64,000 nt of DNA, from NCBI RefSeq assembly GCF_036417845.1, contig NW_027118693.1, positions 2,118,001-2,182,000 on the forward strand, written 5' to 3'. This stretch comes from Apteryx mantelli. Lineage: Eukaryota > Chordata > Aves > Apterygiformes > Apterygidae. The notes under the pieces are model-generated. The model was not told the DNA's origin. It saw only the letters and a program-made list of their open reading frames with translations, and did no database searches. The translations under genes were made by a program, and so were the position numbers. Positions 1-64,000 of the stretch are shown in pieces; the stretch's first letter is position 1, and each line of letters opens with the position of its first letter.

Positions 1-186
1 TGATGTATTCTGGTTTCATTTGTTTCTCATGTTTAAGCCTAACAAAGTTACACTAGCGTGTTTCAAATGAACTTCATGAATGTCCATTTCCAGTGGCCAT
101 CTAGTGCTATCCTATGGAATAGAGGTGGGACGGTGGGACATCTGTTACCAAAAGCAGCCTTCTAGGGTGCACTAATGTCCCAGAAT

Positions 187-585
187 TTCAGACCTTCCTC
201 TTCCTGATGGTTCTAGTTATCTGCATTATGACTCTCCTTGGGAATATCCACTTCATTATGTTGGTAATTGCTGAGCAGCATTCCCATGCCTTTCAATTCT
301 GCCAGGCATGGGATGTGTTAGTACCCTATTCACTGTTTTGGGAACCCCTTCTACCAGAGAAAGACAGAAGGCTTTCTCAGCCACCTCCTTCCACCTCCCT
401 GTAGTAAAAATTTCTACAGCACCCTAATCATTGTGTATCTCTTACCAAAACCCAACACCCTGCCAACCCCTAGCAAAGGGTTTTCTGTCTTTTACACAGC
501 CCTCACTCTTCTAATCAAGATGCTCAGGTTGCCATTGATAATCCCATCCCCAACCAGTTCTTTTTTATCTTTCATATCATGACAG
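187..585 (+). pseudogene. Olfactory receptor pseudogene, internally deleted (left-arm copy)
   Basis: The start encodes a TM1-like stretch (FLFLMVLVICIMTLLGN, with the usual G-N). After a short unrelated joint, the sequence resumes at the end of intracellular loop 3 and TM6 (RQKAFSATSFHLPVV), followed by TM6-TM7 remnants ending in a VFYTALTLL-like segment. TM2 to TM5 are missing, including the DRY region and the disulfide loop. After the TM6 start this copy has one T fewer than the mirror copy (near 413-420), which breaks the frame. No receptor can be made. The same deletion exists in the other arm, so the gene died before the arms duplicated. Confidence 0.75.
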
Positions 586-3500
586 AAAAGATGCATTTAA
601 CCATGCATGCCTGCATCTGTCTGAATGTGCGTCTTCATCCCAAGAGAGATGGTTCAGTGATCTGCATGAAGTAGACATATTCAGGAGACAGATTCCAAAA
701 CTGAGCAGCCTGTTGTCACCTGATCTGAGAAAGAGCAAGCTGAGTTTTAATATTTTCCTGTTCTAATATAGCTTTGGAACAACTCCTGTGTTTAGGATAG
801 CTGGGAAGCAGGTACATGAATTATATTCACAATTATGGCAAAAAAAATCAGTGCCAGATGTGTAGTAATGTTTACAGGATTAAAAAAGTCGCTACCATGG
901 CATGAAGAGGTAGTTTTGAAAATTTTAATTCTAGCTTCCTCTCTCAACAGTTGTCCCTTCATGACCATTCCTTTTCCACCCCTTAGTTCCTTTTCCAGAA
1001 TACACTTCCGTCTTGAACTTGCGTAGTGTTGAAATATGCAGCCAGGTCCATGTCTTCCAGGGAGCAGAAAGGGAAGAGGGCACCCATGCTGCTACAAACT
1101 GCTTATCCATAGATTGTTCTTTTGTGCTTATCACACAACAAACTGGGGGGCTGGAATCATACTGACACAGGGGAAACTCTCTTCCCAAGCTTGTAGGGTG
1201 CATTATCAAAAGATCATATGGAGTCCCTCTGTGAAAACAGTGACTTAGCAGAAGTCTGGTAGGGTGGCCTTTGCACTTGTGGAGTTGAGCTGTCTTAGTT
1301 TGTGTTAATCATTTGGCCTCCCTTTATACTTGGGAACAGAAATAGGCAGCTATACAAAATTATTTATCTCACTTGAGCTGGTTTATAATTTAGGAGGAAA
1401 CTAAAGAGGAATATCATCATATTTCTGTTAGAAGGAAGCAAAAATGTTTGAAAGTTTTGCACAGAAAGAAGACCTACCCTGTTGGATGGCAGCATGGGCA
1501 GAGTCTTCCGGAAAGAAAGTAATGGAATACAAATGATTTCTGGCCTACGTTCTCTCATGCAGATCTTAGAAACTTACTTTGGGCACTTACTTTCTCCTGT
1601 CACATTCATGGAGCATGTTACTGACGCCTTTACAGGAGTAGGCAACACAAGAGCTTCAGGGCCACCCTCTCGCTGGCTGGGGTGAATGCAACTTCTGTTG
1701 TCAGTACTTTCAGAAGGAACGTAACATTTTAGATCTAAGAAAGGCTTTGCAGTAGACCAGAATATTTCTGTGTTCATTTAGCAAAGTCCTCAAGGTCCGC
1801 CTTTTTTTTATTTATTTACTTATTTCATTTTCAATTTACCCACTAATCCATTATTCATGCAGCTCAGGTGTCAGGGAGGTGGATAGCTATTTAGGGGACC
1901 TTTATCCACAGAAGAAAGTCTGTTATTTACTGTGCACATTTATTACAGGAAGCAGACCCTGTTGTCAGGAAATGCTGCTCATATTGCTTAACTTCTGGGC
2001 CTCCTGGGTGTCTGCTGGCCCACGTAGTGCCCCTGCAGCCCAGAGACACAGGCACGTAGTTTTGTGTGTGTTTCCTCCATTCAAGGCACATGAAATCAAG
2101 TGAGGGCTGTTGATCACCGCTGACAAAACATGTGCTTTGTTTTGTTTTATAGCGTGGCAGTGAGGATATGTGCTGCATGCCTTAGGGCATAAAATACAGT
2201 TCGACTTCTGCACAGAGCAGAGGAAGCAACACCCAGCACAGTCTTGTTTGTACCCCTTGCAAGGGACAGCTCTTGGAGTGACCTGTTCCTTCAATGGAAG
2301 AAGCAAATTCGTGAATGAACTGTCCCCACAACTGCACCTGGACTTTTCCCTGGTGTGAATAAAGTGAACAGTCTGGAGGCCAGGCCATCAGAGCAAAGCA
2401 AGCACCTAAGATATTGGTGTAGAGGTAGCAGTGGACAAACAGTGAGGTTCTGTTACTTCTGTGCTGTAACCAGAGGTGGGGCTCTCACACAGATAGTCAA
2501 ACTGTCGCTTTCTATCCAGAAAGATCAGAGACATTACTGCCACAGTGACTTTGAGGGGGATTTTTCACAATAAGATGCCTAAGATAACTAAGTTAAAGCA
2601 CTATCTGTGATTCCAAAGTCTCTTCACTGAAGATGTCTTGGTGGGATTCTTTGCCAACTTAAAGGGGATGGGAGTCATCCAACTAAATAACTTCAAAATT
2701 TCCATGCTAGGCATTTAAGACTAAACTCATCCATCTTGTGCTTCTGTACTATTGGGAGTGAGTGATTTAAATAACAAAAATGTCTCTCAGATAGAATGAT
2801 AATGTCATATTTTTATTTAAAATGGATAAACAAATACTGCTTTTGATTCTCATTCCAAAACAAGATATTTGTCTTGCAAATCGTGAGTGAAAATGAATCC
2901 ATGAAAATGACAAAATGGCAATACCATGACAAGGATTAGAGAAAAGGATTTTTTTCTTTGGTTTTGTTTGGTGAAGGGGTTGGAGAGAACTTAAGGTCTA
3001 GATCTAATCCTTGGGGCTGCAGAGGATGCACCTCACTGAGCTGGAGTCCCTCACCTGTGCAAATTATAACACATTGCCCAGCGTGTGGTTCAGCGCACCT
3101 GGTATTTCCTATGAAAAAGTTGAGCTTCCAATTCTATGCTCAGTATAGTTCCTCTGAAATGCTATGGACAATTAGCGTAAGAGGAGATGATATAATCCTC
3201 TAGACTGCTGATTCTTCCCCACAATCAAAGGAGGGCAGGCAATGCACTCAGCTTAGGGCATTTAAGTTACAAATGTTTATAAGTGGACAAACTAATTCTA
3301 CTGCGTGAATCTGTTCTATCAGATGAAGTATTGGCTCTAACAGTATTGTATCATAAGCACTGGGCATTTATTTCATTAAGCTTGACCTGTGGACAATTGC
3401 ATTGTTACTCAACAATTAAATTACTGACCAATATTCTGGATTTAGTTGCAGCTTAAAAGAGAGCTGATGTTAGGTGGGTAATTTAGACTTTATTTTGTCT

Positions 3501-4026
3501 ATGTTCTTGTCCCAGTGAGGAGATTAATGGGGAGAAAGCAAGTGCCACTTAGCAGAGAAGTAAAGCCATTATTGTTCTCTTTTTCTGTTGTTCCACCTGT
3601 TTTCTGTCTCTTTCTAAAGGCAAAGAGGTTCAACAAAGTTCTGCCACCAAAATAAGCAGGGGAAACCAGATTGTGTGACAAGGAGAAGCTGCATTCAAAC
3701 TGGAGGAAGGTGAACCGTCTTGAGAATTTGGTGTGCCAAGGAAGGAGGAACTCCTCAGCTTGTTGCTTTCTGTCTCAGTTTCCACACTTAGAAAACACCA
3801 TCACCAGGGTATTCACCAGGGTTTGTAAAGTGCTTTTAGACCATTTGAAAGGCATCCCTATCTGAGGATTAGGTCTTATCATGGTGATATGTTTCAGGAG
3901 AGAAACTGGTGTGATTTTATGAAAGTTCACACTGCTAAGAAAGAAAGGTGCAATTTCAGCAAATGAATCCTAATCATTTGTTCCATCCCCCCCCCTCCCT
4001 TTTCCCTCCACTTACAGAATCTCTTC
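586..4026. other. Intergenic, no recognisable gene
   Basis: AT-rich unique-looking DNA, mirrored at about 42,978-46,404 in the right arm. Open frames are short and have no recognisable domain. A run of C lies at about 3,988-3,996, just downstream of the OR stop codon, and differs in length from the mirror copy. Confidence 0.5.
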
Positions 4027-4974
4027 TCAGAAGGAAAAACATTTCCTGGAGATTATCACGCTTCTCTTCAAGCCCACCTTGAGAGCCTTCTTCATCTGCT
4101 CGTTCCTCAGGCTGAAAATGAAGGGGCTCATCAGAGGAGTTACCATTGTGTTGAGCAGGGCCACCATTTTGTTATAGGAAATGTGGTGACTTGAAGGCCG
4201 CATATACAGGAAGATGCAGCTACCATAGCCCAAGATGACAATGGTGAAGTGAGAGGAGCATGTAGAAAATGCCTTGTTCCTCGATGAAGCTGAGGGCAAC
4301 TTTAGTATGGTGTTAATGATGTACAGGTAGGACACTGCTGTCATGACCAGTGAGCCAAAGAGGATGATGAAAGCGTTCATGAAATTTATCAGCTCCACAG
4401 TCCGTGTGTCTGCACAGGACAACTTGATCAAAAGCACACCGTCACAGAAGAAGTGGTCAATATGATTGGCATTGCAGAAGGGCAACCTGGCAACTAGGAC
4501 AGTGGGGACAATGGTGGCCAGGAAGCCTGCAGTCCATGACCCCAACAGGAGCTGAACACAAAACTGGCTGTTCATGAGCATGGGGTACTGAAGAGGGTAG
4601 CATATGGCCACATAACGGTCGTAGGACATGACAGCCAGAAGGACAAATTTGATGACACCCAGGAAGGTGCAGAAATAGAACTGAGTTAAGCAAGCTGGGA
4701 AGGAGATGGCTTTGCTGTCCATCAACAAGCTTGCTACTGTTTTGGGTATGATGGATGTAGCAAAGAAGATCTCCAAAGAGGAGAGGTTGCAGAGGAAAAA
4801 GTACATAGGTCTGTGGAGGTCTCGGTCAGAAAGAATGAGGGCAACGATCAGCAGGTTTCCAACTAAGATCACCAGGTAGGAAGCCAGGAAAGTGATTGCT
4901 ATTAGGTACTCCTGATGGTGGAGGGAGGGGAAGCCCAAGAGAAGGAACTCTGTGACAGTCGTATGGTTCAACAT
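4027..4974 (-). CDS. Intact class II olfactory receptor (left-arm copy), 315 aa
   Basis: A seven-transmembrane odorant GPCR, expected in cilia of olfactory neurons. Signatures in order are an N-glycosylation site at N3 (NHT), G-N in TM1 (39-40), RPMYFF (55-60), the TM3 disulfide Cys at 95, MSYDRYVAIC (116-125), extracellular-loop cysteines at 167, 177 and 187, KAFSTCSSH (234-242) and a TM7 segment SPFIFSLRN (283-291). The start at 4,974 was chosen because MLNHTTVTEF is the normal OR N-terminus. The frame also stays open 36 codons upstream, but only from a non-ATG codon. The length is typical. The TM7 motif is SPxxF instead of NPxxY. Sequence style is family 6/11-like, which I cannot resolve further. 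The paralogue at 42,030-42,977 is 92% identical in protein. The splice acceptor seen upstream of that paralogue reads AA here (5,113-5,114). Confidence 0.93.
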   Translation of the reverse strand: MLNHTTVTEFLLLGFPSLHHQEYLIAITFLASYLVILVGNLLIVALILSDRDLHRPMYFFLCNLSSLEIFFATSIIPKTVASLLMDSKAISFPACLTQFYFCTFLGVIKFVLLAVMSYDRYVAICYPLQYPMLMNSQFCVQLLLGSWTAGFLATIVPTVLVARLPFCNANHIDHFFCDGVLLIKLSCADTRTVELINFMNAFIILFGSLVMTAVSYLYIINTILKLPSASSRNKAFSTCSSHFTIVILGYGSCIFLYMRPSSHHISYNKMVALLNTMVTPLMSPFIFSLRNEQMKKALKVGLKRSVIISRKCFSF

Positions 4975-7900
4975 ATCTGCAACTGAGCTGCAGTGAGTAA
5001 GAGAAGATGGTGAGTGGAGGAAACGATTCCTCAGAAGGTTAGAGGAAGTAGGGACAGGTAGAGAAATGTAAAAGTATAACAAAATAAGTACATGGGGTTA
5101 CTCACAAAAAGTTTGTAAGGAAAACAGAGAAGAGAGGAGAGGCACGGAGAAACACCATAGAGTAAGGAGACACCATTTCAAACAGTAACAACAAACTTAG
5201 TTTCTAGGTTAGAGTAGGAATCCACTATTAACAACCTGTAAGTTTTTGCATTTGAGCTTCTCACCCAAGTGTCCCTTTAGAGTCAATGGAGAAAAAATAG
5301 ACATTTCTTAATCATTCTTTCTCTAGTCTATCTTAAACCTATATTTTAGGATGAGATAAAATGCATCCTGGAGAAAGATAAAACATCTCTTCAAAGTGAC
5401 ATTAACTTTTTGATTAGGTAAGGAATGGAGAGAAAGCAGAAGAGGATGGTGATAAAGGAGGAGGCATATGGAAAATAAAGGTGAATGGGAGAGTTAGATA
5501 AGAGGAAAGTTTTATTCCCTGGGAATGATTTTATTTTCAGGGGGAAAAAAAGCCAAAAAGAGGGAAGACAAGCATTCTATGATTAAAACTGTTGTCTTTC
5601 CATCCAAGCTGAAACTTTTCCATATAGAGCAGAAATCTTTATAAACAGATTTTTCTTCAGTCACAGCAATCTTTCTTGCTGAGAAATGATTTTGATAAAA
5701 CCTTCTGGCCATCAGAAGGAAAAATAAATAAGAAAGGAATACAAAGGAGAGAGAGGGGAAAAAAAAAAGAAAAAACCAAAGAGATAAAAAGATTAAGGAT
5801 ATTCATTCAGCTGGGGATAAAAGAAAGCCCTATCCTGTAAAGCAAATAGACAAATAAACTAACAGAGACTCAAAAGACCATTTTATTTATTTATTTATTT
5901 ACTGTGAACACTGGAAAAATTAAGCTTGGTTTGATATGGAGTCGGTCCTGAATTCATTACCTGAGGTCTTGAAGACAATGAATTCTAAATGCAGTCCTCT
6001 CAGGACAGTCTACCCCTACATAGACCATCTCCTTTCCATCCTGCTGCTTTTGCTCACGGAACTTGTATAAGCCCAAAAGAGAGAACAATACTACTCTGTG
6101 CAGCTTAGCTGGACCTGGCCAACAAGCTGAAGCAGAGGAAGGGCTAGAGACCCAGGCACATAGACACAGACTGGTCAGCAAGGTCTCATTGCCTGAGAAA
6201 TATCACAGGCAAAGGGGGACAGTCACAGGCAGGCAGGCAGGCAGTCTAGGAACTCAACAACAACAACAAAAATAGCAGTCAACAGAAAATGAGGTGAAAT
6301 GCAGCAAAGCAGTTACTTACATTAATCTATGTGCAGGAAACACTATCAAGGGGAAATAGAAGGCCAGCAGAATTTCTGCAGACCATCATCTCCTTCCCTC
6401 TCCTCCCACAACCTTGAGAGAACAATCTGGCATGTCTCATTTCAAGGTTCTTGCAGAGCCTCTTTGAGTCAGCTGCTAATGCCGTTTGTTCTGATGCACT
6501 GTGCTGCCAGACAGAAGTAAGCTCTGATTTTCTTTTTCCTTTCAAGTAAAACCACCCAAAGTCCTTTGGCATTCCCTGAAGAATCACGGTCCTCTGTGCT
6601 TTCCTGAGATGCTCCTCAGCAGAGTCGGTCTGAGAGGGTGACAGGACATTAATTAAAATGATAGCTGGTACCCAGGTGACCTAATCCCTGCAGAAATGTA
6701 GATCCATTTTGTGAGGCAGCCTAAGAGAGAGAAACACCAAATCTTAAAAGGTGCTATCAAGAAACGTAACCTGTGAAAGCAGCTTCTGTGGAGCTACTGT
6801 CACACTCCCTGCCTTATCTTTCTAATGTTGGACATCGAAAGGATAGATTTTAAATGTTCAAGAGGTAGACACCTTAGGTTGCCTTAGGTTAGTCAGTGGA
6901 GTTTAGGACATGATTCAACTTTTCGCAGAATGGATTTCTAAAGGAGAGGAGAGGAACAGATTCCTCCTCTCTAAGGGCAGAGGGAGGCTGGAGTGACAGA
7001 CTGACATCTAGGCATCTTCATTGCAGACCTCTGGGAGCTCTTCAGGGGTGAGACATTGGTTCCTAAGGGCCACCTGACTATCTTCTACCCCTCCAAAAGG
7101 AAGTGTGAACCTGAGGGTTCAGAGTTATAACTGCCAACATAATGCAGACCTCTCTTACCATCTTAATGCATCTAGGTTAGGACTAGGCACCTCTGTTTTG
7201 ACCTCTGAATTGTTCACCTAAAGTTCAGTGAGAGCAATCTCATCCGTGGTGACACTGAGCAAGGCTTTCCCTTTCCCTGAGTACAGGCAGGCTCTTAGTC
7301 CACCTTCTCTGTGCTCAGTGTGGACAGCCCCAGCAGAGCATAAGCCTCTGTCCATAGGCTTGTTACTGAACTCCAGTGTTCCCAGGGGACTATTGGACCC
7401 TGTCTTTGTCTAAGCTGGGCTCTAGATCTCTTCTTGTTTCAACCCATTTCTTCATTTTCCAGTACATCCAGGGGGTGCAGAGGAGTGGCTGGTGCAGCCC
7501 AGCGTCCCCTCAATTTCCTCACCAGTCTTTCAGGAAGCATGTACCCATGTCGTTGTGCTTCCAGCTGATGTATCACCTCATGTAGGGTTGATGCACAGAG
7601 ACATTTGGCCAGTCTTCCTGCATCTTGGGATCCATTTTGACCACAGCACTTTGCTTGCAAAGGGTTTGCGTGAAGGAATTCTGAAGAATGTGTGCTATGA
7701 GTAATTGTCCTTATGAAATATATCCACCTGTCTCTAGTGAGTGTGGTCATGTACACCAGTCAGGGTGGCATTTTATCCACACTCAGCATCGTTCTATAAT
7801 TGCAAGGTTGAACAGAGAGCAGCTGTTCCTGGTGGGGGTCTCTGCTGGGCCAGTCTCCAACCACACCTGGAACAATGTGCCAGATGTGACCCCAGTTGTG

Positions 7901-8589
7901 GGAGCATTTGGCACCACCACAGCCATCCCCTGGGGTCAGGGCTGGTGCTGCTGGGTGGGGGGAAGCACCATCCACCGCAGCTAACAGCTCTGGGTGCACA
8001 GGGGTGCACACAAGTGGTGCTGGGACCCCTCCTCCCCCATGGGGCCAAACCAGGGGGGACAAGGGGTCCAAAGGGCTCTGGGGAACGTGATGGGGAGACA
8101 GAAAGAGTGGAGGAGGCTTGGGAGAGCTTTTGGTAGACAGAAGTGGGTGAGGAGCGGGAGGAGGACCCGTGACACCCAAGGAAGTGACCAAGAGGTGGAG
8201 CTCAGTACTGAACTGATCAGCTAGGGTTTTCTTCATTTTGTTCACTGCCTGTAGAGCAAGTGTGAAGCTTTCATCACTGAGGCAACTGCTGTCCTTGTGC
8301 TTCAAATGGTTCCTGGAAACACGCCTGTTAGCTTTGAGCATGAACTGGCTTTCAACCAGAAGCTGGAAGCTTGACTTCCTGCTGCTCTGTGTACCCGGAG
8401 GCTGGCTCCAAGGTCTTCCAGGCCATGTGTCTCTGCAGCAGGGGCTGGGGCTTGACCCAGAGAAAGTCATGGCATCTCCCTGGTCCCCCTTGGGAGAAGG
8501 AAACTACAGAGACACTGCCCTTCTGACAAGACTTTGCTGCCCAACTAGAAGACCATTTCCTGGAGGAGGAGAACCCTGTCAGGAGCTTA
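4975..8589. other. Intergenic, upstream of left OR; no recognisable gene
   Basis: Probably includes the OR promoter and untranslated leader exons, which cannot be placed from sequence alone. It is mirrored at about 38,520-42,029. The left copy has about 85 extra bases around 5,780-5,865 and a TTTA microsatellite where the right copy has poly(A). The 7,440-8,470 stretch is GC-rich, and its open frames on both strands are conserved in the other arm only because the DNA is duplicated; none resembles a known domain. Confidence 0.5.
5881..5901. repeat. (TTTA)n microsatellite
   Basis: About five tandem TTTA units directly before the conserved flank ACTGTGAACACTGG. The mirror position in the right arm (41,205-41,231) is a pure A run instead. 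Confidence 0.85.
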
Positions 8590-8599
8590 CAAAGCTCTG

Positions 8600-9255
8600 T
8601 CCCATGCCCTTGGCTTCAGGAGTGCACCGTCAGCAAGTTTGCTGATGATACAGCACTGGGAGGAGTGGCTGATACACCAGATGGTTGCCCTGCCATTCGG
8701 AGTGATCTTGACAGGCTGGAGAAAAGGGCAGAGAGGAACCTCATGGAGTTCAGGAAAGGAAAATGCCAAGTTCTTCACCTAGGGAAGAATGACCCCATGC
8801 ACCAGTACAGGCTGGGTGCCATCTGCAGAGAAGGACCTGGGTGTCCTGGTGAACACCAAGTTGACTGTGAGCCAGCAATGTGCCCTTGCAGCAAAAGCCA
8901 ATGGTATCCTGGGCTACCTTAGGAAGAACGTTGGCAGGAGGTCAAGGGAGGTGATCCTCCCCCTCTACTCAGCACTGGTGAGACCACTTCTGGACTGGTG
9001 TGTCTAGTTCAGGGCTCCCCAGTACAGGAGAGACACGTGGACATATTGGAGCAAGTCCAGCAAAGGGCCACAAAGATGATTAAGGTTCTGGAGCATCTCA
9101 TACATGGAAAGTCTGTGAGACCTGGAACTGTTTAGCCTGGAGAAGAAAAGGCTCAGAAAAGGCTCTTATCAAGGTTTATAAGCATCTGATGGGAGGCAGT
9201 AAAGAAGGTGGAGCCAGAATCTTCTCCGTGGTGCCCTTGGCAGGACGAGAGGCCC
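8600..9255 (+). mobile_element. CR1 LINE fragment, ORF2 reverse-transcriptase end (left arm)
   Basis: The plus strand encodes the CR1 catalytic box and thumb region: FADDTALGGVADTPDG, then NLMEFRKGKCQVLHLGK, then LPLYSALVRPLLDW. The frame is interrupted by stops and small indels, for example a TAG after the GLRPLLDWCV-like segment and a short deletion relative to the mirror copy near 8,820. The normal CR1 3' end is missing; similarity fades near 9,255, while the inverted duplication itself continues to 9,343. The element is dead. The mirror copy is 37,850-38,520. Confidence 0.88.
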
Positions 9256-9479
9256 TTGGAAGGAGATGCTCCATTCCCGGAGGGTACACCTCTGAGATAC
9301 TGTGGTCTAAAGGCAACCTGCGCTGGAGCAGGGACACCCTGAGGAACAGCAGCCCACAGGTGAGCCATGCTGGGTCAGGGATACCACGGAGGGACTTGAC
9401 CCATTGGTGAAAAAGCCCCAACACAGTGTCACAGATACTCAACTCCTGCAGAGAGAGACAACACCTAAGTGCTGTGTGC

Positions 9480-9965
9480 CCACTTTGGGAGGGGAGCGGG
9501 GGTTCACTTGAGAGCTGCTGGTAGACCCTGCCAGGAAGTGGGGGAACAAACAGGAGGAGTCAGAAATGTGTGTGCATTTACAGGGCTGCAATCTCATTGG
9601 GATCATGGAGACGTGGTGAGAGAGCTCACACAACTGTAATGCTGGGAGGGATGGACAGAGGCTCTTTAGGAGGCACAGGCTGGGATGGCAAGGAGGGGCA
9701 GTTGTCCTTTGTGTGAGAGAGCAGCGGGAAGGCATGGAGCTCTGCCTGGGGATGGAGGATAAGCTGGTCGAGACCTGATGGGTTAGGATTAATGGGCAGA
9801 TCATGGGCAATGTTTGTGTGGGTGTCTGCTCTAGACCGCCTGGTCAGGAAGGAGTAGATGAGGCCTTCCTCGGACAACCAGCAGAAGCCTCCTATTCACA
9901 GGCCCTGGTGCTCAGGCAGGCTTGACCTACCCCGAGATCTGCCAGAGGGACAACACAGAAGGGAG
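9480..9965 (+). mobile_element. CR1 LINE fragment, ORF2 endonuclease start
   Basis: The plus strand matches the beginning of CR1 ORF2: a CNLIGIMETW-like opening, then GGAVVLCVREQREGMEL, then the segment running into GDLPEGQHRRE where intact copies carry the D-I-C-W-R-D-N motif. There are several in-frame stops. The fragment sits just inside the inner boundary of the left arm and ends head-on against another CR1 piece in the opposite orientation. Confidence 0.72.
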
Positions 9966-9969
9966 ATAC

Positions 9970-10420
9970 CTCCACCTTTCCCCTCTCCTTTGTCACCAAG
10001 GCCCCTACCCCAATTAGCAGCAGGGCCACATTTTCCCTAGCCTTCCTCTTGCTGCTGATGGATCTGTAGAAGCCTTCCTCGTTGCCCTTCACTTCCCTCC
10101 CCAGATTCAACTCCAGGTGGGCTCTGGCTTTCCTGACCCCATCCCTCCATGCTTGGACAGTGTCTCTCTATTCCTCCTAGGTCACTTGTATCTGCTTTCA
10201 CCTCTTGTAGACTTCCTTTTTACATCTGAGTTTTGTCAGCAGCTCCTGGTTCATACCTGCAGGCCTCCTGATGCTTCTTCTTGATTTTCAGTTTGTCAGG
10301 ATAGTTCATTCTTGAGCTTGGGGGAGGTGATCCCTCTTCCCTCCAGGACTGTACTGCTTGGGATTCTTCTAGAGCAGATCCTGAAGAGGCTTTGGGGCAG
10401 GCACCTCGTGCCAGGCCACT
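9970..10420 (-). mobile_element. CR1 LINE fragment, ORF2 linker between endonuclease and RT
   Basis: The minus strand encodes the linker typical of CR1 ORF2. It runs from an IPSSTVLEGRGI segment (near 10,340) through NLGREVKGNEEGFYRSISS to KRKARENVALLLIGVGALVT (near 9,970-10,110). It lies in the opposite direction to the endonuclease fragment beside it, so the two are a composite and not one element. Frameshifts are present. Confidence 0.72.
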
Positions 10421-10529
10421 TTGTCCAGGGACAGGTCTCCAGCCTGGCCTTCAGCAGCACCTTGAGAAATACACAAGTCCCTGCATGCTGCACTGTCTGC
10501 CGTCCCACTGTGCAGATGTCCTGAGGCAC

Positions 10530-11339
10530 ATCCAGGGCCTTTCACTGTGCTGGCCTGGCATCATGCAGGGTCGGTGGGCTGGTGCGAGAGCCTGCGGCTC
10601 TCCCCACACCCTGGGCTCTCCAGGGCAGCTGGAGGCCTCAGCACCCCTCAGAGCTACTCATGGGATGCTACGGGGGTGGGCGTCAGGGGCAGAGGGGGGG
10701 GTCCCCTCTGATGCAGGCGTGAGGCTCAGCTCCCCCACAACACCTGATGACTCACAGCCTGGGATGGGGAGGACACATCCCTCCTTGAATGGTCCTGCAG
10801 CCTTTCTAGGAGCCATAGAAAATTGTTGCCACCAAGAAGTAAGAGGAGCAGGTGGGAAGCCTTTTGTCTCCCAAGGGTGGAAGGAATCCTCAGGATGGTG
10901 GGGATGACACATGCCCAGCTGACTGGGGTTAAGGGAAATGGAGGGAGGGTTACAATGGAGGAGGGGAACAAGTTCACAAAAATGGTTAGGCTGGAGTTCA
11001 GTGCAAGATAGTTTACCAGGGTGGAGGGGGAAGGCGTAACTACAAAGATGTAGTTAATTACACTGAAGCCTCAAAAACCATCTCTAGCCTCTAAAACAAA
11101 GTGATGTTGTATCTGTCTATCTATATGCAAGTGATATTGCATTACTCTAATGTTTTCCTTGCTTCTTGCATGCTCATTTGTATCGAACTGAGTCACTATG
11201 GGGGGAAAAGTCCAGCAGTGCTCAGGCAGCACTCGACTCTCAGGGCCTGTTTCACATTCCCACACTTAAGCTTGCAGAAGGAGGATTCAGGGAGGGCTCA
11301 TGACAATGGTCACTCTCACCGAACTGCCAAGCTCAGAGA
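10530..11339. other. Spacer DNA, no recognisable gene
   Basis: GC-rich to about 10,750, then mixed composition. The longer open frames (up to about 170 codons) overlap on both strands and contain no recognisable domain, as expected by chance in GC-rich DNA. Confidence 0.45.
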
Positions 11340-12075
11340 GTTGTGATCAGCCTCATGGAGGGCAGCTGGAGGCCAGGCACCAGCAACATACCCCAGGGGT
11401 GGATTCTGGACCCAATACAAGTTCAACAGGAGCCAGGAATGTGCCCCTGCAGCAAAGCAAAGCACCGCATCTTGGACTGCATTAGGAAGAGTGCTGCCAG
11501 CAGGACAGAGGAGGTGATCTTTCCCCTCTACTCAGCACTGGTGAGACCGCATCTGGAGTGCTGTGTCCAGTCCTGGGCTCCCCAGGGTAAGAGAGACACA
11601 CACATACTGGAGCAAGTCCAGGTAGGAGCCACAAAGATCGTGAGGGGACTGGAGCATCTGTCACAGGAGGAGAGGCTGAGAGAGCTGGGACTCTTCATCC
11701 TGCAGAACAGAAGGCTCCGGGGGGATCTCATCAAAGTGTATAAATACCTAATGGGGGGCAGTAAAGAAGATGGAGCCAGGCTCTTCTCAGTGGTATCCAG
11801 GGGCAGAAAAAGAGGCAATAGGCACAGACCAAAGTACAAGAAATTCCATTTAAACTTGAGAAAAAAAAAACTTTTTTGCGGTAAGGGTGATTGAACACTG
11901 GAACAGGCTGCCCAGAGAGATTGTGGAGTCTCCATCTCAGGAGATATTCAAAACCCAACTGGGAATGGTCCTGAGCAAGCTGCTCTAGCTGACCCTGCTT
12001 TGAGCAGGGTGGTTGAACTGGTCAATCTCCAGAGGTCTCTTTCCACCCTCAACCATTCTATGTTTCTGCAAATCC
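11340..12075 (+). mobile_element. CR1 LINE 3' end with terminal tail
   Basis: The plus strand encodes the end of CR1 ORF2, for example SALVRPHLECCVQSWAPQ, then RLRELGLFILQNRRLRGDL and KYLMGGSKEDGARLFSVV. It then runs through the conserved CR1 3' UTR (GGAACAGGCTGCCCAGAGAG, a CTGCTTTGAGCAGGG-type segment, and CAGAGGTCTCTTTCC) to the terminal ATTCTATG-type repeat near 12,055-12,062. The copy is truncated at the 5' end, as most CR1 insertions are, and carries frameshifts. Confidence 0.92.
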
Positions 12076-12430
12076 TCCCCCAGGTACTTTTAGGCACAGC
12101 TGTGTGGAAGCAGGCCTGTCTAGCACAAAACATCTGCAATGGCCTTGCCGAAGTCAATGTGACCCAGTTATGGAAGGAATATATTGTTTGTAAAAGAATG
12201 TGCTATCTTTACTGTTAGAGATTCCTTTTCTGAAGTAATTCCGTCCCTGGTGTCACATCCTGCTTATCCACATAGCTGTAGTTCTGTGAAGGACAAGTCA
12301 TATAACCCAAAGATATGTAAACTCTTTAACGGCCTCATTTGGGCAGAGTTTTTATCAGCAGAGTTTGGCACTCTGGTTAAATATCAGCTCATGAGGCAGG
12401 AAAGTCAAATAAGGAATGGAAACCGAGGAG

Positions 12431-12465
12431 AACAACAACAACAACAACAACAACAGCAACAGCAA
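12431..12465. repeat. (CAA)n microsatellite
   Basis: About eleven tandem AAC/CAA units, with two CAG interruptions at the end. Confidence 0.93.
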
Positions 12466-12469
12466 AAAG

Positions 12470-15400
12470 ACAAAATGTTCAGCAGGCATTGAAATTCCTT
12501 TCACTACTCTTTGCATTTCCCAGCACCTGTCAATTATATTTAATATTAGCAAATACACCTTTCATGTGTTTTCATAGCCTATATTTCAACTGGACAAGAT
12601 GGTACTTCTGAGTGCTATTGCTTTTATGTCCTCCAATCCTTAGTTGTATAAAGGAGTTACCATGAAAGAAAAAGGTATGGGTTTTTTTGCTTCACACACT
12701 GTCATTCTAAAAGTAGGACAGACTTACATTAACTGTGGTTCAGTACACCACAGTAATCACAGACCTGACTTCTCCGTTTTTCATTTCTTTTCATCACAGT
12801 GGGTGTACTCAATATTATATAGCGCATTTATGAATACTTTGGAAAAGACCTCGTTCTTCCTCTCTGTTTCCTTTCTGAAGGATATTTGGAAAATTAGAAG
12901 GAGTGAAGGAATATTTCCTCACATTTCATTTCCTAGTAAGAGCAGAGGAGTTGTTTCTGTGCTTCTTGGCCAGGGTAAGTCTATTATAGACAGGGAAGTC
13001 TATTGACAGACATGTAAAGATGCAATGACAGCTTTTAACCTAGAGTTGAAAAACTGGAGTTCAGACAATCACAGTTTCCCACTGGCAAAGTAGTACAACC
13101 TCGTTATAGTCTTTGGGTGCTTCAGTTGCTTCTGGGTCTTTCTGTGTGAGGAAAATACAGAAAATAGAGTAAACAAAATACTAACAACCGCCAATGAGAA
13201 ACACTGGGGGCCATTTGGGGAGTGCAGTGTTTCATTCCTGGTATCAGAACAAGTCAAAAAAGACAGACTGAGACTGAATGCCTTGCAGTTGTCTGATCAA
13301 AATAATTTCTCTTTTTTAAGAAAGAAAATAGTTCTTCTTGGTTTTCATCTTTATCAGCTCTATCCAGTGCTTTTCTATGCATGTTTTCCAAACGCTAGAG
13401 AGTTCTTCTTGCCATCATTTCCAATTAAGACACATTTAAGAGGAGTGCCCTGGTGTAAAAGGGAGATACTTCCTCTGTTCTTTCGACATGGCTAGGAATC
13501 CCTTCTAGCTGACTTTCACTAGAGTCACATCATTTTCTGTTGTGCTTAGTTTCCTTTTCCACAAACTACATCTCTCTTGTGAATTAGTAAAATCCCCATG
13601 CTGTTGAAGCCAATGGGAATTTTAATCCTGGCCACCATTGCCTCCTGAGGTCTTGTCTTAGAAGGACATAGCCAATGACATATTGCAACTTTCTTCTTCA
13701 TTAGAATGAAAGCGATTATGGTTTAGGACATGTAAAAGCTTTCTTTGCACTTTCATGGACCTACTGCAATCGTCTGGTGCCTCTAGCGCTCCCTTCTAGA
13801 CCCTTCCATCTCACTTTTTCCTCCTACATCCTGTTCTTTTCAGGGACACCTTGAAAGCTGCAGTCAGAATAGCACCACATGTACAATGATGACGGCATGG
13901 CAGTGAATTTGAGGACAGAGGCCCTCATGTTGTCTTTTACATGAATGTAAAAAGCCCTAAGTGCTGTGATTCAATGAATCTGCCCCTGGAGAGCTCTGTA
14001 AGGGAAGAAGAGGCAGAAGAAGAGATGGGAAATATGCCTATATAGACATAGCAGTTCCTCAGATCTTCTCCATTCGGAGTGTCGGTAGGAAATGCATTCT
14101 GATGACAAACTGTATATACAGATCCATGTCTCTCTATCTTTCTGCCTCTGTATACTCACATAGGGCAAGTAATTGCTGCAGTGCATCACATAGTGCTTGG
14201 CACTAAAAAAGAAAGAACAAAGTAATTCAGATTGATAAAAAATTATTGAAATTGTGGAAATGTGGATATTTTTCTGTTCTTGCATAGAGTTACTTTAAAA
14301 TAGCTTTCACCTTATATCTAAATGTTTGCATTTAGGCCTTCATTCATTTGCCAACATATAGAGGCTATTGCTTCTCGAGATGCCCTGTGGATCCCATATG
14401 ATGCTGGGAAATGTGACCTAGGAGCTATGGGAAGCTTTCAGGAGCATTAGCTTGTCACCAGAAGTCTCTCAAGACCTCTCAGGGAGACACCTTCTTTCTC
14501 TCCCTTGACTAGAAAGGGAAGTCCGGACAGCTGGACTGGACAGAGGCCTCTGCACTGAAGGGGTCTGGCACTGGGTGAGATCAGTCTCATCGCTGTTGTC
14601 GTCTAAACTGGAGTCGCACTTCAGTTACCATGCAGGGATTGAAAGGGGAGTGTGGCTAGATTTATTGGGACACCTTTAAGATATCACAATAAGACAGTTC
14701 TGTTGAGACTTGTGCAAATTTGGCCATCCCAAAAGAGAGCGTTTCACTGAAGCTGGTCACCCTGCTTTCCTCTGTCAGTCGAGAAAGCTCGACAGCCCAG
14801 GATGCGACTTGCTCTGTGCAAAGAGTTAGGAGTGGCGTGGACAGCCCTGGGCAGGGGGTATTTGCAGAGGCACCGGGCTTTGCAGGAGTGTCAGAGTCCA
14901 GTACTCTCTGACTAGGTTCTTTTAGATATCCCCCCCACACGGGGAGTGCAATGTTTAATCTAAAAGTTTCCTTTGAAGATATTTGATGTTACACGGGATT
15001 CCTGATTTAGCAGAGTGATCCAGCAATATACTGAAATCACAGTACACTCATGCAGTTCAATCACAATACCAATGTGATTCCCATTACCGGTCTCTATAAT
15101 ATGCTCACTGTCACGACGCTGGGTGTCCCCAGTTGCCGGGAAGGAATACGTGGATTGAAGCCAGCTCAAGCCCGTTGCTCTCTTTGAAATTCCTTTGTTA
15201 GTTGTTGAGGTTTTATACTCGATGTTGGGCTGAGCCACGTATACACTTCCTCCATGCTGGTCTGGCTAATTCAGGGAGACGTTCACATGCTTTTGATCAG
15301 CTCAGGAAGAAACAGTTACATCTGGTCCAATTAATGGCTATGGCTACTTACCTAAAACAAAGGTCACCCTCTGGTCCCCTCTGTGTTGAGATAAAGTCAG

Positions 15401-17218
15401 TTCTCTGCGCAACAGCAAGGATTAACGAGCCGCATCCTACACTGTTGCTGAACTTCATGGGCACCTACCCTCTGAGCCTTCTCCCATTGCAGGGGTTATT
15501 GGTTGGTCACAATGAGAGACAGAACAGCTGTGTAATGGTGGAGTCCTGATTATAACAGACATTTTTAGAAAATGTCAATACAAAAGGAAAAAGAAAGAAA
15601 TTAAGAACATGATCTCATGCAAAGAAAATTGTTTGTTGTATTTTTCAACTTTTTCAGTACTTTGACATCTTTTTGCCCTTCTGGGTTATGTTTCCTTTTT
15701 ATATACTGGTCTTTTGGGGGGAATTTGTACGATCTGTTTTCTTTTTTTTTTTTTTTGAAAAGGAAAGTGACATTTAGAATTGGGGTGTCATGCAGTGACA
15801 GGGTCACAGGCATCTGGTGCCATTGCAGGTGCCCTGGTCCTCTCTGCCCAGCCTCCATCTGCAGCTCCGAGGGGCTCTGGTCTCCTGCAGGTCCCCTGTG
15901 AGAGCTGCCAGGCCCTGGCAGGTGCCTCACATGATACACTGGGGCCTCTCCAAGTGCCACTGCATGCTTGTGCTTAGACACCTGAGCTCTGCCTGGAAAG
16001 CCAAAGAACTTTTTTCAACATTTAAAACATAAGAGCACATTTGCATCAGCTGCAATAATTGGATACTTTCTATAAAATGTGAGTGTTTTCCTGTGATGCC
16101 AGAACAGAAGTTTTCAGGAAGGGTATGAATCTCAGGAGAAGAAATATTCCCCCGGACTTGCATTACCACTGCTACAGAGGTCTGTACTATTGTGTATTTC
16201 ATTTCATTAATATTTCACAAATTTACATGTCTCCTTATTAACTTGTACTTTTCCAAAGTAGCCTTTTCAGCACACCATTTGGACATATTCACTTGGCAGA
16301 GTTTTCCTCCACCTGTCACTATTTGTTCATTCAGATACCTGTCAGCTACCTTATTTGTGCTTTGAGCTTCAGGGAGTTGAAAACTTACCCTGTCTTCCAG
16401 TAGTTTGTATAATTGTCTTTTTAGCCAACTGCTTAATTATGTTTCCATCTAGCCTTTCCTATCCCTCTGTCTAAAGCATTTCTAGGGAGGTTATCCCTTA
16501 TGGAAAGCAGACCTCACGGGAGGAAGCTTGGACTTAACATAGAGTTGAGGAGTGTGTTTTTTGTTATTTTTTTCAGCTGTATCACATTCTACTTTTGTTT
16601 GATTGTCATTAAGAGAAATCCTTCCATGTCTCTTTGCAGCTAGTTGTCTAAGGAAAGCAGGTGGGAATTGGTGCCTATGAGTTGTAATATTCAGCTGCAG
16701 ACTTCAGTGGAAAAAGCTAAGAATGATTTAAGTGCCAGGTGGCTGATGGGAAAAGATGGGGTTGGGCAGCTGGGGAGGAAGATTGTCCATGCATGTCTGA
16801 CTTGAAGAATAGTGTTTCTCCTACATGTCCAGACTTCATTAAGAGACCCTGTAGATCAATATCAACTGGAGAATGTTGATATCAATTATTCTGTAAGCCA
16901 AAAAAAAAAAAAAAGAAAAAGTGGGTGGCCACTCTCTTCCTAATGCAGCCCCATATGCAGCTGGTCCCATTTGTGGTGAGTCCGCACCACTGGGTCATAT
17001 GGCATATCTCATAACATCCAGGCCCTTCTCCTCAGGGTCACTCCTCTGCTGGTCAGGTCCCAGCCTGATGCGTGGGTTGTTCTGCCCCCCGATATAGGAC
17101 TTGCCACTTCTCCTTGTACAACTTTATGAGGCTTTTGTTGGCCAAATCTCCAAGTTTCTCAAGGCCCCAAGATTTATCATGGGGAAACCTGTTACCTCAT
17201 GTATGCAAACACTTTGAT
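12470..17218. other. Intergenic, no recognisable gene
   Basis: Open frames are short and show no domain. Poly(T) runs lie at about 15,740-15,755 and a poly(A) run at about 16,900-16,915. The block 14,640-15,560 has a different texture. Read on the minus strand it has a TATAAAA box near 15,212-15,218 and an AATAAA near 14,664, so it could be a degenerate LTR, but no paired copy or primer-binding site was found. Confidence 0.45.
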
Positions 17219-19065
17219 TCAGAGCAGAGACATGCTGGCATAGGTAGCCGTAGGTAGTAATGGTGAAACAAGGTTCCCACTAAAAGAGCAAACCCTGCAG
17301 TACCCTAAGCCAGGGAGAAACAGAGCTGGTCCGTGCAGGAATGGGAGGAGAGAAGTTTGCTGCCTGAGCTGACTCTGCAGCATCTGGGAGCCTTTGACAG
17401 AGGTGAGCCAATGTCCAGGAAGGACAAGGTGCTTTGAGAAGTTCCTGGGCCTGGAGAGCCTGTGATCCAGCCACCCTTGTACATCAATAGCACAGTCCCT
17501 GTTCATATCATCTGGGGGGTGAGAAGACGTTTCGGGAGAGGAGAATTAGCAGGGCTCAAGAGTGTAGGTTTACAGTGGAGACCTTGGTGTGATGTGCCTC
17601 CCATTTATGCAGCACTCTTGGATGTAGGTTGGATGGACTTTGCCTGAAGGCAGTGGTAGGATTTAGCTTTTTGGGCACAGGTAGGAAAGCTAAGATGCCC
17701 TGGGGCATTTGCCCAGCAACCTCTCCAAAAGGGCGTGGTTTTCCTGTAGGTCCCATGCTGTATCTCCTGGAGACATGTGGTTGTGTTGCACACCCCAGGC
17801 ACCTGCCATGGCCCTGCCTATGGCCTATTTTTATGTCATTAAATCAAGGGTCTGCACTGAATTATATCAGTGGTCTGCAGCGTAGGGATCTGCATGTGTC
17901 TCAGCTTCCTAGTGAGTGGAGCTCTCCTCATAGCAGGCACCTAGTGCCATTTCAGATGACCAAGGAAATTCCCCAGCTGGCCTCCACCTGATGCTCTAGA
18001 AGGATGCTGGTCTCCCAGCTGCTCCATCAGAGCAAGCAGACACTGGCACATGCCTCAGACCACCTCTGTCTCTTCAAATAGCACAAGGTGTTTGTGTGTG
18101 AGCAACTGACTCCCACCCTCCATCTCCACTGATAATAATGGGAGCTTAGACAAGGAGCTCGCGTGCAGACATCTCTGTTGTTCACACTTCAGCTTGGGCA
18201 AGGGGAATCCCACGTCCTGTGAGTTGTGGAGTTCACGGGAGGGATCTGAATCCCCCTGCAGGCCAGGGGCTTCTAAACCAGCATGAGATGCCTGGATTGA
18301 CTCATCTGAAGAGTACTTGAACCATGGGAAAATGAACTGCCTTCTTGTCCCTGTCTAGGTGTCCTGCCTAGTTAAGAGATGGGAATAGGGTCTTCCAGAG
18401 TGAGACATTGCCACCTCTCTTAGAAAAGCACCCTCTGATGTGACAAATTGCAATGCTGGAATGGGTCTCCCTTCAGCATTTAGAGAGAGACAAAAGAAGA
18501 TTATTTTAGTCTACCTCAGTGAATATTTCCCCGGAGGAGGGAGTTGGGCAGCAGGGCAGCAGGGCTCCAGGCACTACCTGCAAGTGCCAAGATGAGATGA
18601 AGAAGATGAGCAAGATGAGTGAGACAGAAGTTCAAGGCAATCAGGAGTGGGTAGACGGCTGAGAGCTCACTGGAGGAGAAATCTTCACAGCCCCTAACAC
18701 AGTAAGTCTCTGGCTGCAGGGCAATGCAGCTGAGGCATCCTGAGGTTTTCTCTAAAGCTAGCACATCCCATGACTGATAGGGTCTGTCAGGATGGGTATC
18801 CCAGTCCCTCCTGTGTGGGGCAGGAGGTGCTTTAGAGCAGGGATTCCCAGCCACTCTGTCAGAGGGAAACGGCGTCCTCCTACCTTCTCCCAGGGATGCT
18901 GGCAGGGTGTGAAGCAGAGGTGTGCACACAGGTCTGCTCAGGGCTGTAATTCAGAGCAGTGTCCCTGTACCCCAGAGTGCTGTGTGTCCGGGACAGTGAC
19001 TCTGCCTCCTGCAAGGGTCAGCACTCAGCCTGCCCACGGTGCTGTGGGGAGAAGTTCTGGGTGGG
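17219..19065 (+). repeat. OR14-type upstream leader block, functional-side copy
   Basis: About 1.85 kb that matches the reverse complement of 34,785-36,609 at roughly 80-85% by eye. Shared landmarks include GAGACCTTGGTGTGATGTGC, GATGACCAAGGAAATTCCCC, CAAGCAGACACTGGAACA-like text, and CTGTAATTCAGAGCAGTGTC. It lies 1.8 kb upstream of the OR14-like gene and contains a well-conserved candidate splice donor (GTAAGT at 18,702-18,707). It is therefore probably the promoter and leader-exon part of an amplified OR14 unit. That role is inferred from position only. Confidence 0.7.
18702..18707 (+). promoter_or_regulatory. Candidate 5' splice site of an OR14 leader exon
   Basis: GTAAGT followed by CTCTGG is kept in both copies of the leader block (here and at 35,113-35,108 on the minus strand). 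A matching acceptor TAG at 20,852-20,854 lies 24 bases before the OR ATG, which would give an intron of about 2.15 kb. OR genes usually have such non-coding leader exons. Confidence 0.35.
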
Positions 19066-20878
19066 ATGACTGACCACCAGCAGGACATGTTCATTCTCCT
19101 GTTGAGAGGGTGCTGCATGGGTCAGGGCTGCTCTCAGCTCCGGCTCACCCTGAGAACATTTCTGGAGGTGGCTTTCCAAAAGGAAGGTCAAGACAGGCAT
19201 ACCTGAGAGGGAATCAGGAGTCTCTGCTTTCAGTTTTATTCTCTTTGTTGGGATCTGTCAGGTTTAAACGGGGGATTGAGACTGCAAAATAGTGACAGTG
19301 AGAGAGGAACAAATGCCTTCATGCACCCCTCAGCCTACAGACAGAACCAGCATCACCTTTCCAGCTTCATCAAGGTTTCTCTCAGATGCTCCTTAGCCCC
19401 TGCAAACACCGAGGTGCCCCTGGGCAGTGCCCTGCCCCCGGGAGGTGTCTGCAGGGCAGAGCTGAGCACCCAGTGGGTGGGATGGGGTCTGTGAGCACTG
19501 ACATGACATATGGGACAGAGAAAGAGCTCCCTGCAGGCACAGCTCCAGGCAGCAGAGTCACGGTCAGTGAGAGGAAACTACAAGCTCCAATGTCTCATCT
19601 CCTCTCCCAGCACAGCCCTCAAGGCTGTGGGGTCCAGGGCATGGGCTGTTTCCTCGCAGATGGACATCTGGAGAGGAGAAACTTCTGAGTGTCCCCTGTC
19701 TCTCCATGTCCCTTCTTCCTTTAGAAGAAATATCATGCTATTGCTGTGTGTTTCCCCACCTGTCCATGCTGCCCTTGTCCTTCCCCTTGGACTCTCTGGG
19801 CAGGGGCATTTCAGATGCAATTCAGACACCAATCCTGCAGGTGCTGCCATGCAGACATGTCCTTGGCATTGAAGTGCCCAAGTGCCCCTCTAAACTGTGG
19901 GGCTCCGGGCAATGCCGTTTGGGGGCTGGGAAGGAGCCAACTCTCTCTTCAGGACACCCCATCTTTAGGATGTCTGACTGTTTCTCGGGGATGTCTGGCT
20001 GAGCTTCAAGTTACCCTCCAGAAGGGCACAGCTCTCCCATTGCATCTGCGTGTTATCAAGGTGCCCCATGCAGAAGCCACCTAGATGCTAAGGCCGTGAA
20101 AATGCTGCATGTGGGCAGGTGGAATGACCCCGATGTCTTCCTGGCTAAAAGGGGAGTACTGAGACCTTCCTCAGATACTCTGAGAAAGGCTCCTGGGCTT
20201 GGTGATCTGCATTTTGAAACTCGATTCCTCTGCTCTCAGCAGTGTCAATTCTTTTTATGGTAACATGAGTGCAAATGTCCTCCGCCTCAGAGGTGCAAGC
20301 ACAGGGCAGCTGGGAACAAGACTGATGGACACGCCAGCTCTCCTCGCTCTGCACTAAAGACAGAGTGAAGCCTTTGGCCTCTCAGGAATCACAGCTATTC
20401 ACTCTAAGTGCAGCTGCAGTGCTGAGGATCTCTGTCTCCAAGAATCCTCCTCAGGGATGACAGGGGAATCTAAAAGAAAACAAAAGAATCCTTAAAGCTA
20501 TTGAAGAGCACGCATTGTCTAGAACGGAGAGTGAAGATGCTGGAAAGCCCTTCAACATTGTGAGTGGATGAAATCTGACTAAAACTGTGACTTTGAAAGT
20601 TTAGTCACCTGTGCTCCCATGTCCCCAGTGCTGTGGGTCAGGACTGCCCCCTCTGGAGCCCATGGGAAGAGGCCCCTGCTCCTCACGGCAAACTCAGGCA
20701 GCAAAAAGGGGAGCTCAAGCCATGGAGCTCAGTGATGCTCCTGGCAAGATGAGGGTAGATAATGTGTATGTTTGGGGGGGGGGGGTTCTGCACAAAAGTT
20801 TTGCTCATACAAAACTGTCTCCTGTCTTCTCACTGTCTCCTCTTCCTTGGATAGTCCTCGTGGGCCCTGAGGGAGCAA
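19066..20878. other. Upstream region of OR14-like gene, no separate gene seen
   Basis: Probably intron or leader of the downstream receptor. A run of G lies at about 20,774-20,785. The final 24 bases follow a candidate splice acceptor (TCCTTGGATAG ending at 20,854). Confidence 0.4.
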
Positions 20879-21814
20879 ATGTCCAACAGCAGCTCCCCCA
20901 CTGAGTTCCTGCTCCGGGCGTTTGCGGACACATGGGAGCTGCAGCTCTTGTACTTCTCGCTCTTCCTGGGCATCTACCTGGCTGCCCTCATGGGCAACGG
21001 ACTCATCATCACCGCTGTCGCCTGTGACCACCACCTCCACACCCCTATGTACTTCTTCCTCCTCAACCTCTCTGTTCTGGACCTTTACTCCATCTCCACC
21101 ACTGTCCCCAAATCCATGGCCAATTCCCTGAGGAACACCAGGGCCATTTCCTACTTGGGATGTGCTGCCCAGGTCTTTCTGCTTCTCTTTTTGTTCTCAG
21201 CAGAAAATTATCTTCTCACAGTCATGGCCTATGATCACTTTGTCGCCATCTGCAAACCCCTGCACTACGAGACCCTCATGGGCAGCAGAGCTTGTGTCAA
21301 AATGATAGCAGTTGTCTGGGCCAGTGGTTTTCTCATTGCTGTTCTACACACTGGGAACACATTTTCCATACCACTCTGCCAAGGCAATGTCGTGGAGCAG
21401 TTCTTCTGTGAAATTCCCCAGATCCTCAAGCTCTCCTGCTCAGACTCCTACCTCAGGGAAATTGGACTTCTTGTGTTTAGTGTTTGTTTAACCTTTGGAT
21501 GTTTTGTTTTCATTCTTCTGTCCTATCTGCAGATCCTCACAGTCGTGCTGAGGATCCCCTCTGAGCAGGGACGGCACAAAGCCTTTTCCATGTGCCTCCC
21601 TCACCTGGCTGTCGTCTCCCTGTTTGTCAGCACTGTTGTGTTTGCCCATCTGAAGCCCCCTTCCATGTTATCCCCAACTCAGGATCTGGTGGTTGGAGTT
21701 CTGTACGTGGTGGTGCCTCCAACACTGAACCCTCTCATCTACAGCTTGAGGAACAAGGAGCTTAAGGGTGCACTGAAGAAACTGATTCAACCGGGACAAT
21801 GTCAGCACCCATAA
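20879..21814 (+). CDS. Intact OR14-like (gamma-c type) olfactory receptor, 311 aa
   Basis: A seven-transmembrane odorant receptor. Motifs in order are an N-glycosylation site at N3 (NSS), G-N (39-40), HTPMYFFLLNLS (54-65), disulfide Cys 95, MAYDHFVAIC (116-125), CKPLHY (125-130), loop cysteines 167, 177 and 187 with FFCEIPQILKLSCSDSYL (175-192), RIPSEQGRHKAFSMCLPHL (225-243), and a complete TM7 motif NPLIYSLRN (284-292). The EIPQILKLSCSDSYLREIGL and GRHKAFSMCLPHL texts are hallmarks of the avian gamma-c/OR14 group. The central DRY is replaced by D-H-F, a change that may weaken G-protein coupling. The ATG starts the canonical MSNSSSPTEF N-terminus. An AATAAA at 22,681-22,686 could end the transcript. 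Confidence 0.95.
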   Translation: MSNSSSPTEFLLRAFADTWELQLLYFSLFLGIYLAALMGNGLIITAVACDHHLHTPMYFFLLNLSVLDLYSISTTVPKSMANSLRNTRAISYLGCAAQVFLLLFLFSAENYLLTVMAYDHFVAICKPLHYETLMGSRACVKMIAVVWASGFLIAVLHTGNTFSIPLCQGNVVEQFFCEIPQILKLSCSDSYLREIGLLVFSVCLTFGCFVFILLSYLQILTVVLRIPSEQGRHKAFSMCLPHLAVVSLFVSTVVFAHLKPPSMLSPTQDLVVGVLYVVVPPTLNPLIYSLRNKELKGALKKLIQPGQCQHP

Positions 21815-24477
21815 CTGTCCCACATGCATCCACTCATCATTCGCAGGGTATCTGGCATCAAGGCTCTGTTCTGGTCTTTCTTTCCTACTTTTCTCTTTTA
21901 CATCATTGTTAAAAGAATAATTGTTTGGTTCATGCCACCTCTCCTCAGGAAACTCTCATCTGAATCTGACGCAGAGACCGTGTTGAAGCAGGAAGCCAGG
22001 CTTCCCCCTTCATCAGCAGAGATGGGGGAACCTCAGAGCCCGCTAGTCTGAGCTCCTTCAGATGCCCCCAGTGCAATGAGGGGAGTTTCCCTTTGCAGTG
22101 TCGCTTTCGGCACTGATACTGAGGGAGTTCAGGGGAAGAGAGTCAGGCTCGGATGAGCACAGGTGGGCTGAGACCATGGGTCCCATGTCCATTAGGAGAG
22201 CTCAGCTCCCCTGGCCACAGTCACACTGTGATTCCACTGCCCTCTTCTGTAAGGCTGGCAGCCAGCTGTCACTGTGGGTTGGTCCCTTGCCTCTACACTG
22301 CTCCAACACTCAAAGCAGAGCAGGAGCGGAGAGGAGGGGAGGGGAGGAGAGTCCGGACACAGCTTGTGGGGACAGAGCCTGTGCTCCTCACAACCGTCCC
22401 CCCACTGCCACAGCAGGAATTTCTGGGTTGCAGCCTTTGCATGGGACCAGCATCTTTCCTGGAGACACATCCAGCAAAGCCAGCAGGACTTTTTCCTTTC
22501 AGGGTTATTCTCCCTATTTCCACCTGGTCCTGCTGTGCTCTAGTGTGGCTATATGGGCTAAGCGCTCTCCTAACGTGCTGGTGGTAGGCTTGTGCTTCCC
22601 TGTGCATTCCTGTGAGAACAGGCAGGAGCAGGCTTTGGGCACCTTTATGCCTGAGCTGGTCTCCAGAGCAACATTTCTATAATAAAAGGGGATCTCCTCT
22701 GTGATGTGCCTGAAGTCTGGCCTTTCTTCAGAAGGGGGGAGTCAAGAATATTCCCATGGGATTGCACGACAAAAGGGCTTGCTGTTCTGCTTGTGAACTC
22801 CATGGGCTCTGGAGGACAAGCTCAGAGTCTCCAAGTGATCTGTTAGGGACCACGGATTGGATTTGGGGCTCATTCCCCAGTGACCAGTGCCAGTGGAGAT
22901 GGAGAATGGTCTCTGAGTTGCCCACCCAGGGCTATCACACAGGTGACAGTGCTGATGGCAGATGGCCACACTTCTGGAGGGGAATCTGAACCCCCAGGAG
23001 AGCTCAGGGGACAATGTGTGCCTGTGGGTGGGCAGTGAGTGGAGCCTCACAAAGTGAGAGACAGTCCATGGTGGAGTAACCAGAATGTACAGCACTAAAT
23101 CCAGGTATGCACAGGGAAAGGAGGGCTCTGCAACCCGCGGAGAGGCAGTGGGGACCCCGGAGGCAGTGGGAAGGGGGACTGGAGAGGGATTCGTGCCCCC
23201 TCCATGAAGCACCACAGGCTGGAGTTAGTGCCCACCCAAACACATCTCCTGCCATTGCAGACACCTTGGGGTCACCCTGAGCACTGTCCATGAGCCCAGG
23301 CACGTGCCAGCAGTGTCAGTGGTGGTGATGCCTGTGTGGCTGGGCCCGCTTGCCACCTGACCAGCATGGCCAGTGCCGAGTCAGGAGTTCCCCTGTGGCC
23401 CCACAGTTCGCTCACGCTGCAGAGCAGCAGTGTCAGTGTGGGGCCCTGCGGGGAGCACCAGGGAAGGGTGCAGGCATGGCTGGACAGGCCAGCGTGGACA
23501 TTCGCACGTGGGGAAAGGCTCTGTGGGGAGCAGGGATGTCCCAGGAGAAAAGCAGGGCAGCATTCAGCGATGGAAAATGAGAACGAGAAACAGGTTTCTC
23601 TGTGGTGCAGCTCGGGGCAGGCTGCTCTGTCCCTGCAGCAGCAGGAGGTGCCGGAGGGGCTGCAGGGCCAGGGCTCTCGTGCTGTGCTGGTCAGCGGGGT
23701 GGGCATGGAGGGTCTGCAGGCAGACAGGGAGGGGGATCTGCTGGACACAAGAGCAGGGGAGACAGAGTGACGGGTGTCATTGCGGGGCCTCCTCCCCCTT
23801 GCCGGGGAGCTGCTGCCCTTGTCCTTGGGCCTGGCCTGAGTTACGCTGTGGACATGCCTGTGCCTGGCCCTGCCCCTCTCAGGCCCTCACCCAACGCAGT
23901 CCCCGTCCTGCTGACCTGACTCCCCATCTCTACCTCAGACATACCTGTGCACTGCAGTCAAAAAAGCGTTGGCAAAGAAAGGTGGATGCAAGCAGATCCC
24001 AGAGAAGGCTGTGGGCACAAAAGGTCCCCATACAGCCCCACAGCAACTCTTGCCTGACAGCCAGATTAAATATGGAAGGAGTGATTTGGGTTTGGACCCG
24101 CTATGCAGGTACCACTGCACAGAGTGTTATCTGGATGAAAAAGTGAAGGCAGCCCCTTGGGTCTGGTTTTACGATGGGCACTTAGGAGAGCAGGGCTTTC
24201 TGTATCGCAGCTCAAGTGTTTATGCACCATTTGTGACTGGGCTGCTGCTACAAAGAGTATGCTGTCAGGAGCAGCGAGAGCGGAGCTGCTGCGTACGGGA
24301 AGGGGATCTGGGAGCCGAGGATGGCGGCAAGGCAGGCAGGGCAGTGACCCACTGGCGAGAGGTGCTGTCCTGCAGTGCCCGGCCAAGAGGAACAGAGCAG
24401 GTTTGGGGATGGTAACCAGCATCAGGCACAGCCCAGTGATCACCAGACAAGACCGTAGGGCTCCAGCCAGCCCTGCT
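21815..24477. other. Downstream of OR14-like gene; GC-rich, no recognisable gene
   Basis: Includes a possible polyadenylation signal AATAAA (22,681-22,686) about 870 bases past the receptor stop. From about 23,100 the DNA is GC-rich and gives many long overlapping open frames on both strands (up to 257 codons). These lack recognisable domains, and I treat them as chance. Confidence 0.45.
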
Positions 24478-24545
24478 TGGCATGGGAGGTTGCACTAGAG
24501 ACCTCCAGAGGTCCCTTCCCACCAAAACTCCTCTGCCACTCCATG
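24478..24545 (+). mobile_element. CR1 LINE 3' UTR remnant
   Basis: A short match to the end of CR1: GGGAGGTTGCACTAGAGACC then TCCAGAGGTCCCTTCCCACC, closing with a CCACTCCATGAATG tail. Only about 70 bases remain. Confidence 0.65.
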
Positions 24546-25329
24546 AATGGAAAGACTGCGGGCACAGAGACAGTCTCCGCCTGTCCTGCAGGCTGCTCTG
24601 CCGGTGGGCAAGGGACAGAGCCCTTGGCCATCCCCACACTCCCTCGTCCTCCTCTGACTCTGAGCAGGACATGGCCTGGGTCCAGATAGGGCCCCGCTCA
24701 TGGCCCCAGCGCAGGTTACTCCCTGCAAAGGGTGAAACCCCAACGTTCCCAGCATGGAGCTGACGCCAAAGCAGCATCCAGAGCCCAGCCAGCCCCAGAG
24801 CCATCAGCCCTCCCTGGCCCAGCTGCAGGGCCCTGAGCAGGGCTGCTCTCCCTGCCCCACTGCCCCCCGTGCTCCCCTTTCCCCCCATGCCTTTCCCACC
24901 CCCAGCCTTTGCAGTTGCATGTGCCTGGTCTGTCCACTTGCCTTCAGCACAGTCACGGCTGCACTGGAAGCCCATGAAAATCCCGGCGCTCCTGCCCTCG
25001 AGCTGGCCTCTACCCCACACCTGGAGCCTGGCCAGACAAAAAGACATCACCTGTCCAGTGCCCTGGCCGTGCAGCCGAGGGCAGGGGTCTTCACCCCAGT
25101 TTCCCTGCTCCAATAGACTTTACCTTTGCTGGGTAGGCAATACTGCAGAGACACGAACAGTAAAATGTTTCCCCTATTACCAGGCCACTACCTGAAGTGG
25201 GCTTCTCTTCAGCTAAGTTTAGTCATCTAGAAGTTAGCCATCAAGGGCTCATTGAAGTTGCCTACACGAAGGTTCCCAAAGCTCTCTGAAATGGGTGAGA
25301 AGCTGCTGTTCAGATGGGCACTGACAGTC
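24546..25329. other. GC-rich spacer, no recognisable gene
   Basis: High GC, with long opposing open frames (one of 282 codons on the minus strand spanning 24,265-25,113). They are low in complexity (Pro, Ser, Gly and Gln rich) with no domain. Confidence 0.4.
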
Positions 25330-26030
25330 TGGGGGAAACAGGGTGACAGAAATCTCATGAAGTGCAACAAGAGCAAATGCCCAGTGCTGCTTTTGGGGGA
25401 TTGAAGAACCTCATGCAGCAAGACTGGCTGCAGATGGAGAGGGGCTGGAAAGCAGCTTTGCAGAAAAGGACGTGGGGGGTGCTGTTGGACACCAAGTTAA
25501 CCAGGGGTCACCAGTGTGGCTTTGCAGCAAAGACCACCAATTGCACCCTGGGCTGTATTAGCAGACATGTAGGGCGGGGGAAGTGGTTCTTCTCCTCTAC
25601 TCGGCACTTCCAAGAGGGCAGGTGGAGCACTGTGTCCAGTCTGGGGCTCCTGGGACAAGAAAGATGTTGCCATACATTGGAGCAAATCGAGAAGAGGCCA
25701 TGCGGATGGTGGGAGGCTGGAGCACCAGCTGCACGAGGGCAGACTGGAAGAAATGGGCTTGTCCAGCCTGCAGAAGGGAGGACTGAGGGGTGATCTTGTC
25801 CCTGTCTGCAGCTGCCTTGTGGGAGGCTGCAGAGAAGATAGATAGAGCGCCAGATTTTTTTGGAGGCGCACGGGGACAGTAATGGGCAGAAGCTGGAGCA
25901 AGGGAAGCTCCAGTTAGATAGTAGGAGTAATTATTTCACCGTGACAGTAGTCAAACACTGGAACAGGGTGCCAGAGTTGTTGTGGGATCTCCTAGGCAAG
26001 AGGCTTTTTCCAAATGAAGCAGTCCTTTCT
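25330..26030 (+). mobile_element. CR1 LINE fragment, diverged subfamily
   Basis: The plus strand retains, across frameshifts, the CR1 order: a NLMKCNKSKCPVL-like segment, a GVLLDTKLTRGHQCGFAAK-like segment, a LLYSALPRGQVEHCVQSGAP segment, and the 3' UTR text GTCAAACACTGGAACAGGGT. It is more degraded than the copy at 11,340-12,075 and has lost its terminal repeat. Confidence 0.8.
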
Positions 26031-26629
26031 CTAGGCCACTCTGCACCTGTGCACTAAATCTACTGCTTTGGGTTCGCAGAAAGAGGTCACTTAAAGAAAC
26101 ACTCAAGGTGAAATGCTGATGAATGATGTTCACCTGCAAAGGTCCTGGATTTCTGTCTAAGCAGATAAATGGAAATCATCGCTAAGAGAACCATTTGGAT
26201 GCCTGGCTAACCCCACGGGAACCAACACAGTTCAACATGCCCTAGCGCTTGGAATTCCCAAATAACAATATTTGAGCAACTGGGAAATTAGTGAAGACTG
26301 TTGTGGGAAAAAAGTTTTCTTTGAAGTTGTTCAGATAGTCGCCAGAAGAAGGTGGGGTCAGAAAGACAGAGCGGGAACATGTTCTGTGGCGAATCAGGCC
26401 TGCAAACAGTCTGTGCCACCTTCGGCTTCTTCCCTTCTGTGTCCTTCTTTCGCCCACACTGATGAACTGGTGGTAATTATAACCTCGCCCCACATCAAGC
26501 ATCTCTATCCATTCCCACAGCTAACACAGAGTTTTCTTCCCTGTGACCCTGAAGCACGGCCATAGTACAAATGACCAACAGTGTTAATAACAGTAGTGTT
26601 GTCTCCCAAGGAGAGATGGAAGCCACAGG

Positions 26630-26649
26630 AAAAAAAAAAAAAAAAAAAC
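26630..26649. repeat. Poly(A) tract
   Basis: About 19 consecutive A bases, interrupted from the flanks only by single bases. It is not clearly attached to a recognisable retrotransposon. Confidence 0.8.
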
Positions 26650-26764
26650 AAAATATAATGCACAAAGAATCTGTGGAAGTGCTGAGCTTCTCATCCCTGG
26701 GGACATTTGTTGAAGGTTGAGGGAGCCAAAACCTGATATTCTGATTGTTCACACTGAATACATC

Positions 26765-27661
26765 TCAGAAGACTATAAGTAGAACTGGTAAAGACAAAGC
26801 ATACACTGGACAAAAATCTGTGCAACAATATCCATGTTTAAACAGAGAGAATTTCAAATCTGGGGGAGAACAGCAGCGGGCTTTTGGTGTCTGTGCCCTC
26901 TCTGCGGTCTTTGGGAAAGAGGCTCTCCTGGGTCGTAGTAGCTGTTTCAGAGTGGGCACAGGACTTGGGAGGCTCTGCCCGATTTCCCGCAATGTCTGGG
27001 AACACGGCGAGTGCCTTTTGCCTACCAGCTTTGGAGGAGGTAAGGAGCGCCTTGCAGAGGTGTTGACTTGAGTGTTTGGTAAAACAGGTAGTTTTCTCGG
27101 GCTGTCATCTGTGATCCTTGGTTTTGCAGAAGATGCTGTTTGCCTGAGAAGTTGCACAGTGGCCAGCTGTGCTGAGTCCTTTGCCTTTTGGGGTAGCACT
27201 TGTGGGCATTTTGGAGGCGGTATTTCTGTGGTCGCTGGCAGAGGAGTGGCATGTTGCCTGATGGGTTTCTTGGGCAATTCTGCTTTGCTGAGAATTGTTT
27301 TTTGTGGAGGAGAAATCTTTTTGCCCATCAGCTTTCGAGGTTTCAAAGAACTCTTCAGATTTCCTTGCTTAGACGCTTCAGCCCAGTCAGTCTGTGATGT
27401 TAACCGTTTGCAAGTGCCATTCAGTTTTTTAAAGCCCGACTCCATCTCAGGGAGTACCTTTGTTACCGGAACCAGGGTAAATCCAAGTTTCTCTGAAAGT
27501 GATTGTTCATGCTTATCCTTGTGTAATATGTGCCTGACCGCCTTTTCCACAAGAGACTCGATAATCTCCTCTTGACTTTGGAAACGCTTGCCTCCTCCCG
27601 ACGCATCCTTCCTTGCCACCCTTTTAGCAAGCAGGGTCCTCGGAGGGAGATGAGGTCCCAC
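26765..27661 (-). CDS. Exon 3 (last) of CCDC116-like gene model
   Basis: A minus-strand open stretch of 298 codons beginning right after a good acceptor (a long pyrimidine tract, then GCACATACGGACAG, AG at 27,663-27,662) and ending in TGA at 26,765. It opens with VGPHLPPRTLLAKRVARKD, then a predicted helix EEIIESLVEKAVRHILHKD (about residues 31-49 of the exon), then a long basic, proline-rich and probably disordered tail with many LPKKP/SLPPPK-type short motifs. No enzyme motif is seen. The acceptor phase (0) fits the donor of exon 2 at 28,953/28,952. The final, less polar residues before the stop may lie past a missed donor. Function unknown. Confidence 0.55.
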   Translation of the reverse strand: MGPHLPPRTLLAKRVARKDASGGGKRFQSQEEIIESLVEKAVRHILHKDKHEQSLSEKLGFTLVPVTKVLPEMESGFKKLNGTCKRLTSQTDWAEASKQGNLKSSLKPRKLMGKKISPPQKTILSKAELPKKPIRQHATPLPATTEIPPPKCPQVLPQKAKDSAQLATVQLLRQTASSAKPRITDDSPRKLPVLPNTQVNTSARRSLPPPKLVGKRHSPCSQTLREIGQSLPSPVPTLKQLLRPRRASFPKTAERAQTPKARCCSPPDLKFSLFKHGYCCTDFCPVYALSLPVLLIVF

Positions 27662-28952
27662 CTGTCCGTATGTGCAGTTGCCAAGAGAGAATCAGCATGA
27701 GGAAAAAAAAAAAATCAAAAATGATATATTTCATTAGTATTGGGAATGTAAAAACTAGCAAATATTTTCTAAACATGAAGACCCCCTCGTGGTGTGTTTT
27801 CATTGGTAGTAGTGGTTTCTGATTAACATGGATCAAAAGCAGAGCCGGGCTAGACTCTGCTCCTGCTTGGACCATGCACACTGAAGCCAAGGGAGCAAGA
27901 TGGGATTGATACCTGTGGAGTGGAAAAGAGCAAATGGCCTCTTATGCTGAAGACATGACAGAGTTTTGGTGGGATATACTGGCTGATGGGATGTGGGAGT
28001 CTAGATTAAACAATTAATACCCACAGTTAAGCAGTCACTATTTTGAGAGCCATCATTTTGTCTTGTCAAAGGGCTCCCTGCCCCAACTCTCTCCTGACCA
28101 GCGTCTTTGGATATTGAGTGGACCTCAGCAGCTTGAGGCATCAGAGGTGTTTGTAACAGAAAGCAGCAGCTTTGCCTTTCAAACTTGCTCAGCAATCGTG
28201 GATGCTAGAGCTCAGCTCAGCCTCAGCTACGACTTAATTTTCAGTCTGCATGAGAGACACTGGAAGAAATACAGCAGAGCGAAAATTGCCCGCTGAAGGA
28301 CGGCAGTAGCAAAGGGATTAAAATTCACTCTCAGTGAGCACTGAGGTTATGATCCCTGAGTGCAGGAAGGCTGTTCTTTCCTCACCTTGGGACTGTGCGT
28401 GTCTGGTGGCTCAAGGGTTCATGTAAAGGCTTAGAGAGGTGCTATGGCTATAAGAACCGTGAGTCCTGCAGCTGCCTGAGCCCCCAGAGAGCCTCACTGA
28501 AGTCCTGAGACCTGCCTGCCTCGACTGTCTTGCTGGAGACGATTTTTGTGCCCCATTTCCCTGTAGAGGTTGTCTTACAGGTATCTGCCTACCCCAAAAG
28601 TGAATTTGCCTTCAAGACACAGAGCACAGGACATGCACCGCCTACTGCAAAAACAAGAGCTGCAGTGACATCAAGCACCTGTGTCTCTGCTGTGCCAAGA
28701 GAGCTCACTGGCTAGCGTGTGACTACTCCAAAAGCAGTATCTTAGGGACAACCCTAAGAATACCTGAATTTGAAAACTACGTCATTCTAGTGAAAGGTAA
28801 AGGAAGCAAGATCTGCTTCTTAGGCAGACATTGTAAAGTTACAATTCAGGCAGACATCATGCAGAGCTGGATGGGAGAACAAGAGAAACATCTGCAACAT
28901 ACGCTTGATGCAAGGATGTTGTTTTGGTTGAGCTGGAAAAACAGAAAGTTAC

Positions 28953-29428
28953 CTGGGAACCTGGAGGGTTTTCTTTGGCCATCTCCAATTTCTTGGCTTT
29001 AAGTTTGCGCTTCCGCAGTGGAGGTGGCACGTTGTTTGGTCTAGGTGGAGGTTTCTGCAGTGGTGGTCTTGGAGCGATTTTAGCCAGCAGAGCTTGGGCT
29101 AAGGTTCCTGCCCAGGTGTCTTTGGCTTGGTCTCCCCATGTCCCTGGGATTTGTCAGGGAGGTGGGACCCTTCTTCCATTGCTGCTTTGAATACTTGGAC
29201 AACAACCTCCTTGGTGATATCTTGGAGGGCTGAGAATAATGCTGTCTTTTCTTTGAAGAAAGGAGGAGTGGCAGAGAGAAAATGGCCCCGAAGACCATGA
29301 GAAACTTCATGTGGGGTTGCTTTTTTCAGGACAGCTGTGATTTCTTTTTCACGGTCTTTGCTAGCCCCTGGTGGGGGTCTCATGTTGGTCTTGTGAGGCA
29401 GAAAATCAGCTGCCTTTTGAGGAACCCT
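28953..29428 (-). pseudogene. Exon 2 of CCDC116-like gene model, with one-base frameshift
   Basis: On the minus strand a strong acceptor (CTCTTCCTTTCTCTTGCAG) precedes 29,428 and a strong donor CAG|GTAACT follows 28,953. The exon starts in phase 0 with RVPQKAADFLPHKTN and contains a clear helix (LFSALQDITKEVVVQVFKAA). It then hits TAG at 29,101-29,099. One frame over, the reading continues smoothly (LAQALLAKIAPRPPLQ, then basic LRKRKLKAKKLEMAKENPPG) into the donor in phase 0. The exon is 476 bases (3 x 158 + 2), so one base appears to be lost near the GGG at about 29,110-29,116. The gene is either a young pseudogene or contains a sequencing error here. Confidence 0.55.
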
Positions 29429-30752
29429 CTGCAAGAGAAAGGAAGAGGGTGAAGATCTTGCCAGAGTAAACAAGAGAATGAGTCAAAGGAAAGTGAAATA
29501 CGAAATCCGTGACGCACAGAGAGGCAGTAAGGGAAGACTAAACTAAGCAAATCCCACCTCTGGTTTGAAGAGGCGCCAAAGCCCAGTCTGAAGTCCAAGC
29601 CTCAGTGACTTTTAATGAGAGGTCTGCTGGAATTCATTTTTTTTAAGTGGGCAAGTTCAGACCTTGACCCCGAGGTGGAGCTCAGCTCAGACAGCTCAAT
29701 GTCCTGGTTTGGACACCTCCAGATGCTGCTGAGCACGTGCTCCCCAACACTTGCAGAGAGCTGGGCAGCACTGTGAGCCCAGCTGAGCTCATGACACAGG
29801 TGGCACTTGTGCCTCTCCAGGCATGAGGGCAGGGTCAGGACAGTCAGAACCAGATTGCAGCTTTCATTCAGCCACACAGTTCTTGTAATTTGAGTGTGAT
29901 TTTTCTCAGGAGATTTGTTTTAAGCGCCACCCTCCAGAAATGAGCAGACTGTGGATTCCAAGAGTTTCTGTTTTGGGATAGTTATTATATCTTCATAGCT
30001 GTGGGAAAAACCCTTAAGAGCGTGATCCAAGCCTGCTCTGAATAGCTCAGAAGGTAGCAGAACATACACAATGTCTCTGTCTCAGTCCGAATTTTAAAAC
30101 TGTTAGTCTTTTAATGCCTGGCTTATGGGAGGGTTTTGATACCTACACTACATGAGCCTAATCTAGAGCAAAGCAGCATGTACTTGCTCTTCTTCCAGGA
30201 TCTAGCCCCACGCATTTGTCCTGCTTATAGCACCAGGTTTGTTCTCTGGGGATGTGCTCACAGTGTATGAGCCTGAAGCTTCTGCTCAAGTCGTTGTGGG
30301 GTGAGGGCTTCTGTGTAGAAGGGCCTTTGCCACATCCCCCAGGGCCTCGCTGTAGCCCAAAGAGGAGGTAAGGCCCAGTACTATAAGCATCCTTTGCAAG
30401 GCACACGCCTTTAACAAAAGTGCCTTCTGCCCATGCTGGGCTTCAGCTTTCAAGTGATGAAAGCCAAGAAGAGAGATTTACCACCTTCTTCCTCTCTCAC
30501 TCCCTTACACCCCAAATACTTACTGTTGGGTGCAGAGGAGGACATTACACAGAGCTGGTCATGTGTACAAGTGCATGCAGCTCTCACAGGGAAGGGATAA
30601 TGTTGAGATTTTGGTGCGTGTTATCTCTACACAACACTCTACGTTTAGTTTCCAGTCAAATCGGATCATGTTCTTTGTGGCTTTCCAGTCTGGGAAAAGG
30701 CCCAGGGCGCTGAGATTTAAAAGAGAGAGACCTTTGGGTGGCAAACCCTCAC
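29429..30752. other. Intron 1 of the CCDC116-like gene model
   Basis: Nothing else recognised. Minus-strand text around 29,626-29,730 (containing NQDIELSELSSTSGSRSEL) looks somewhat protein-like, but I found no convincing splice-site pair for it. Confidence 0.35.
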
Positions 30753-31304
30753 CGCTTCCTCTGTCCTCTTCCTCTCCTTCCTGCATGCGATTTGGGCAGC
30801 AGAGGTGTCCAGCATGCTCCACTGTGGGTTCTGCCCGACTCTGGCCATGAACTGCTTTTCCCAGTCCCCTCCCAAGCTGGAGGAGGCAGGGTAGTGGCAG
30901 GAGCGGAAATGGATCCTCTCGCTCTGACAGGAACACCTTGGAGACTCCGTCTCTGGGCTGCGGTTGAGCTCTCCGTATGCCACCCTGACCTCCTTTATTT
31001 TCTGGGTGGTTTCTTCTAGGACTGTGCAGAGGCTGTTAAACACACCCCTGTCGGTGAGGAAGTCGATGAAGTTGGCGAATTCCTCCGCAGCCAGGTGGGA
31101 GGGGGAAAGGGGAGCATGCTGCTCCTCTTTGGCCTCCTGCACGGTGTTCCTCTTCTGAACACTCCCAGAGGAAAGGTCTCTGTCCCAGCATGACTCCTGT
31201 GGGTCCTGGCATCCACCATGGGCCGGCAGTCTAAACTGGGCTCTCCAGGCACTGGCCTTGTGGCAGGACATGTCTCGCCGTGAAGGAGCAAAGCAGAGGG
31301 TCAT
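30753..31304 (-). CDS. Exon 1 of a CCDC116-like gene
   Basis: Starts at ATG 31,304 and runs 184 codons to a strong donor GCG|GTGAGG (GT at 30,752-30,751), phase 0. Residues 76-103 (FANFIDFLTDRGVFNSLCTV followed by LEETTQKI) closely resemble the conserved N-terminal helix of mammalian CCDC116 (F-x-x-F-x-D-F-L-T-x-x-x-V-x-x-S-L-x-T-V-x-E-E), a poorly understood coiled-coil protein. The rest is rich in Ser, Glu and Arg. The model continues to 29,428 and 27,661, and all three junctions are in phase 0, which supports a real gene. If the exon 2 frameshift is ignored the product is about 640 residues, near the size I recall for mammalian CCDC116. Only this exon shows the similarity, so the assignment is tentative. 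Confidence 0.6.
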
Positions 31305-32979
31305 TCAGGAGGAGACTGGAAAGGCTGGAAAACCCATCGCTTGGAGCCCCTGCAAAGTCGATCACTGACTACAGCCCTCAGGTTGGGATTGGTGCTATGG
31401 CTCCGTTGTGAAGCTGCTGCAGGGAGTAACCATGCTCTGGGAAAGGGCTAGATTCACGGTATCACAGTCAGTACAATGAAGACCCTTCCCATTCCCTTCT
31501 TGCCTTCCACTTGCAGATTTCTACCTTGCAGATGTATGGATGCACTGCCCCACATGGGATAGAGCAGTTGTTTGGTCCCCTTTTGAAGACATGGGAAATA
31601 CGATGGGTCCCAGGCCACAGTGTGAGGTGCAGCCAACTCCAAGCTTTATTTGCAAGACTCTCCTTTCCCCTCTCTGATTTTTGTCAATTGACTGAGAGAA
31701 GAGATGCAAGGTAGACAGAATCTCATGCTCTCTTGCCTGGTAGGGATTCATGGTCCTGCATAAACACATGTATGTGTGGTAGAGGCCGTGCAGAAAGAGG
31801 TGCAGAGCGTGCACAGAGCAGGGAGGGGTGAGGAGAGGCACGGTGGTGTGTGTCTGTGCCAGGCGGAGGTATATGGTGTGCACCTCTCAGGGGAAGGTAG
31901 CAGGTGGGGGAGGCTGCAAGAGATGGTGAGGACCCAAAACAATGGGTTCTGAGGTTGGGGGGATTATCTGCACCTGAGGAGCACCTCGGTAAAGCCACGG
32001 CTTATAAGTACCATCCAAGGCCACCTCCTCTGCCAGCTTAGAGATGCTGCTGGGCAAGACGTGAAGCTGCTCAGGTTTCTGTGTGAAATTTACCTTCCAC
32101 AAAGATTGTAGTGTTTCCCACAGGAAAACCATTGCTGCACCAAGCAGCAGCCCCAGGAAATGTGTCCCAGGAGGACTGTGAAGAGCATTTCACCCTCCAA
32201 GCACGCTGCAAATATGAAAATGCCCTCCAGTCTCAAACAGCTACGGGTATCCCCAGTGTCAAGACTTTCCCTTTGCAACCATCTGTGCTGCTTACAGCTA
32301 TTTGCACAGCAGCTGACGTCTCCAGATAACAGGGACTTTGCCTTCTTCAGATTGCTTTCCGTACCAGAGGCTGCTCAGATGGGGTTCTTCCCAGTACACC
32401 TTGCAGGCAATGCACTAAAGCAAGCCTGACTTGAAAGGTGGAGGGAAGGCAGACAACTGAGCCCGTCAGAACCTGACCATCTCCTCCGGTGGTCACCAGC
32501 CACTGTGACATCAGAGACTGGGACATCATAACTAGGCAACCAGGCGAGTGCATGAGGTGGGGCAGCACAGGCAGAAGCACCTTGGAGGCCAATGGGCACC
32601 GACGTGCTTTGCTTTGCTCTAGCAGGGGTGATGGCCAGAGGAATTGGTTCAAAGCAGTTTCCTGATAGAACAAGGAAACCTGCTTTTGTGTCTCAGCCAA
32701 GGCTGGAGCTGGTCCCTTCTGCTGAATTTCATGACATCTGGCCACCTGCAGTCCTGCTCTTGGATCGCCTGAGGCTGGAGACGGCTCCTCTGGCTTGTCT
32801 CTTGAGGAGCAGGAGGGACTGCATTTTGTGTCCGTTCTGCTGGTGGAGGCAGTGGGTGCCTGGGATGTGTCCTGGCTCCCAGAGCTCTGCCCTGGACACA
32901 CTGGTCAGCGTGTTCATTGCAGTTGCTTTACTAAAGGGGAGAGACTGGCCTGATCGCCCCGCTCCCCCGCCCCCCCCAG

Positions 32980-32980
<1 letters not shown>
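31305..32980. other. Region 5' of the CCDC116-like gene; no firm gene
   Basis: Minus-strand text at about 31,974-32,090 reads SISKLAEEVALDGTYKPWL followed by YRGAPQ and then CAG|GTGCAG, so it could be an additional upstream exon. The donor is weak and no clear acceptor pairs with it. The minus-strand frame at 32,347-32,901 (184 codons) is open but featureless. Confidence 0.3.

Positions 32981-33022
<42 letters not shown>
32981..33022. repeat. (AC)n microsatellite
   Basis: About 21 AC units with a short GC interruption near 32,989-32,993. It produces artificial Val-Cys and Thr-His repeats in overlapping open frames. Confidence 0.97.
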
Positions 33023-33025
<3 letters not shown>

Positions 33026-33309
33026 CGCTGCCTTGCTCTCCAGCTTTGGGCTGGATGATGGAGACGCTTCACTCTGGCCATTTTGGGGGCAGCAGCAAGG
33101 GCTGTTTTGGCAGCCAGCCAGGGTATGGAGGCTGCGGTGGGAAATTTCTCCTGGAAAATACAGGGCATGTGGTAGCGTCAGGGAAAGATGGCAGCTTTGG
33201 GGGGTCAGAGCACCACTGGGGGAAGCTGACAGCAGTGGGGGCTGAGGGCACTCTCTGGGGAAGCTCACAGCAGCTGTACTGGGGGGAGGTCAGGCACTGT
33301 GGGGAAGCT

Positions 33310-34440
33310 AGCAGCTGTGATCTTTATTGCTAGCAGATCACCTCTCCTCATCAGCTCCTCGGTGACCTTTGTCAGGACATTGTCATCAATGCACTCCAGA
33401 AACCTCCCGGATTCCTTGTGCCCTGCTGTGTTGTCCCTCCAGCAGATATCGGGGTGGTTAAGGTCCCCCCTTATGAGGAGCAGGGCTTGCAAATGCGAGA
33501 CTTCTTCCAGATGTCTGAAGAAGGCCTCGTCTGTGTCTTCTTCCTGATCAGGTGTCTGAAGGTGACACCCAGTGCAATGTCACCCACGTTGCTCTGCCTG
33601 ATAACCCTGACCCATAAGCTCTCCACTGGCTCATTCGAGCTGCTCTCTCACATGAAGGACAACTCCCCCTCCTTGCCTTGCCCACCGGTCCTTCTTAAAG
33701 AGCCTGTGTCTATCCATTGCAGCAATCCACTCCTGTGAGTGATCCCACCGTGTCTCTGGGATCCCAATGAGCTCAAAGTCCGCAGCTGCACACAGACCTC
33801 TCATGCCTGGTGTTTGCTCCCCATGCTGCAGGCATTAGTGTATGAGCACTTCAGAGAGGTGCCAGCTGTGCTGATTTCTCAGGAGGGGTGTGAGAGCTTC
33901 CCCCATAATGCTTTCCTGCAGGCATGTCCTTATTTATGTGGATATGCTCGAGGTGGGCTTCCTTCACCCCACAGCCTTTCCTTGCCAACCTGATCCACCA
34001 CTTCCTCGCCTGATTATTGGTCATCCTCTTCCTCCTGTCGTTCCCAGTGTAAAGGTCTCCTTACCAGGTTTGCCAGGTGGTAGCAAAGATGCTTTTGCCC
34101 TACTTGGTCAGGCTGACCCAATGTCTTCCAAGCAATCCTTGATTCTCAGAGAAGGCCCCATGGTCATAACAACCACAACCCTGTTGCCAACACCAGCTGT
34201 GCAACCAGTTGTTGACCCACAGGATCTGTCCCTACCTCCTCCAGCCCTTCGCCCTTACTAGCAGGATCAAAGAGAAAACTGCCTGGGGCTCCCAGGTCCC
34301 CAGATCGTTGCCCACAGAGCAGGTAGTTGTGCTTGATGCTTTGCAGGTCTCCCCAGGCAGTGCCTTGGGTGCTCACATGGATGAGCAGCAGGGGATGATA
34401 GTGCAAGGAGCAGACAAGCCTCAGCAGTCTTCACCGATGG
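33310..34440 (-). mobile_element. CR1 LINE 5' half: ORF1 esterase end plus ORF2 endonuclease
   Basis: Read on the minus strand, 34,440 to about 33,990 matches the C-terminal SGNH-esterase part of CR1 ORF1 (TAWGDLQSIKHNYLLCGQRS, then a FYDHG-type segment and the ORF1 end). About 33,780 to 33,310 matches the start of ORF2: an IPETRWDHS-like opening, a GGGVVLHVREQ-like segment, then GDLNHPDICWRDNTAGHK and RFLECIDDNVLTKV, which belong to the APE-type endonuclease. Frameshifts and stops occur throughout. The reverse transcriptase and 3' end are absent, the reverse of the usual 5' truncation of CR1. Confidence 0.82.
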
Positions 34441-34619
34441 GCCTTACCACCGCGACAAAAACGCCCTCATGATCATTATCCCAGCCAAGTTGTCTTTGCC
34501 TCCTCTCCCTCTTTCATCCCTCCAGGCCCTCATTGCTCCTGGCTGGGCTTTGTTTTTAGTTCCGGTCCTAGCAAAGCCTGGACATCTGCCTGTCTCCTCC
34601 CCATGGACCCCAGACCCCC

Positions 34620-34735
34620 ACGGCCTCAGTGACACCCCTGCACTCCTCTGCACCTCCAAGGCCTCAGTGACACCCCTGCACTCCCTGCCACCTTCATGGC
34701 CTCAGGGACCCCCCAGGAAACCCTGCACACCCAAG
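34620..34735. repeat. Short imperfect tandem repeat
   Basis: About three copies of a roughly 41-base unit containing GGCCTCAGTGACACCCCTGC, the last copy degraded. Confidence 0.6.
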
Positions 34736-34784
34736 GACACCTCGACACCTTCCCACTGCCTCAGAGTCCCCCATCCTCCTACCC

Positions 34785-36609
34785 AGAGCTGCTCCCTGCA
34801 GCACTTGGGGAGTTGTCCAGGCAGGCTGAGTGCTGACCCTCGCAGGTGGCAGAGTCACTGCCCCAAGCACACAGCACCCTGGGGCACAGGGACACTGCTC
34901 TGAATTACAGCCCTGGGCAGACCTGTGTGCACACCCTGGCTTCACCCCCCTGTATCGTCCCTGGGAGAAGGCAGCTGGATGCCGTGTCCCAGTGATGGTG
35001 TGGGAGGGAATCCCTGCTCTGAATGATCTCCTCCTCCTCCTCCACCCTGGAGAAGCCAGGAGAGTGACCCCACCAGGAACCTCAGGAGTGTTGTCCTTCA
35101 GCCAGAGACTTACCGTGTAAAGGGCTGTGAAGATTTCTCCCACAAATGAGCTCTCCTCTGTCTTCCCGCTCCAGACTGCCTTTCACATCTCTCTGTCTTG
35201 TCTCATCTTATGTCAGAAAGAGCAGGCAGTTCCCAGAGCCCTGCCGCTCTTTGCAGAGGAGCTGCTCCTGGACACAGCTCTCTCTCGGCAGTGCTGCCCT
35301 GTTGCCATGAACTCCCTGCATCCAGGAACCCGGCCCTGCTCAGGAGCTGAGGCCCAGCAGAAGGTGTGATTTTCTCTGTCCCTTGTGCTCCCTGCTCCTG
35401 GGAAATGTTCACTGAGGCAGACCAAAATACTCATCCATGATCCCTCTCTAAACAATGGAGAGAGACCAGTTAGAGTATTGCAGTTTGCCTCATCAGAGGA
35501 TGGTTATCTAGGAGAGTTGGAAATGTCCCACTCTAGATGCCCCTATTCCCATCTCTTAGCTAGGCAGGACACCTCGTCAGGGACAAGACGGGAGTTCATT
35601 TTCCCACACTGCAGGTATTGATTCAGATGAGTCAATCTAGGCATCTCCTGCTGGTTTAAAGCCCCTGGGATGGAGTGGGACTCAGATCCCTCCCAAGAGC
35701 TCTGCAAAAACACTGGAGGTGGGATCCTCCTTGCCAAAGCTGAATTGAACAAAACAGAGATGTCTGCATGTGAGCTCCTTGGCTATGCTCCCATTATAAT
35801 CAGTGGAGATGAAAGGTGGGAGTCAGCTGGTCACCCACTAACACTTGGTGAAATTTTAAGAGACAGAGGTGGTCCAAGGCGTGTTCCAGTGTCTGCTTGC
35901 TCTGATGGAGCAACTATGAGACCTCTGTCCTTCTAGAGCATCAGGTGGGGGCCAGGTGGGGAATTTCCTTGGTCATCTGAACAGTAGAAGCCTCACAGTG
36001 CTAGGTGTCCCCTCACTCTGAACCTGAGAAACATGCAGATCCCTCCATTACAAACAGCTGATGTATTTCAGTGCAGACATTCGATTCAGTGGCATAATAT
36101 TAGGCCTGCAGTGCCCTGTCCGATGCCTGGGGTGTCCAGCACAACCCCCTGTTTCTAGCAGATCCAGCATGGGACCTAGAGGAAAACCATGCCCTTTTGG
36201 AGTGTTTGCTCAGGAGGTGTCCCAGGGCACCTCGAGTTTCCTACCTGTGCCCGAATAACTGAATCCCACCACTGCATTTGGGCAAAGTCTGTACCATCTA
36301 CATCCAAGCATGCTGCATAGATGGGAGGCACATCACACCAAGGTCTCCACTCATGTCGCTGCAGGCTGTCCCAGCTCAGGGACTTCTTCACTGGCACCTT
36401 GTCCTGCCTGGACATCAGTTCACCTCTGTCACAGGCCTCAAGGTGCTGCAGATTCAGCTTGGGCAGCAACCCCCTCTCCTGCCATTCCTGCATGGCCCAG
36501 CCCTGTTTCTCCCTGGCCTTGGGTACTAGACAGTTTGCCATCTCAGTGGGAACCTCCTTTCACCACTACATTGCCACCTGCTATCTATGCCAGCATGTCT
36601 CTGCTCTGA
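34785..36609 (-). repeat. OR14-type leader block, inverted copy without a receptor
   Basis: Reverse complement of 17,219-19,065 at roughly 80-85% identity, with the same order of landmarks and the same candidate donor GTAAGT (35,113 down to 35,108). In this orientation a receptor ORF would be expected at lower coordinates, within about 2 kb of 34,785. That space instead holds a tandem repeat and a CR1 fragment, with no OR text on either strand. It is best explained as an orphan piece of an OR14 amplicon. Confidence 0.7.
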
Positions 36610-36789
36610 AGTAGAGCCATTGCACACACAGTGTCCTTGGCCCTTGGTCACAGGTTTCCCCATGACCAATCTGTGCTTTGTGCCACAGCTGAGGCTCTAC
36701 AGCCCAAACAGACACAAGTGCATGCAGCCTGGGGCACAGCAGGAGGCACTTGGAGACACACAAGCTGTCACAGGGCTGCCACATGGTTG

Positions 36790-37745
36790 GAATAACTGAG
36801 ATGTGGTGGGTTCACTCGCACGACTGGAGGGCTGCGATAGTAGGGTACAAGTTCTTCAGGGGAGACCAAGGCAGAGGATGAGGAGGGGGATGCCCTTTGT
36901 GTGAAGGCACAGCTCAGATGTATGGAGCTCTTCCATGGGACAGACAAGGGGAGGCAACTCTGAAGGGCAGGGTAGCTCGGGAGAGCCAGCAGGTCTTTTA
37001 GGACAGCATCCACCAAGCACAAGAATGGTCCATCCTGATACTCAGTTAAACTACTAGACATCTCAGGAGACCAGCTTGGCTGAAGAGGGAACTCATGCCT
37101 GAGCTCCAGTGCAATAAGGCAGCATATGGGAATGGGAAGGAGGGAGAAACTGCAAAGGAGCAATTCAGAAATATTGTCCAGTGAAGTAGGGATGGTGTTA
37201 GGGAAGCCAAAGCTCCTGTGGGATTGACACTTGCAGGGATGTCAAGAGCATGAAGAAGAGCTGCTACTGCTTCAGCTGCAGTAAAAGAATGCAAAAGAAA
37301 ATGTGGGCTCACTGCTGAGTGGGGCAGGGAATCTAGTAGTAGCAGATGTAGATAGATCTGAGGCACTCAATGCATTCTTGGCTTCAGTCTTCACCAAGAA
37401 GGTCTCCTGGGCCGTAGCACCTAGAGTCAGAACTCCAGAGGGGAAAAGTCACCAGCAGTGGATGAGGTCTGAGTGAGGGATTACTTGCAAGAACTCAGCC
37501 CATACAAGTCTAAGGGACTGGATGGGTGGCATCAGAGGGCATTGAGAAAGCTGGCTGCTGTCGTAGCAAGGCTGCTCTCTATTATTTTTGAAAGGTTGTG
37601 GAGATGAGGGGAGGTCCCAATGAGCTGAAAAAGGGCTGTTGTGCCCATCCTCAGAAAAGGCCACAAGGACAACCCGGGGAGCTACAGGCTGTTCAGCCTC
37701 ACTTTGGTGAGCAATGTGTCATGGAGCAAATGCTCTCGGACCATA
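36790..37745 (+). mobile_element. CR1 LINE fragment, ORF2 endonuclease to start of RT
   Basis: The plus strand encodes, in fragments, WWVHSHDWRAAIVGYKFF (start of ORF2), a LNAFLASVFTKKVSW-like linker near 37,357-37,410, and PILRKGHKDNPGSYRLFSL (near 37,644-37,700), the CR1 RT entry segment. Stops and deletions abound. It abuts the inner edge of the right arm at about 37,750, where another CR1 piece begins on the opposite strand. Confidence 0.8.
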
Positions 37746-37849
37746 GTTCTTGACTCATGCAGGGTGTCCCTGCTGCAGCGCAGGTTGCCTTCAGACCACA
37801 GTATCTCAGAGGTGTACCCTCTGGGAATGGAGCGCCTCCTTCCAAGGGC

Positions 37850-38520
37850 CTCTCGTCCTGCCACGGGGCACCACGGAGAAGATTCTGGCTCCACCTTCTT
37901 TACTGCCTCCCATCAGATGCTTATAAACCTTGATAAGAGCCTTTTCTGAGCCTTTTCTTCTCCAGGCTAAACAATTCCAGCTCTCGCAGACTTTCCGCAT
38001 GTGAGACATGCTCCAGTCCCTTAATCATCTTTGTGGCCCTTTGCTGGACTTGCTCCAATATGTCCATGTGTCTCCTGTACTGGGGAGCCCTGAACTAGAC
38101 ACAGCAGTCCAGATGTGGTCTCACCAGTGCTGAGTAGAGGGGGAGGATCACCTCCCTCGACCGGCTGGCAATGCTCTTCCTAAGGTAGCCCAGGATACCG
38201 TTGGCTTTTGCTGCAAGGGCACATTGCTGGCTCACGGTCAACTTGGTGTTCACCAGGACCCCCAGGTCCTTCTCTGCAGAGCTGCTCTCCAGCTGGGGGG
38301 CACCCAGCCTGTACTGGTGCATGGGGTCATTCTTCCCCAGGTGAAGGACTTAGCATTTTCCTTTCCTGAACTCCATGAGGTTCCTCCCTGCCCTTTTCTC
38401 CAGCCTGTCAAGATCACTCCGAATGGCAGGGCAACCATCTGGTGTATCAGCCACTACTCCCAGTGCTGTATCATCAGCAAACTTGCTGAGGGTGCACTCC
38501 TGAACTCAAGGGCATGGGAC
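37850..38520 (-). mobile_element. CR1 LINE fragment, ORF2 reverse-transcriptase end (right arm)
   Basis: Mirror of 8,600-9,255. On the minus strand it reads MHQYRLGAPQLESSSAEKDL, then GVLVNTKLTVSQQCALAAKA and LPLYSALVRPHLDCCV. This copy keeps the LESSSAEKDL segment that the left copy has partly deleted, so it is the less damaged of the two. Confidence 0.88.
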
Positions 38521-41204
38521 AGAGCTTTGTAAGCTCCTGATACGGTTATCCTCCTCCGGGAAATGGTCTTCTGGTTGGGCAGCAAAGTCCTCTTGGCAGG
38601 CCAGTGTCTCTGCAGTTTCCTTCTCACAAGGGGGACCAGGGAGATGCCGTGACTTTCGTTGGATCAAGCCCCAGCCCCTGCTGCAGAGACACGTGGCCTG
38701 GAAGACCTTAGAGCCAGCCTCCAGGTACACAGAGCAGCAGGAAGTCAAGCTTCCAGCTTCTGGTTGAAAGCCAGTTCATGCTCAAAGCTAAGAGGTGCAG
38801 GAACCATTTGAAGCACAAGGACAGCAGTTGCCTCAGTGATGAAAGCTTCACACTTGCTCTACAGGCAGTGAACAAAATGAAGAAAACCCTAGCTGATCAG
38901 TTCAGTACTGAGCTCCACCTCTTGGTCACTTCCTCGGGTGTCACGGGCCCTCCTCCTGCTCCTCACCCACTTCTGTCTAGTAACAGCTCTCCCAAGCCTC
39001 CTCCACTCTTTCTGTCTCCCCATCACGTTCCCCAGAGCCCTTTGGACCCCTTGTCCCCCTGGTTTGGTCCCATGGGGAAGGAGGGGTCCCAGCATCACTT
39101 GTGTGCACCCCTGTGCACCCAGAGCTGTTAGCTGCGGTGGATGGTGCTTCCCCCCACCCAGCAGCACCAGCCCTGACCCCAGGGGATGGCTGTGGTGGTG
39201 CCAAATGCTCCCACAGCCAGGGTCACATCTGGCACATTGTTCCAGGTGTGGTTGGAGACTGGCCCAGCAGAGACCCCCACCAGGAACAGCTGCTCTCTGT
39301 TCAACCTTGCAATTATAGAACGATGCTGAGTGTGGATAAAATGCCACCCTGACTGGTGTACATGACCACACTCACTAGAGACAGGTGGATATATTTCATA
39401 AGGACAATTACTCATAGCACACATTCTTCAGAATTCCTTCACGCAAACCCTTTGCAAGCAAAGTGCTGTGGTCAAAATGGATCCCAAGATGCAGGAAGAC
39501 TGGCCAAATGTCTCTGTGCATCAACCCTACATGAGGTGATACATCAGCTGGAAGCACAACGACATGGGTACATGCTTCCTGAAAGACTGGTGAGGAAATT
39601 GAGGGGACGCTGGGCTGCACCAGCCACTCCTCTGCACCCCCTGGATGTACTGGAAAATGAAGAAATGGGTTGAAACAAGAAGAGATCTAGAGCCCAGCTT
39701 AGACAAAGACAGGGTCCAATAGTCCCCTGGGAACACTGGAGTTCAGTAACAAGCCTATGGACAGAGGCTTATGCTCTGCTGGGGCTGTCCACACTGAGCA
39801 CAGAGAAGGTGGACTAAGAGCCTGCCTGTACTCAGGGAAAGGGAAAGCCTTGCTCAGTGTCACCACGGATGAGATTGCTCTCACTGAACTTCAGGTGACA
39901 ATTCAGAGGTGCCTAGTCCTAACCTAGATGCATTAAGATGGTAAGAGAGGTCTGCATTATGTTGGCAGTTATAACTCTGAACCCTCAGGTTCATACTTCC
40001 TTTTGGAGGGGTAGAAGATAGTCAGGTGGCCCTTAGGAACCAACGTCTCACCCCTGAAGAGCTCCCAGAGGTCTGCAATGAAGATGCCTAGATGTCAGTC
40101 TGTCACTCCAGCCTCCCTCTGCCCTTAGAGAGGAGGAATCTGTTCCTCTCCTCTCCTTTAGAAATCCATTCTGCGAAAAGTTGAATCATGTCCTAAACTC
40201 CACTGACTAACCTAAGGCAACCTAAGGTGTCTACCTCTTGAACATTTAAAATCTATCCTTTCGATGTCCAACATTAGAAAGATAAGGCAGGGAGTGTGAC
40301 AGTAGCTCCACAGAAACTGCTTTCACAGATTACATTTCTTGATAGCACTTTTAAAGATTTGGTGTTTCTCTCTCTTAGGCTGCCTCACAAAATGGATCTA
40401 CATTTCTGCAGGGATTAGGTCACCTGGGTACCAGCTATCATTTTAATTAATGTCCTGTCACCCTCTCAGACCGACTCTGCTGAGGAGCATCTCAGGAAAG
40501 CACAGAGGACCGTGATTCTTCAGGGAATGCCAAAGGACTTTGGGTGGTTTTACTTGAAAGGAAAAAGAAAATCAGAGCTTACTTCTGTCTGGCAGCACAG
40601 TGCATCAGAACAAACGGCATTAGCAGCTGACTCAAAGAGGCTCTGCAAGAACCTTGAAATGAGACATACCAGATGATTGTTCTCTCAAGGTTGTGGGAGG
40701 AGAGGGAAGGAGATGATGGTCTGCAGAAATTCTGCTGGCCTTCTATTTCCCCTTGACAGGGTTTCCTGCACATAGATTAATGTAAGTAACTGCTTTGCCG
40801 CATTTCACCTCATTTTTTGTTGATTGCTATTTTTGTTGTTGTTGTTGAGTTCCTAGACTGCCTGCCTGCCTGCCTGTGATTGTCCCCCTTTGCCTGTGAT
40901 ATTTCTCAGGCAATGAGACCTTGCTGACCAGTCTGTGTCTATGTGCTTGGATCTCTGCCCCTTTCTTTGCTTTAACTTGTCGGCCAGGTCCAGCCAAGCA
41001 GCACAGAGTAGTACTTTTCTCTCTTTTGGGCCTATACAAGTTCTGTGAGCAAAAGTGGCAGGATGGAAAGGAGGTGGTCTGCATAGGTAGGACTAGACTG
41101 TCCTGAGAGGATTGCATTGAGAATTCGTTGCCTTCAAGACCTCAGATAATGAATTCAGGATCAACTCCATACCAAACCAAGTTTAATTTTTCCAGTGTTC
41201 ACAG

Positions 41205-41231
41205 AAAAAAAAAAAAAAAAAAAAAAAAAAA
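41205..41231. repeat. Poly(A) tract
   Basis: 27 consecutive A bases immediately after the conserved flank TCCAGTGTTCACAG. The mirror position in the left arm is (TTTA)n. Confidence 0.95.
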
Positions 41232-41891
41232 GGAGTGCCTGTTAGTTTATTATCCTTGGATTTTCTTTTTTTTTCTCCCTCCCTTATATTACCTTTTTTT
41301 CATTTTTATTTTTCCTTCTGATGGCCAGAAAGTTTTATCAAAACCGTTTCTCAGCAAAAAGATTGCTGTGACTGAAGAAAAATCTCTTTATAAAGCTTGG
41401 ATGGAAAGACAGTTTTAATCATAGCATGTTTGTCTTATTTCTTTTGGGCTTTTTTTCCCCCCTGAAAACAAAAACATTCCCAGGGAATAAAACTTCCCTC
41501 TTATCTAACTCTCCCATTCACCTTTATTTTCCATATGCCTCCTCCTTTGTCACCATTCTTCTTCTTCCTTCTTTCCATTCCTTACCTAAAATCAAAAGGT
41601 TAATGTCACTTTGAAGAGATGTTTTATCTTTCTCCAGGATGCATTTTATCTTATCCAAAAATACAGGTTTAAGATAGACTAGAGAAAGAATGACTGAGAA
41701 ATGTCTATTTTTTTCTCCACTGACTATAAAAGGACACTTGAGTGAGGAGCTCAAATGCAAAAACTTACATGTTGTTAATAGTGGATTCCTACTCTAACCT
41801 AGAAACTAAGTTTGTTGTTACTGTTTGAAATGGTGTCTCCTTACTCTATGTTGTTTCTCCATGCCTTGTCTCTCTTCTTTGTTTTCCTTAC

Positions 41892-41893
41892 AG
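41892..41893 (+). promoter_or_regulatory. Candidate 3' splice site before right-arm OR
   Basis: CTTCTTTGTTTTCCTTACAG is a good acceptor, 137 bases before the OR ATG, as expected for an OR with a non-coding leader exon. The left arm reads TTACAA at the same place. Confidence 0.4.
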
Positions 41894-42029
41894 ACTTTTT
41901 GTGTGTCCCCATGGACCTCTTTTGTTATACTTCTACATTTCTCTACCTGTCTCCACTTCCTCTAACCTTCTGAGGAATTGTTTCCTCCACTCACCATCTT
42001 CTCTTATTCACTGCAGCTCAGTTGCAGAT

Positions 42030-42977
42030 ATGTTGAACCATACGACTGTCACAGAGTTCCTTCTCTTGGGCTTCCCCTCCCTCCACCATCAGGAGTACCT
42101 AATAGCAATCACTTTCCTGGCTTCCTACCTGGTGATCTTAGTTGGAAACCTGCTGATCATTGCCCTCATTCTTTCTGACCGAGACCTCCACAGACCCATG
42201 TACTTTTTCCTCTGCAACCTCTCCTCTTTGGAGATCTTCATTGCTACATCCATCATACCCAAAACAGTAGCAAGCCTGTTGATGGGCAGCAAAGCCATCT
42301 CCTTCCCAGCTTGCATAACTCAGTGCTACTTCTACTTCCTCTTGGGCACCATCGAGTTTGTCCTTCTGGCTGTCATGTCCTACGACCGTTATGTGGCCAT
42401 ATGCTACCCTCTTCAGTACCCCATGCTCATGAACAGTCAGCTTTGTGTTCAGCTCCTGTTGGGATCATGGACTGCAGGCTTCCTGTCCACCATTGTCCCC
42501 ACTGTCCTAGTTGTCAGGCTGCCCTTCTGCAATGCCAATCATATTGACCACTTCTTCTGTGACAGCATGCTTTTGATCAAGTTGTCCTGTGCAGACACAC
42601 GGACTGTGGAGCTGATAAGTTTCATGACTGCTGTCATCATCCTCTTTGGCTCACTGGTCATGACAGCAATGTCCTACCTATACATCATTAACACCATCCT
42701 TAGGTTGCCCTCAGCTTCGTCACGGAACAAGGCATTTTCTACATGCTCCTCTCACTTCACCATCGTCATCTTGGGCTATGGTAGCTGCATCTTCCAGTAT
42801 GTGCTGCCTTCAAGTCACCACACTTCCTATTACAAAATGGTGGCCCTGATCAACACAATGGTAACTCCTCTGATGAGCCCCTTCATTTTCAGCCTGAGGA
42901 ACGAGCAGATGAAGAAGGCTCTCAAGGTGGGCTTGAAGAGAAGTGTGATAATCTCCAGGAAATGTTTTTCCTTCTGA
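42030..42977 (+). CDS. Intact class II olfactory receptor (right-arm copy), 315 aa
   Basis: Paralogue of the left-arm receptor, with the same architecture: N-glycosylation site N3, G-N 39-40, RPMYFF 55-60, Cys 95, MSYDRYVAIC 116-125, loop cysteines 167, 177 and 187, KAFSTCSSH 234-242, and TM7 SPFIFSLRN 283-291. The ATG at 42,030 gives the standard MLNHTTVTEF start; upstream in-frame extension exists but is not OR-like. It differs from the left copy at 26 residues, seven of them in 96-109 of TM3 and others in extracellular loop 2, TM5 and the TM6-TM7 loop. The first 162 coding bases are identical. The concentration of change in the odorant-facing helix suggests different ligand tuning, which is an inference. 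Confidence 0.94.
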   Translation: MLNHTTVTEFLLLGFPSLHHQEYLIAITFLASYLVILVGNLLIIALILSDRDLHRPMYFFLCNLSSLEIFIATSIIPKTVASLLMGSKAISFPACITQCYFYFLLGTIEFVLLAVMSYDRYVAICYPLQYPMLMNSQLCVQLLLGSWTAGFLSTIVPTVLVVRLPFCNANHIDHFFCDSMLLIKLSCADTRTVELISFMTAVIILFGSLVMTAMSYLYIINTILRLPSASSRNKAFSTCSSHFTIVILGYGSCIFQYVLPSSHHTSYYKMVALINTMVTPLMSPFIFSLRNEQMKKALKVGLKRSVIISRKCFSF

Positions 42978-45900
42978 GGAGGGATTTTGTAAGTGGAGGG
43001 AAAAGGGAGGGGGGATGGAACAAATGATTAGGATTCATTTGCTGAAATTACACCTTTCTTTCTTAGCAGTGTGGAGTTTCATGAAATCACACCAGTTTCT
43101 CTCCTGAAACATATCACTATGATAAGACCTAATCCTCAGATAGGGATGCCTTTCAAATGGTCTAAAAGCACTTTACAAACCCTGGTGAATACCCTGGTGA
43201 TGGTGTTTTCTAAGTGTGGAAACTGAGACAGAAAGCAGCAAGCTGAGGAGTTCCTCCTTCCTTGGCACACCAAATTCTCAAGACAGTTCACCTTCCTCCA
43301 GTTTGGATGCAGCTTCTCCTTGTCACACAATCTGGTTTGCCTGTTTATTTTGGTGGCAGAGCTTTGTTGAACCTTTTTGCCTTTAGAAAGAGACAGAAAA
43401 CAGGTGGAACAAATAAAAAGGAGAGCAACAATGGCTTTATTTCTCTGCTAAGTGGCACTTACTTCTCCCCATTAATCTCCTGGTTGGGACAAGAACACAG
43501 ACAAAATAAAGTCTAAATTACCCACCTAACATCAGCTCTCTTTTGAACTGCAACTAAATCCAGAATATTGGTCAGTAATTTCATTGTTGAGTAACAATGC
43601 AATTATTCTCAGATCAAGCTTAATGAAATAAATGCCCAGTCCTTATGATACAATACTGTCAGAGCCAATACTTCAGCTAATAGAACAGATTCATGCAGTA
43701 GAATTAGTTTCTCCACATATAGACATTTGTAACTTAAATGCCCTAAGCTGAGTGCATCGCCCACCCTCCTGTGATAGTCTAGAGGATTACATCATCTCCT
43801 CTTACGCTAGTTGTCCATAGTACTTCAGAGGAACTATACGGAGCATAGAATTGGAAGCTCAACTTTTTCATAGGAAATGCCAGGTGCACTGAACCACACG
43901 CTGGGCAATGTGTTATAATTTGTGCAAGTGAGGGAGTTTACATCAGTGAGTTCTGTCCTCTGCAGCCCCAAGGATTAGATCTAGGCCTTAAGTTCTCTCC
44001 AACCCCTTCACCAAACAAAACCAAAGAAAAAAATCCTTTTCTCTAATCCTTGTCATGGTATTGCCATTTTGTCATTTTCATGGATTCATTTTCACTCACG
44101 ATTTGCAAGACAAATATCTTGTTTTGGAATGAGAATCAAAAGCAGTATTTGTTTATCCATTTTAAATAAAAATATGACATTATCATTCTATCTGAGAGAC
44201 TTTTTTATTATTTAAATCACTCACTCCCAATAGTACAGAAGCACAAGATGGATGAGTTTAGTCTTAAATGCCTAGCATGGAAATTTTGAAGTTATTTAGT
44301 TGGATGACTCCCATCCCCTTTAAGTTGGCAAGGAATCCCACCAAGACATCTTCAGTGAAGAGACTTTGGAATCACAGATAGCACTTTAACTTAGTTATCT
44401 TAGACATCTTATTGTCAAAAATCCTCCCCAAAGTCATTGTGGCAGTAATGTCTCTGATCTTTCTGGATAGAAAGCTACAGTTTGACTATCTGTGGGAGCG
44501 CCACACCTCTGGTTACAGCATAGAAATAACAGAACCTCACTGTTTGTCCACTGCTGCCTCTACACCAATATCTTAGGTGCTTGCTTTGCTCTGATGGCCT
44601 GGCCTCCAGACTGTTCACTTTATTCACACCAGGGAAAAGTCCAGGTGCAGTTGTGGGATAGTTCATTCACGAATTTGCTTCTTCCGTTGAAAGAACAGGT
44701 CACTCCAAGAGCTGCCCCTTGCAAGGGGTACAAACAAGACTGTGCTGGGTGTTGCTTCCTCTGCTCTGTGCAGACGTCAAACTGTATTTTATGCCCTAAG
44801 GCATGCAGCACATATCCTCACTGCCACACTACAAAACAAAACAAAGCACGCATTTTGTCAGCGGTGATCAACAGCCCTCACTTGATTTCATGTACCTTGA
44901 ATGGAGGAAGCACACACAAAACGACATGCCTGTGTCTCTGGGCTGCAGGGGCACTACGTGGGCCAGCAGACACCCAGGAGGCCCAGAAGTTAAGCAGTAT
45001 GAGCAGCATTTCCTGACAACAGGGTCTGCTTCCTGTAATAAATGTGCACAGTAAATAACAGACTTTCTTCTGTGGATAAAGGTCCCCTAAATAGCTATCC
45101 ACCTCCCTGACACCTGAGCTGGATAAATAATGGATTTTTTTTTTAATAGGTGAATTGAAAATGAAATAAATAAATGAAAAAAAAAGAAGGTGGACTTTGA
45201 GGACTTTGTTAAATGAACACAGAAATATTCTTGTCCACTGCAAACCCTTTCTTAGATCTAAAATGCTATGTTCCTTCTGAAAGTACTGACAACAGAAGTT
45301 ACATTCACCCCAGCCAGCGAGAGGGTGGCCCTGAAGCTCTTGTGTTGCCTACTCCTGTAAAGGCATCAGTAACATGCTCCATGAATGTGACAGGAGAAAG
45401 TAAGTGCCCAAAGTAAGTTTCTAAGATCTGCATGAGAACGTAGGCCAGAAATCATTTGTATTCCATTACTTTCTTCCCAAAAGACTGTGTCCACGCTGCC
45501 ATCCAACAAAGTTGGTCTTCTTTCTGCACAAAACTTTCAAACATTTTTGCTTCCTTCTAACAGAAATATGATGATATTCCTCTTTAGTTTCCTCCTAAAT
45601 TATAAACCAGCTCAAGTGAGATAAATAATTTTGTATAGCTGCCTATTTCTGTTCCCAAGTATAAAGGGAGGCCAAATGATTAACACAAACTAAGACAGCT
45701 CAACTCCACAAGTGCAAAGGCCACCCTACCAGACTTCTGCTAAGTCACTGTTTTCACAGAGGGACTCCATATGATCTTTTGATAATGCACCCTACAAGCT
45801 TGGGAAGAGAGTTTCCCCTGTGTCAGTATGATTCCAGCCCCCCAGTTTGTTGTGTGATAAGCACAAAAGAACAATCTATGGATAAGCAGTTTGTAGCAGC

Positions 45901-46404
45901 ATGGGTGCCCTCTTCCCTTTCTGCTCCCTGGAAGACATGGACCTGGCTGCATATTTCAACACTACGCAAGTTCAAGACGGAAGTGTCTTCTGGAAAAGGA
46001 ACTAAGGGATGGAAAGAGAATGGTCATGAAGGGACAACTGTTGAGAGAGGAAGATAGAATTAAAATTTTCAAAACTACCTCTTCATGCCATGATAGCGAC
46101 GACTTTAATCCCGTAAACATTACTACACATTGGCACTGATTTTTTTTGCCATAATTGTGAATATAATTCATGTACCTGCTTCCCAGCTATCCTAAACACA
46201 GGAGGTGTTCCAAAGCTATATCAGAACAGGAAAATATTAAAACTCAGTTTGTTCTTTCTCAGATCAGGTGACAACAGTCTGCGCAGTTTTGGAATCTATC
46301 TCCTGAATACGTCTACTTCGTGCAGATCACTAAACCATCTCTCTTGGGCTGAAGACGCACATTCAGACAGATGCAGGCATGCATGGTTAAATGCATCTTT
46401 TCTG
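42978..46404. other. Intergenic, no recognisable gene
   Basis: Mirror of 586-4,026. Nothing beyond short open frames. Confidence 0.5.
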
Positions 46405-46800
46405 TCATGATATGAAAGATAAAAAAGAACTGGTTGGGGATGGGATTATCAATGGCAACCTGAGCATCTTGATTAGAAGAGTGAGGGCTGTGTAAAAGAC
46501 AGAAAACCCTTTGCTAGGGGTTGGCAGGGTGTTGGGTTTTGGTAAGAGATACACAATGATTAGGGTGCTGTAGAAAATTTTTACTACAGGGAGGTGGAAG
46601 GAGATGGCTGAGAAAGTCTTCTGTCTTTCTCTGGTAGAAGGGGTCGTCAAAACAGTGAATAGGGTGCTAACACATCCCATGCCTGGCAGAATTGAAAGGC
46701 ATGGGAATGCTGCTCAGCAATCACCAGCATAACAAAGTGGATATTCCCAAGGAGAGTCGTAATGCAGATAACTAGAACCATCAGGAAGAGGAAGGTCTGA
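46405..46800 (-). pseudogene. Olfactory receptor pseudogene, internally deleted (right-arm copy)
   Basis: Mirror of the left-arm pseudogene, sharing the loss of TM2-TM5. Here the TM6-TM7 portion is still in one frame: RERQKTFSAISFHLPVVKIF, YSTLIIVYLLPKPNTLP and SKGFSVFYTALTLL. This frame keeps the base that the left copy lost. It ends without the NPxxY segment. Confidence 0.8.
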
Positions 46801-46987
46801 AATTCTGGGACATTAGTGCACCCTAGAAGGCTGCTTTTGGTAACAGATGTCCCACTGTCCCACCTCTATTCCATAGGATAGCACTAGATGGCCACTGGAA
46901 ATGGACATTCATGAAGTTCATTTGAAACACGCTAGTGTAACTTTGTTAGGCTTAAACATGAGAAACAAATGAAACCAGAATACATCA

Positions 46988-49900
46988 TGTGCTCATTCAA
47001 AACTTTTGTGCTTAACAAAACTCTTAATTTCTCCTACTAGCCACCCTGTGGATTAGAGGCAATGACAAGCTCATTAGGGTTCCCACAGTCTTACAAACTC
47101 CCAGGGGAAAGTCGCCCAGCGTGAAGTGAAATCACAGGAATAAAGTGTCTTGGACGTTTAATGGGGCTTACTGAGGGCTGTTAGAGATAGAGCTGCTGCC
47201 AGAAGTCCATGTCCCTCCTCAAGCACTGATTAGACCAGACCATCAGAGGCACCACTTGCAGGAGGACAAAGGAAAGGGACAGAGGTTTTTCCCTCAAGAA
47301 GCACCTTTGATGTGGGGTGCCTCTTCCATTTTTGACACACGTGCACTCACAGAGTTTTAATGCTTTGCTTCAATGCAGTCTACACATCCCTGCAGCCCCA
47401 GCCCTGCATAACTCTCCCCACATCATCCTCCGTCCTCAAGCAATGCCTCGCAGGGCTGAAATATAATCCTTGCAACTTCAATTTTCCTGATATTCCTCAG
47501 GCCTAGACTGCAGGCCCCCTGCAGTATGACCCCATCTGTTGGTACCCAATGTCTTCACAAGGAACCTCATGGTATCCGAAAACTGCTCCGCATCGCCCAG
47601 ATCCCACTGTTTGAGTGGTGCCTCTCAATCAGAAATCACAAGCCACGCTATGTAACACCTGCCCTTTTTATCCCTGAACTTCCACTCACCACCAAAAGTT
47701 TTAGTCTTCAGCTCCTTCTTCTCCCAGCTCATGAAGTGGGCACTTGGGATGCTCTGTAGTGTGTAAAGTTATCTGCACGGAGCTGATAAATGAAACCAGG
47801 GCATGCAAGAAACTGGCAGCCACCTGCTGCAACAGCTAGATAACAGGCTGGATATCCTAGGACATGTAAAATGGCACTAGACAGCTGCTTAAGCAATTGA
47901 AGGCTGGTCGGTGGAATTACTCCCCAGCCCTATGAACTGAGTTCATTTCCATGTGAGATCAACTACACAGCTCATGTGGAGGTACCTGCACAAGAACACC
48001 CACAGTCAGGTGTCTAGCTCTCTGAACTGAATCTCCTCCGAGGCATCTTCCTTAGGTCGATTTGCATCCCATTGGAAAATCAACTTGTTCTCTTCATTGA
48101 TGGCAAGGGTACATCAAGCTGTGGCTGTCTGCACTTAAAATATCTCAGTTTAGCCAAGGCAGAATCTCTTCCTGGGGTCTTCATTTCTCAAGGACAGAGA
48201 ACACTTTTTCCATCCAACCCCTCTCCCCACCCCAGCTCACCCCCTGCAAAAAAAAAAAAGCAAAGCATAAGAAACAAGACTTGGGAGCTGGAGAAAATGC
48301 TTTGCTGTGAAGGTTTCAGATTCTGCCATAGGCACAGGAACTTCCTCCCACGGAGCCCCCTCCCCAGCTAGCAGGGAAGGGCAGGGATGGGGTGCAGTAA
48401 GGAAACGTAGCTTGCAAGCTGTATGGCAAGAGCTGTGAGAAGGGGTTGGATACTGATGTACTGTTTAATAGACTACAGTCAGGAAGCAATCAAGGGGACA
48501 TTTTTCCCTGAAGAACTTCCAAAAATGAACCCTGAAGAGAACAAAATCTACAAAATTGAGACGATCATTGCTGTAAAGGAAGAAAGAAACAGCTGCTGGT
48601 AAAATGCTATGGCTGGTCCATAAATTGAACAGTTGCATAGAAGCCTCCCAAGTGTACACATCTAGTTTTGAGGGATGGAGTGGGGGAAAAACAGGATAGA
48701 GGACAGTGCTTTTTACATCGTACTGCCTAGCAATGCCAGCACCAGGGTTTGCCACCAAACCCAACTCAGACTTTGCCATAGGGCAGGTGAGGACCCTGGA
48801 GCACTCAGGCAAGTGAGAGCTGGGGCTGGCAGAAGTGCAATACCTGCACAGCTGGAATAGCATCAAAGATAAACTACCTTTGGAACCGCGCTGCTGGGTA
48901 TGGCATGGCACTATCCTTCACAGAGAGGCTGTTCACTGCCCCTCTCCATCCTGGTGGATAGCAGGAACAATCTTACTCACCCCACAGCAAAGCTTCAGTG
49001 ATTGACTTGCCAGCCATAATCCTGGTCTACATGGTATAATTAAGAAAACAAAGCTTAAAATAGATGAAATCTTCAAAGCTTTTGTACAGCCGGGAGCTAG
49101 TGCAGGGGAATTAGCTGCCTGATTTAGAGTTAGGTGTCAGCTCGGATCTTAGCTTAGCTTAAGCTCAGAGCTAAGATTTAGACCTGAGCTTGAACTAGAT
49201 GCTCTGACAACTGAAATTAGGTGGAAAAAATTCACCTGCATATCTCCGTATTTGTATTTCCTTATTCCTGGGGGTAGCAGGACCTTAATATCCCACACCC
49301 AGATACTTGATACTCCCAGTCTTTTGCAGTGCAGCCATTTCAGGCCTTCTCTGAATGCCACACAGCTGACACCTGAGAGAGCACTGAGTTACTTGCCAAG
49401 GCTTACACTGTGGAGCAGGCAGAAGGCAGAGGCAGGACCTATCAGCCACTTCTGGAGTTGCATCCTTGTTCTTCAAGTGTCCCGTATGAACAGAAAACAA
49501 CATGGAGCTCCAACACGAGCATGGAACTACAATGAAATCAAGCTCCCAGTAACACACTGAGGAAGAGGACTAAACTGTCTCTTTTTTGTTGGCAGTTTGC
49601 ACTATGTTAACCAGATGTGGACCTAGAATAAGATGATGCCCAGGATGAGACGGGAGCTGGGGCATTTCTGAGCAAGAAAGGAACAATTTGGCACAAGCTT
49701 TTGCTTTTGCAGAATTGAGTTCTTATATTATTCTTTGCTCTATCCAAGCACTGCGTGAAGGCAAACTGGACCTGATTTGTCCCAGGTGAATGCATGTTAA
49801 GCCCCCTTTCTACAACTAGAATGGCAGCTGTGATGGGGAATGAGTAACAGAAGTGATAACTGCAAATAGCTAAAGAATGGAGGAAGTGCAATCAGTCTCA

Positions 49901-51930
49901 GACAATTGTATACACCTTGGAGAAAGCTGCAAAGTCTAAGCTAAGAGACACCGCAGGGCAGGCGACATTCAGGTGCTGCTGAAGACTCACAGCAGGAGAT
50001 GTTGAAAGACGAGTGCAAGGGCAGAGCAAGGAATGAGCCTTGGCTCAGGGTCTGCAGACAGACTAGGAAAGAGGGGGATGTAGTGGGGAAAAGGCCGAGG
50101 GAGAGACCCAGGCCTTGCCTTTCATTCTCAGTTACCATTGGAGGAAAGGTCACCACACCATGCTGAGGATTACAGGCAGGAGCTATATGTGCTGTGGCAG
50201 ATCTGGGTGTTGTTAACGTGCCAGCGGCCCTTTGTGCAGTGACAACCAGGGAGGGAGACATGTGCCTCACTCCAGGCCTTTCCTTGATGTCTTCTTACTC
50301 CAGCTCACTCTTTCCTCTAGAAGCCCTCTCTGAGTCCTTGACACTGCTGAACAGAGATACAGGGAGCATGGCTGTGGTGCAGAGTTAGAGCTGTGTGGTT
50401 GCTGCAGGGCATCAGCTGATGGGCACTCACACACTTCAGCTGAGAGAAAGAAGAGTTTGGGCAGAGTGTATGGGACCACTGTGCCTATACATGTGCCTTA
50501 ATTTCCTGCCTCTCTGAATCTTTCTCTCTCTTGCTCTCTCTCTCTCTCCATCTTGCTTTTGTTTTAGGGATCAGTCTCAGTCTCCCAGCTCTCTCACAGC
50601 TGACTCTCAGCCATCCACCAAAGATGTGATCCACAGGCAGCAGTGAATCTGGGACACCCTCCCTATGGAAGCACCTTTGGCAACAATTCATCCCCGTATA
50701 GGCGGGGTGAATCACTGACTCATCCATCCCAGGAGCTCCCTGGGCTGTCTAGATGGCTGCTTCAGCCTTCTCCAACGCACTGTACAAGGTCTAAAGTTTG
50801 CAGCAGGGAATCACCAGGGACATCATTTTATCTGACCCCTGTGTTATGAAAGGCCAGAGGAGGAGCGGGCAAAGAGCTCTGTCTTGCAGCCATGGACTTT
50901 CCCTGGGCAGCTACTCAGGCGTGTGTCAGGGGGTTACCATAAGCATGTGCTTTGCCCTGCTTCCACACTTCCTCAGTCCTCAGTCACCCTCGGGTCACTC
51001 ATCCGCCCTCATCACAATGCTGAACAGGGAGCCCTGAGAGCTCAGCTGGAAATGCTGAGGTCCAGGTGCTGTGCTGCTGCTGCTGCTGCAGGTGACAGCT
51101 CAAATGCTCTCAGAAATTAAAACCGAGGAGGAAAAGATGTGCAGGAAATGAACTTCCCTCTCCTTTTCCCTTCTTCCCCATACAACGGTTCTCTTCCTCA
51201 CGTTGCTTGGATGGCTCAGGTACCCCTTCTCTGGCATTCACTTTTCCCCCTCCCTTCTCTCCCAAGTTACACAACTGCTTGTAAGTATCCTCTCTAACAG
51301 TCCCTTTACAGTCCCTTCCAAGACTGAGCTAGTAACTCCTGACCACTCTTTGCCAACAGAAAGAGATGGACTGTCCAGTGCAGAATCGTCTCCTCAGAAA
51401 GCACGTGTTTCAGGGAGTTGAGACCACTAACTCCGTTCAGTGTGCATCCTTCTTCTGTGAGAAGAAACAACCTTTGGCATGATGTGTTCCCCTAAAGGCT
51501 ATTTTTGCATGACGGGGCTTTTTCTCTCTGGCACATCTGCCTGTTGCTCGAGAGCAGAAGGATTTGGCCAACAGCTATGCTGCGTATTACCGGGAATAAC
51601 TTCAGGCATAGTAGGCTAAATACGAGCAAATGTACATTCCTTTTTAATCCACACAGTGAAATAGGCACCTCAATGGAGCAGCTCATCTGTCTCATCAGAG
51701 GAGGTTCCCCTGGGATGAGCAGTTTTGCCCTCCAGAAGAACCTGTTCCTGTCCTTTCACTAGCAATGAAGCCCCTAAACCAACTGTGAATTCAGTCAGAT
51801 GAGTGCAAACCTCATGTTGTCTCTGTCAACCTTTTTACCACAAGCACAGAAGTGCATGCTCTTTCTCTGCAGTTTCCTTCCTGCCAAGCGAGTTTGAAAG
51901 AAGGACCTGCAGTGCTACAAGGAGAAAGAG
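46988..51930. other. Intergenic, no recognisable gene
   Basis: No open frame with recognisable content. A CT-rich microsatellite lies at 50,518-50,549 and a short GCT/CTG run at about 51,073-51,090. Whether the first part continues the right arm cannot be told, because its partner would lie outside the window. Confidence 0.45.
50518..50549. repeat. (CT)n-rich microsatellite
   Basis: Interrupted CT repeat. Confidence 0.75.
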
Positions 51931-52880
51931 GAATGGAGCAACTGGACATCTCCAGTGGAGTTCCTCCTGCTGGGACCGGGTAATGTCGCCAAGCTTCCGA
52001 TGCCTCTCTTCCTCCTCTCTCTCATGATCCGCCTGGTGACCACGTTTGGGAACATCCTCATTGTTGTGCTAGTGGTGGCACGCAGGCGTCTTCATAACCC
52101 CAGGTACTTCTTCTTGGGGAATTTCTCCAGTGTGGAAATCTACACCTCCACCATTCTGCCCAGGCTGCTGGCCAGATTCCTAACTGGGGACAGAACCATT
52201 TCTGCTCATGGCTACATGACACAGTTCTATTTCTTTGGCTGTTTTACCGCTGCTGAGTGTGACCTGCTGGCCACCATGTCCCTGTGATCGGTACTTGGCC
52301 ATATGCCAACCCCTGCTCTGTGCAAGCCTCATGAACTGGAAGGTGTGTCTCCAGCTGGCGTCAGGGTCTTGGCTAGCCAGATTACTAATGTCTACAGCAG
52401 TGACGTGGTTATTTTCTCAGTTACAGTTCTGTGGCCCCAGTGCCACTGATCACTTCTTCTGTGATTCTACCCCTTTGCTAGAGCTCTCCTGCAGTGACAC
52501 CACAGTGCCTACGCTGGTTACTTTCGTAATCGGCTTTCTGGATGTAGTCTTCCCTTTGCTATTCACTCTGGCATCCTGTGTCTGCATCAGAGCTGCTATC
52601 CTGAGGATCCCCACCAGCATGAGGAGGCAGAAGGCTTTCTCCGCCTGCTCCTCTCACCTCACCATGGTCACTGTTTTCCACGGGACCCTCACCATTGTCT
52701 ATATGATGCCCAGAACAGCTCTGCTGAGACAGCTCAATAAAATGCTGTCCCGTTTTTCTACACCATCCTCACACCCGTGGTCAGTCCACTCATCTACAGC
52801 CTGCAGAGCAGGGAGGTCAAGGGGACTCTTGGAAAGGCACTCAGGAAAACTGTGGCCTCCACACAGAGCTCATACTAGTT
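51931..52880 (+). pseudogene. Recently inactivated olfactory receptor, three frameshifts
   Basis: Full-length receptor text is spread over three frames. It starts MEQLDIS, shifts (about 51,951) into EFLLLGPGNVAKLPMPLF and IYTSTILPRLLARFL, and shifts again at about 52,281-52,285, where an extra C in a CCC run turns the DRY region into a stop. It continues as CDRYLAICQPLLCASLMN, FFCDSTPLLELSCSDT and RRQKAFSACSSHLTMV, then shifts near 52,741-52,750 before the TM7 text (a SPLIYSLQSREVKG segment in the third frame). The stop TAG lies near 52,876-52,878. Apart from these indels nothing is missing, and the usual PMYFF is PRYFF. It is similar in style to family 6/11-type ORs. The few lesions suggest recent loss, and individual indels could be sequencing errors. 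Confidence 0.88.
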
Positions 52881-54338
52881 GTGATCCACCAGGAATGAAC
52901 TGACCTAGCATGGCAGACTTGGAAATGCATGTTCTGTGTATCAGGTGTAGCTTTCAAAGTGCAGCATATGGAGAAGTTTGTGGAATGGGAAGGGGGAGAA
53001 GGGAATAAATGTCTTAGGGGAATATAGGCCTGGTGCAGAAGAGTGCAAAGAATATCCCTGGCTGTCTTCTTTCTTTAAAATAAACCCCATTATCATGCTG
53101 GAAGCAGGAGCTCTTGAAATGTCTTAGCCTTCTTTTTCTGTGAAGAGCATAAAAGAATTTCAGCTGTAATGTGAGCGCCTTCCAGGGGCAAGCATTGACG
53201 TATTTTCCTGTCTGTGGGCTCCTGAGATGGTAGCCCTGTCTCTCAGCTGTACATATTCCCAGAGCAGAGGTCTGTATTGTTAGTTACTGTTCTGTTCAGT
53301 GAAGATCGCCAGTGCAACAGAGTTGACTGCACCCATGCATGCACCTCCTATGGGTCAGGATGGCCTCAGGTACGCCGAACATCGATGTGGACAGGGGTCA
53401 CAGAGCTGGGGCCTAGTGAAGAGGTCTGCTAGGGACTGAGGCAAGAGGGGGAAAACGGAAGCAGAAATGGGAAATGTGCAGGCATGTGAAAGGGCTTCCA
53501 GTGCTCATGTGTGGCCAACAGCACTGCTGCCTGGGGTTGAGGACACCAGTGAAAGCCTGGCTGTGAGTCAGCCCATCCTGAGGTTGGTGCCTAACACAAG
53601 CCCCATGCAGCACCTCACTCCTTCCACGGTCCGACCAGGGAGCCTGGGCCATCAGAGCAAGCGGAGAAGGCTCCTGGATTGGCCTGTTGCCCTGCTGAGA
53701 TGAGCCTATCCCTAAAGCCTCCCTCCTGTGCATGCCTAGAGCATGTCCCTCACGCAGCTTTCGGCACCTGGGCTGGCCTTCTGAGGAGATACAGCTCTTA
53801 TCTGTGGAGACACAAGCATATAAGTATATCAACAGAAGCTGACTGCAATTTGGTCACCAGAGGCAGGGCCTGACTTCATCTTCCTCTGAGCCTTTTTTCT
53901 CAGCCAGCCTCCCACCACCCTGCAGTCCCACCTCATCTCTTTTGCCAGGTCAGTCCTCATGTGTCTTGCATCTGCTCTGCAGTGGGAGAAACCTTACTCT
54001 GAAGTGGTTGTTTTCCCTCCCATTGCCCAACAAGGTTGAGGCATGGAATTCCTCTGTGCGTCCTAGATACCGCAGGGCTTCTCCATATTGACAGTGATAA
54101 ATGGGCAACTGAATCAAGCCTTTCCACTGGACATGTCTACATTTGGGAAGATGAATCCCATCCCTCCTTTCCTCTGAGGTTTCTTGCAGAGGGGAATTGT
54201 GAAAGGCGATCTCATAGTCTCAGCCCCTCTAAAAAGTTGTAGGTCCTTCTGCAGAGGAAAGGTCCATTTTCTGGGTCTTATTTTCCCAATACTTTAAGCA
54301 GAAACCATACTGCCCCCTTCTTCCCTTTGCATCATTTC

Positions 54339-54340
<2 letters not shown>

Positions 54341-54374
<34 letters not shown>
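54341..54374. repeat. (AC)n microsatellite
   Basis: 17 uninterrupted AC units. Confidence 0.97.
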
Positions 54375-54376
<2 letters not shown>

Positions 54377-55490
54377 TAATTACTCATTTGCTTCCCAGTG
54401 GCTAACACAGATCTTATGAAGGGAGCCCTCATATTTTCTTCTTTTCCTATCCCTAATCCTTTCTCCTTGCTTTACTCCCACAATTGATGCTTACCATGGC
54501 CTCTGAAGATCTCCTCAGTCTTTCTTTGCTTTCCCTTGTCTGAATTCATAGATGAAAGCCTGCATTTTTTTTTTCTTTTTAATAACTGAACCAATAGCAT
54601 CCTGCTGCAGTGGGAGATGAAAAGACGAGGGTGTTGATAATACAGGAAGCTTCTCTAAGAGTCAGGTGCCATACCCCGAGGGATGAGTATGGCATAAGTG
54701 TAGAGTGACAGAAATCAATCATGAAATTCTGCATACCCTGAATTTCCTCCAGCATATAACTATAACCAGTGTGTAGATTCTCTGGGTGGCATTCATCTAC
54801 CTTAACTTCAGATATTTGAATGTTGATCTCTAAGTCTTAACACAGTGGTACTGGCTCTGTTACACACTTAAGAGCAGCATTTGCAGAGGATTGTTCAGTC
54901 TCCAAGAACTGATGTGTTGGATGCCCAGGAAGTGGTTTCATCATTCCAAGATTCCTTTTTCTCCCCACAATAACTTTCTATGGGGATTGAAAGTGGGGAC
55001 TTTGAGCAGCAGTATGAGATGGGCTCTCAAGCAAAAACATAGTGAGCTCTTGACACACGCTGACTCCCAGGCAAGGAGAGTGATGGATCACACGGCGCTC
55101 GCTCAGGACAGTGATGGGCTTGGCTTGAGTGTCCTTGGGCGGGTGCTATCTTCCTTTCAGACAGAAAGAATGAGTACCAGCAGGTACAGTGCAAGCTTCT
55201 CCCTGATCAACGATGAAATATGTAAACACTGATATTCCTGTAAGAAGCAACCATTCCCCATTTCCTGAAGAACTGGACTTCAGTCACCTCCTGCATCCCA
55301 GGGTGAGCTGAGCCTGGGAGCAAGATGCTCTTTTTAATGATGTACACAGGTTGCTGGGGGGATGACAAAGAGAGGGAAGTCTGGAAACTACTGTGGTTGA
55401 AAGTGGTAGGAGAGAGAAAAGAACTTGAGATATGACAGAGTTCAAGGTGATAGCTAGGGGGAAAAAGTATGAGCCACATAGCTTGCTTTT

Positions 55491-55530
55491 CTTTGAGGGG
55501 GGTGTTGGACTCAATGACCTCCAAAATAAG
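55491..55530 (+). mobile_element. Possible CR1 3' UTR remnant
   Basis: GTTGGACTCAATGACCTCC resembles the conserved GTTGGACTAGATGACCTCC element near the CR1 3' end. Too short to be sure. Confidence 0.35.
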
Positions 55531-58500
55531 AAACCTATTTCCTTGAGTATCCTCAAATTTAATCTATGTTCACGAGTGAGTCCCCTGCAATTCACTTCAA
55601 CAATCTTTTATGATCCAAATCTCAGATGGTCTCGGATGGAGACTTCCCTGGTAGTCAAAATCAGCCACAGCAGAGAATGGCAGATGCTCTTCTAAGATGG
55701 GCTCCTAAAACAGGCAGGATGAGTCCCCCTGTGGCGATGTGAAGATGCTGGTCGCCTGTCATTAACGTGGGAGGGAGCTGAGGTGACTGAGGTGAAGCTG
55801 AGGTGACTTTGACACAAGAAGCTCTATGACTTGATAGGTGTAGGTGTTCAGAAGGGCACAGGTTTCCTCTACATGATATGCACATGCCCAGGGCATCTGG
55901 AATACCACTGGATGCCTGCAAGAGGTACCATCCGACGGAGCTTCCTTTCTTAGCCTGCCTTCACACTCTGAGAGTCATTTCTAGAGGGATACACCTCACC
56001 TTAAGCTAATGGGCTAGGTGAGTTCACATGACTTGTAGCCAACAGTAGCTGTTTCTCTTCACTGACTACAAAGGAAGCTCAGGGAGAGACAGCTCTATGG
56101 TAGCCATCCCAAGTTAGGTAAGGGAGTGCTCCTAGCTCTGTTTTTCTTGGTCCAGAGAGCTCCTTGAGTCTTCTGTAGAATCATTCCATCTTGACTTGTT
56201 CCACACAAGGTGGAAGCAGAAGTCTAGACAAACTCCTTCTTCCCCTTTCCCCTAGCATCAGGGCAGAAATTCACCTAGTCTCTCCCTTTGCTCAAACAAA
56301 CAGACACAGTTACTGAGGCATGAAAAAAAAAAAAAAAGAAAAAAAGGAAAATTATTCCTGCCTTCTCAACTTACACCCTAGATCATCACCTCTTTCCCCA
56401 ATAGCATGATCTCTTGTGAGATCCCCAAAAGCTCCAGGCAAGAGCACATGCCAGAAGGTAAGCCATCCAACGGCAGAACATACAAAGCCAAGGAAGTTTT
56501 ACTGCTGATAAGGATTTGGAGATCCAAAAAGTAGGGAAAAGCTCTGTGGAGGGGAAGTTGTAAAATAATTTAGAAGAATGGCTTGAAAAGAGGTCACAGA
56601 CAGCAGTTGTTCTGGCTTGGAGGGCAGGTGAAGGAAGAGGACTGAGATCTCTTCCCTCTAGAAGGCACTGACTCAGGCTGGGAACATGAGGCTACTGAAT
56701 GGCTCTAGGGCCTGCTCAATGGACCTCAAGACTTTCATTCTTTGTGGAGCACCAGTGCATGGCACATAGAAGATTCCATTATAGTCAATGGAGGTCAACT
56801 ACTTAAATATAGGCACCTTTGAAGCACCTAAGAAGATGTAATCACCTGGTTCTGAGCCAGAAGTGTCTGCTGTCTTTCCTTCCATCCCCATGTAGACATC
56901 TAAGATATTCTAGAATATTAAAAAATGGCAGTACATGCCCATGCTTCATCATCTAACCATTTCCCTACATTTGTTCAGCAAAATTGCTCTGCAAACTGCA
57001 GGGACACTGTTGGCCAGATCACTACTGAATTTAATGGGAGCTCAGACCGCTTGCATTGCAGACACTTCAACTTGGCTGTCTGGAGCTGAATCCCATTGCT
57101 GCAGTGCAACTGTTCATATCAGTGTCGCTGTCTGCTGCCCCTTCATAGTCAGGGGAAAAAGAATGGCATCTGCAGAAGATGATGAATCCAGGCAGTTTAG
57201 ACAGTGTCTTAGCAACGGAAGGCTCTCCATTTAGCGAAGCATACCTCTCTCCACTTGACTCTAGAGTGACCACGGTTTAGATGAGAAGGGTAAAATAAGT
57301 ATAATGGAATCTGATCCAGATGTTGATTGCTTGGGTTTTTTGAGGAACATTTCAGGAAAAAAAAAATCATCTCATTTTATTTACTGTTTGTATCTAGCAA
57401 AACTAATAGCTATCAACAAATCATACAGCCTAATGTTACCCATTCATTCTGAAAGACTGGATTTTATCATGGCTACTGGCATCTCCTGGATTGCCTGATG
57501 AACTTTATTTCCACCTGTATTCTTAACATTTTAATGACAGATTTATGACTACTTCCTTTACTCTAGCAAGGCAAAGTGTGTAAGAGGCAGTCTTTTTGTT
57601 TATGAGGCCAAGTCTTAGAGAAGTCAATGCTACTTAAACATGGAAAATTACCTCTTCTTGCACCTCAGACAAGATAGACATGAAAATCTTTTCACTTTAT
57701 CTTCCACTTTTTCATATAACTAATTTAAGCAACTTTAAGCCTAAACTGGTCATCCAGTCTCTCTGCAATCAGTGGAGAGAGATAGAGCTACTGGGGCACG
57801 AGTCATGCTGTTCCTAGGGTCAGGATCCCTCTGAGATTCCACCTCCCTGGGGCTTCTGTAGAGCACCTTAGGCCGTATGGCTGTCTATTAGGTGACTGAA
57901 GTAAGATGAGTGCACCAATTGATACCGAAAGCAACATTCTTCAGTGTTAATGCACCATGAAGTACAAAGCATCTGCTCATTACGGGTGCACGGCGACAGA
58001 GCTAAGGGTAATAAGGCAAGAACAAATAGTAAGATAACTGAAGAGAAGAAGAAAACATCAAGAAAAGCAAGGTGGAATAATACATAGATGTTAGTATCCA
58101 GTAGGTGTGAATGAATAACCACCAGTTAATCCAAGTTTGCAGTGACTGAAAATAAAGGTCTTCACAGGTTGATTTTACCAGACCATCTCACAACAAAAAC
58201 AACAAAAATCAGTAAAACGAGACCTTTGGGGAATTGTGAGCTCTTGGAAAAAGCTGATCATTTTCAAGGACAGAAATTGCTAGGAACCTTTTTATTTTGT
58301 CAGAAGGGCTGAACACACACACAAAAGAAAAAGATCAATGAAGTAACTGACTCTTATTTTGTTTCAACAGACTTTTTGTCCTCAGCAACTTTGTGTTTCA
58401 TGTGGCACACCTCATTTCAAGCATGCTGTGTTTAAACACTGGAATCTCCCAAGTAATAATACAGTTATGACACTAAAGATACAATATGAGCACTTAATAA

Positions 58501-59732
58501 AAAATGATGCAGCATTCTGAAGAAACCATAGCCTTTATTTTCAATGACAACACAGACTTTTGGAGAAATGTAAAAATGAATCATCTCTTTGAAATCATAC
58601 ATTCCTCTTTCAGTTAAAGCTTTCCCAAGAGGTTTGAAAAAAAAAAAAAAGGTGGGAGAAGGGCAAGAGGGTTGTTAATTACCTTATCTCTCTCTATATA
58701 TAAAAATTGCAAAAATACTTTAATATATAAAGCCCAACCAATCTGTTTCTTCTAATGCTACAAGGTACTGTGAAGGCAAATTATTCTACTTTGGTTTTTA
58801 AACTCACCAATCACCTGCACACTTAAGAAAGCCTAATCCACAGCTACTTTCACAGAGACAATTCATATAGCTCACATCATAAACCAAATCATAACATTTA
58901 ACTGATGGGAAAAAAGGGGGGGGGGAAAGCCACTTTAGGAGGGGGTCAAATCTAATAGATTTAGGCAACTTCATGATGCTTCCATGTTGTTGATGTGTTT
59001 CACTTCATGCTTCTCCCCAGGGTCCCTTAGCTTGCACCTTCTCTGGAGTGAGCCAATTAGTTCCCTTCATGGGAAAATCAGGGGGCAGACAAGAAGATGC
59101 CAGAGTTCACACTCTGCACACAGAATGGATGCAAACCAGTCAGCATCACTTGATCAGGAACTCTGATTCAGCCCCTGGAAGATGTCACAAAAGCAGCAGT
59201 GTAGCCTAAGACACACCTGATGTGTGCAGGAGACTCAGCCAGGCTGAGTCTACCATCCACAGACAGAATTCACCACTTCCAAAGGCCAGTTCAACATACC
59301 TATCCCATGCTGAGCTGAATGACTGTGTGGAAATACCTTTCCTTCCACTCACTCTAGCGATAGCTCATGGTAATCTCAAATACATATATATATCCATTGC
59401 AGTCACTAAAGTCAGGTGAGATGAATCCTAAACACCCCAGTTCTTTAGAGAACTGGATTCAGTTGTCCACACGCAGGTGTCTTCTGCTATTTGAGATGCC
59501 CTAAGGAGCCCAAGACATCTTGGCAGTTGTGACAAGGGGCCTTTGGGACACTTGTTCCTTCCTAGAAGGGCTGCCGGAGGTCAGCTAGGATGTTCTGTGG
59601 CATCTCAAATGGCAGTAGCCCCACGTGACTCTGGCTGCATTTAGCCCCTTACCAGTACAGAGAATGGAGCTGAGAGAATGCTTCACCTCATCCTCACATA
59701 GATACCACCTGGCCGCTTACCTGAATCATACT

Positions 59733-60779
59733 TTAAGCACCACTGAATCTCATCCAAGGAGTCTCATCTAAGCTGGCTAGTTTATCCCTATGAACAGAAA
59801 GGTCCTGCTCAGATTTTTCAAGACTAAGTACCAGCCATGATGATGCTTGTGGCTTTCCTGCCCTCTTGTGCAAAGCATTTTTCAAGGCCTCTTTCATTTG
59901 CTCCTTCCTCAGGCTAAATATGAATGGCTTTACAAGAGGTGCCACAATACTGGAGACAACAGGGAGGCTTTTGTTGAGATGCACAGAGGTCATGTGGGAA
60001 GGCCTGGCATAGACAAAGATGGAGATGCCAAAACCCACGGAAACAACAGTGAAATGAGAAGCACAAGTTGCAAATGCTTTCTGCCTGCCCTGTGCTGACA
60101 GGATCCGGAATATGTTGGAATCAATGTAGGCATAGGAGAGCACAGTCAGTGCCAAAGAGCCAAGGAGCAGGACCCAGGACACCACAAAATCAATCCACTC
60201 AATAAGCTGGATGTCAGCACAAGCAAGGTGTGATAATGGTGCACTGTCACAGAAGTAGTGGTCGATTACATTGGCACCACAGTATGGCAGCCGGGCTGCC
60301 AGAACCAGAGACGACAGAATCATGACAAAGGCACCTGCCCAGCAGCCCAAAACAAGTGTACTGCATACCTTGCTTGTCATGATGCTGGGATACCTTAGTG
60401 GGTTGCATACAGCCACATACCCATCATAGGACATGACAGCAAAGAGGATGGACTCAGTTGTGCCCATGAGGAAAGAGAAGAAGAGCTGGCTAAAGCAGCC
60501 ATCAAAGGAAATGGTTTTCTTCTCTGACAGGAAGTTTGCCAGCATTTTAGGAACCACAGAGGAAGTCATGGAGATCTCTCTGAAAGACAGATAACTGAGG
60601 AAGTAATACATGGGAGAATGGAGATGGCCATCAGTGTATACCAGGACAATGATAAGAGTGTTTCCCAAGACAGTCACTAAATAAATAAGCAGGAACACAA
60701 CCAAGAGGAGGATCTCCACTTCATGGACATTAGGAAATCGCGCTAAGATGAACTCTGTCACAGATGTCCCATTCTCCAT
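59733..60779 (-). CDS. Olfactory receptor with altered coupling motifs and long C-tail, 348 aa
   Basis: Seven-transmembrane OR layout: N-glycosylation site N3 (NGT), G-N 39-40, HSPMYYFLSYLS (54-65), Cys 95, MSYDGYVAVC (116-125), loop cysteines 167, 177 and 187, RQKAFATCASHFTVV (232-246), and TM7 VKPFIFSLRKEQM (283-295). The ATG at 60,779 gives the normal MENGTSVTEF start. A possible acceptor (CCCATGACAG) ends 14 bases upstream, and an earlier in-frame ATG at 60,851 would add 24 un-OR-like residues. Two changes stand out. DRY has become D-G-Y (GGG codon), and NPxxY has become K-P-F-I-F. The cytoplasmic tail runs about 40 residues beyond the usual end, which suggests loss of the ancestral stop. 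The frame is otherwise intact. It may be an early pseudogene or a receptor with unusual coupling. Confidence 0.88.
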   Translation of the reverse strand: MENGTSVTEFILARFPNVHEVEILLLVVFLLIYLVTVLGNTLIIVLVYTDGHLHSPMYYFLSYLSFREISMTSSVVPKMLANFLSEKKTISFDGCFSQLFFSFLMGTTESILFAVMSYDGYVAVCNPLRYPSIMTSKVCSTLVLGCWAGAFVMILSSLVLAARLPYCGANVIDHYFCDSAPLSHLACADIQLIEWIDFVVSWVLLLGSLALTVLSYAYIDSNIFRILSAQGRQKAFATCASHFTVVSVGFGISIFVYARPSHMTSVHLNKSLPVVSSIVAPLVKPFIFSLRKEQMKEALKNALHKRAGKPQASSWLVLSLEKSEQDLSVHRDKLASLDETPWMRFSGA

Positions 60780-60792
60780 CTCTGTGCAGTCT

Positions 60793-60794
60793 CT
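60793..60794 (-). promoter_or_regulatory. Candidate 3' splice site before the OR start codon
   Basis: On the minus strand, GTTCTTTCCCATGACAG ends 13-14 bases before the ATG. This would make the ATG at 60,779 the first one in the spliced coding exon and exclude the 60,851 ATG. Confidence 0.35.
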
Positions 60795-60851
60795 GTCATG
60801 GGAAAGAACACCAGAGTAATGTAGAGTTTTGAATATTTTCTCAGATGACAT

Positions 60852-62504
60852 CTAGTAAGTTTTGGACATCCTGATTTTAAAGAGAAGTTAAGTCCCGACA
60901 CATAGCTATTCAGGGTCGAATTCATCACACCTGTCTTGGATATCTGCAATAGAAATGTTTCTTTCTGAGTTAGTCAGCCAGTACCATTTTTTGATGCTGC
61001 CTAGCCCTCCACAGCTATAGAAGAGTCCTGGAATGACTGGTCCAGCCTAAGCCACCTGTCTTTTGAAGTGAGATTCATCATGCCTGACTGAAGGTGCTTG
61101 ATTGAGTTGCTCATAAATAGGCATCCAGTGCCATTGGTGATGTCTCAGACATCCCCATAAAGCTACAGTCTTCAATGGCTGGAGATCCCAATGTGTCAGC
61201 AACTGAATGAAGCCTGCAGATGTCCACCTACAGAATACAATCAAGAGCGCCTAAAGAGCCATTCATCCATTCATCTTGTCCAAAAAGAAAGGCCTACATT
61301 TGGTCTGTTTTGGCAGTAACCTTTCTAGAGAGGCAATATATGCCATCCCAGCTGCCTGTCTAATCAAACAGGAGAGGAAGCCATCCCTAAAAGAGGAGCC
61401 ATCCCTAAAAGGTGATTCAGACCATTGCAGTCTGCCTCTCTCCATTGACGGTTGAGGAGTGGAAGATGACAACCTTTGTGAAACAGCCATCACAGTTTGG
61501 TGCCACCAAGCTTCGCCTTTGCTCTTTGCTTCATATACAAAGGTGACATAGGCAGGTCTTTGTTGCAAAGCTGCCTCAATTTCTCTGTAACCGTCATTCA
61601 AAATTACCATCAAATCAGAACACAAGATAGACTCCTCTCACCCAGCATTTTCTGCACCTGAATTTTGCATCCATGCATGCTCAAATGGCAATAAGTAGCA
61701 TATTCAGTGTCAATACCATTGTTCCTATAGCTGTGTCTTTGATCTTACCTTCTGCATGAGTGACACCTCATATATTTCTTTTTGCTTCCTTGCTGAAGAC
61801 AGCTGGGTCTGACTTCCTGATGAGAGTCTCAGCTGTGACAACCAACAGGAAAATTGGGGAGAGAGAGAGAGAGCGAAAGAGGATTCTACATTCCTGCTCT
61901 ATGTCATAAGACCAGAGGGACAGCTATGTAGCTCAGTTACTTATTGCACAGCCACCAACAGGACGTATACAAGTAAAAAAGTGCATGGTGCATTGACCAA
62001 TAGGAATCATAGTCTTAGAACAAGAAGACATTCACACTCCAGTTGTTGGAAGAATGATGGATATCCTGTAGACTTGGCTAAGCTGAAATCAGTGTAATGA
62101 CAACTGAGCAATGATTTCCTTGCTCAGCATAAACCGTGGACGATTCTTATCAGAATGAGACTGTTCAACATGCAAAACAATTTAGAAAGATGAAACATCC
62201 CAGGGCAGGAGTTCCAGAAAGCCAGTGTGTGGCAGAAAGGCAAAAGTTTTTTTTTAACTTGTAATGAAGAAGGTGCATTTCACAAAGACCACTAGTACTT
62301 GATAGGTGGTCTGAGAAATGCCAGAAAGAAAAGTAATTGGATCCTTTCTAAGAATTTACCCTTCAGAGGCTTCACTTTGAAAAAAAAAAATAATCCTGGG
62401 AGATTTAGATAAACAAGCCTCACATCAAGTTAGCAATAGTTGAGTGCCAGTCACAAAGATGACAGGCCCCAAATCGTCTTGGTACTGGCATACACAACAG
62501 TAAG
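60852..62504. other. Upstream of the OR; no firm gene
   Basis: A minus-strand frame of about 110 codons at 61,263-61,610 looks faintly protein-like (AALQQRPAYVTFVYEAKSKG) but has no partner, splice context or recognised domain. Confidence 0.35.
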
Positions 62505-62680
62505 GGGCAATGGCCACAAGCTGCAGCTTGGAAGGTTCAGAGAGGACCTCAGGAAAAAATGAGTTATTCATTAGGAGGGTTACGAAGCACTGGAGCAAGT
62601 CACCCAGAGAGGGTGGGAGGTTGGGCTAGAGACATCTGGAGGTCCCTTCCAACCACTATTTCAATGGTGCGATGATTTTC
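62505..62680 (+). mobile_element. CR1-type LINE 3' end remnant
   Basis: Conserved 3' UTR text in order: AAGGGGCAATGGCCACAAGC, a TTCAGAGAGGACCTCAGGAA segment, an AGGAGGGTTACGAAGCACTG segment, and CTGGAGGTCCCTTCCAACCA. The internal portion between the last two is shortened. Confidence 0.78.
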
Positions 62681-64000
62681 AGAGGGAAGCCCTGGGGACA
62701 CAGGTTCCTTGAGCAAACCAAGGAGATGCACATTCAACAACTATAAAGGAAGTCTAGGAAGGAGATCACCTCATCTTGCTTGAGGGCAACAATTCAGGTG
62801 CTAAACAGAGGAGCCTAGTGCCATATGAAATCTTCTAGGGTATCCAAGAAGTTTTCTGTGGCTAGCTGTTATGACAGAGAATCTAGCAAACATGCATGCT
62901 CTTCCAGAGAGTGTCACCCAGAAGCCAGGCATGTTACTGTGCAGGGAATCTCAGATGGAATTAAACACAAATATTGAGATTGAAAATGTACTCCCTGGGT
63001 GTGTTGAATCTGGGTGTCTAAAGCTGAGCAATTTCTCTCAAGTCTTCTCAGAATCAAGGGAGGTGTAGGATTCAACCCAGCGTTGCACACATGGGCTTCC
63101 AGTGCAATTGGAGATGCTGTTTGGTGTCCTGTTTGGCATCCAGCCACCACTCTACAGAGAGGACAGATCTTCTATTGGTCCTGTGTCATAGCTACTGTGC
63201 CTATCCAGGTTTTTCAAAGCACCGAGGACATTGCAAGTATTACCTGATGCCTGTGTGCGGGCAACTGAATCAGCGTCTTAGTCCATGCAGTCTGTGGAGT
63301 CTGAAGACCAACTGATTAGCTCCTAAAGTACACAACTTACCTTGGATAACTTACAAGAGGAATCCCACCCTAGGTGACTGGCTCAGATGGTGACATTCAA
63401 AGCATAGATAACTAATTCTGCACAGATGAATCCCACTTCAGATGCTTCACTACAAGATACAGACAACCCCTACTGAGCAACGACAGTTATCCACTCATCA
63501 CTGTTCTATTTATCTGCTTGTCTGAGTGATAAAAGCCACACAAGGAACGAGACCAAACAGTAGTCTGTCTGTGCGAGTAAGTCTGCAATGTCTTAAAGTC
63601 ACCTTTCAAAATTATTTAGGAAAGAGCTAGGACAAATCAAAGCTTGAGATTAATTTTGCCTCATTGCAGATGAAATTACAGTCCGGGCATTTTCACTTGA
63701 ACTCCTAATCCATATTTCCTTTGCAGTCATAGGAGAAAAATTGGCAGTCACAGGGCGTAAATCACTTCACTCTACTGCAAATAACTAAAATAGGTCAGGG
63801 CCCATTTCCAAAGGGGCATTTTAAAATCTAGCTGTTGAAGAAAAATCTTCTTGAGAGCCTTGAAATCTTGGAACTTCTCTGCCTTTGGCTAAACATGCCC
63901 AAAATTGCTTCCGATGAGGGAGTTTCCCAAAATCTCAAGGATCTATAGAGCTGAGACACTGCCCTCCAGCCACCTTCTGTTTTGTGGAGGTACATTACAG
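62681..64000. other. Intergenic, no recognisable gene
   Basis: Only short open frames, with no domain, microsatellite or convincing repeat boundary. Confidence 0.45.

Follow-up and report, generated by a model that had tools for sequence, protein, structure and literature searches.

A 64-kb stretch of the Apteryx mantelli genome as a probable slice of a palindromic, recombining olfactory receptor amplicon

Introduction

Inverted pairs of similar genes may be the product of a single duplication or a fragment of a much larger recombining system. This question is raised by a stretch of 64,000 nucleotides of the Apteryx mantelli genome (contig NW_027118693.1, hereafter C282, positions 2,118,001-2,182,000), called the window here and numbered from its first letter, with negative positions lying to its left. 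An earlier note, made from the letters alone, had described in it a large inverted duplication carrying olfactory receptor (OR) genes, with arms of about 9.3 kb. The answer that we favor, with a probability of roughly 0.75, is that the window is a slice of a palindromic OR gene amplicon, built of inward-facing modules whose copies recombine.

Results

The inverted duplication is real. Self-BLAST of the window gave inverted matches between 1-5,773 and 46,987-41,261 and between 5,881-9,341 and 41,225-37,760, and global alignment of arm A (1-9,341, plus strand) with arm B (46,987-37,760) showed 405 mismatches in 9,186 columns, corresponding to 95.6% identity and a K2P distance of 0.046. The arms extend further: arm B in full occupies 37,760-55,190 on the minus strand (previously given as 37,758-46,987), and positions 1-9,341 are just the inner part of arm A, which starts outside the window at -9,384. 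In the extension alignment, 49,942-41,261 of arm B matched -2,953 to 5,773 of arm A at 95.0%, and 55,190-49,944 matched -9,384 to -4,145 at 97.2%. Colinear, inverted and of high identity (95.6% over 9.2 kb, 95-97% in the extended arms), the arms have the form of a palindrome, and the whole inverted repeat covers about -24,050 to 9,341 against 37,760 to 87,504, with outer limits beyond the window on both sides. Beside arm B lies a 17.4-kb segment (55,191-64,000 in the window and on to 72,603) that is absent beside arm A by flank comparison. Its loss from the arm A side is the better explanation, and an insertion beside arm B was rejected, because the outward distance to block X is 15.5 kb for arm A and 30.1-32.1 kb for all eight other C282 arms pairable with it, the pairing being done by hand and two of the 11 C282 copies of X having no scored arm copy near.

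Each arm carries an intact OR gene of 315 amino acids, at 4,027-4,974 on the minus strand in arm A and at 42,030-42,977 on the plus strand in arm B. As the earlier note had stated, the pair is divergent, the genes being transcribed in opposite senses and pointing apart. Both open frames match Pfam 7tm_4 (E about 1e-46), and among the OR families with a solved structure, to which the comparison was confined, the full frame is nearest to the OR6 consensus (consOR6, 9ldv, is the best solved relative of the arm B gene), for which it is called OR6-like. The dead OR reported for each arm was likewise recovered by tblastn, at about 129-505 (plus strand, with internal stops) in arm A and at 46,489-46,859 (minus strand) in arm B; another broken OR occupies 51,919-52,903 (plus strand) in outer arm B, with a mirror at -7,084 to -6,070. 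Of the CR1 piece ascribed to each arm, the presence of similar pieces at both inner ends stands: 8,869-9,232 (plus strand) is 77% similar to 11,430-11,794, and 37,848-38,245 (minus strand) is 78% similar to 11,418-11,816. We take these pieces to be CR1, but Pfam gave no match for the related ORF at 11,418-11,816. Neither a tRNA nor an Rfam scan of the window had a hit. Examined as a clue to the host, a mitochondrial-like copy gave a translation with stops.

Between the arms, an intact OR is present at 20,855-21,814 (plus strand; ORF and Pfam), for which the name OR14-like comes from the earlier note, and its copy to the left is 100% identical in protein. The CCDC116-like gene described alongside it is possible: a candidate exon at 30,720-31,304 (minus strand) matches DUF4702 (PF15774) weakly, at 22.3 bits against a curated cutoff of 27, and a 308-aa open frame at 26,768-27,691 (minus strand), a possible second exon of the same gene, has no Pfam match; none of the four frames scanned besides the candidate exon gave a match. 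The spacer itself consists of a Z block on the arm-A side (9,342-18,552) and a Y block on the arm-B side (18,553-37,758). It is not single-copy: an inverted copy of Y lies directly left of the window (-38,117 to -18,914), and among the best 40 of 1,250 candidates for the Z probe (12,500-14,400) there are at least 11 copies that reach 96%, every one of them on C282.

Dozens of arm copies exist as well. With an arm probe (1,000-3,000), 28 of 40 scored copies (the best 40 of 67 candidates) were located on C282, a contig of 5.65 Mb, and arm blocks recur on numerous further contigs, including large ones. The scored C282 arms are equally divided between the strands (14 plus, 14 minus), and neighbors less than 50 kb apart show an excess of inward pairs: eight of nine are plus-then-minus, one is tandem and none is outward. 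The orientation order comprises 21 runs (p = 0.016). Two inward-facing arms around a spacer form a common unit, with at least eight such modules on C282, and 12 of the 28 arms lie outside any close inward pair. Spacer flipping, which the earlier note had proposed, is possible: in the modules at 3.77 and 4.83 Mb, two spacer markers are reversed between inward-facing arms. Inversion of the entire module fits these reversed markers equally well, and among the scored hits there none provides an outer flank able to tell the two apart.

Sequence exchange among the arms was evaluated with our own implementations of the PHI test and a GENECONV-like test. Eleven arm copies were read, nine were aligned (the broken C25 pair being left out) and seven were tested after dropping the near-identical twin copies P2455b and C29b. 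PHI was 0.435 against a shuffle mean of 0.530 (sd 0.0044), none of 1,000 shuffles being as low, and three tracts had a global permutation p below 1/2000. Among these is a stretch of 672 bp without mismatch between A and B (7,221-7,893, plus strand, mirrored in arm B), the longest identical run of the two; no run exceeded 347 bp when the alignment was shuffled 10,000 times. A tract of 831 bp common to arm A and the left-flank arm (4,808-5,639, plus strand) spans the OR 5' end and upstream DNA; 14 of the 21 copy pairs have no significant tract. The arms are mosaics, and these two tracts indicate that exchange runs through the array; the exchange between A and B that had been suggested is thereby sustained, but not as that of a private pair. 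Unequal crossing-over, like conversion, can yield mosaic arms. Exchange tracts between copies are a feature of Y-type palindromes, whereas the identity typical of the latter (>99.9%) is reached neither by A and B nor by most other arms (94-97%), but only by a 16.3-kb tract in Y (99.95%) and by the 2.47-Mb and C25 pairs.

This tract (19,387-35,695) means that the strongest homogenization sits in the spacer rather than in the arms. It differs from its inverted twin, at about -36,060 to -19,747, by eight substitutions and two indels. On the outside, 12 mismatches occur in the adjoining 142 bp, and the more diverged homologous flank was followed outward for about 14 kb; on the inside, 13 mismatches occur in 352 bp (18,555-18,906), and homology stops at 18,553, 0.8 kb beyond the tract edge, with 480 bp of those clean. 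Colinear homology extends past the tract at both edges, so that the recipient seems to have held a homologous copy already, and the tract looks like the outcome of a recent gene conversion.

The OR frame of the arms is open in nine of the 11 copies read, including six of six on C282, with seven distinct sequences; the two broken ones are the C25 copies. A binned test showed clustering of the 60 variable amino-acid sites (p = 0.0014) but none of the 31 synonymous-only codons (p = 0.20). A Fisher test, for which receptor regions had been picked after viewing the data, was set aside.

Discussion

We infer that inverted copies of the amplicon would pair and repair each other by non-crossover recombination (gene conversion), by which stretches become homogenized, and that crossovers or template switching would add, delete or invert modules. 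Selection would hold the OR frame open and let a few receptor regions vary, leaving an array of many similar yet distinct receptors. Counting against this reading, the synonymous distance between the A and B genes (0.092) is twice the whole-arm distance. The array can be read directly in the positions of the copies, the inward bias of close pairs and the exchanged stretches.

A stand-alone duplication, in which one event produced the two arms on either side of a unique spacer, agrees with the colinear inverted arrangement of A and B and their common 672-bp tract, but it was rejected as highly improbable in the face of 28 scored arm copies on C282, a spacer with an inverted copy next door, and three other distinct arm copies that are, among those aligned, nearer to A than B is. 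For the 16.3-kb tract, the alternative is that the Y block was duplicated very recently and its flanks were later overwritten by other arm copies. The very low divergence of the tract, the short distance from the inner edge to the end of homology and the fact that arms do exchange sequence speak for such an event, and the thin inner flank raises its odds and lowers those of the amplicon reading as we propose it. Nevertheless, both edges lie within longer homology, and overwriting the outer flank of some 14 kb takes extra steps, which leaves this duplication unlikely and conversion the better account. Since its length exceeds the maximum reported for human palindrome P6 (see below), the tract may be a composite, or indeed a duplication.

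The main doubt about the amplicon reading concerns assembly accuracy, that is, mis-assembly of near-identical blocks. Long accurate reads are roughly as long as the 16.3-kb tract, and identity in three further inverted pairs is 99.87-99.98%, so that some near-identical pairs might stem from hairpin joining or from double placement of a single haplotype. We consider this improbable. A and B, differing at 4.4% of sites, are too diverged for a fold-back; the left and window twins have diverged colinear flanks, unlike a simple fold-back; and the 2.47-Mb palindrome has a centre of 1.8 kb, with X blocks agreeing with their mirror positions to 11 bp. It is less probable still that C282 is a W chromosome contig: palindromes have been reported on the duck W (PMC7787181), but the same blocks occur here on many other contigs. 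Tentatively, and with somewhat less than even confidence, we suggest that C282 may represent an autosomal bird chromosome with a Y-like palindromic OR amplicon, in which inward pairs are an amplification unit, inverted copies swap tracts as long as some 16 kb so that intact receptors trade upstream DNA and 5' ends of their coding sequences, and selection diversifies other receptor regions. OR repertoires would in that case expand by recombination within a palindrome system, not via simple tandem duplication. Confirmation of the amplicon in reads would provide a testable mechanism for the fast, lineage-specific turnover of bird ORs, and perhaps a case of palindrome gene conversion beyond sex chromosomes.

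Several known systems are related. In the human Y palindrome P6, arm-to-arm gene conversion has a tract maximum in excess of 9 kb (PMC3723533); the inverted repeats here are similarly homogenized in multi-kilobase tracts, but they form an OR array over many contigs rather than a sex-chromosome palindrome, with arms mostly at 94-97% and one tract of 16.3 kb. The duck W has 38 palindromes of 15.2-345.5 kb, described as rich in repeats and devoid of robustly expressed genes (PMC7787181); they resemble our case as large palindromes in a bird, but not in the intact ORs carried here. For avian gamma-c/OR14 receptors, lineage-specific expansion has been described and gene conversion proposed, and GARD located recombination breakpoints inside OR14 genes from three herons and egrets (PMC2758906, PMC6969042, PMC9531477); the 2009 paper assigned almost all intact avian gamma-c ORs to the unknown chromosome and could go no further than suspecting conversion (PMC2758906). 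Expansion and proposed conversion are shared, whereas in the present array the layout in the genome and individual exchange tracts with their flanks are seen directly, and the arm OR is OR6-like, which does not imply gamma-c membership.

The closest published case that we found is the OR amplicon of chicken chr29, a dot chromosome with 386 intact copies of OR29G in pericentromeric heterochromatin (PMC9974502). The words "palindrome" and "inverted" are absent from the main text of that paper. Many intact OR copies on a single small contig (28 scored arms on C282) recall a small chromosome-sized unit of strongly amplified, mostly intact ORs, but here a possible CCDC116-like gene is co-amplified with two OR types, in inward arm pairs with mosaic arms. 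Multicopy genes in satellite-rich DNA may be another common trait; on C282, a single 65-bp satellite array is seen, from 98.6 kb in window coordinates.

Inverted arms and their surroundings

The inverted duplication proposed in the earlier note, with arms at 1-9,343 and 37,758-46,987, is recovered at these coordinates when the window is compared with itself, and each arm carries, as had been claimed, an intact OR gene of 315 amino acids, a dead OR piece and a CR1-like piece, to which we presume the name CR1 applies. In a global alignment, the left arm (A) and the right arm (B) share 95.6% identity (K2P distance 0.046), with 405 mismatches and 30 gaps over 9,186 aligned columns. This identity is patchy: a run of 672 bp at 7,221-7,893 contains no mismatch, whereas the longest such run in 10,000 shuffles was 347 bp, and the most divergent stretch of 500 columns contains 74 mismatches, a number that never rose above 45 in 1,000 shuffles.

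When the genome (1.50 Gb, 408 contigs; window at 2,118,001-2,182,000 of contig C282) was searched, the structure proved to extend beyond the window. The full arms run from -9,384 to 9,341 (A; negative coordinates lie left of the window) and from 37,760 to 55,190 (B), at 95-97% identity, and are followed outwards by a block, X (left copy, about -18,557 to -9,588; right copy, about 73,018-81,986), beyond which a further 5 kb of homology reaches to -24,050 and 87,504, respectively. A 17.4-kb segment (55,190-72,603) is present on the right side and absent beside A. X lies 15.5 kb out from A but 30.1-32.1 kb out in all eight other C282 arms to which an X copy could be assigned; the segment was therefore more probably lost next to A than inserted next to B. 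Block X also contains a 1.5-kb repeat (L009:5500-7500), relatives of which, at 81-85% identity, occur on many contigs, such as C16:2,703, C372:13,964 and C7:139,447, some of them near a contig start. Further out, the right flank carries 65-bp satellite units in a tandem array at least 5.3 kb long, from window coordinate 98.6 kb to the end of the stretch read (L031-L032).

Sequence exchange between copies

Of eleven arm copies read, nine were aligned (all except the two broken C25 copies), and removal of two near-identical twins left seven for testing. In the nine-copy alignment, the arm in the left flank is closest to A (96.2%), followed by the 3.39-Mb copy (96.1%), the 2.46-Mb pair (95.9%) and B (95.8%). 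Among the seven copies, PHI is 0.435, below the value in every one of 1,000 shuffles (lowest 0.516; mean 0.530, sd 0.0044), and shared tracts with a global p below 1/2000 link A with the left-flank arm (831 bp, taking in upstream DNA as well as the OR gene's 5' end), A with B (672 bp) and B with the left-flank arm (467 bp). Four further pairs have tract p values between 0.0065 and 0.04, and no significant tract was found in 14 of the 21 pairs of these seven copies. The tracts and PHI fit gene conversion and unequal crossing-over alike, and these tests do not separate the two.

The spacer is not unique either, as its arm-B side (the Y block, 18,553-37,758) is repeated in inverted orientation at -38,117 to -18,914. 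From 35,695 to 19,387, the two differ by only 8 substitutions and 2 indels over 16.3 kb, whereas 12 mismatches fall within the 142 bp directly outside this tract, and the arm beyond its outer edge is mostly 94-97% identical over the about 14 kb read. On the inner side, homology stops at 18,553, 0.8 kb past the edge; this edge is thinly supported, because 480 bp of that 0.8 kb are clean and the 13 mismatches are confined to 352 bp (18,555-18,906). A duplication by itself would be expected to stop at the end of homology. Here homology continues past the tract at either edge, which makes a conversion-like event the more economical explanation, albeit not the only one. Compared with the right copy (82,339-87,504), the left-flank sequence is 99.7% identical in X but only about 98% identical in Y, which hints that the left Y copy was the recipient, a direction that we infer. 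In the remainder of the spacer (the Z block), near window position 13,400, the window copy lacks 183 bases that are present at a single site in all ten of the other C282 copies of Z; the two matched pieces overlap by 6 bases, resembling a target-site duplication.

Copy number and layout

As only the best candidates were scored, copy counts are lower bounds. With a 2-kb arm probe, the best 40 of 67 candidates comprise 28 copies on C282, each covering 1.7-2.0 kb of the probe, 2 on C29, 3 on C25 and 7 on seven further contigs; with an outer-arm probe, the best 40 of 74 were scored. The 28 scored C282 copies are oriented 14 each way, in an order of 21 runs (p = 0.016), and the nine neighbour pairs less than 50 kb apart comprise eight inward, one tandem and no outward pair. 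Inward spacings recur, start to start, at about 14, 20-21 and 42-48 kb, and 12 of the 28 arms stand outside any close inward pair. The two arms of the pair at 2.46-2.48 Mb, separated by a centre of 1.8 kb, show 4 differences over 17.1 kb, with X blocks mirrored to within 11 bp. Assembly error remains the main threat, most of all for pairs near 99.9% identity, and the original arms, at 95.6%, are little affected.

A larger near-perfect palindrome occupies C282:2,431,655-2,514,384, its X blocks mirrored at about 40 kb from the centre (2,473,014) in both directions. Elsewhere, arm copies occur on C7, C13, C14, C17, C21, C23, C25 and ten small contigs. Three 0.9-kb pieces sampled from these copies (L055-L057) are 99.3-99.9% identical to one another and about 94% identical to arm A. 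On seven contigs longer than 10 Mb, arm copies lie at most 2.31 Mb from an end (about 2e-5 under uniform placement, C20 excluded), but the four C20 copies at 2.8-6.7 Mb from an end and two further C25 copies at 3.07-3.08 Mb run against this pattern.

Comparison with known systems

Conversion tracts in human palindrome P6 average 2,068 bp, the longest exceeding 9 kb, and inversions are rare (PMC3723533); most gamma-c ORs were left without a chromosomal position by Steiger and colleagues, who deemed gene conversion possible (PMC2758906); GARD detected internal breakpoints in heron OR14 genes (PMC9531477); and a survey of 117 vertebrates describes a bias of bird subtelomeric duplications towards interchromosomal events (PMC13431229). 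The words palindrome and inverted are absent from the main text of the paper on the chicken chr29 OR amplicon (PMC9974502), and a search of titles and abstract openings retrieved no palindromic OR amplicon in a bird. This layout may nevertheless have been described already, because most subscription papers lay outside the reach of that search and a preprint (PMC13320880) cites a companion paper on bird OR genes.

Receptors and the possible CCDC116-like gene

The arm OR, whose nearest solved receptor is consOR6, is intact in 9 of the 11 copies read and broken in both C25 copies. Between A and B, its dN is 0.040 and its dS 0.092 (ratio 0.43; 0.31 to 0.88 in the other unequal pairs), the dS being twice the whole-arm distance of 0.046. 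Among the seven distinct sequences, the 60 variable amino-acid sites are clustered (p = 0.0014), mainly at residues 91-120, 151-206 and 256-278, which we take to line the odour pocket, whereas the 31 synonymous-only codons show no clustering (p = 0.20).

The CCDC116-like gene is a possible assignment, based on one sub-threshold DUF4702 match. Its block (26,700-28,700) groups, among the best 40 of 91 candidates, with a second, more diverged family (84-85%) on 14 contigs (C6, C10, C19, C20, C22, C24, C29, C32, C333, C355, C377, C380, C390 and C399). Genome-wide, there are 7,953 PF13853 candidates, and within the small part that was scored (138 matches), 112 fall in a dense cluster of high-scoring ORs at 0.40-1.67 Mb of contig C1.
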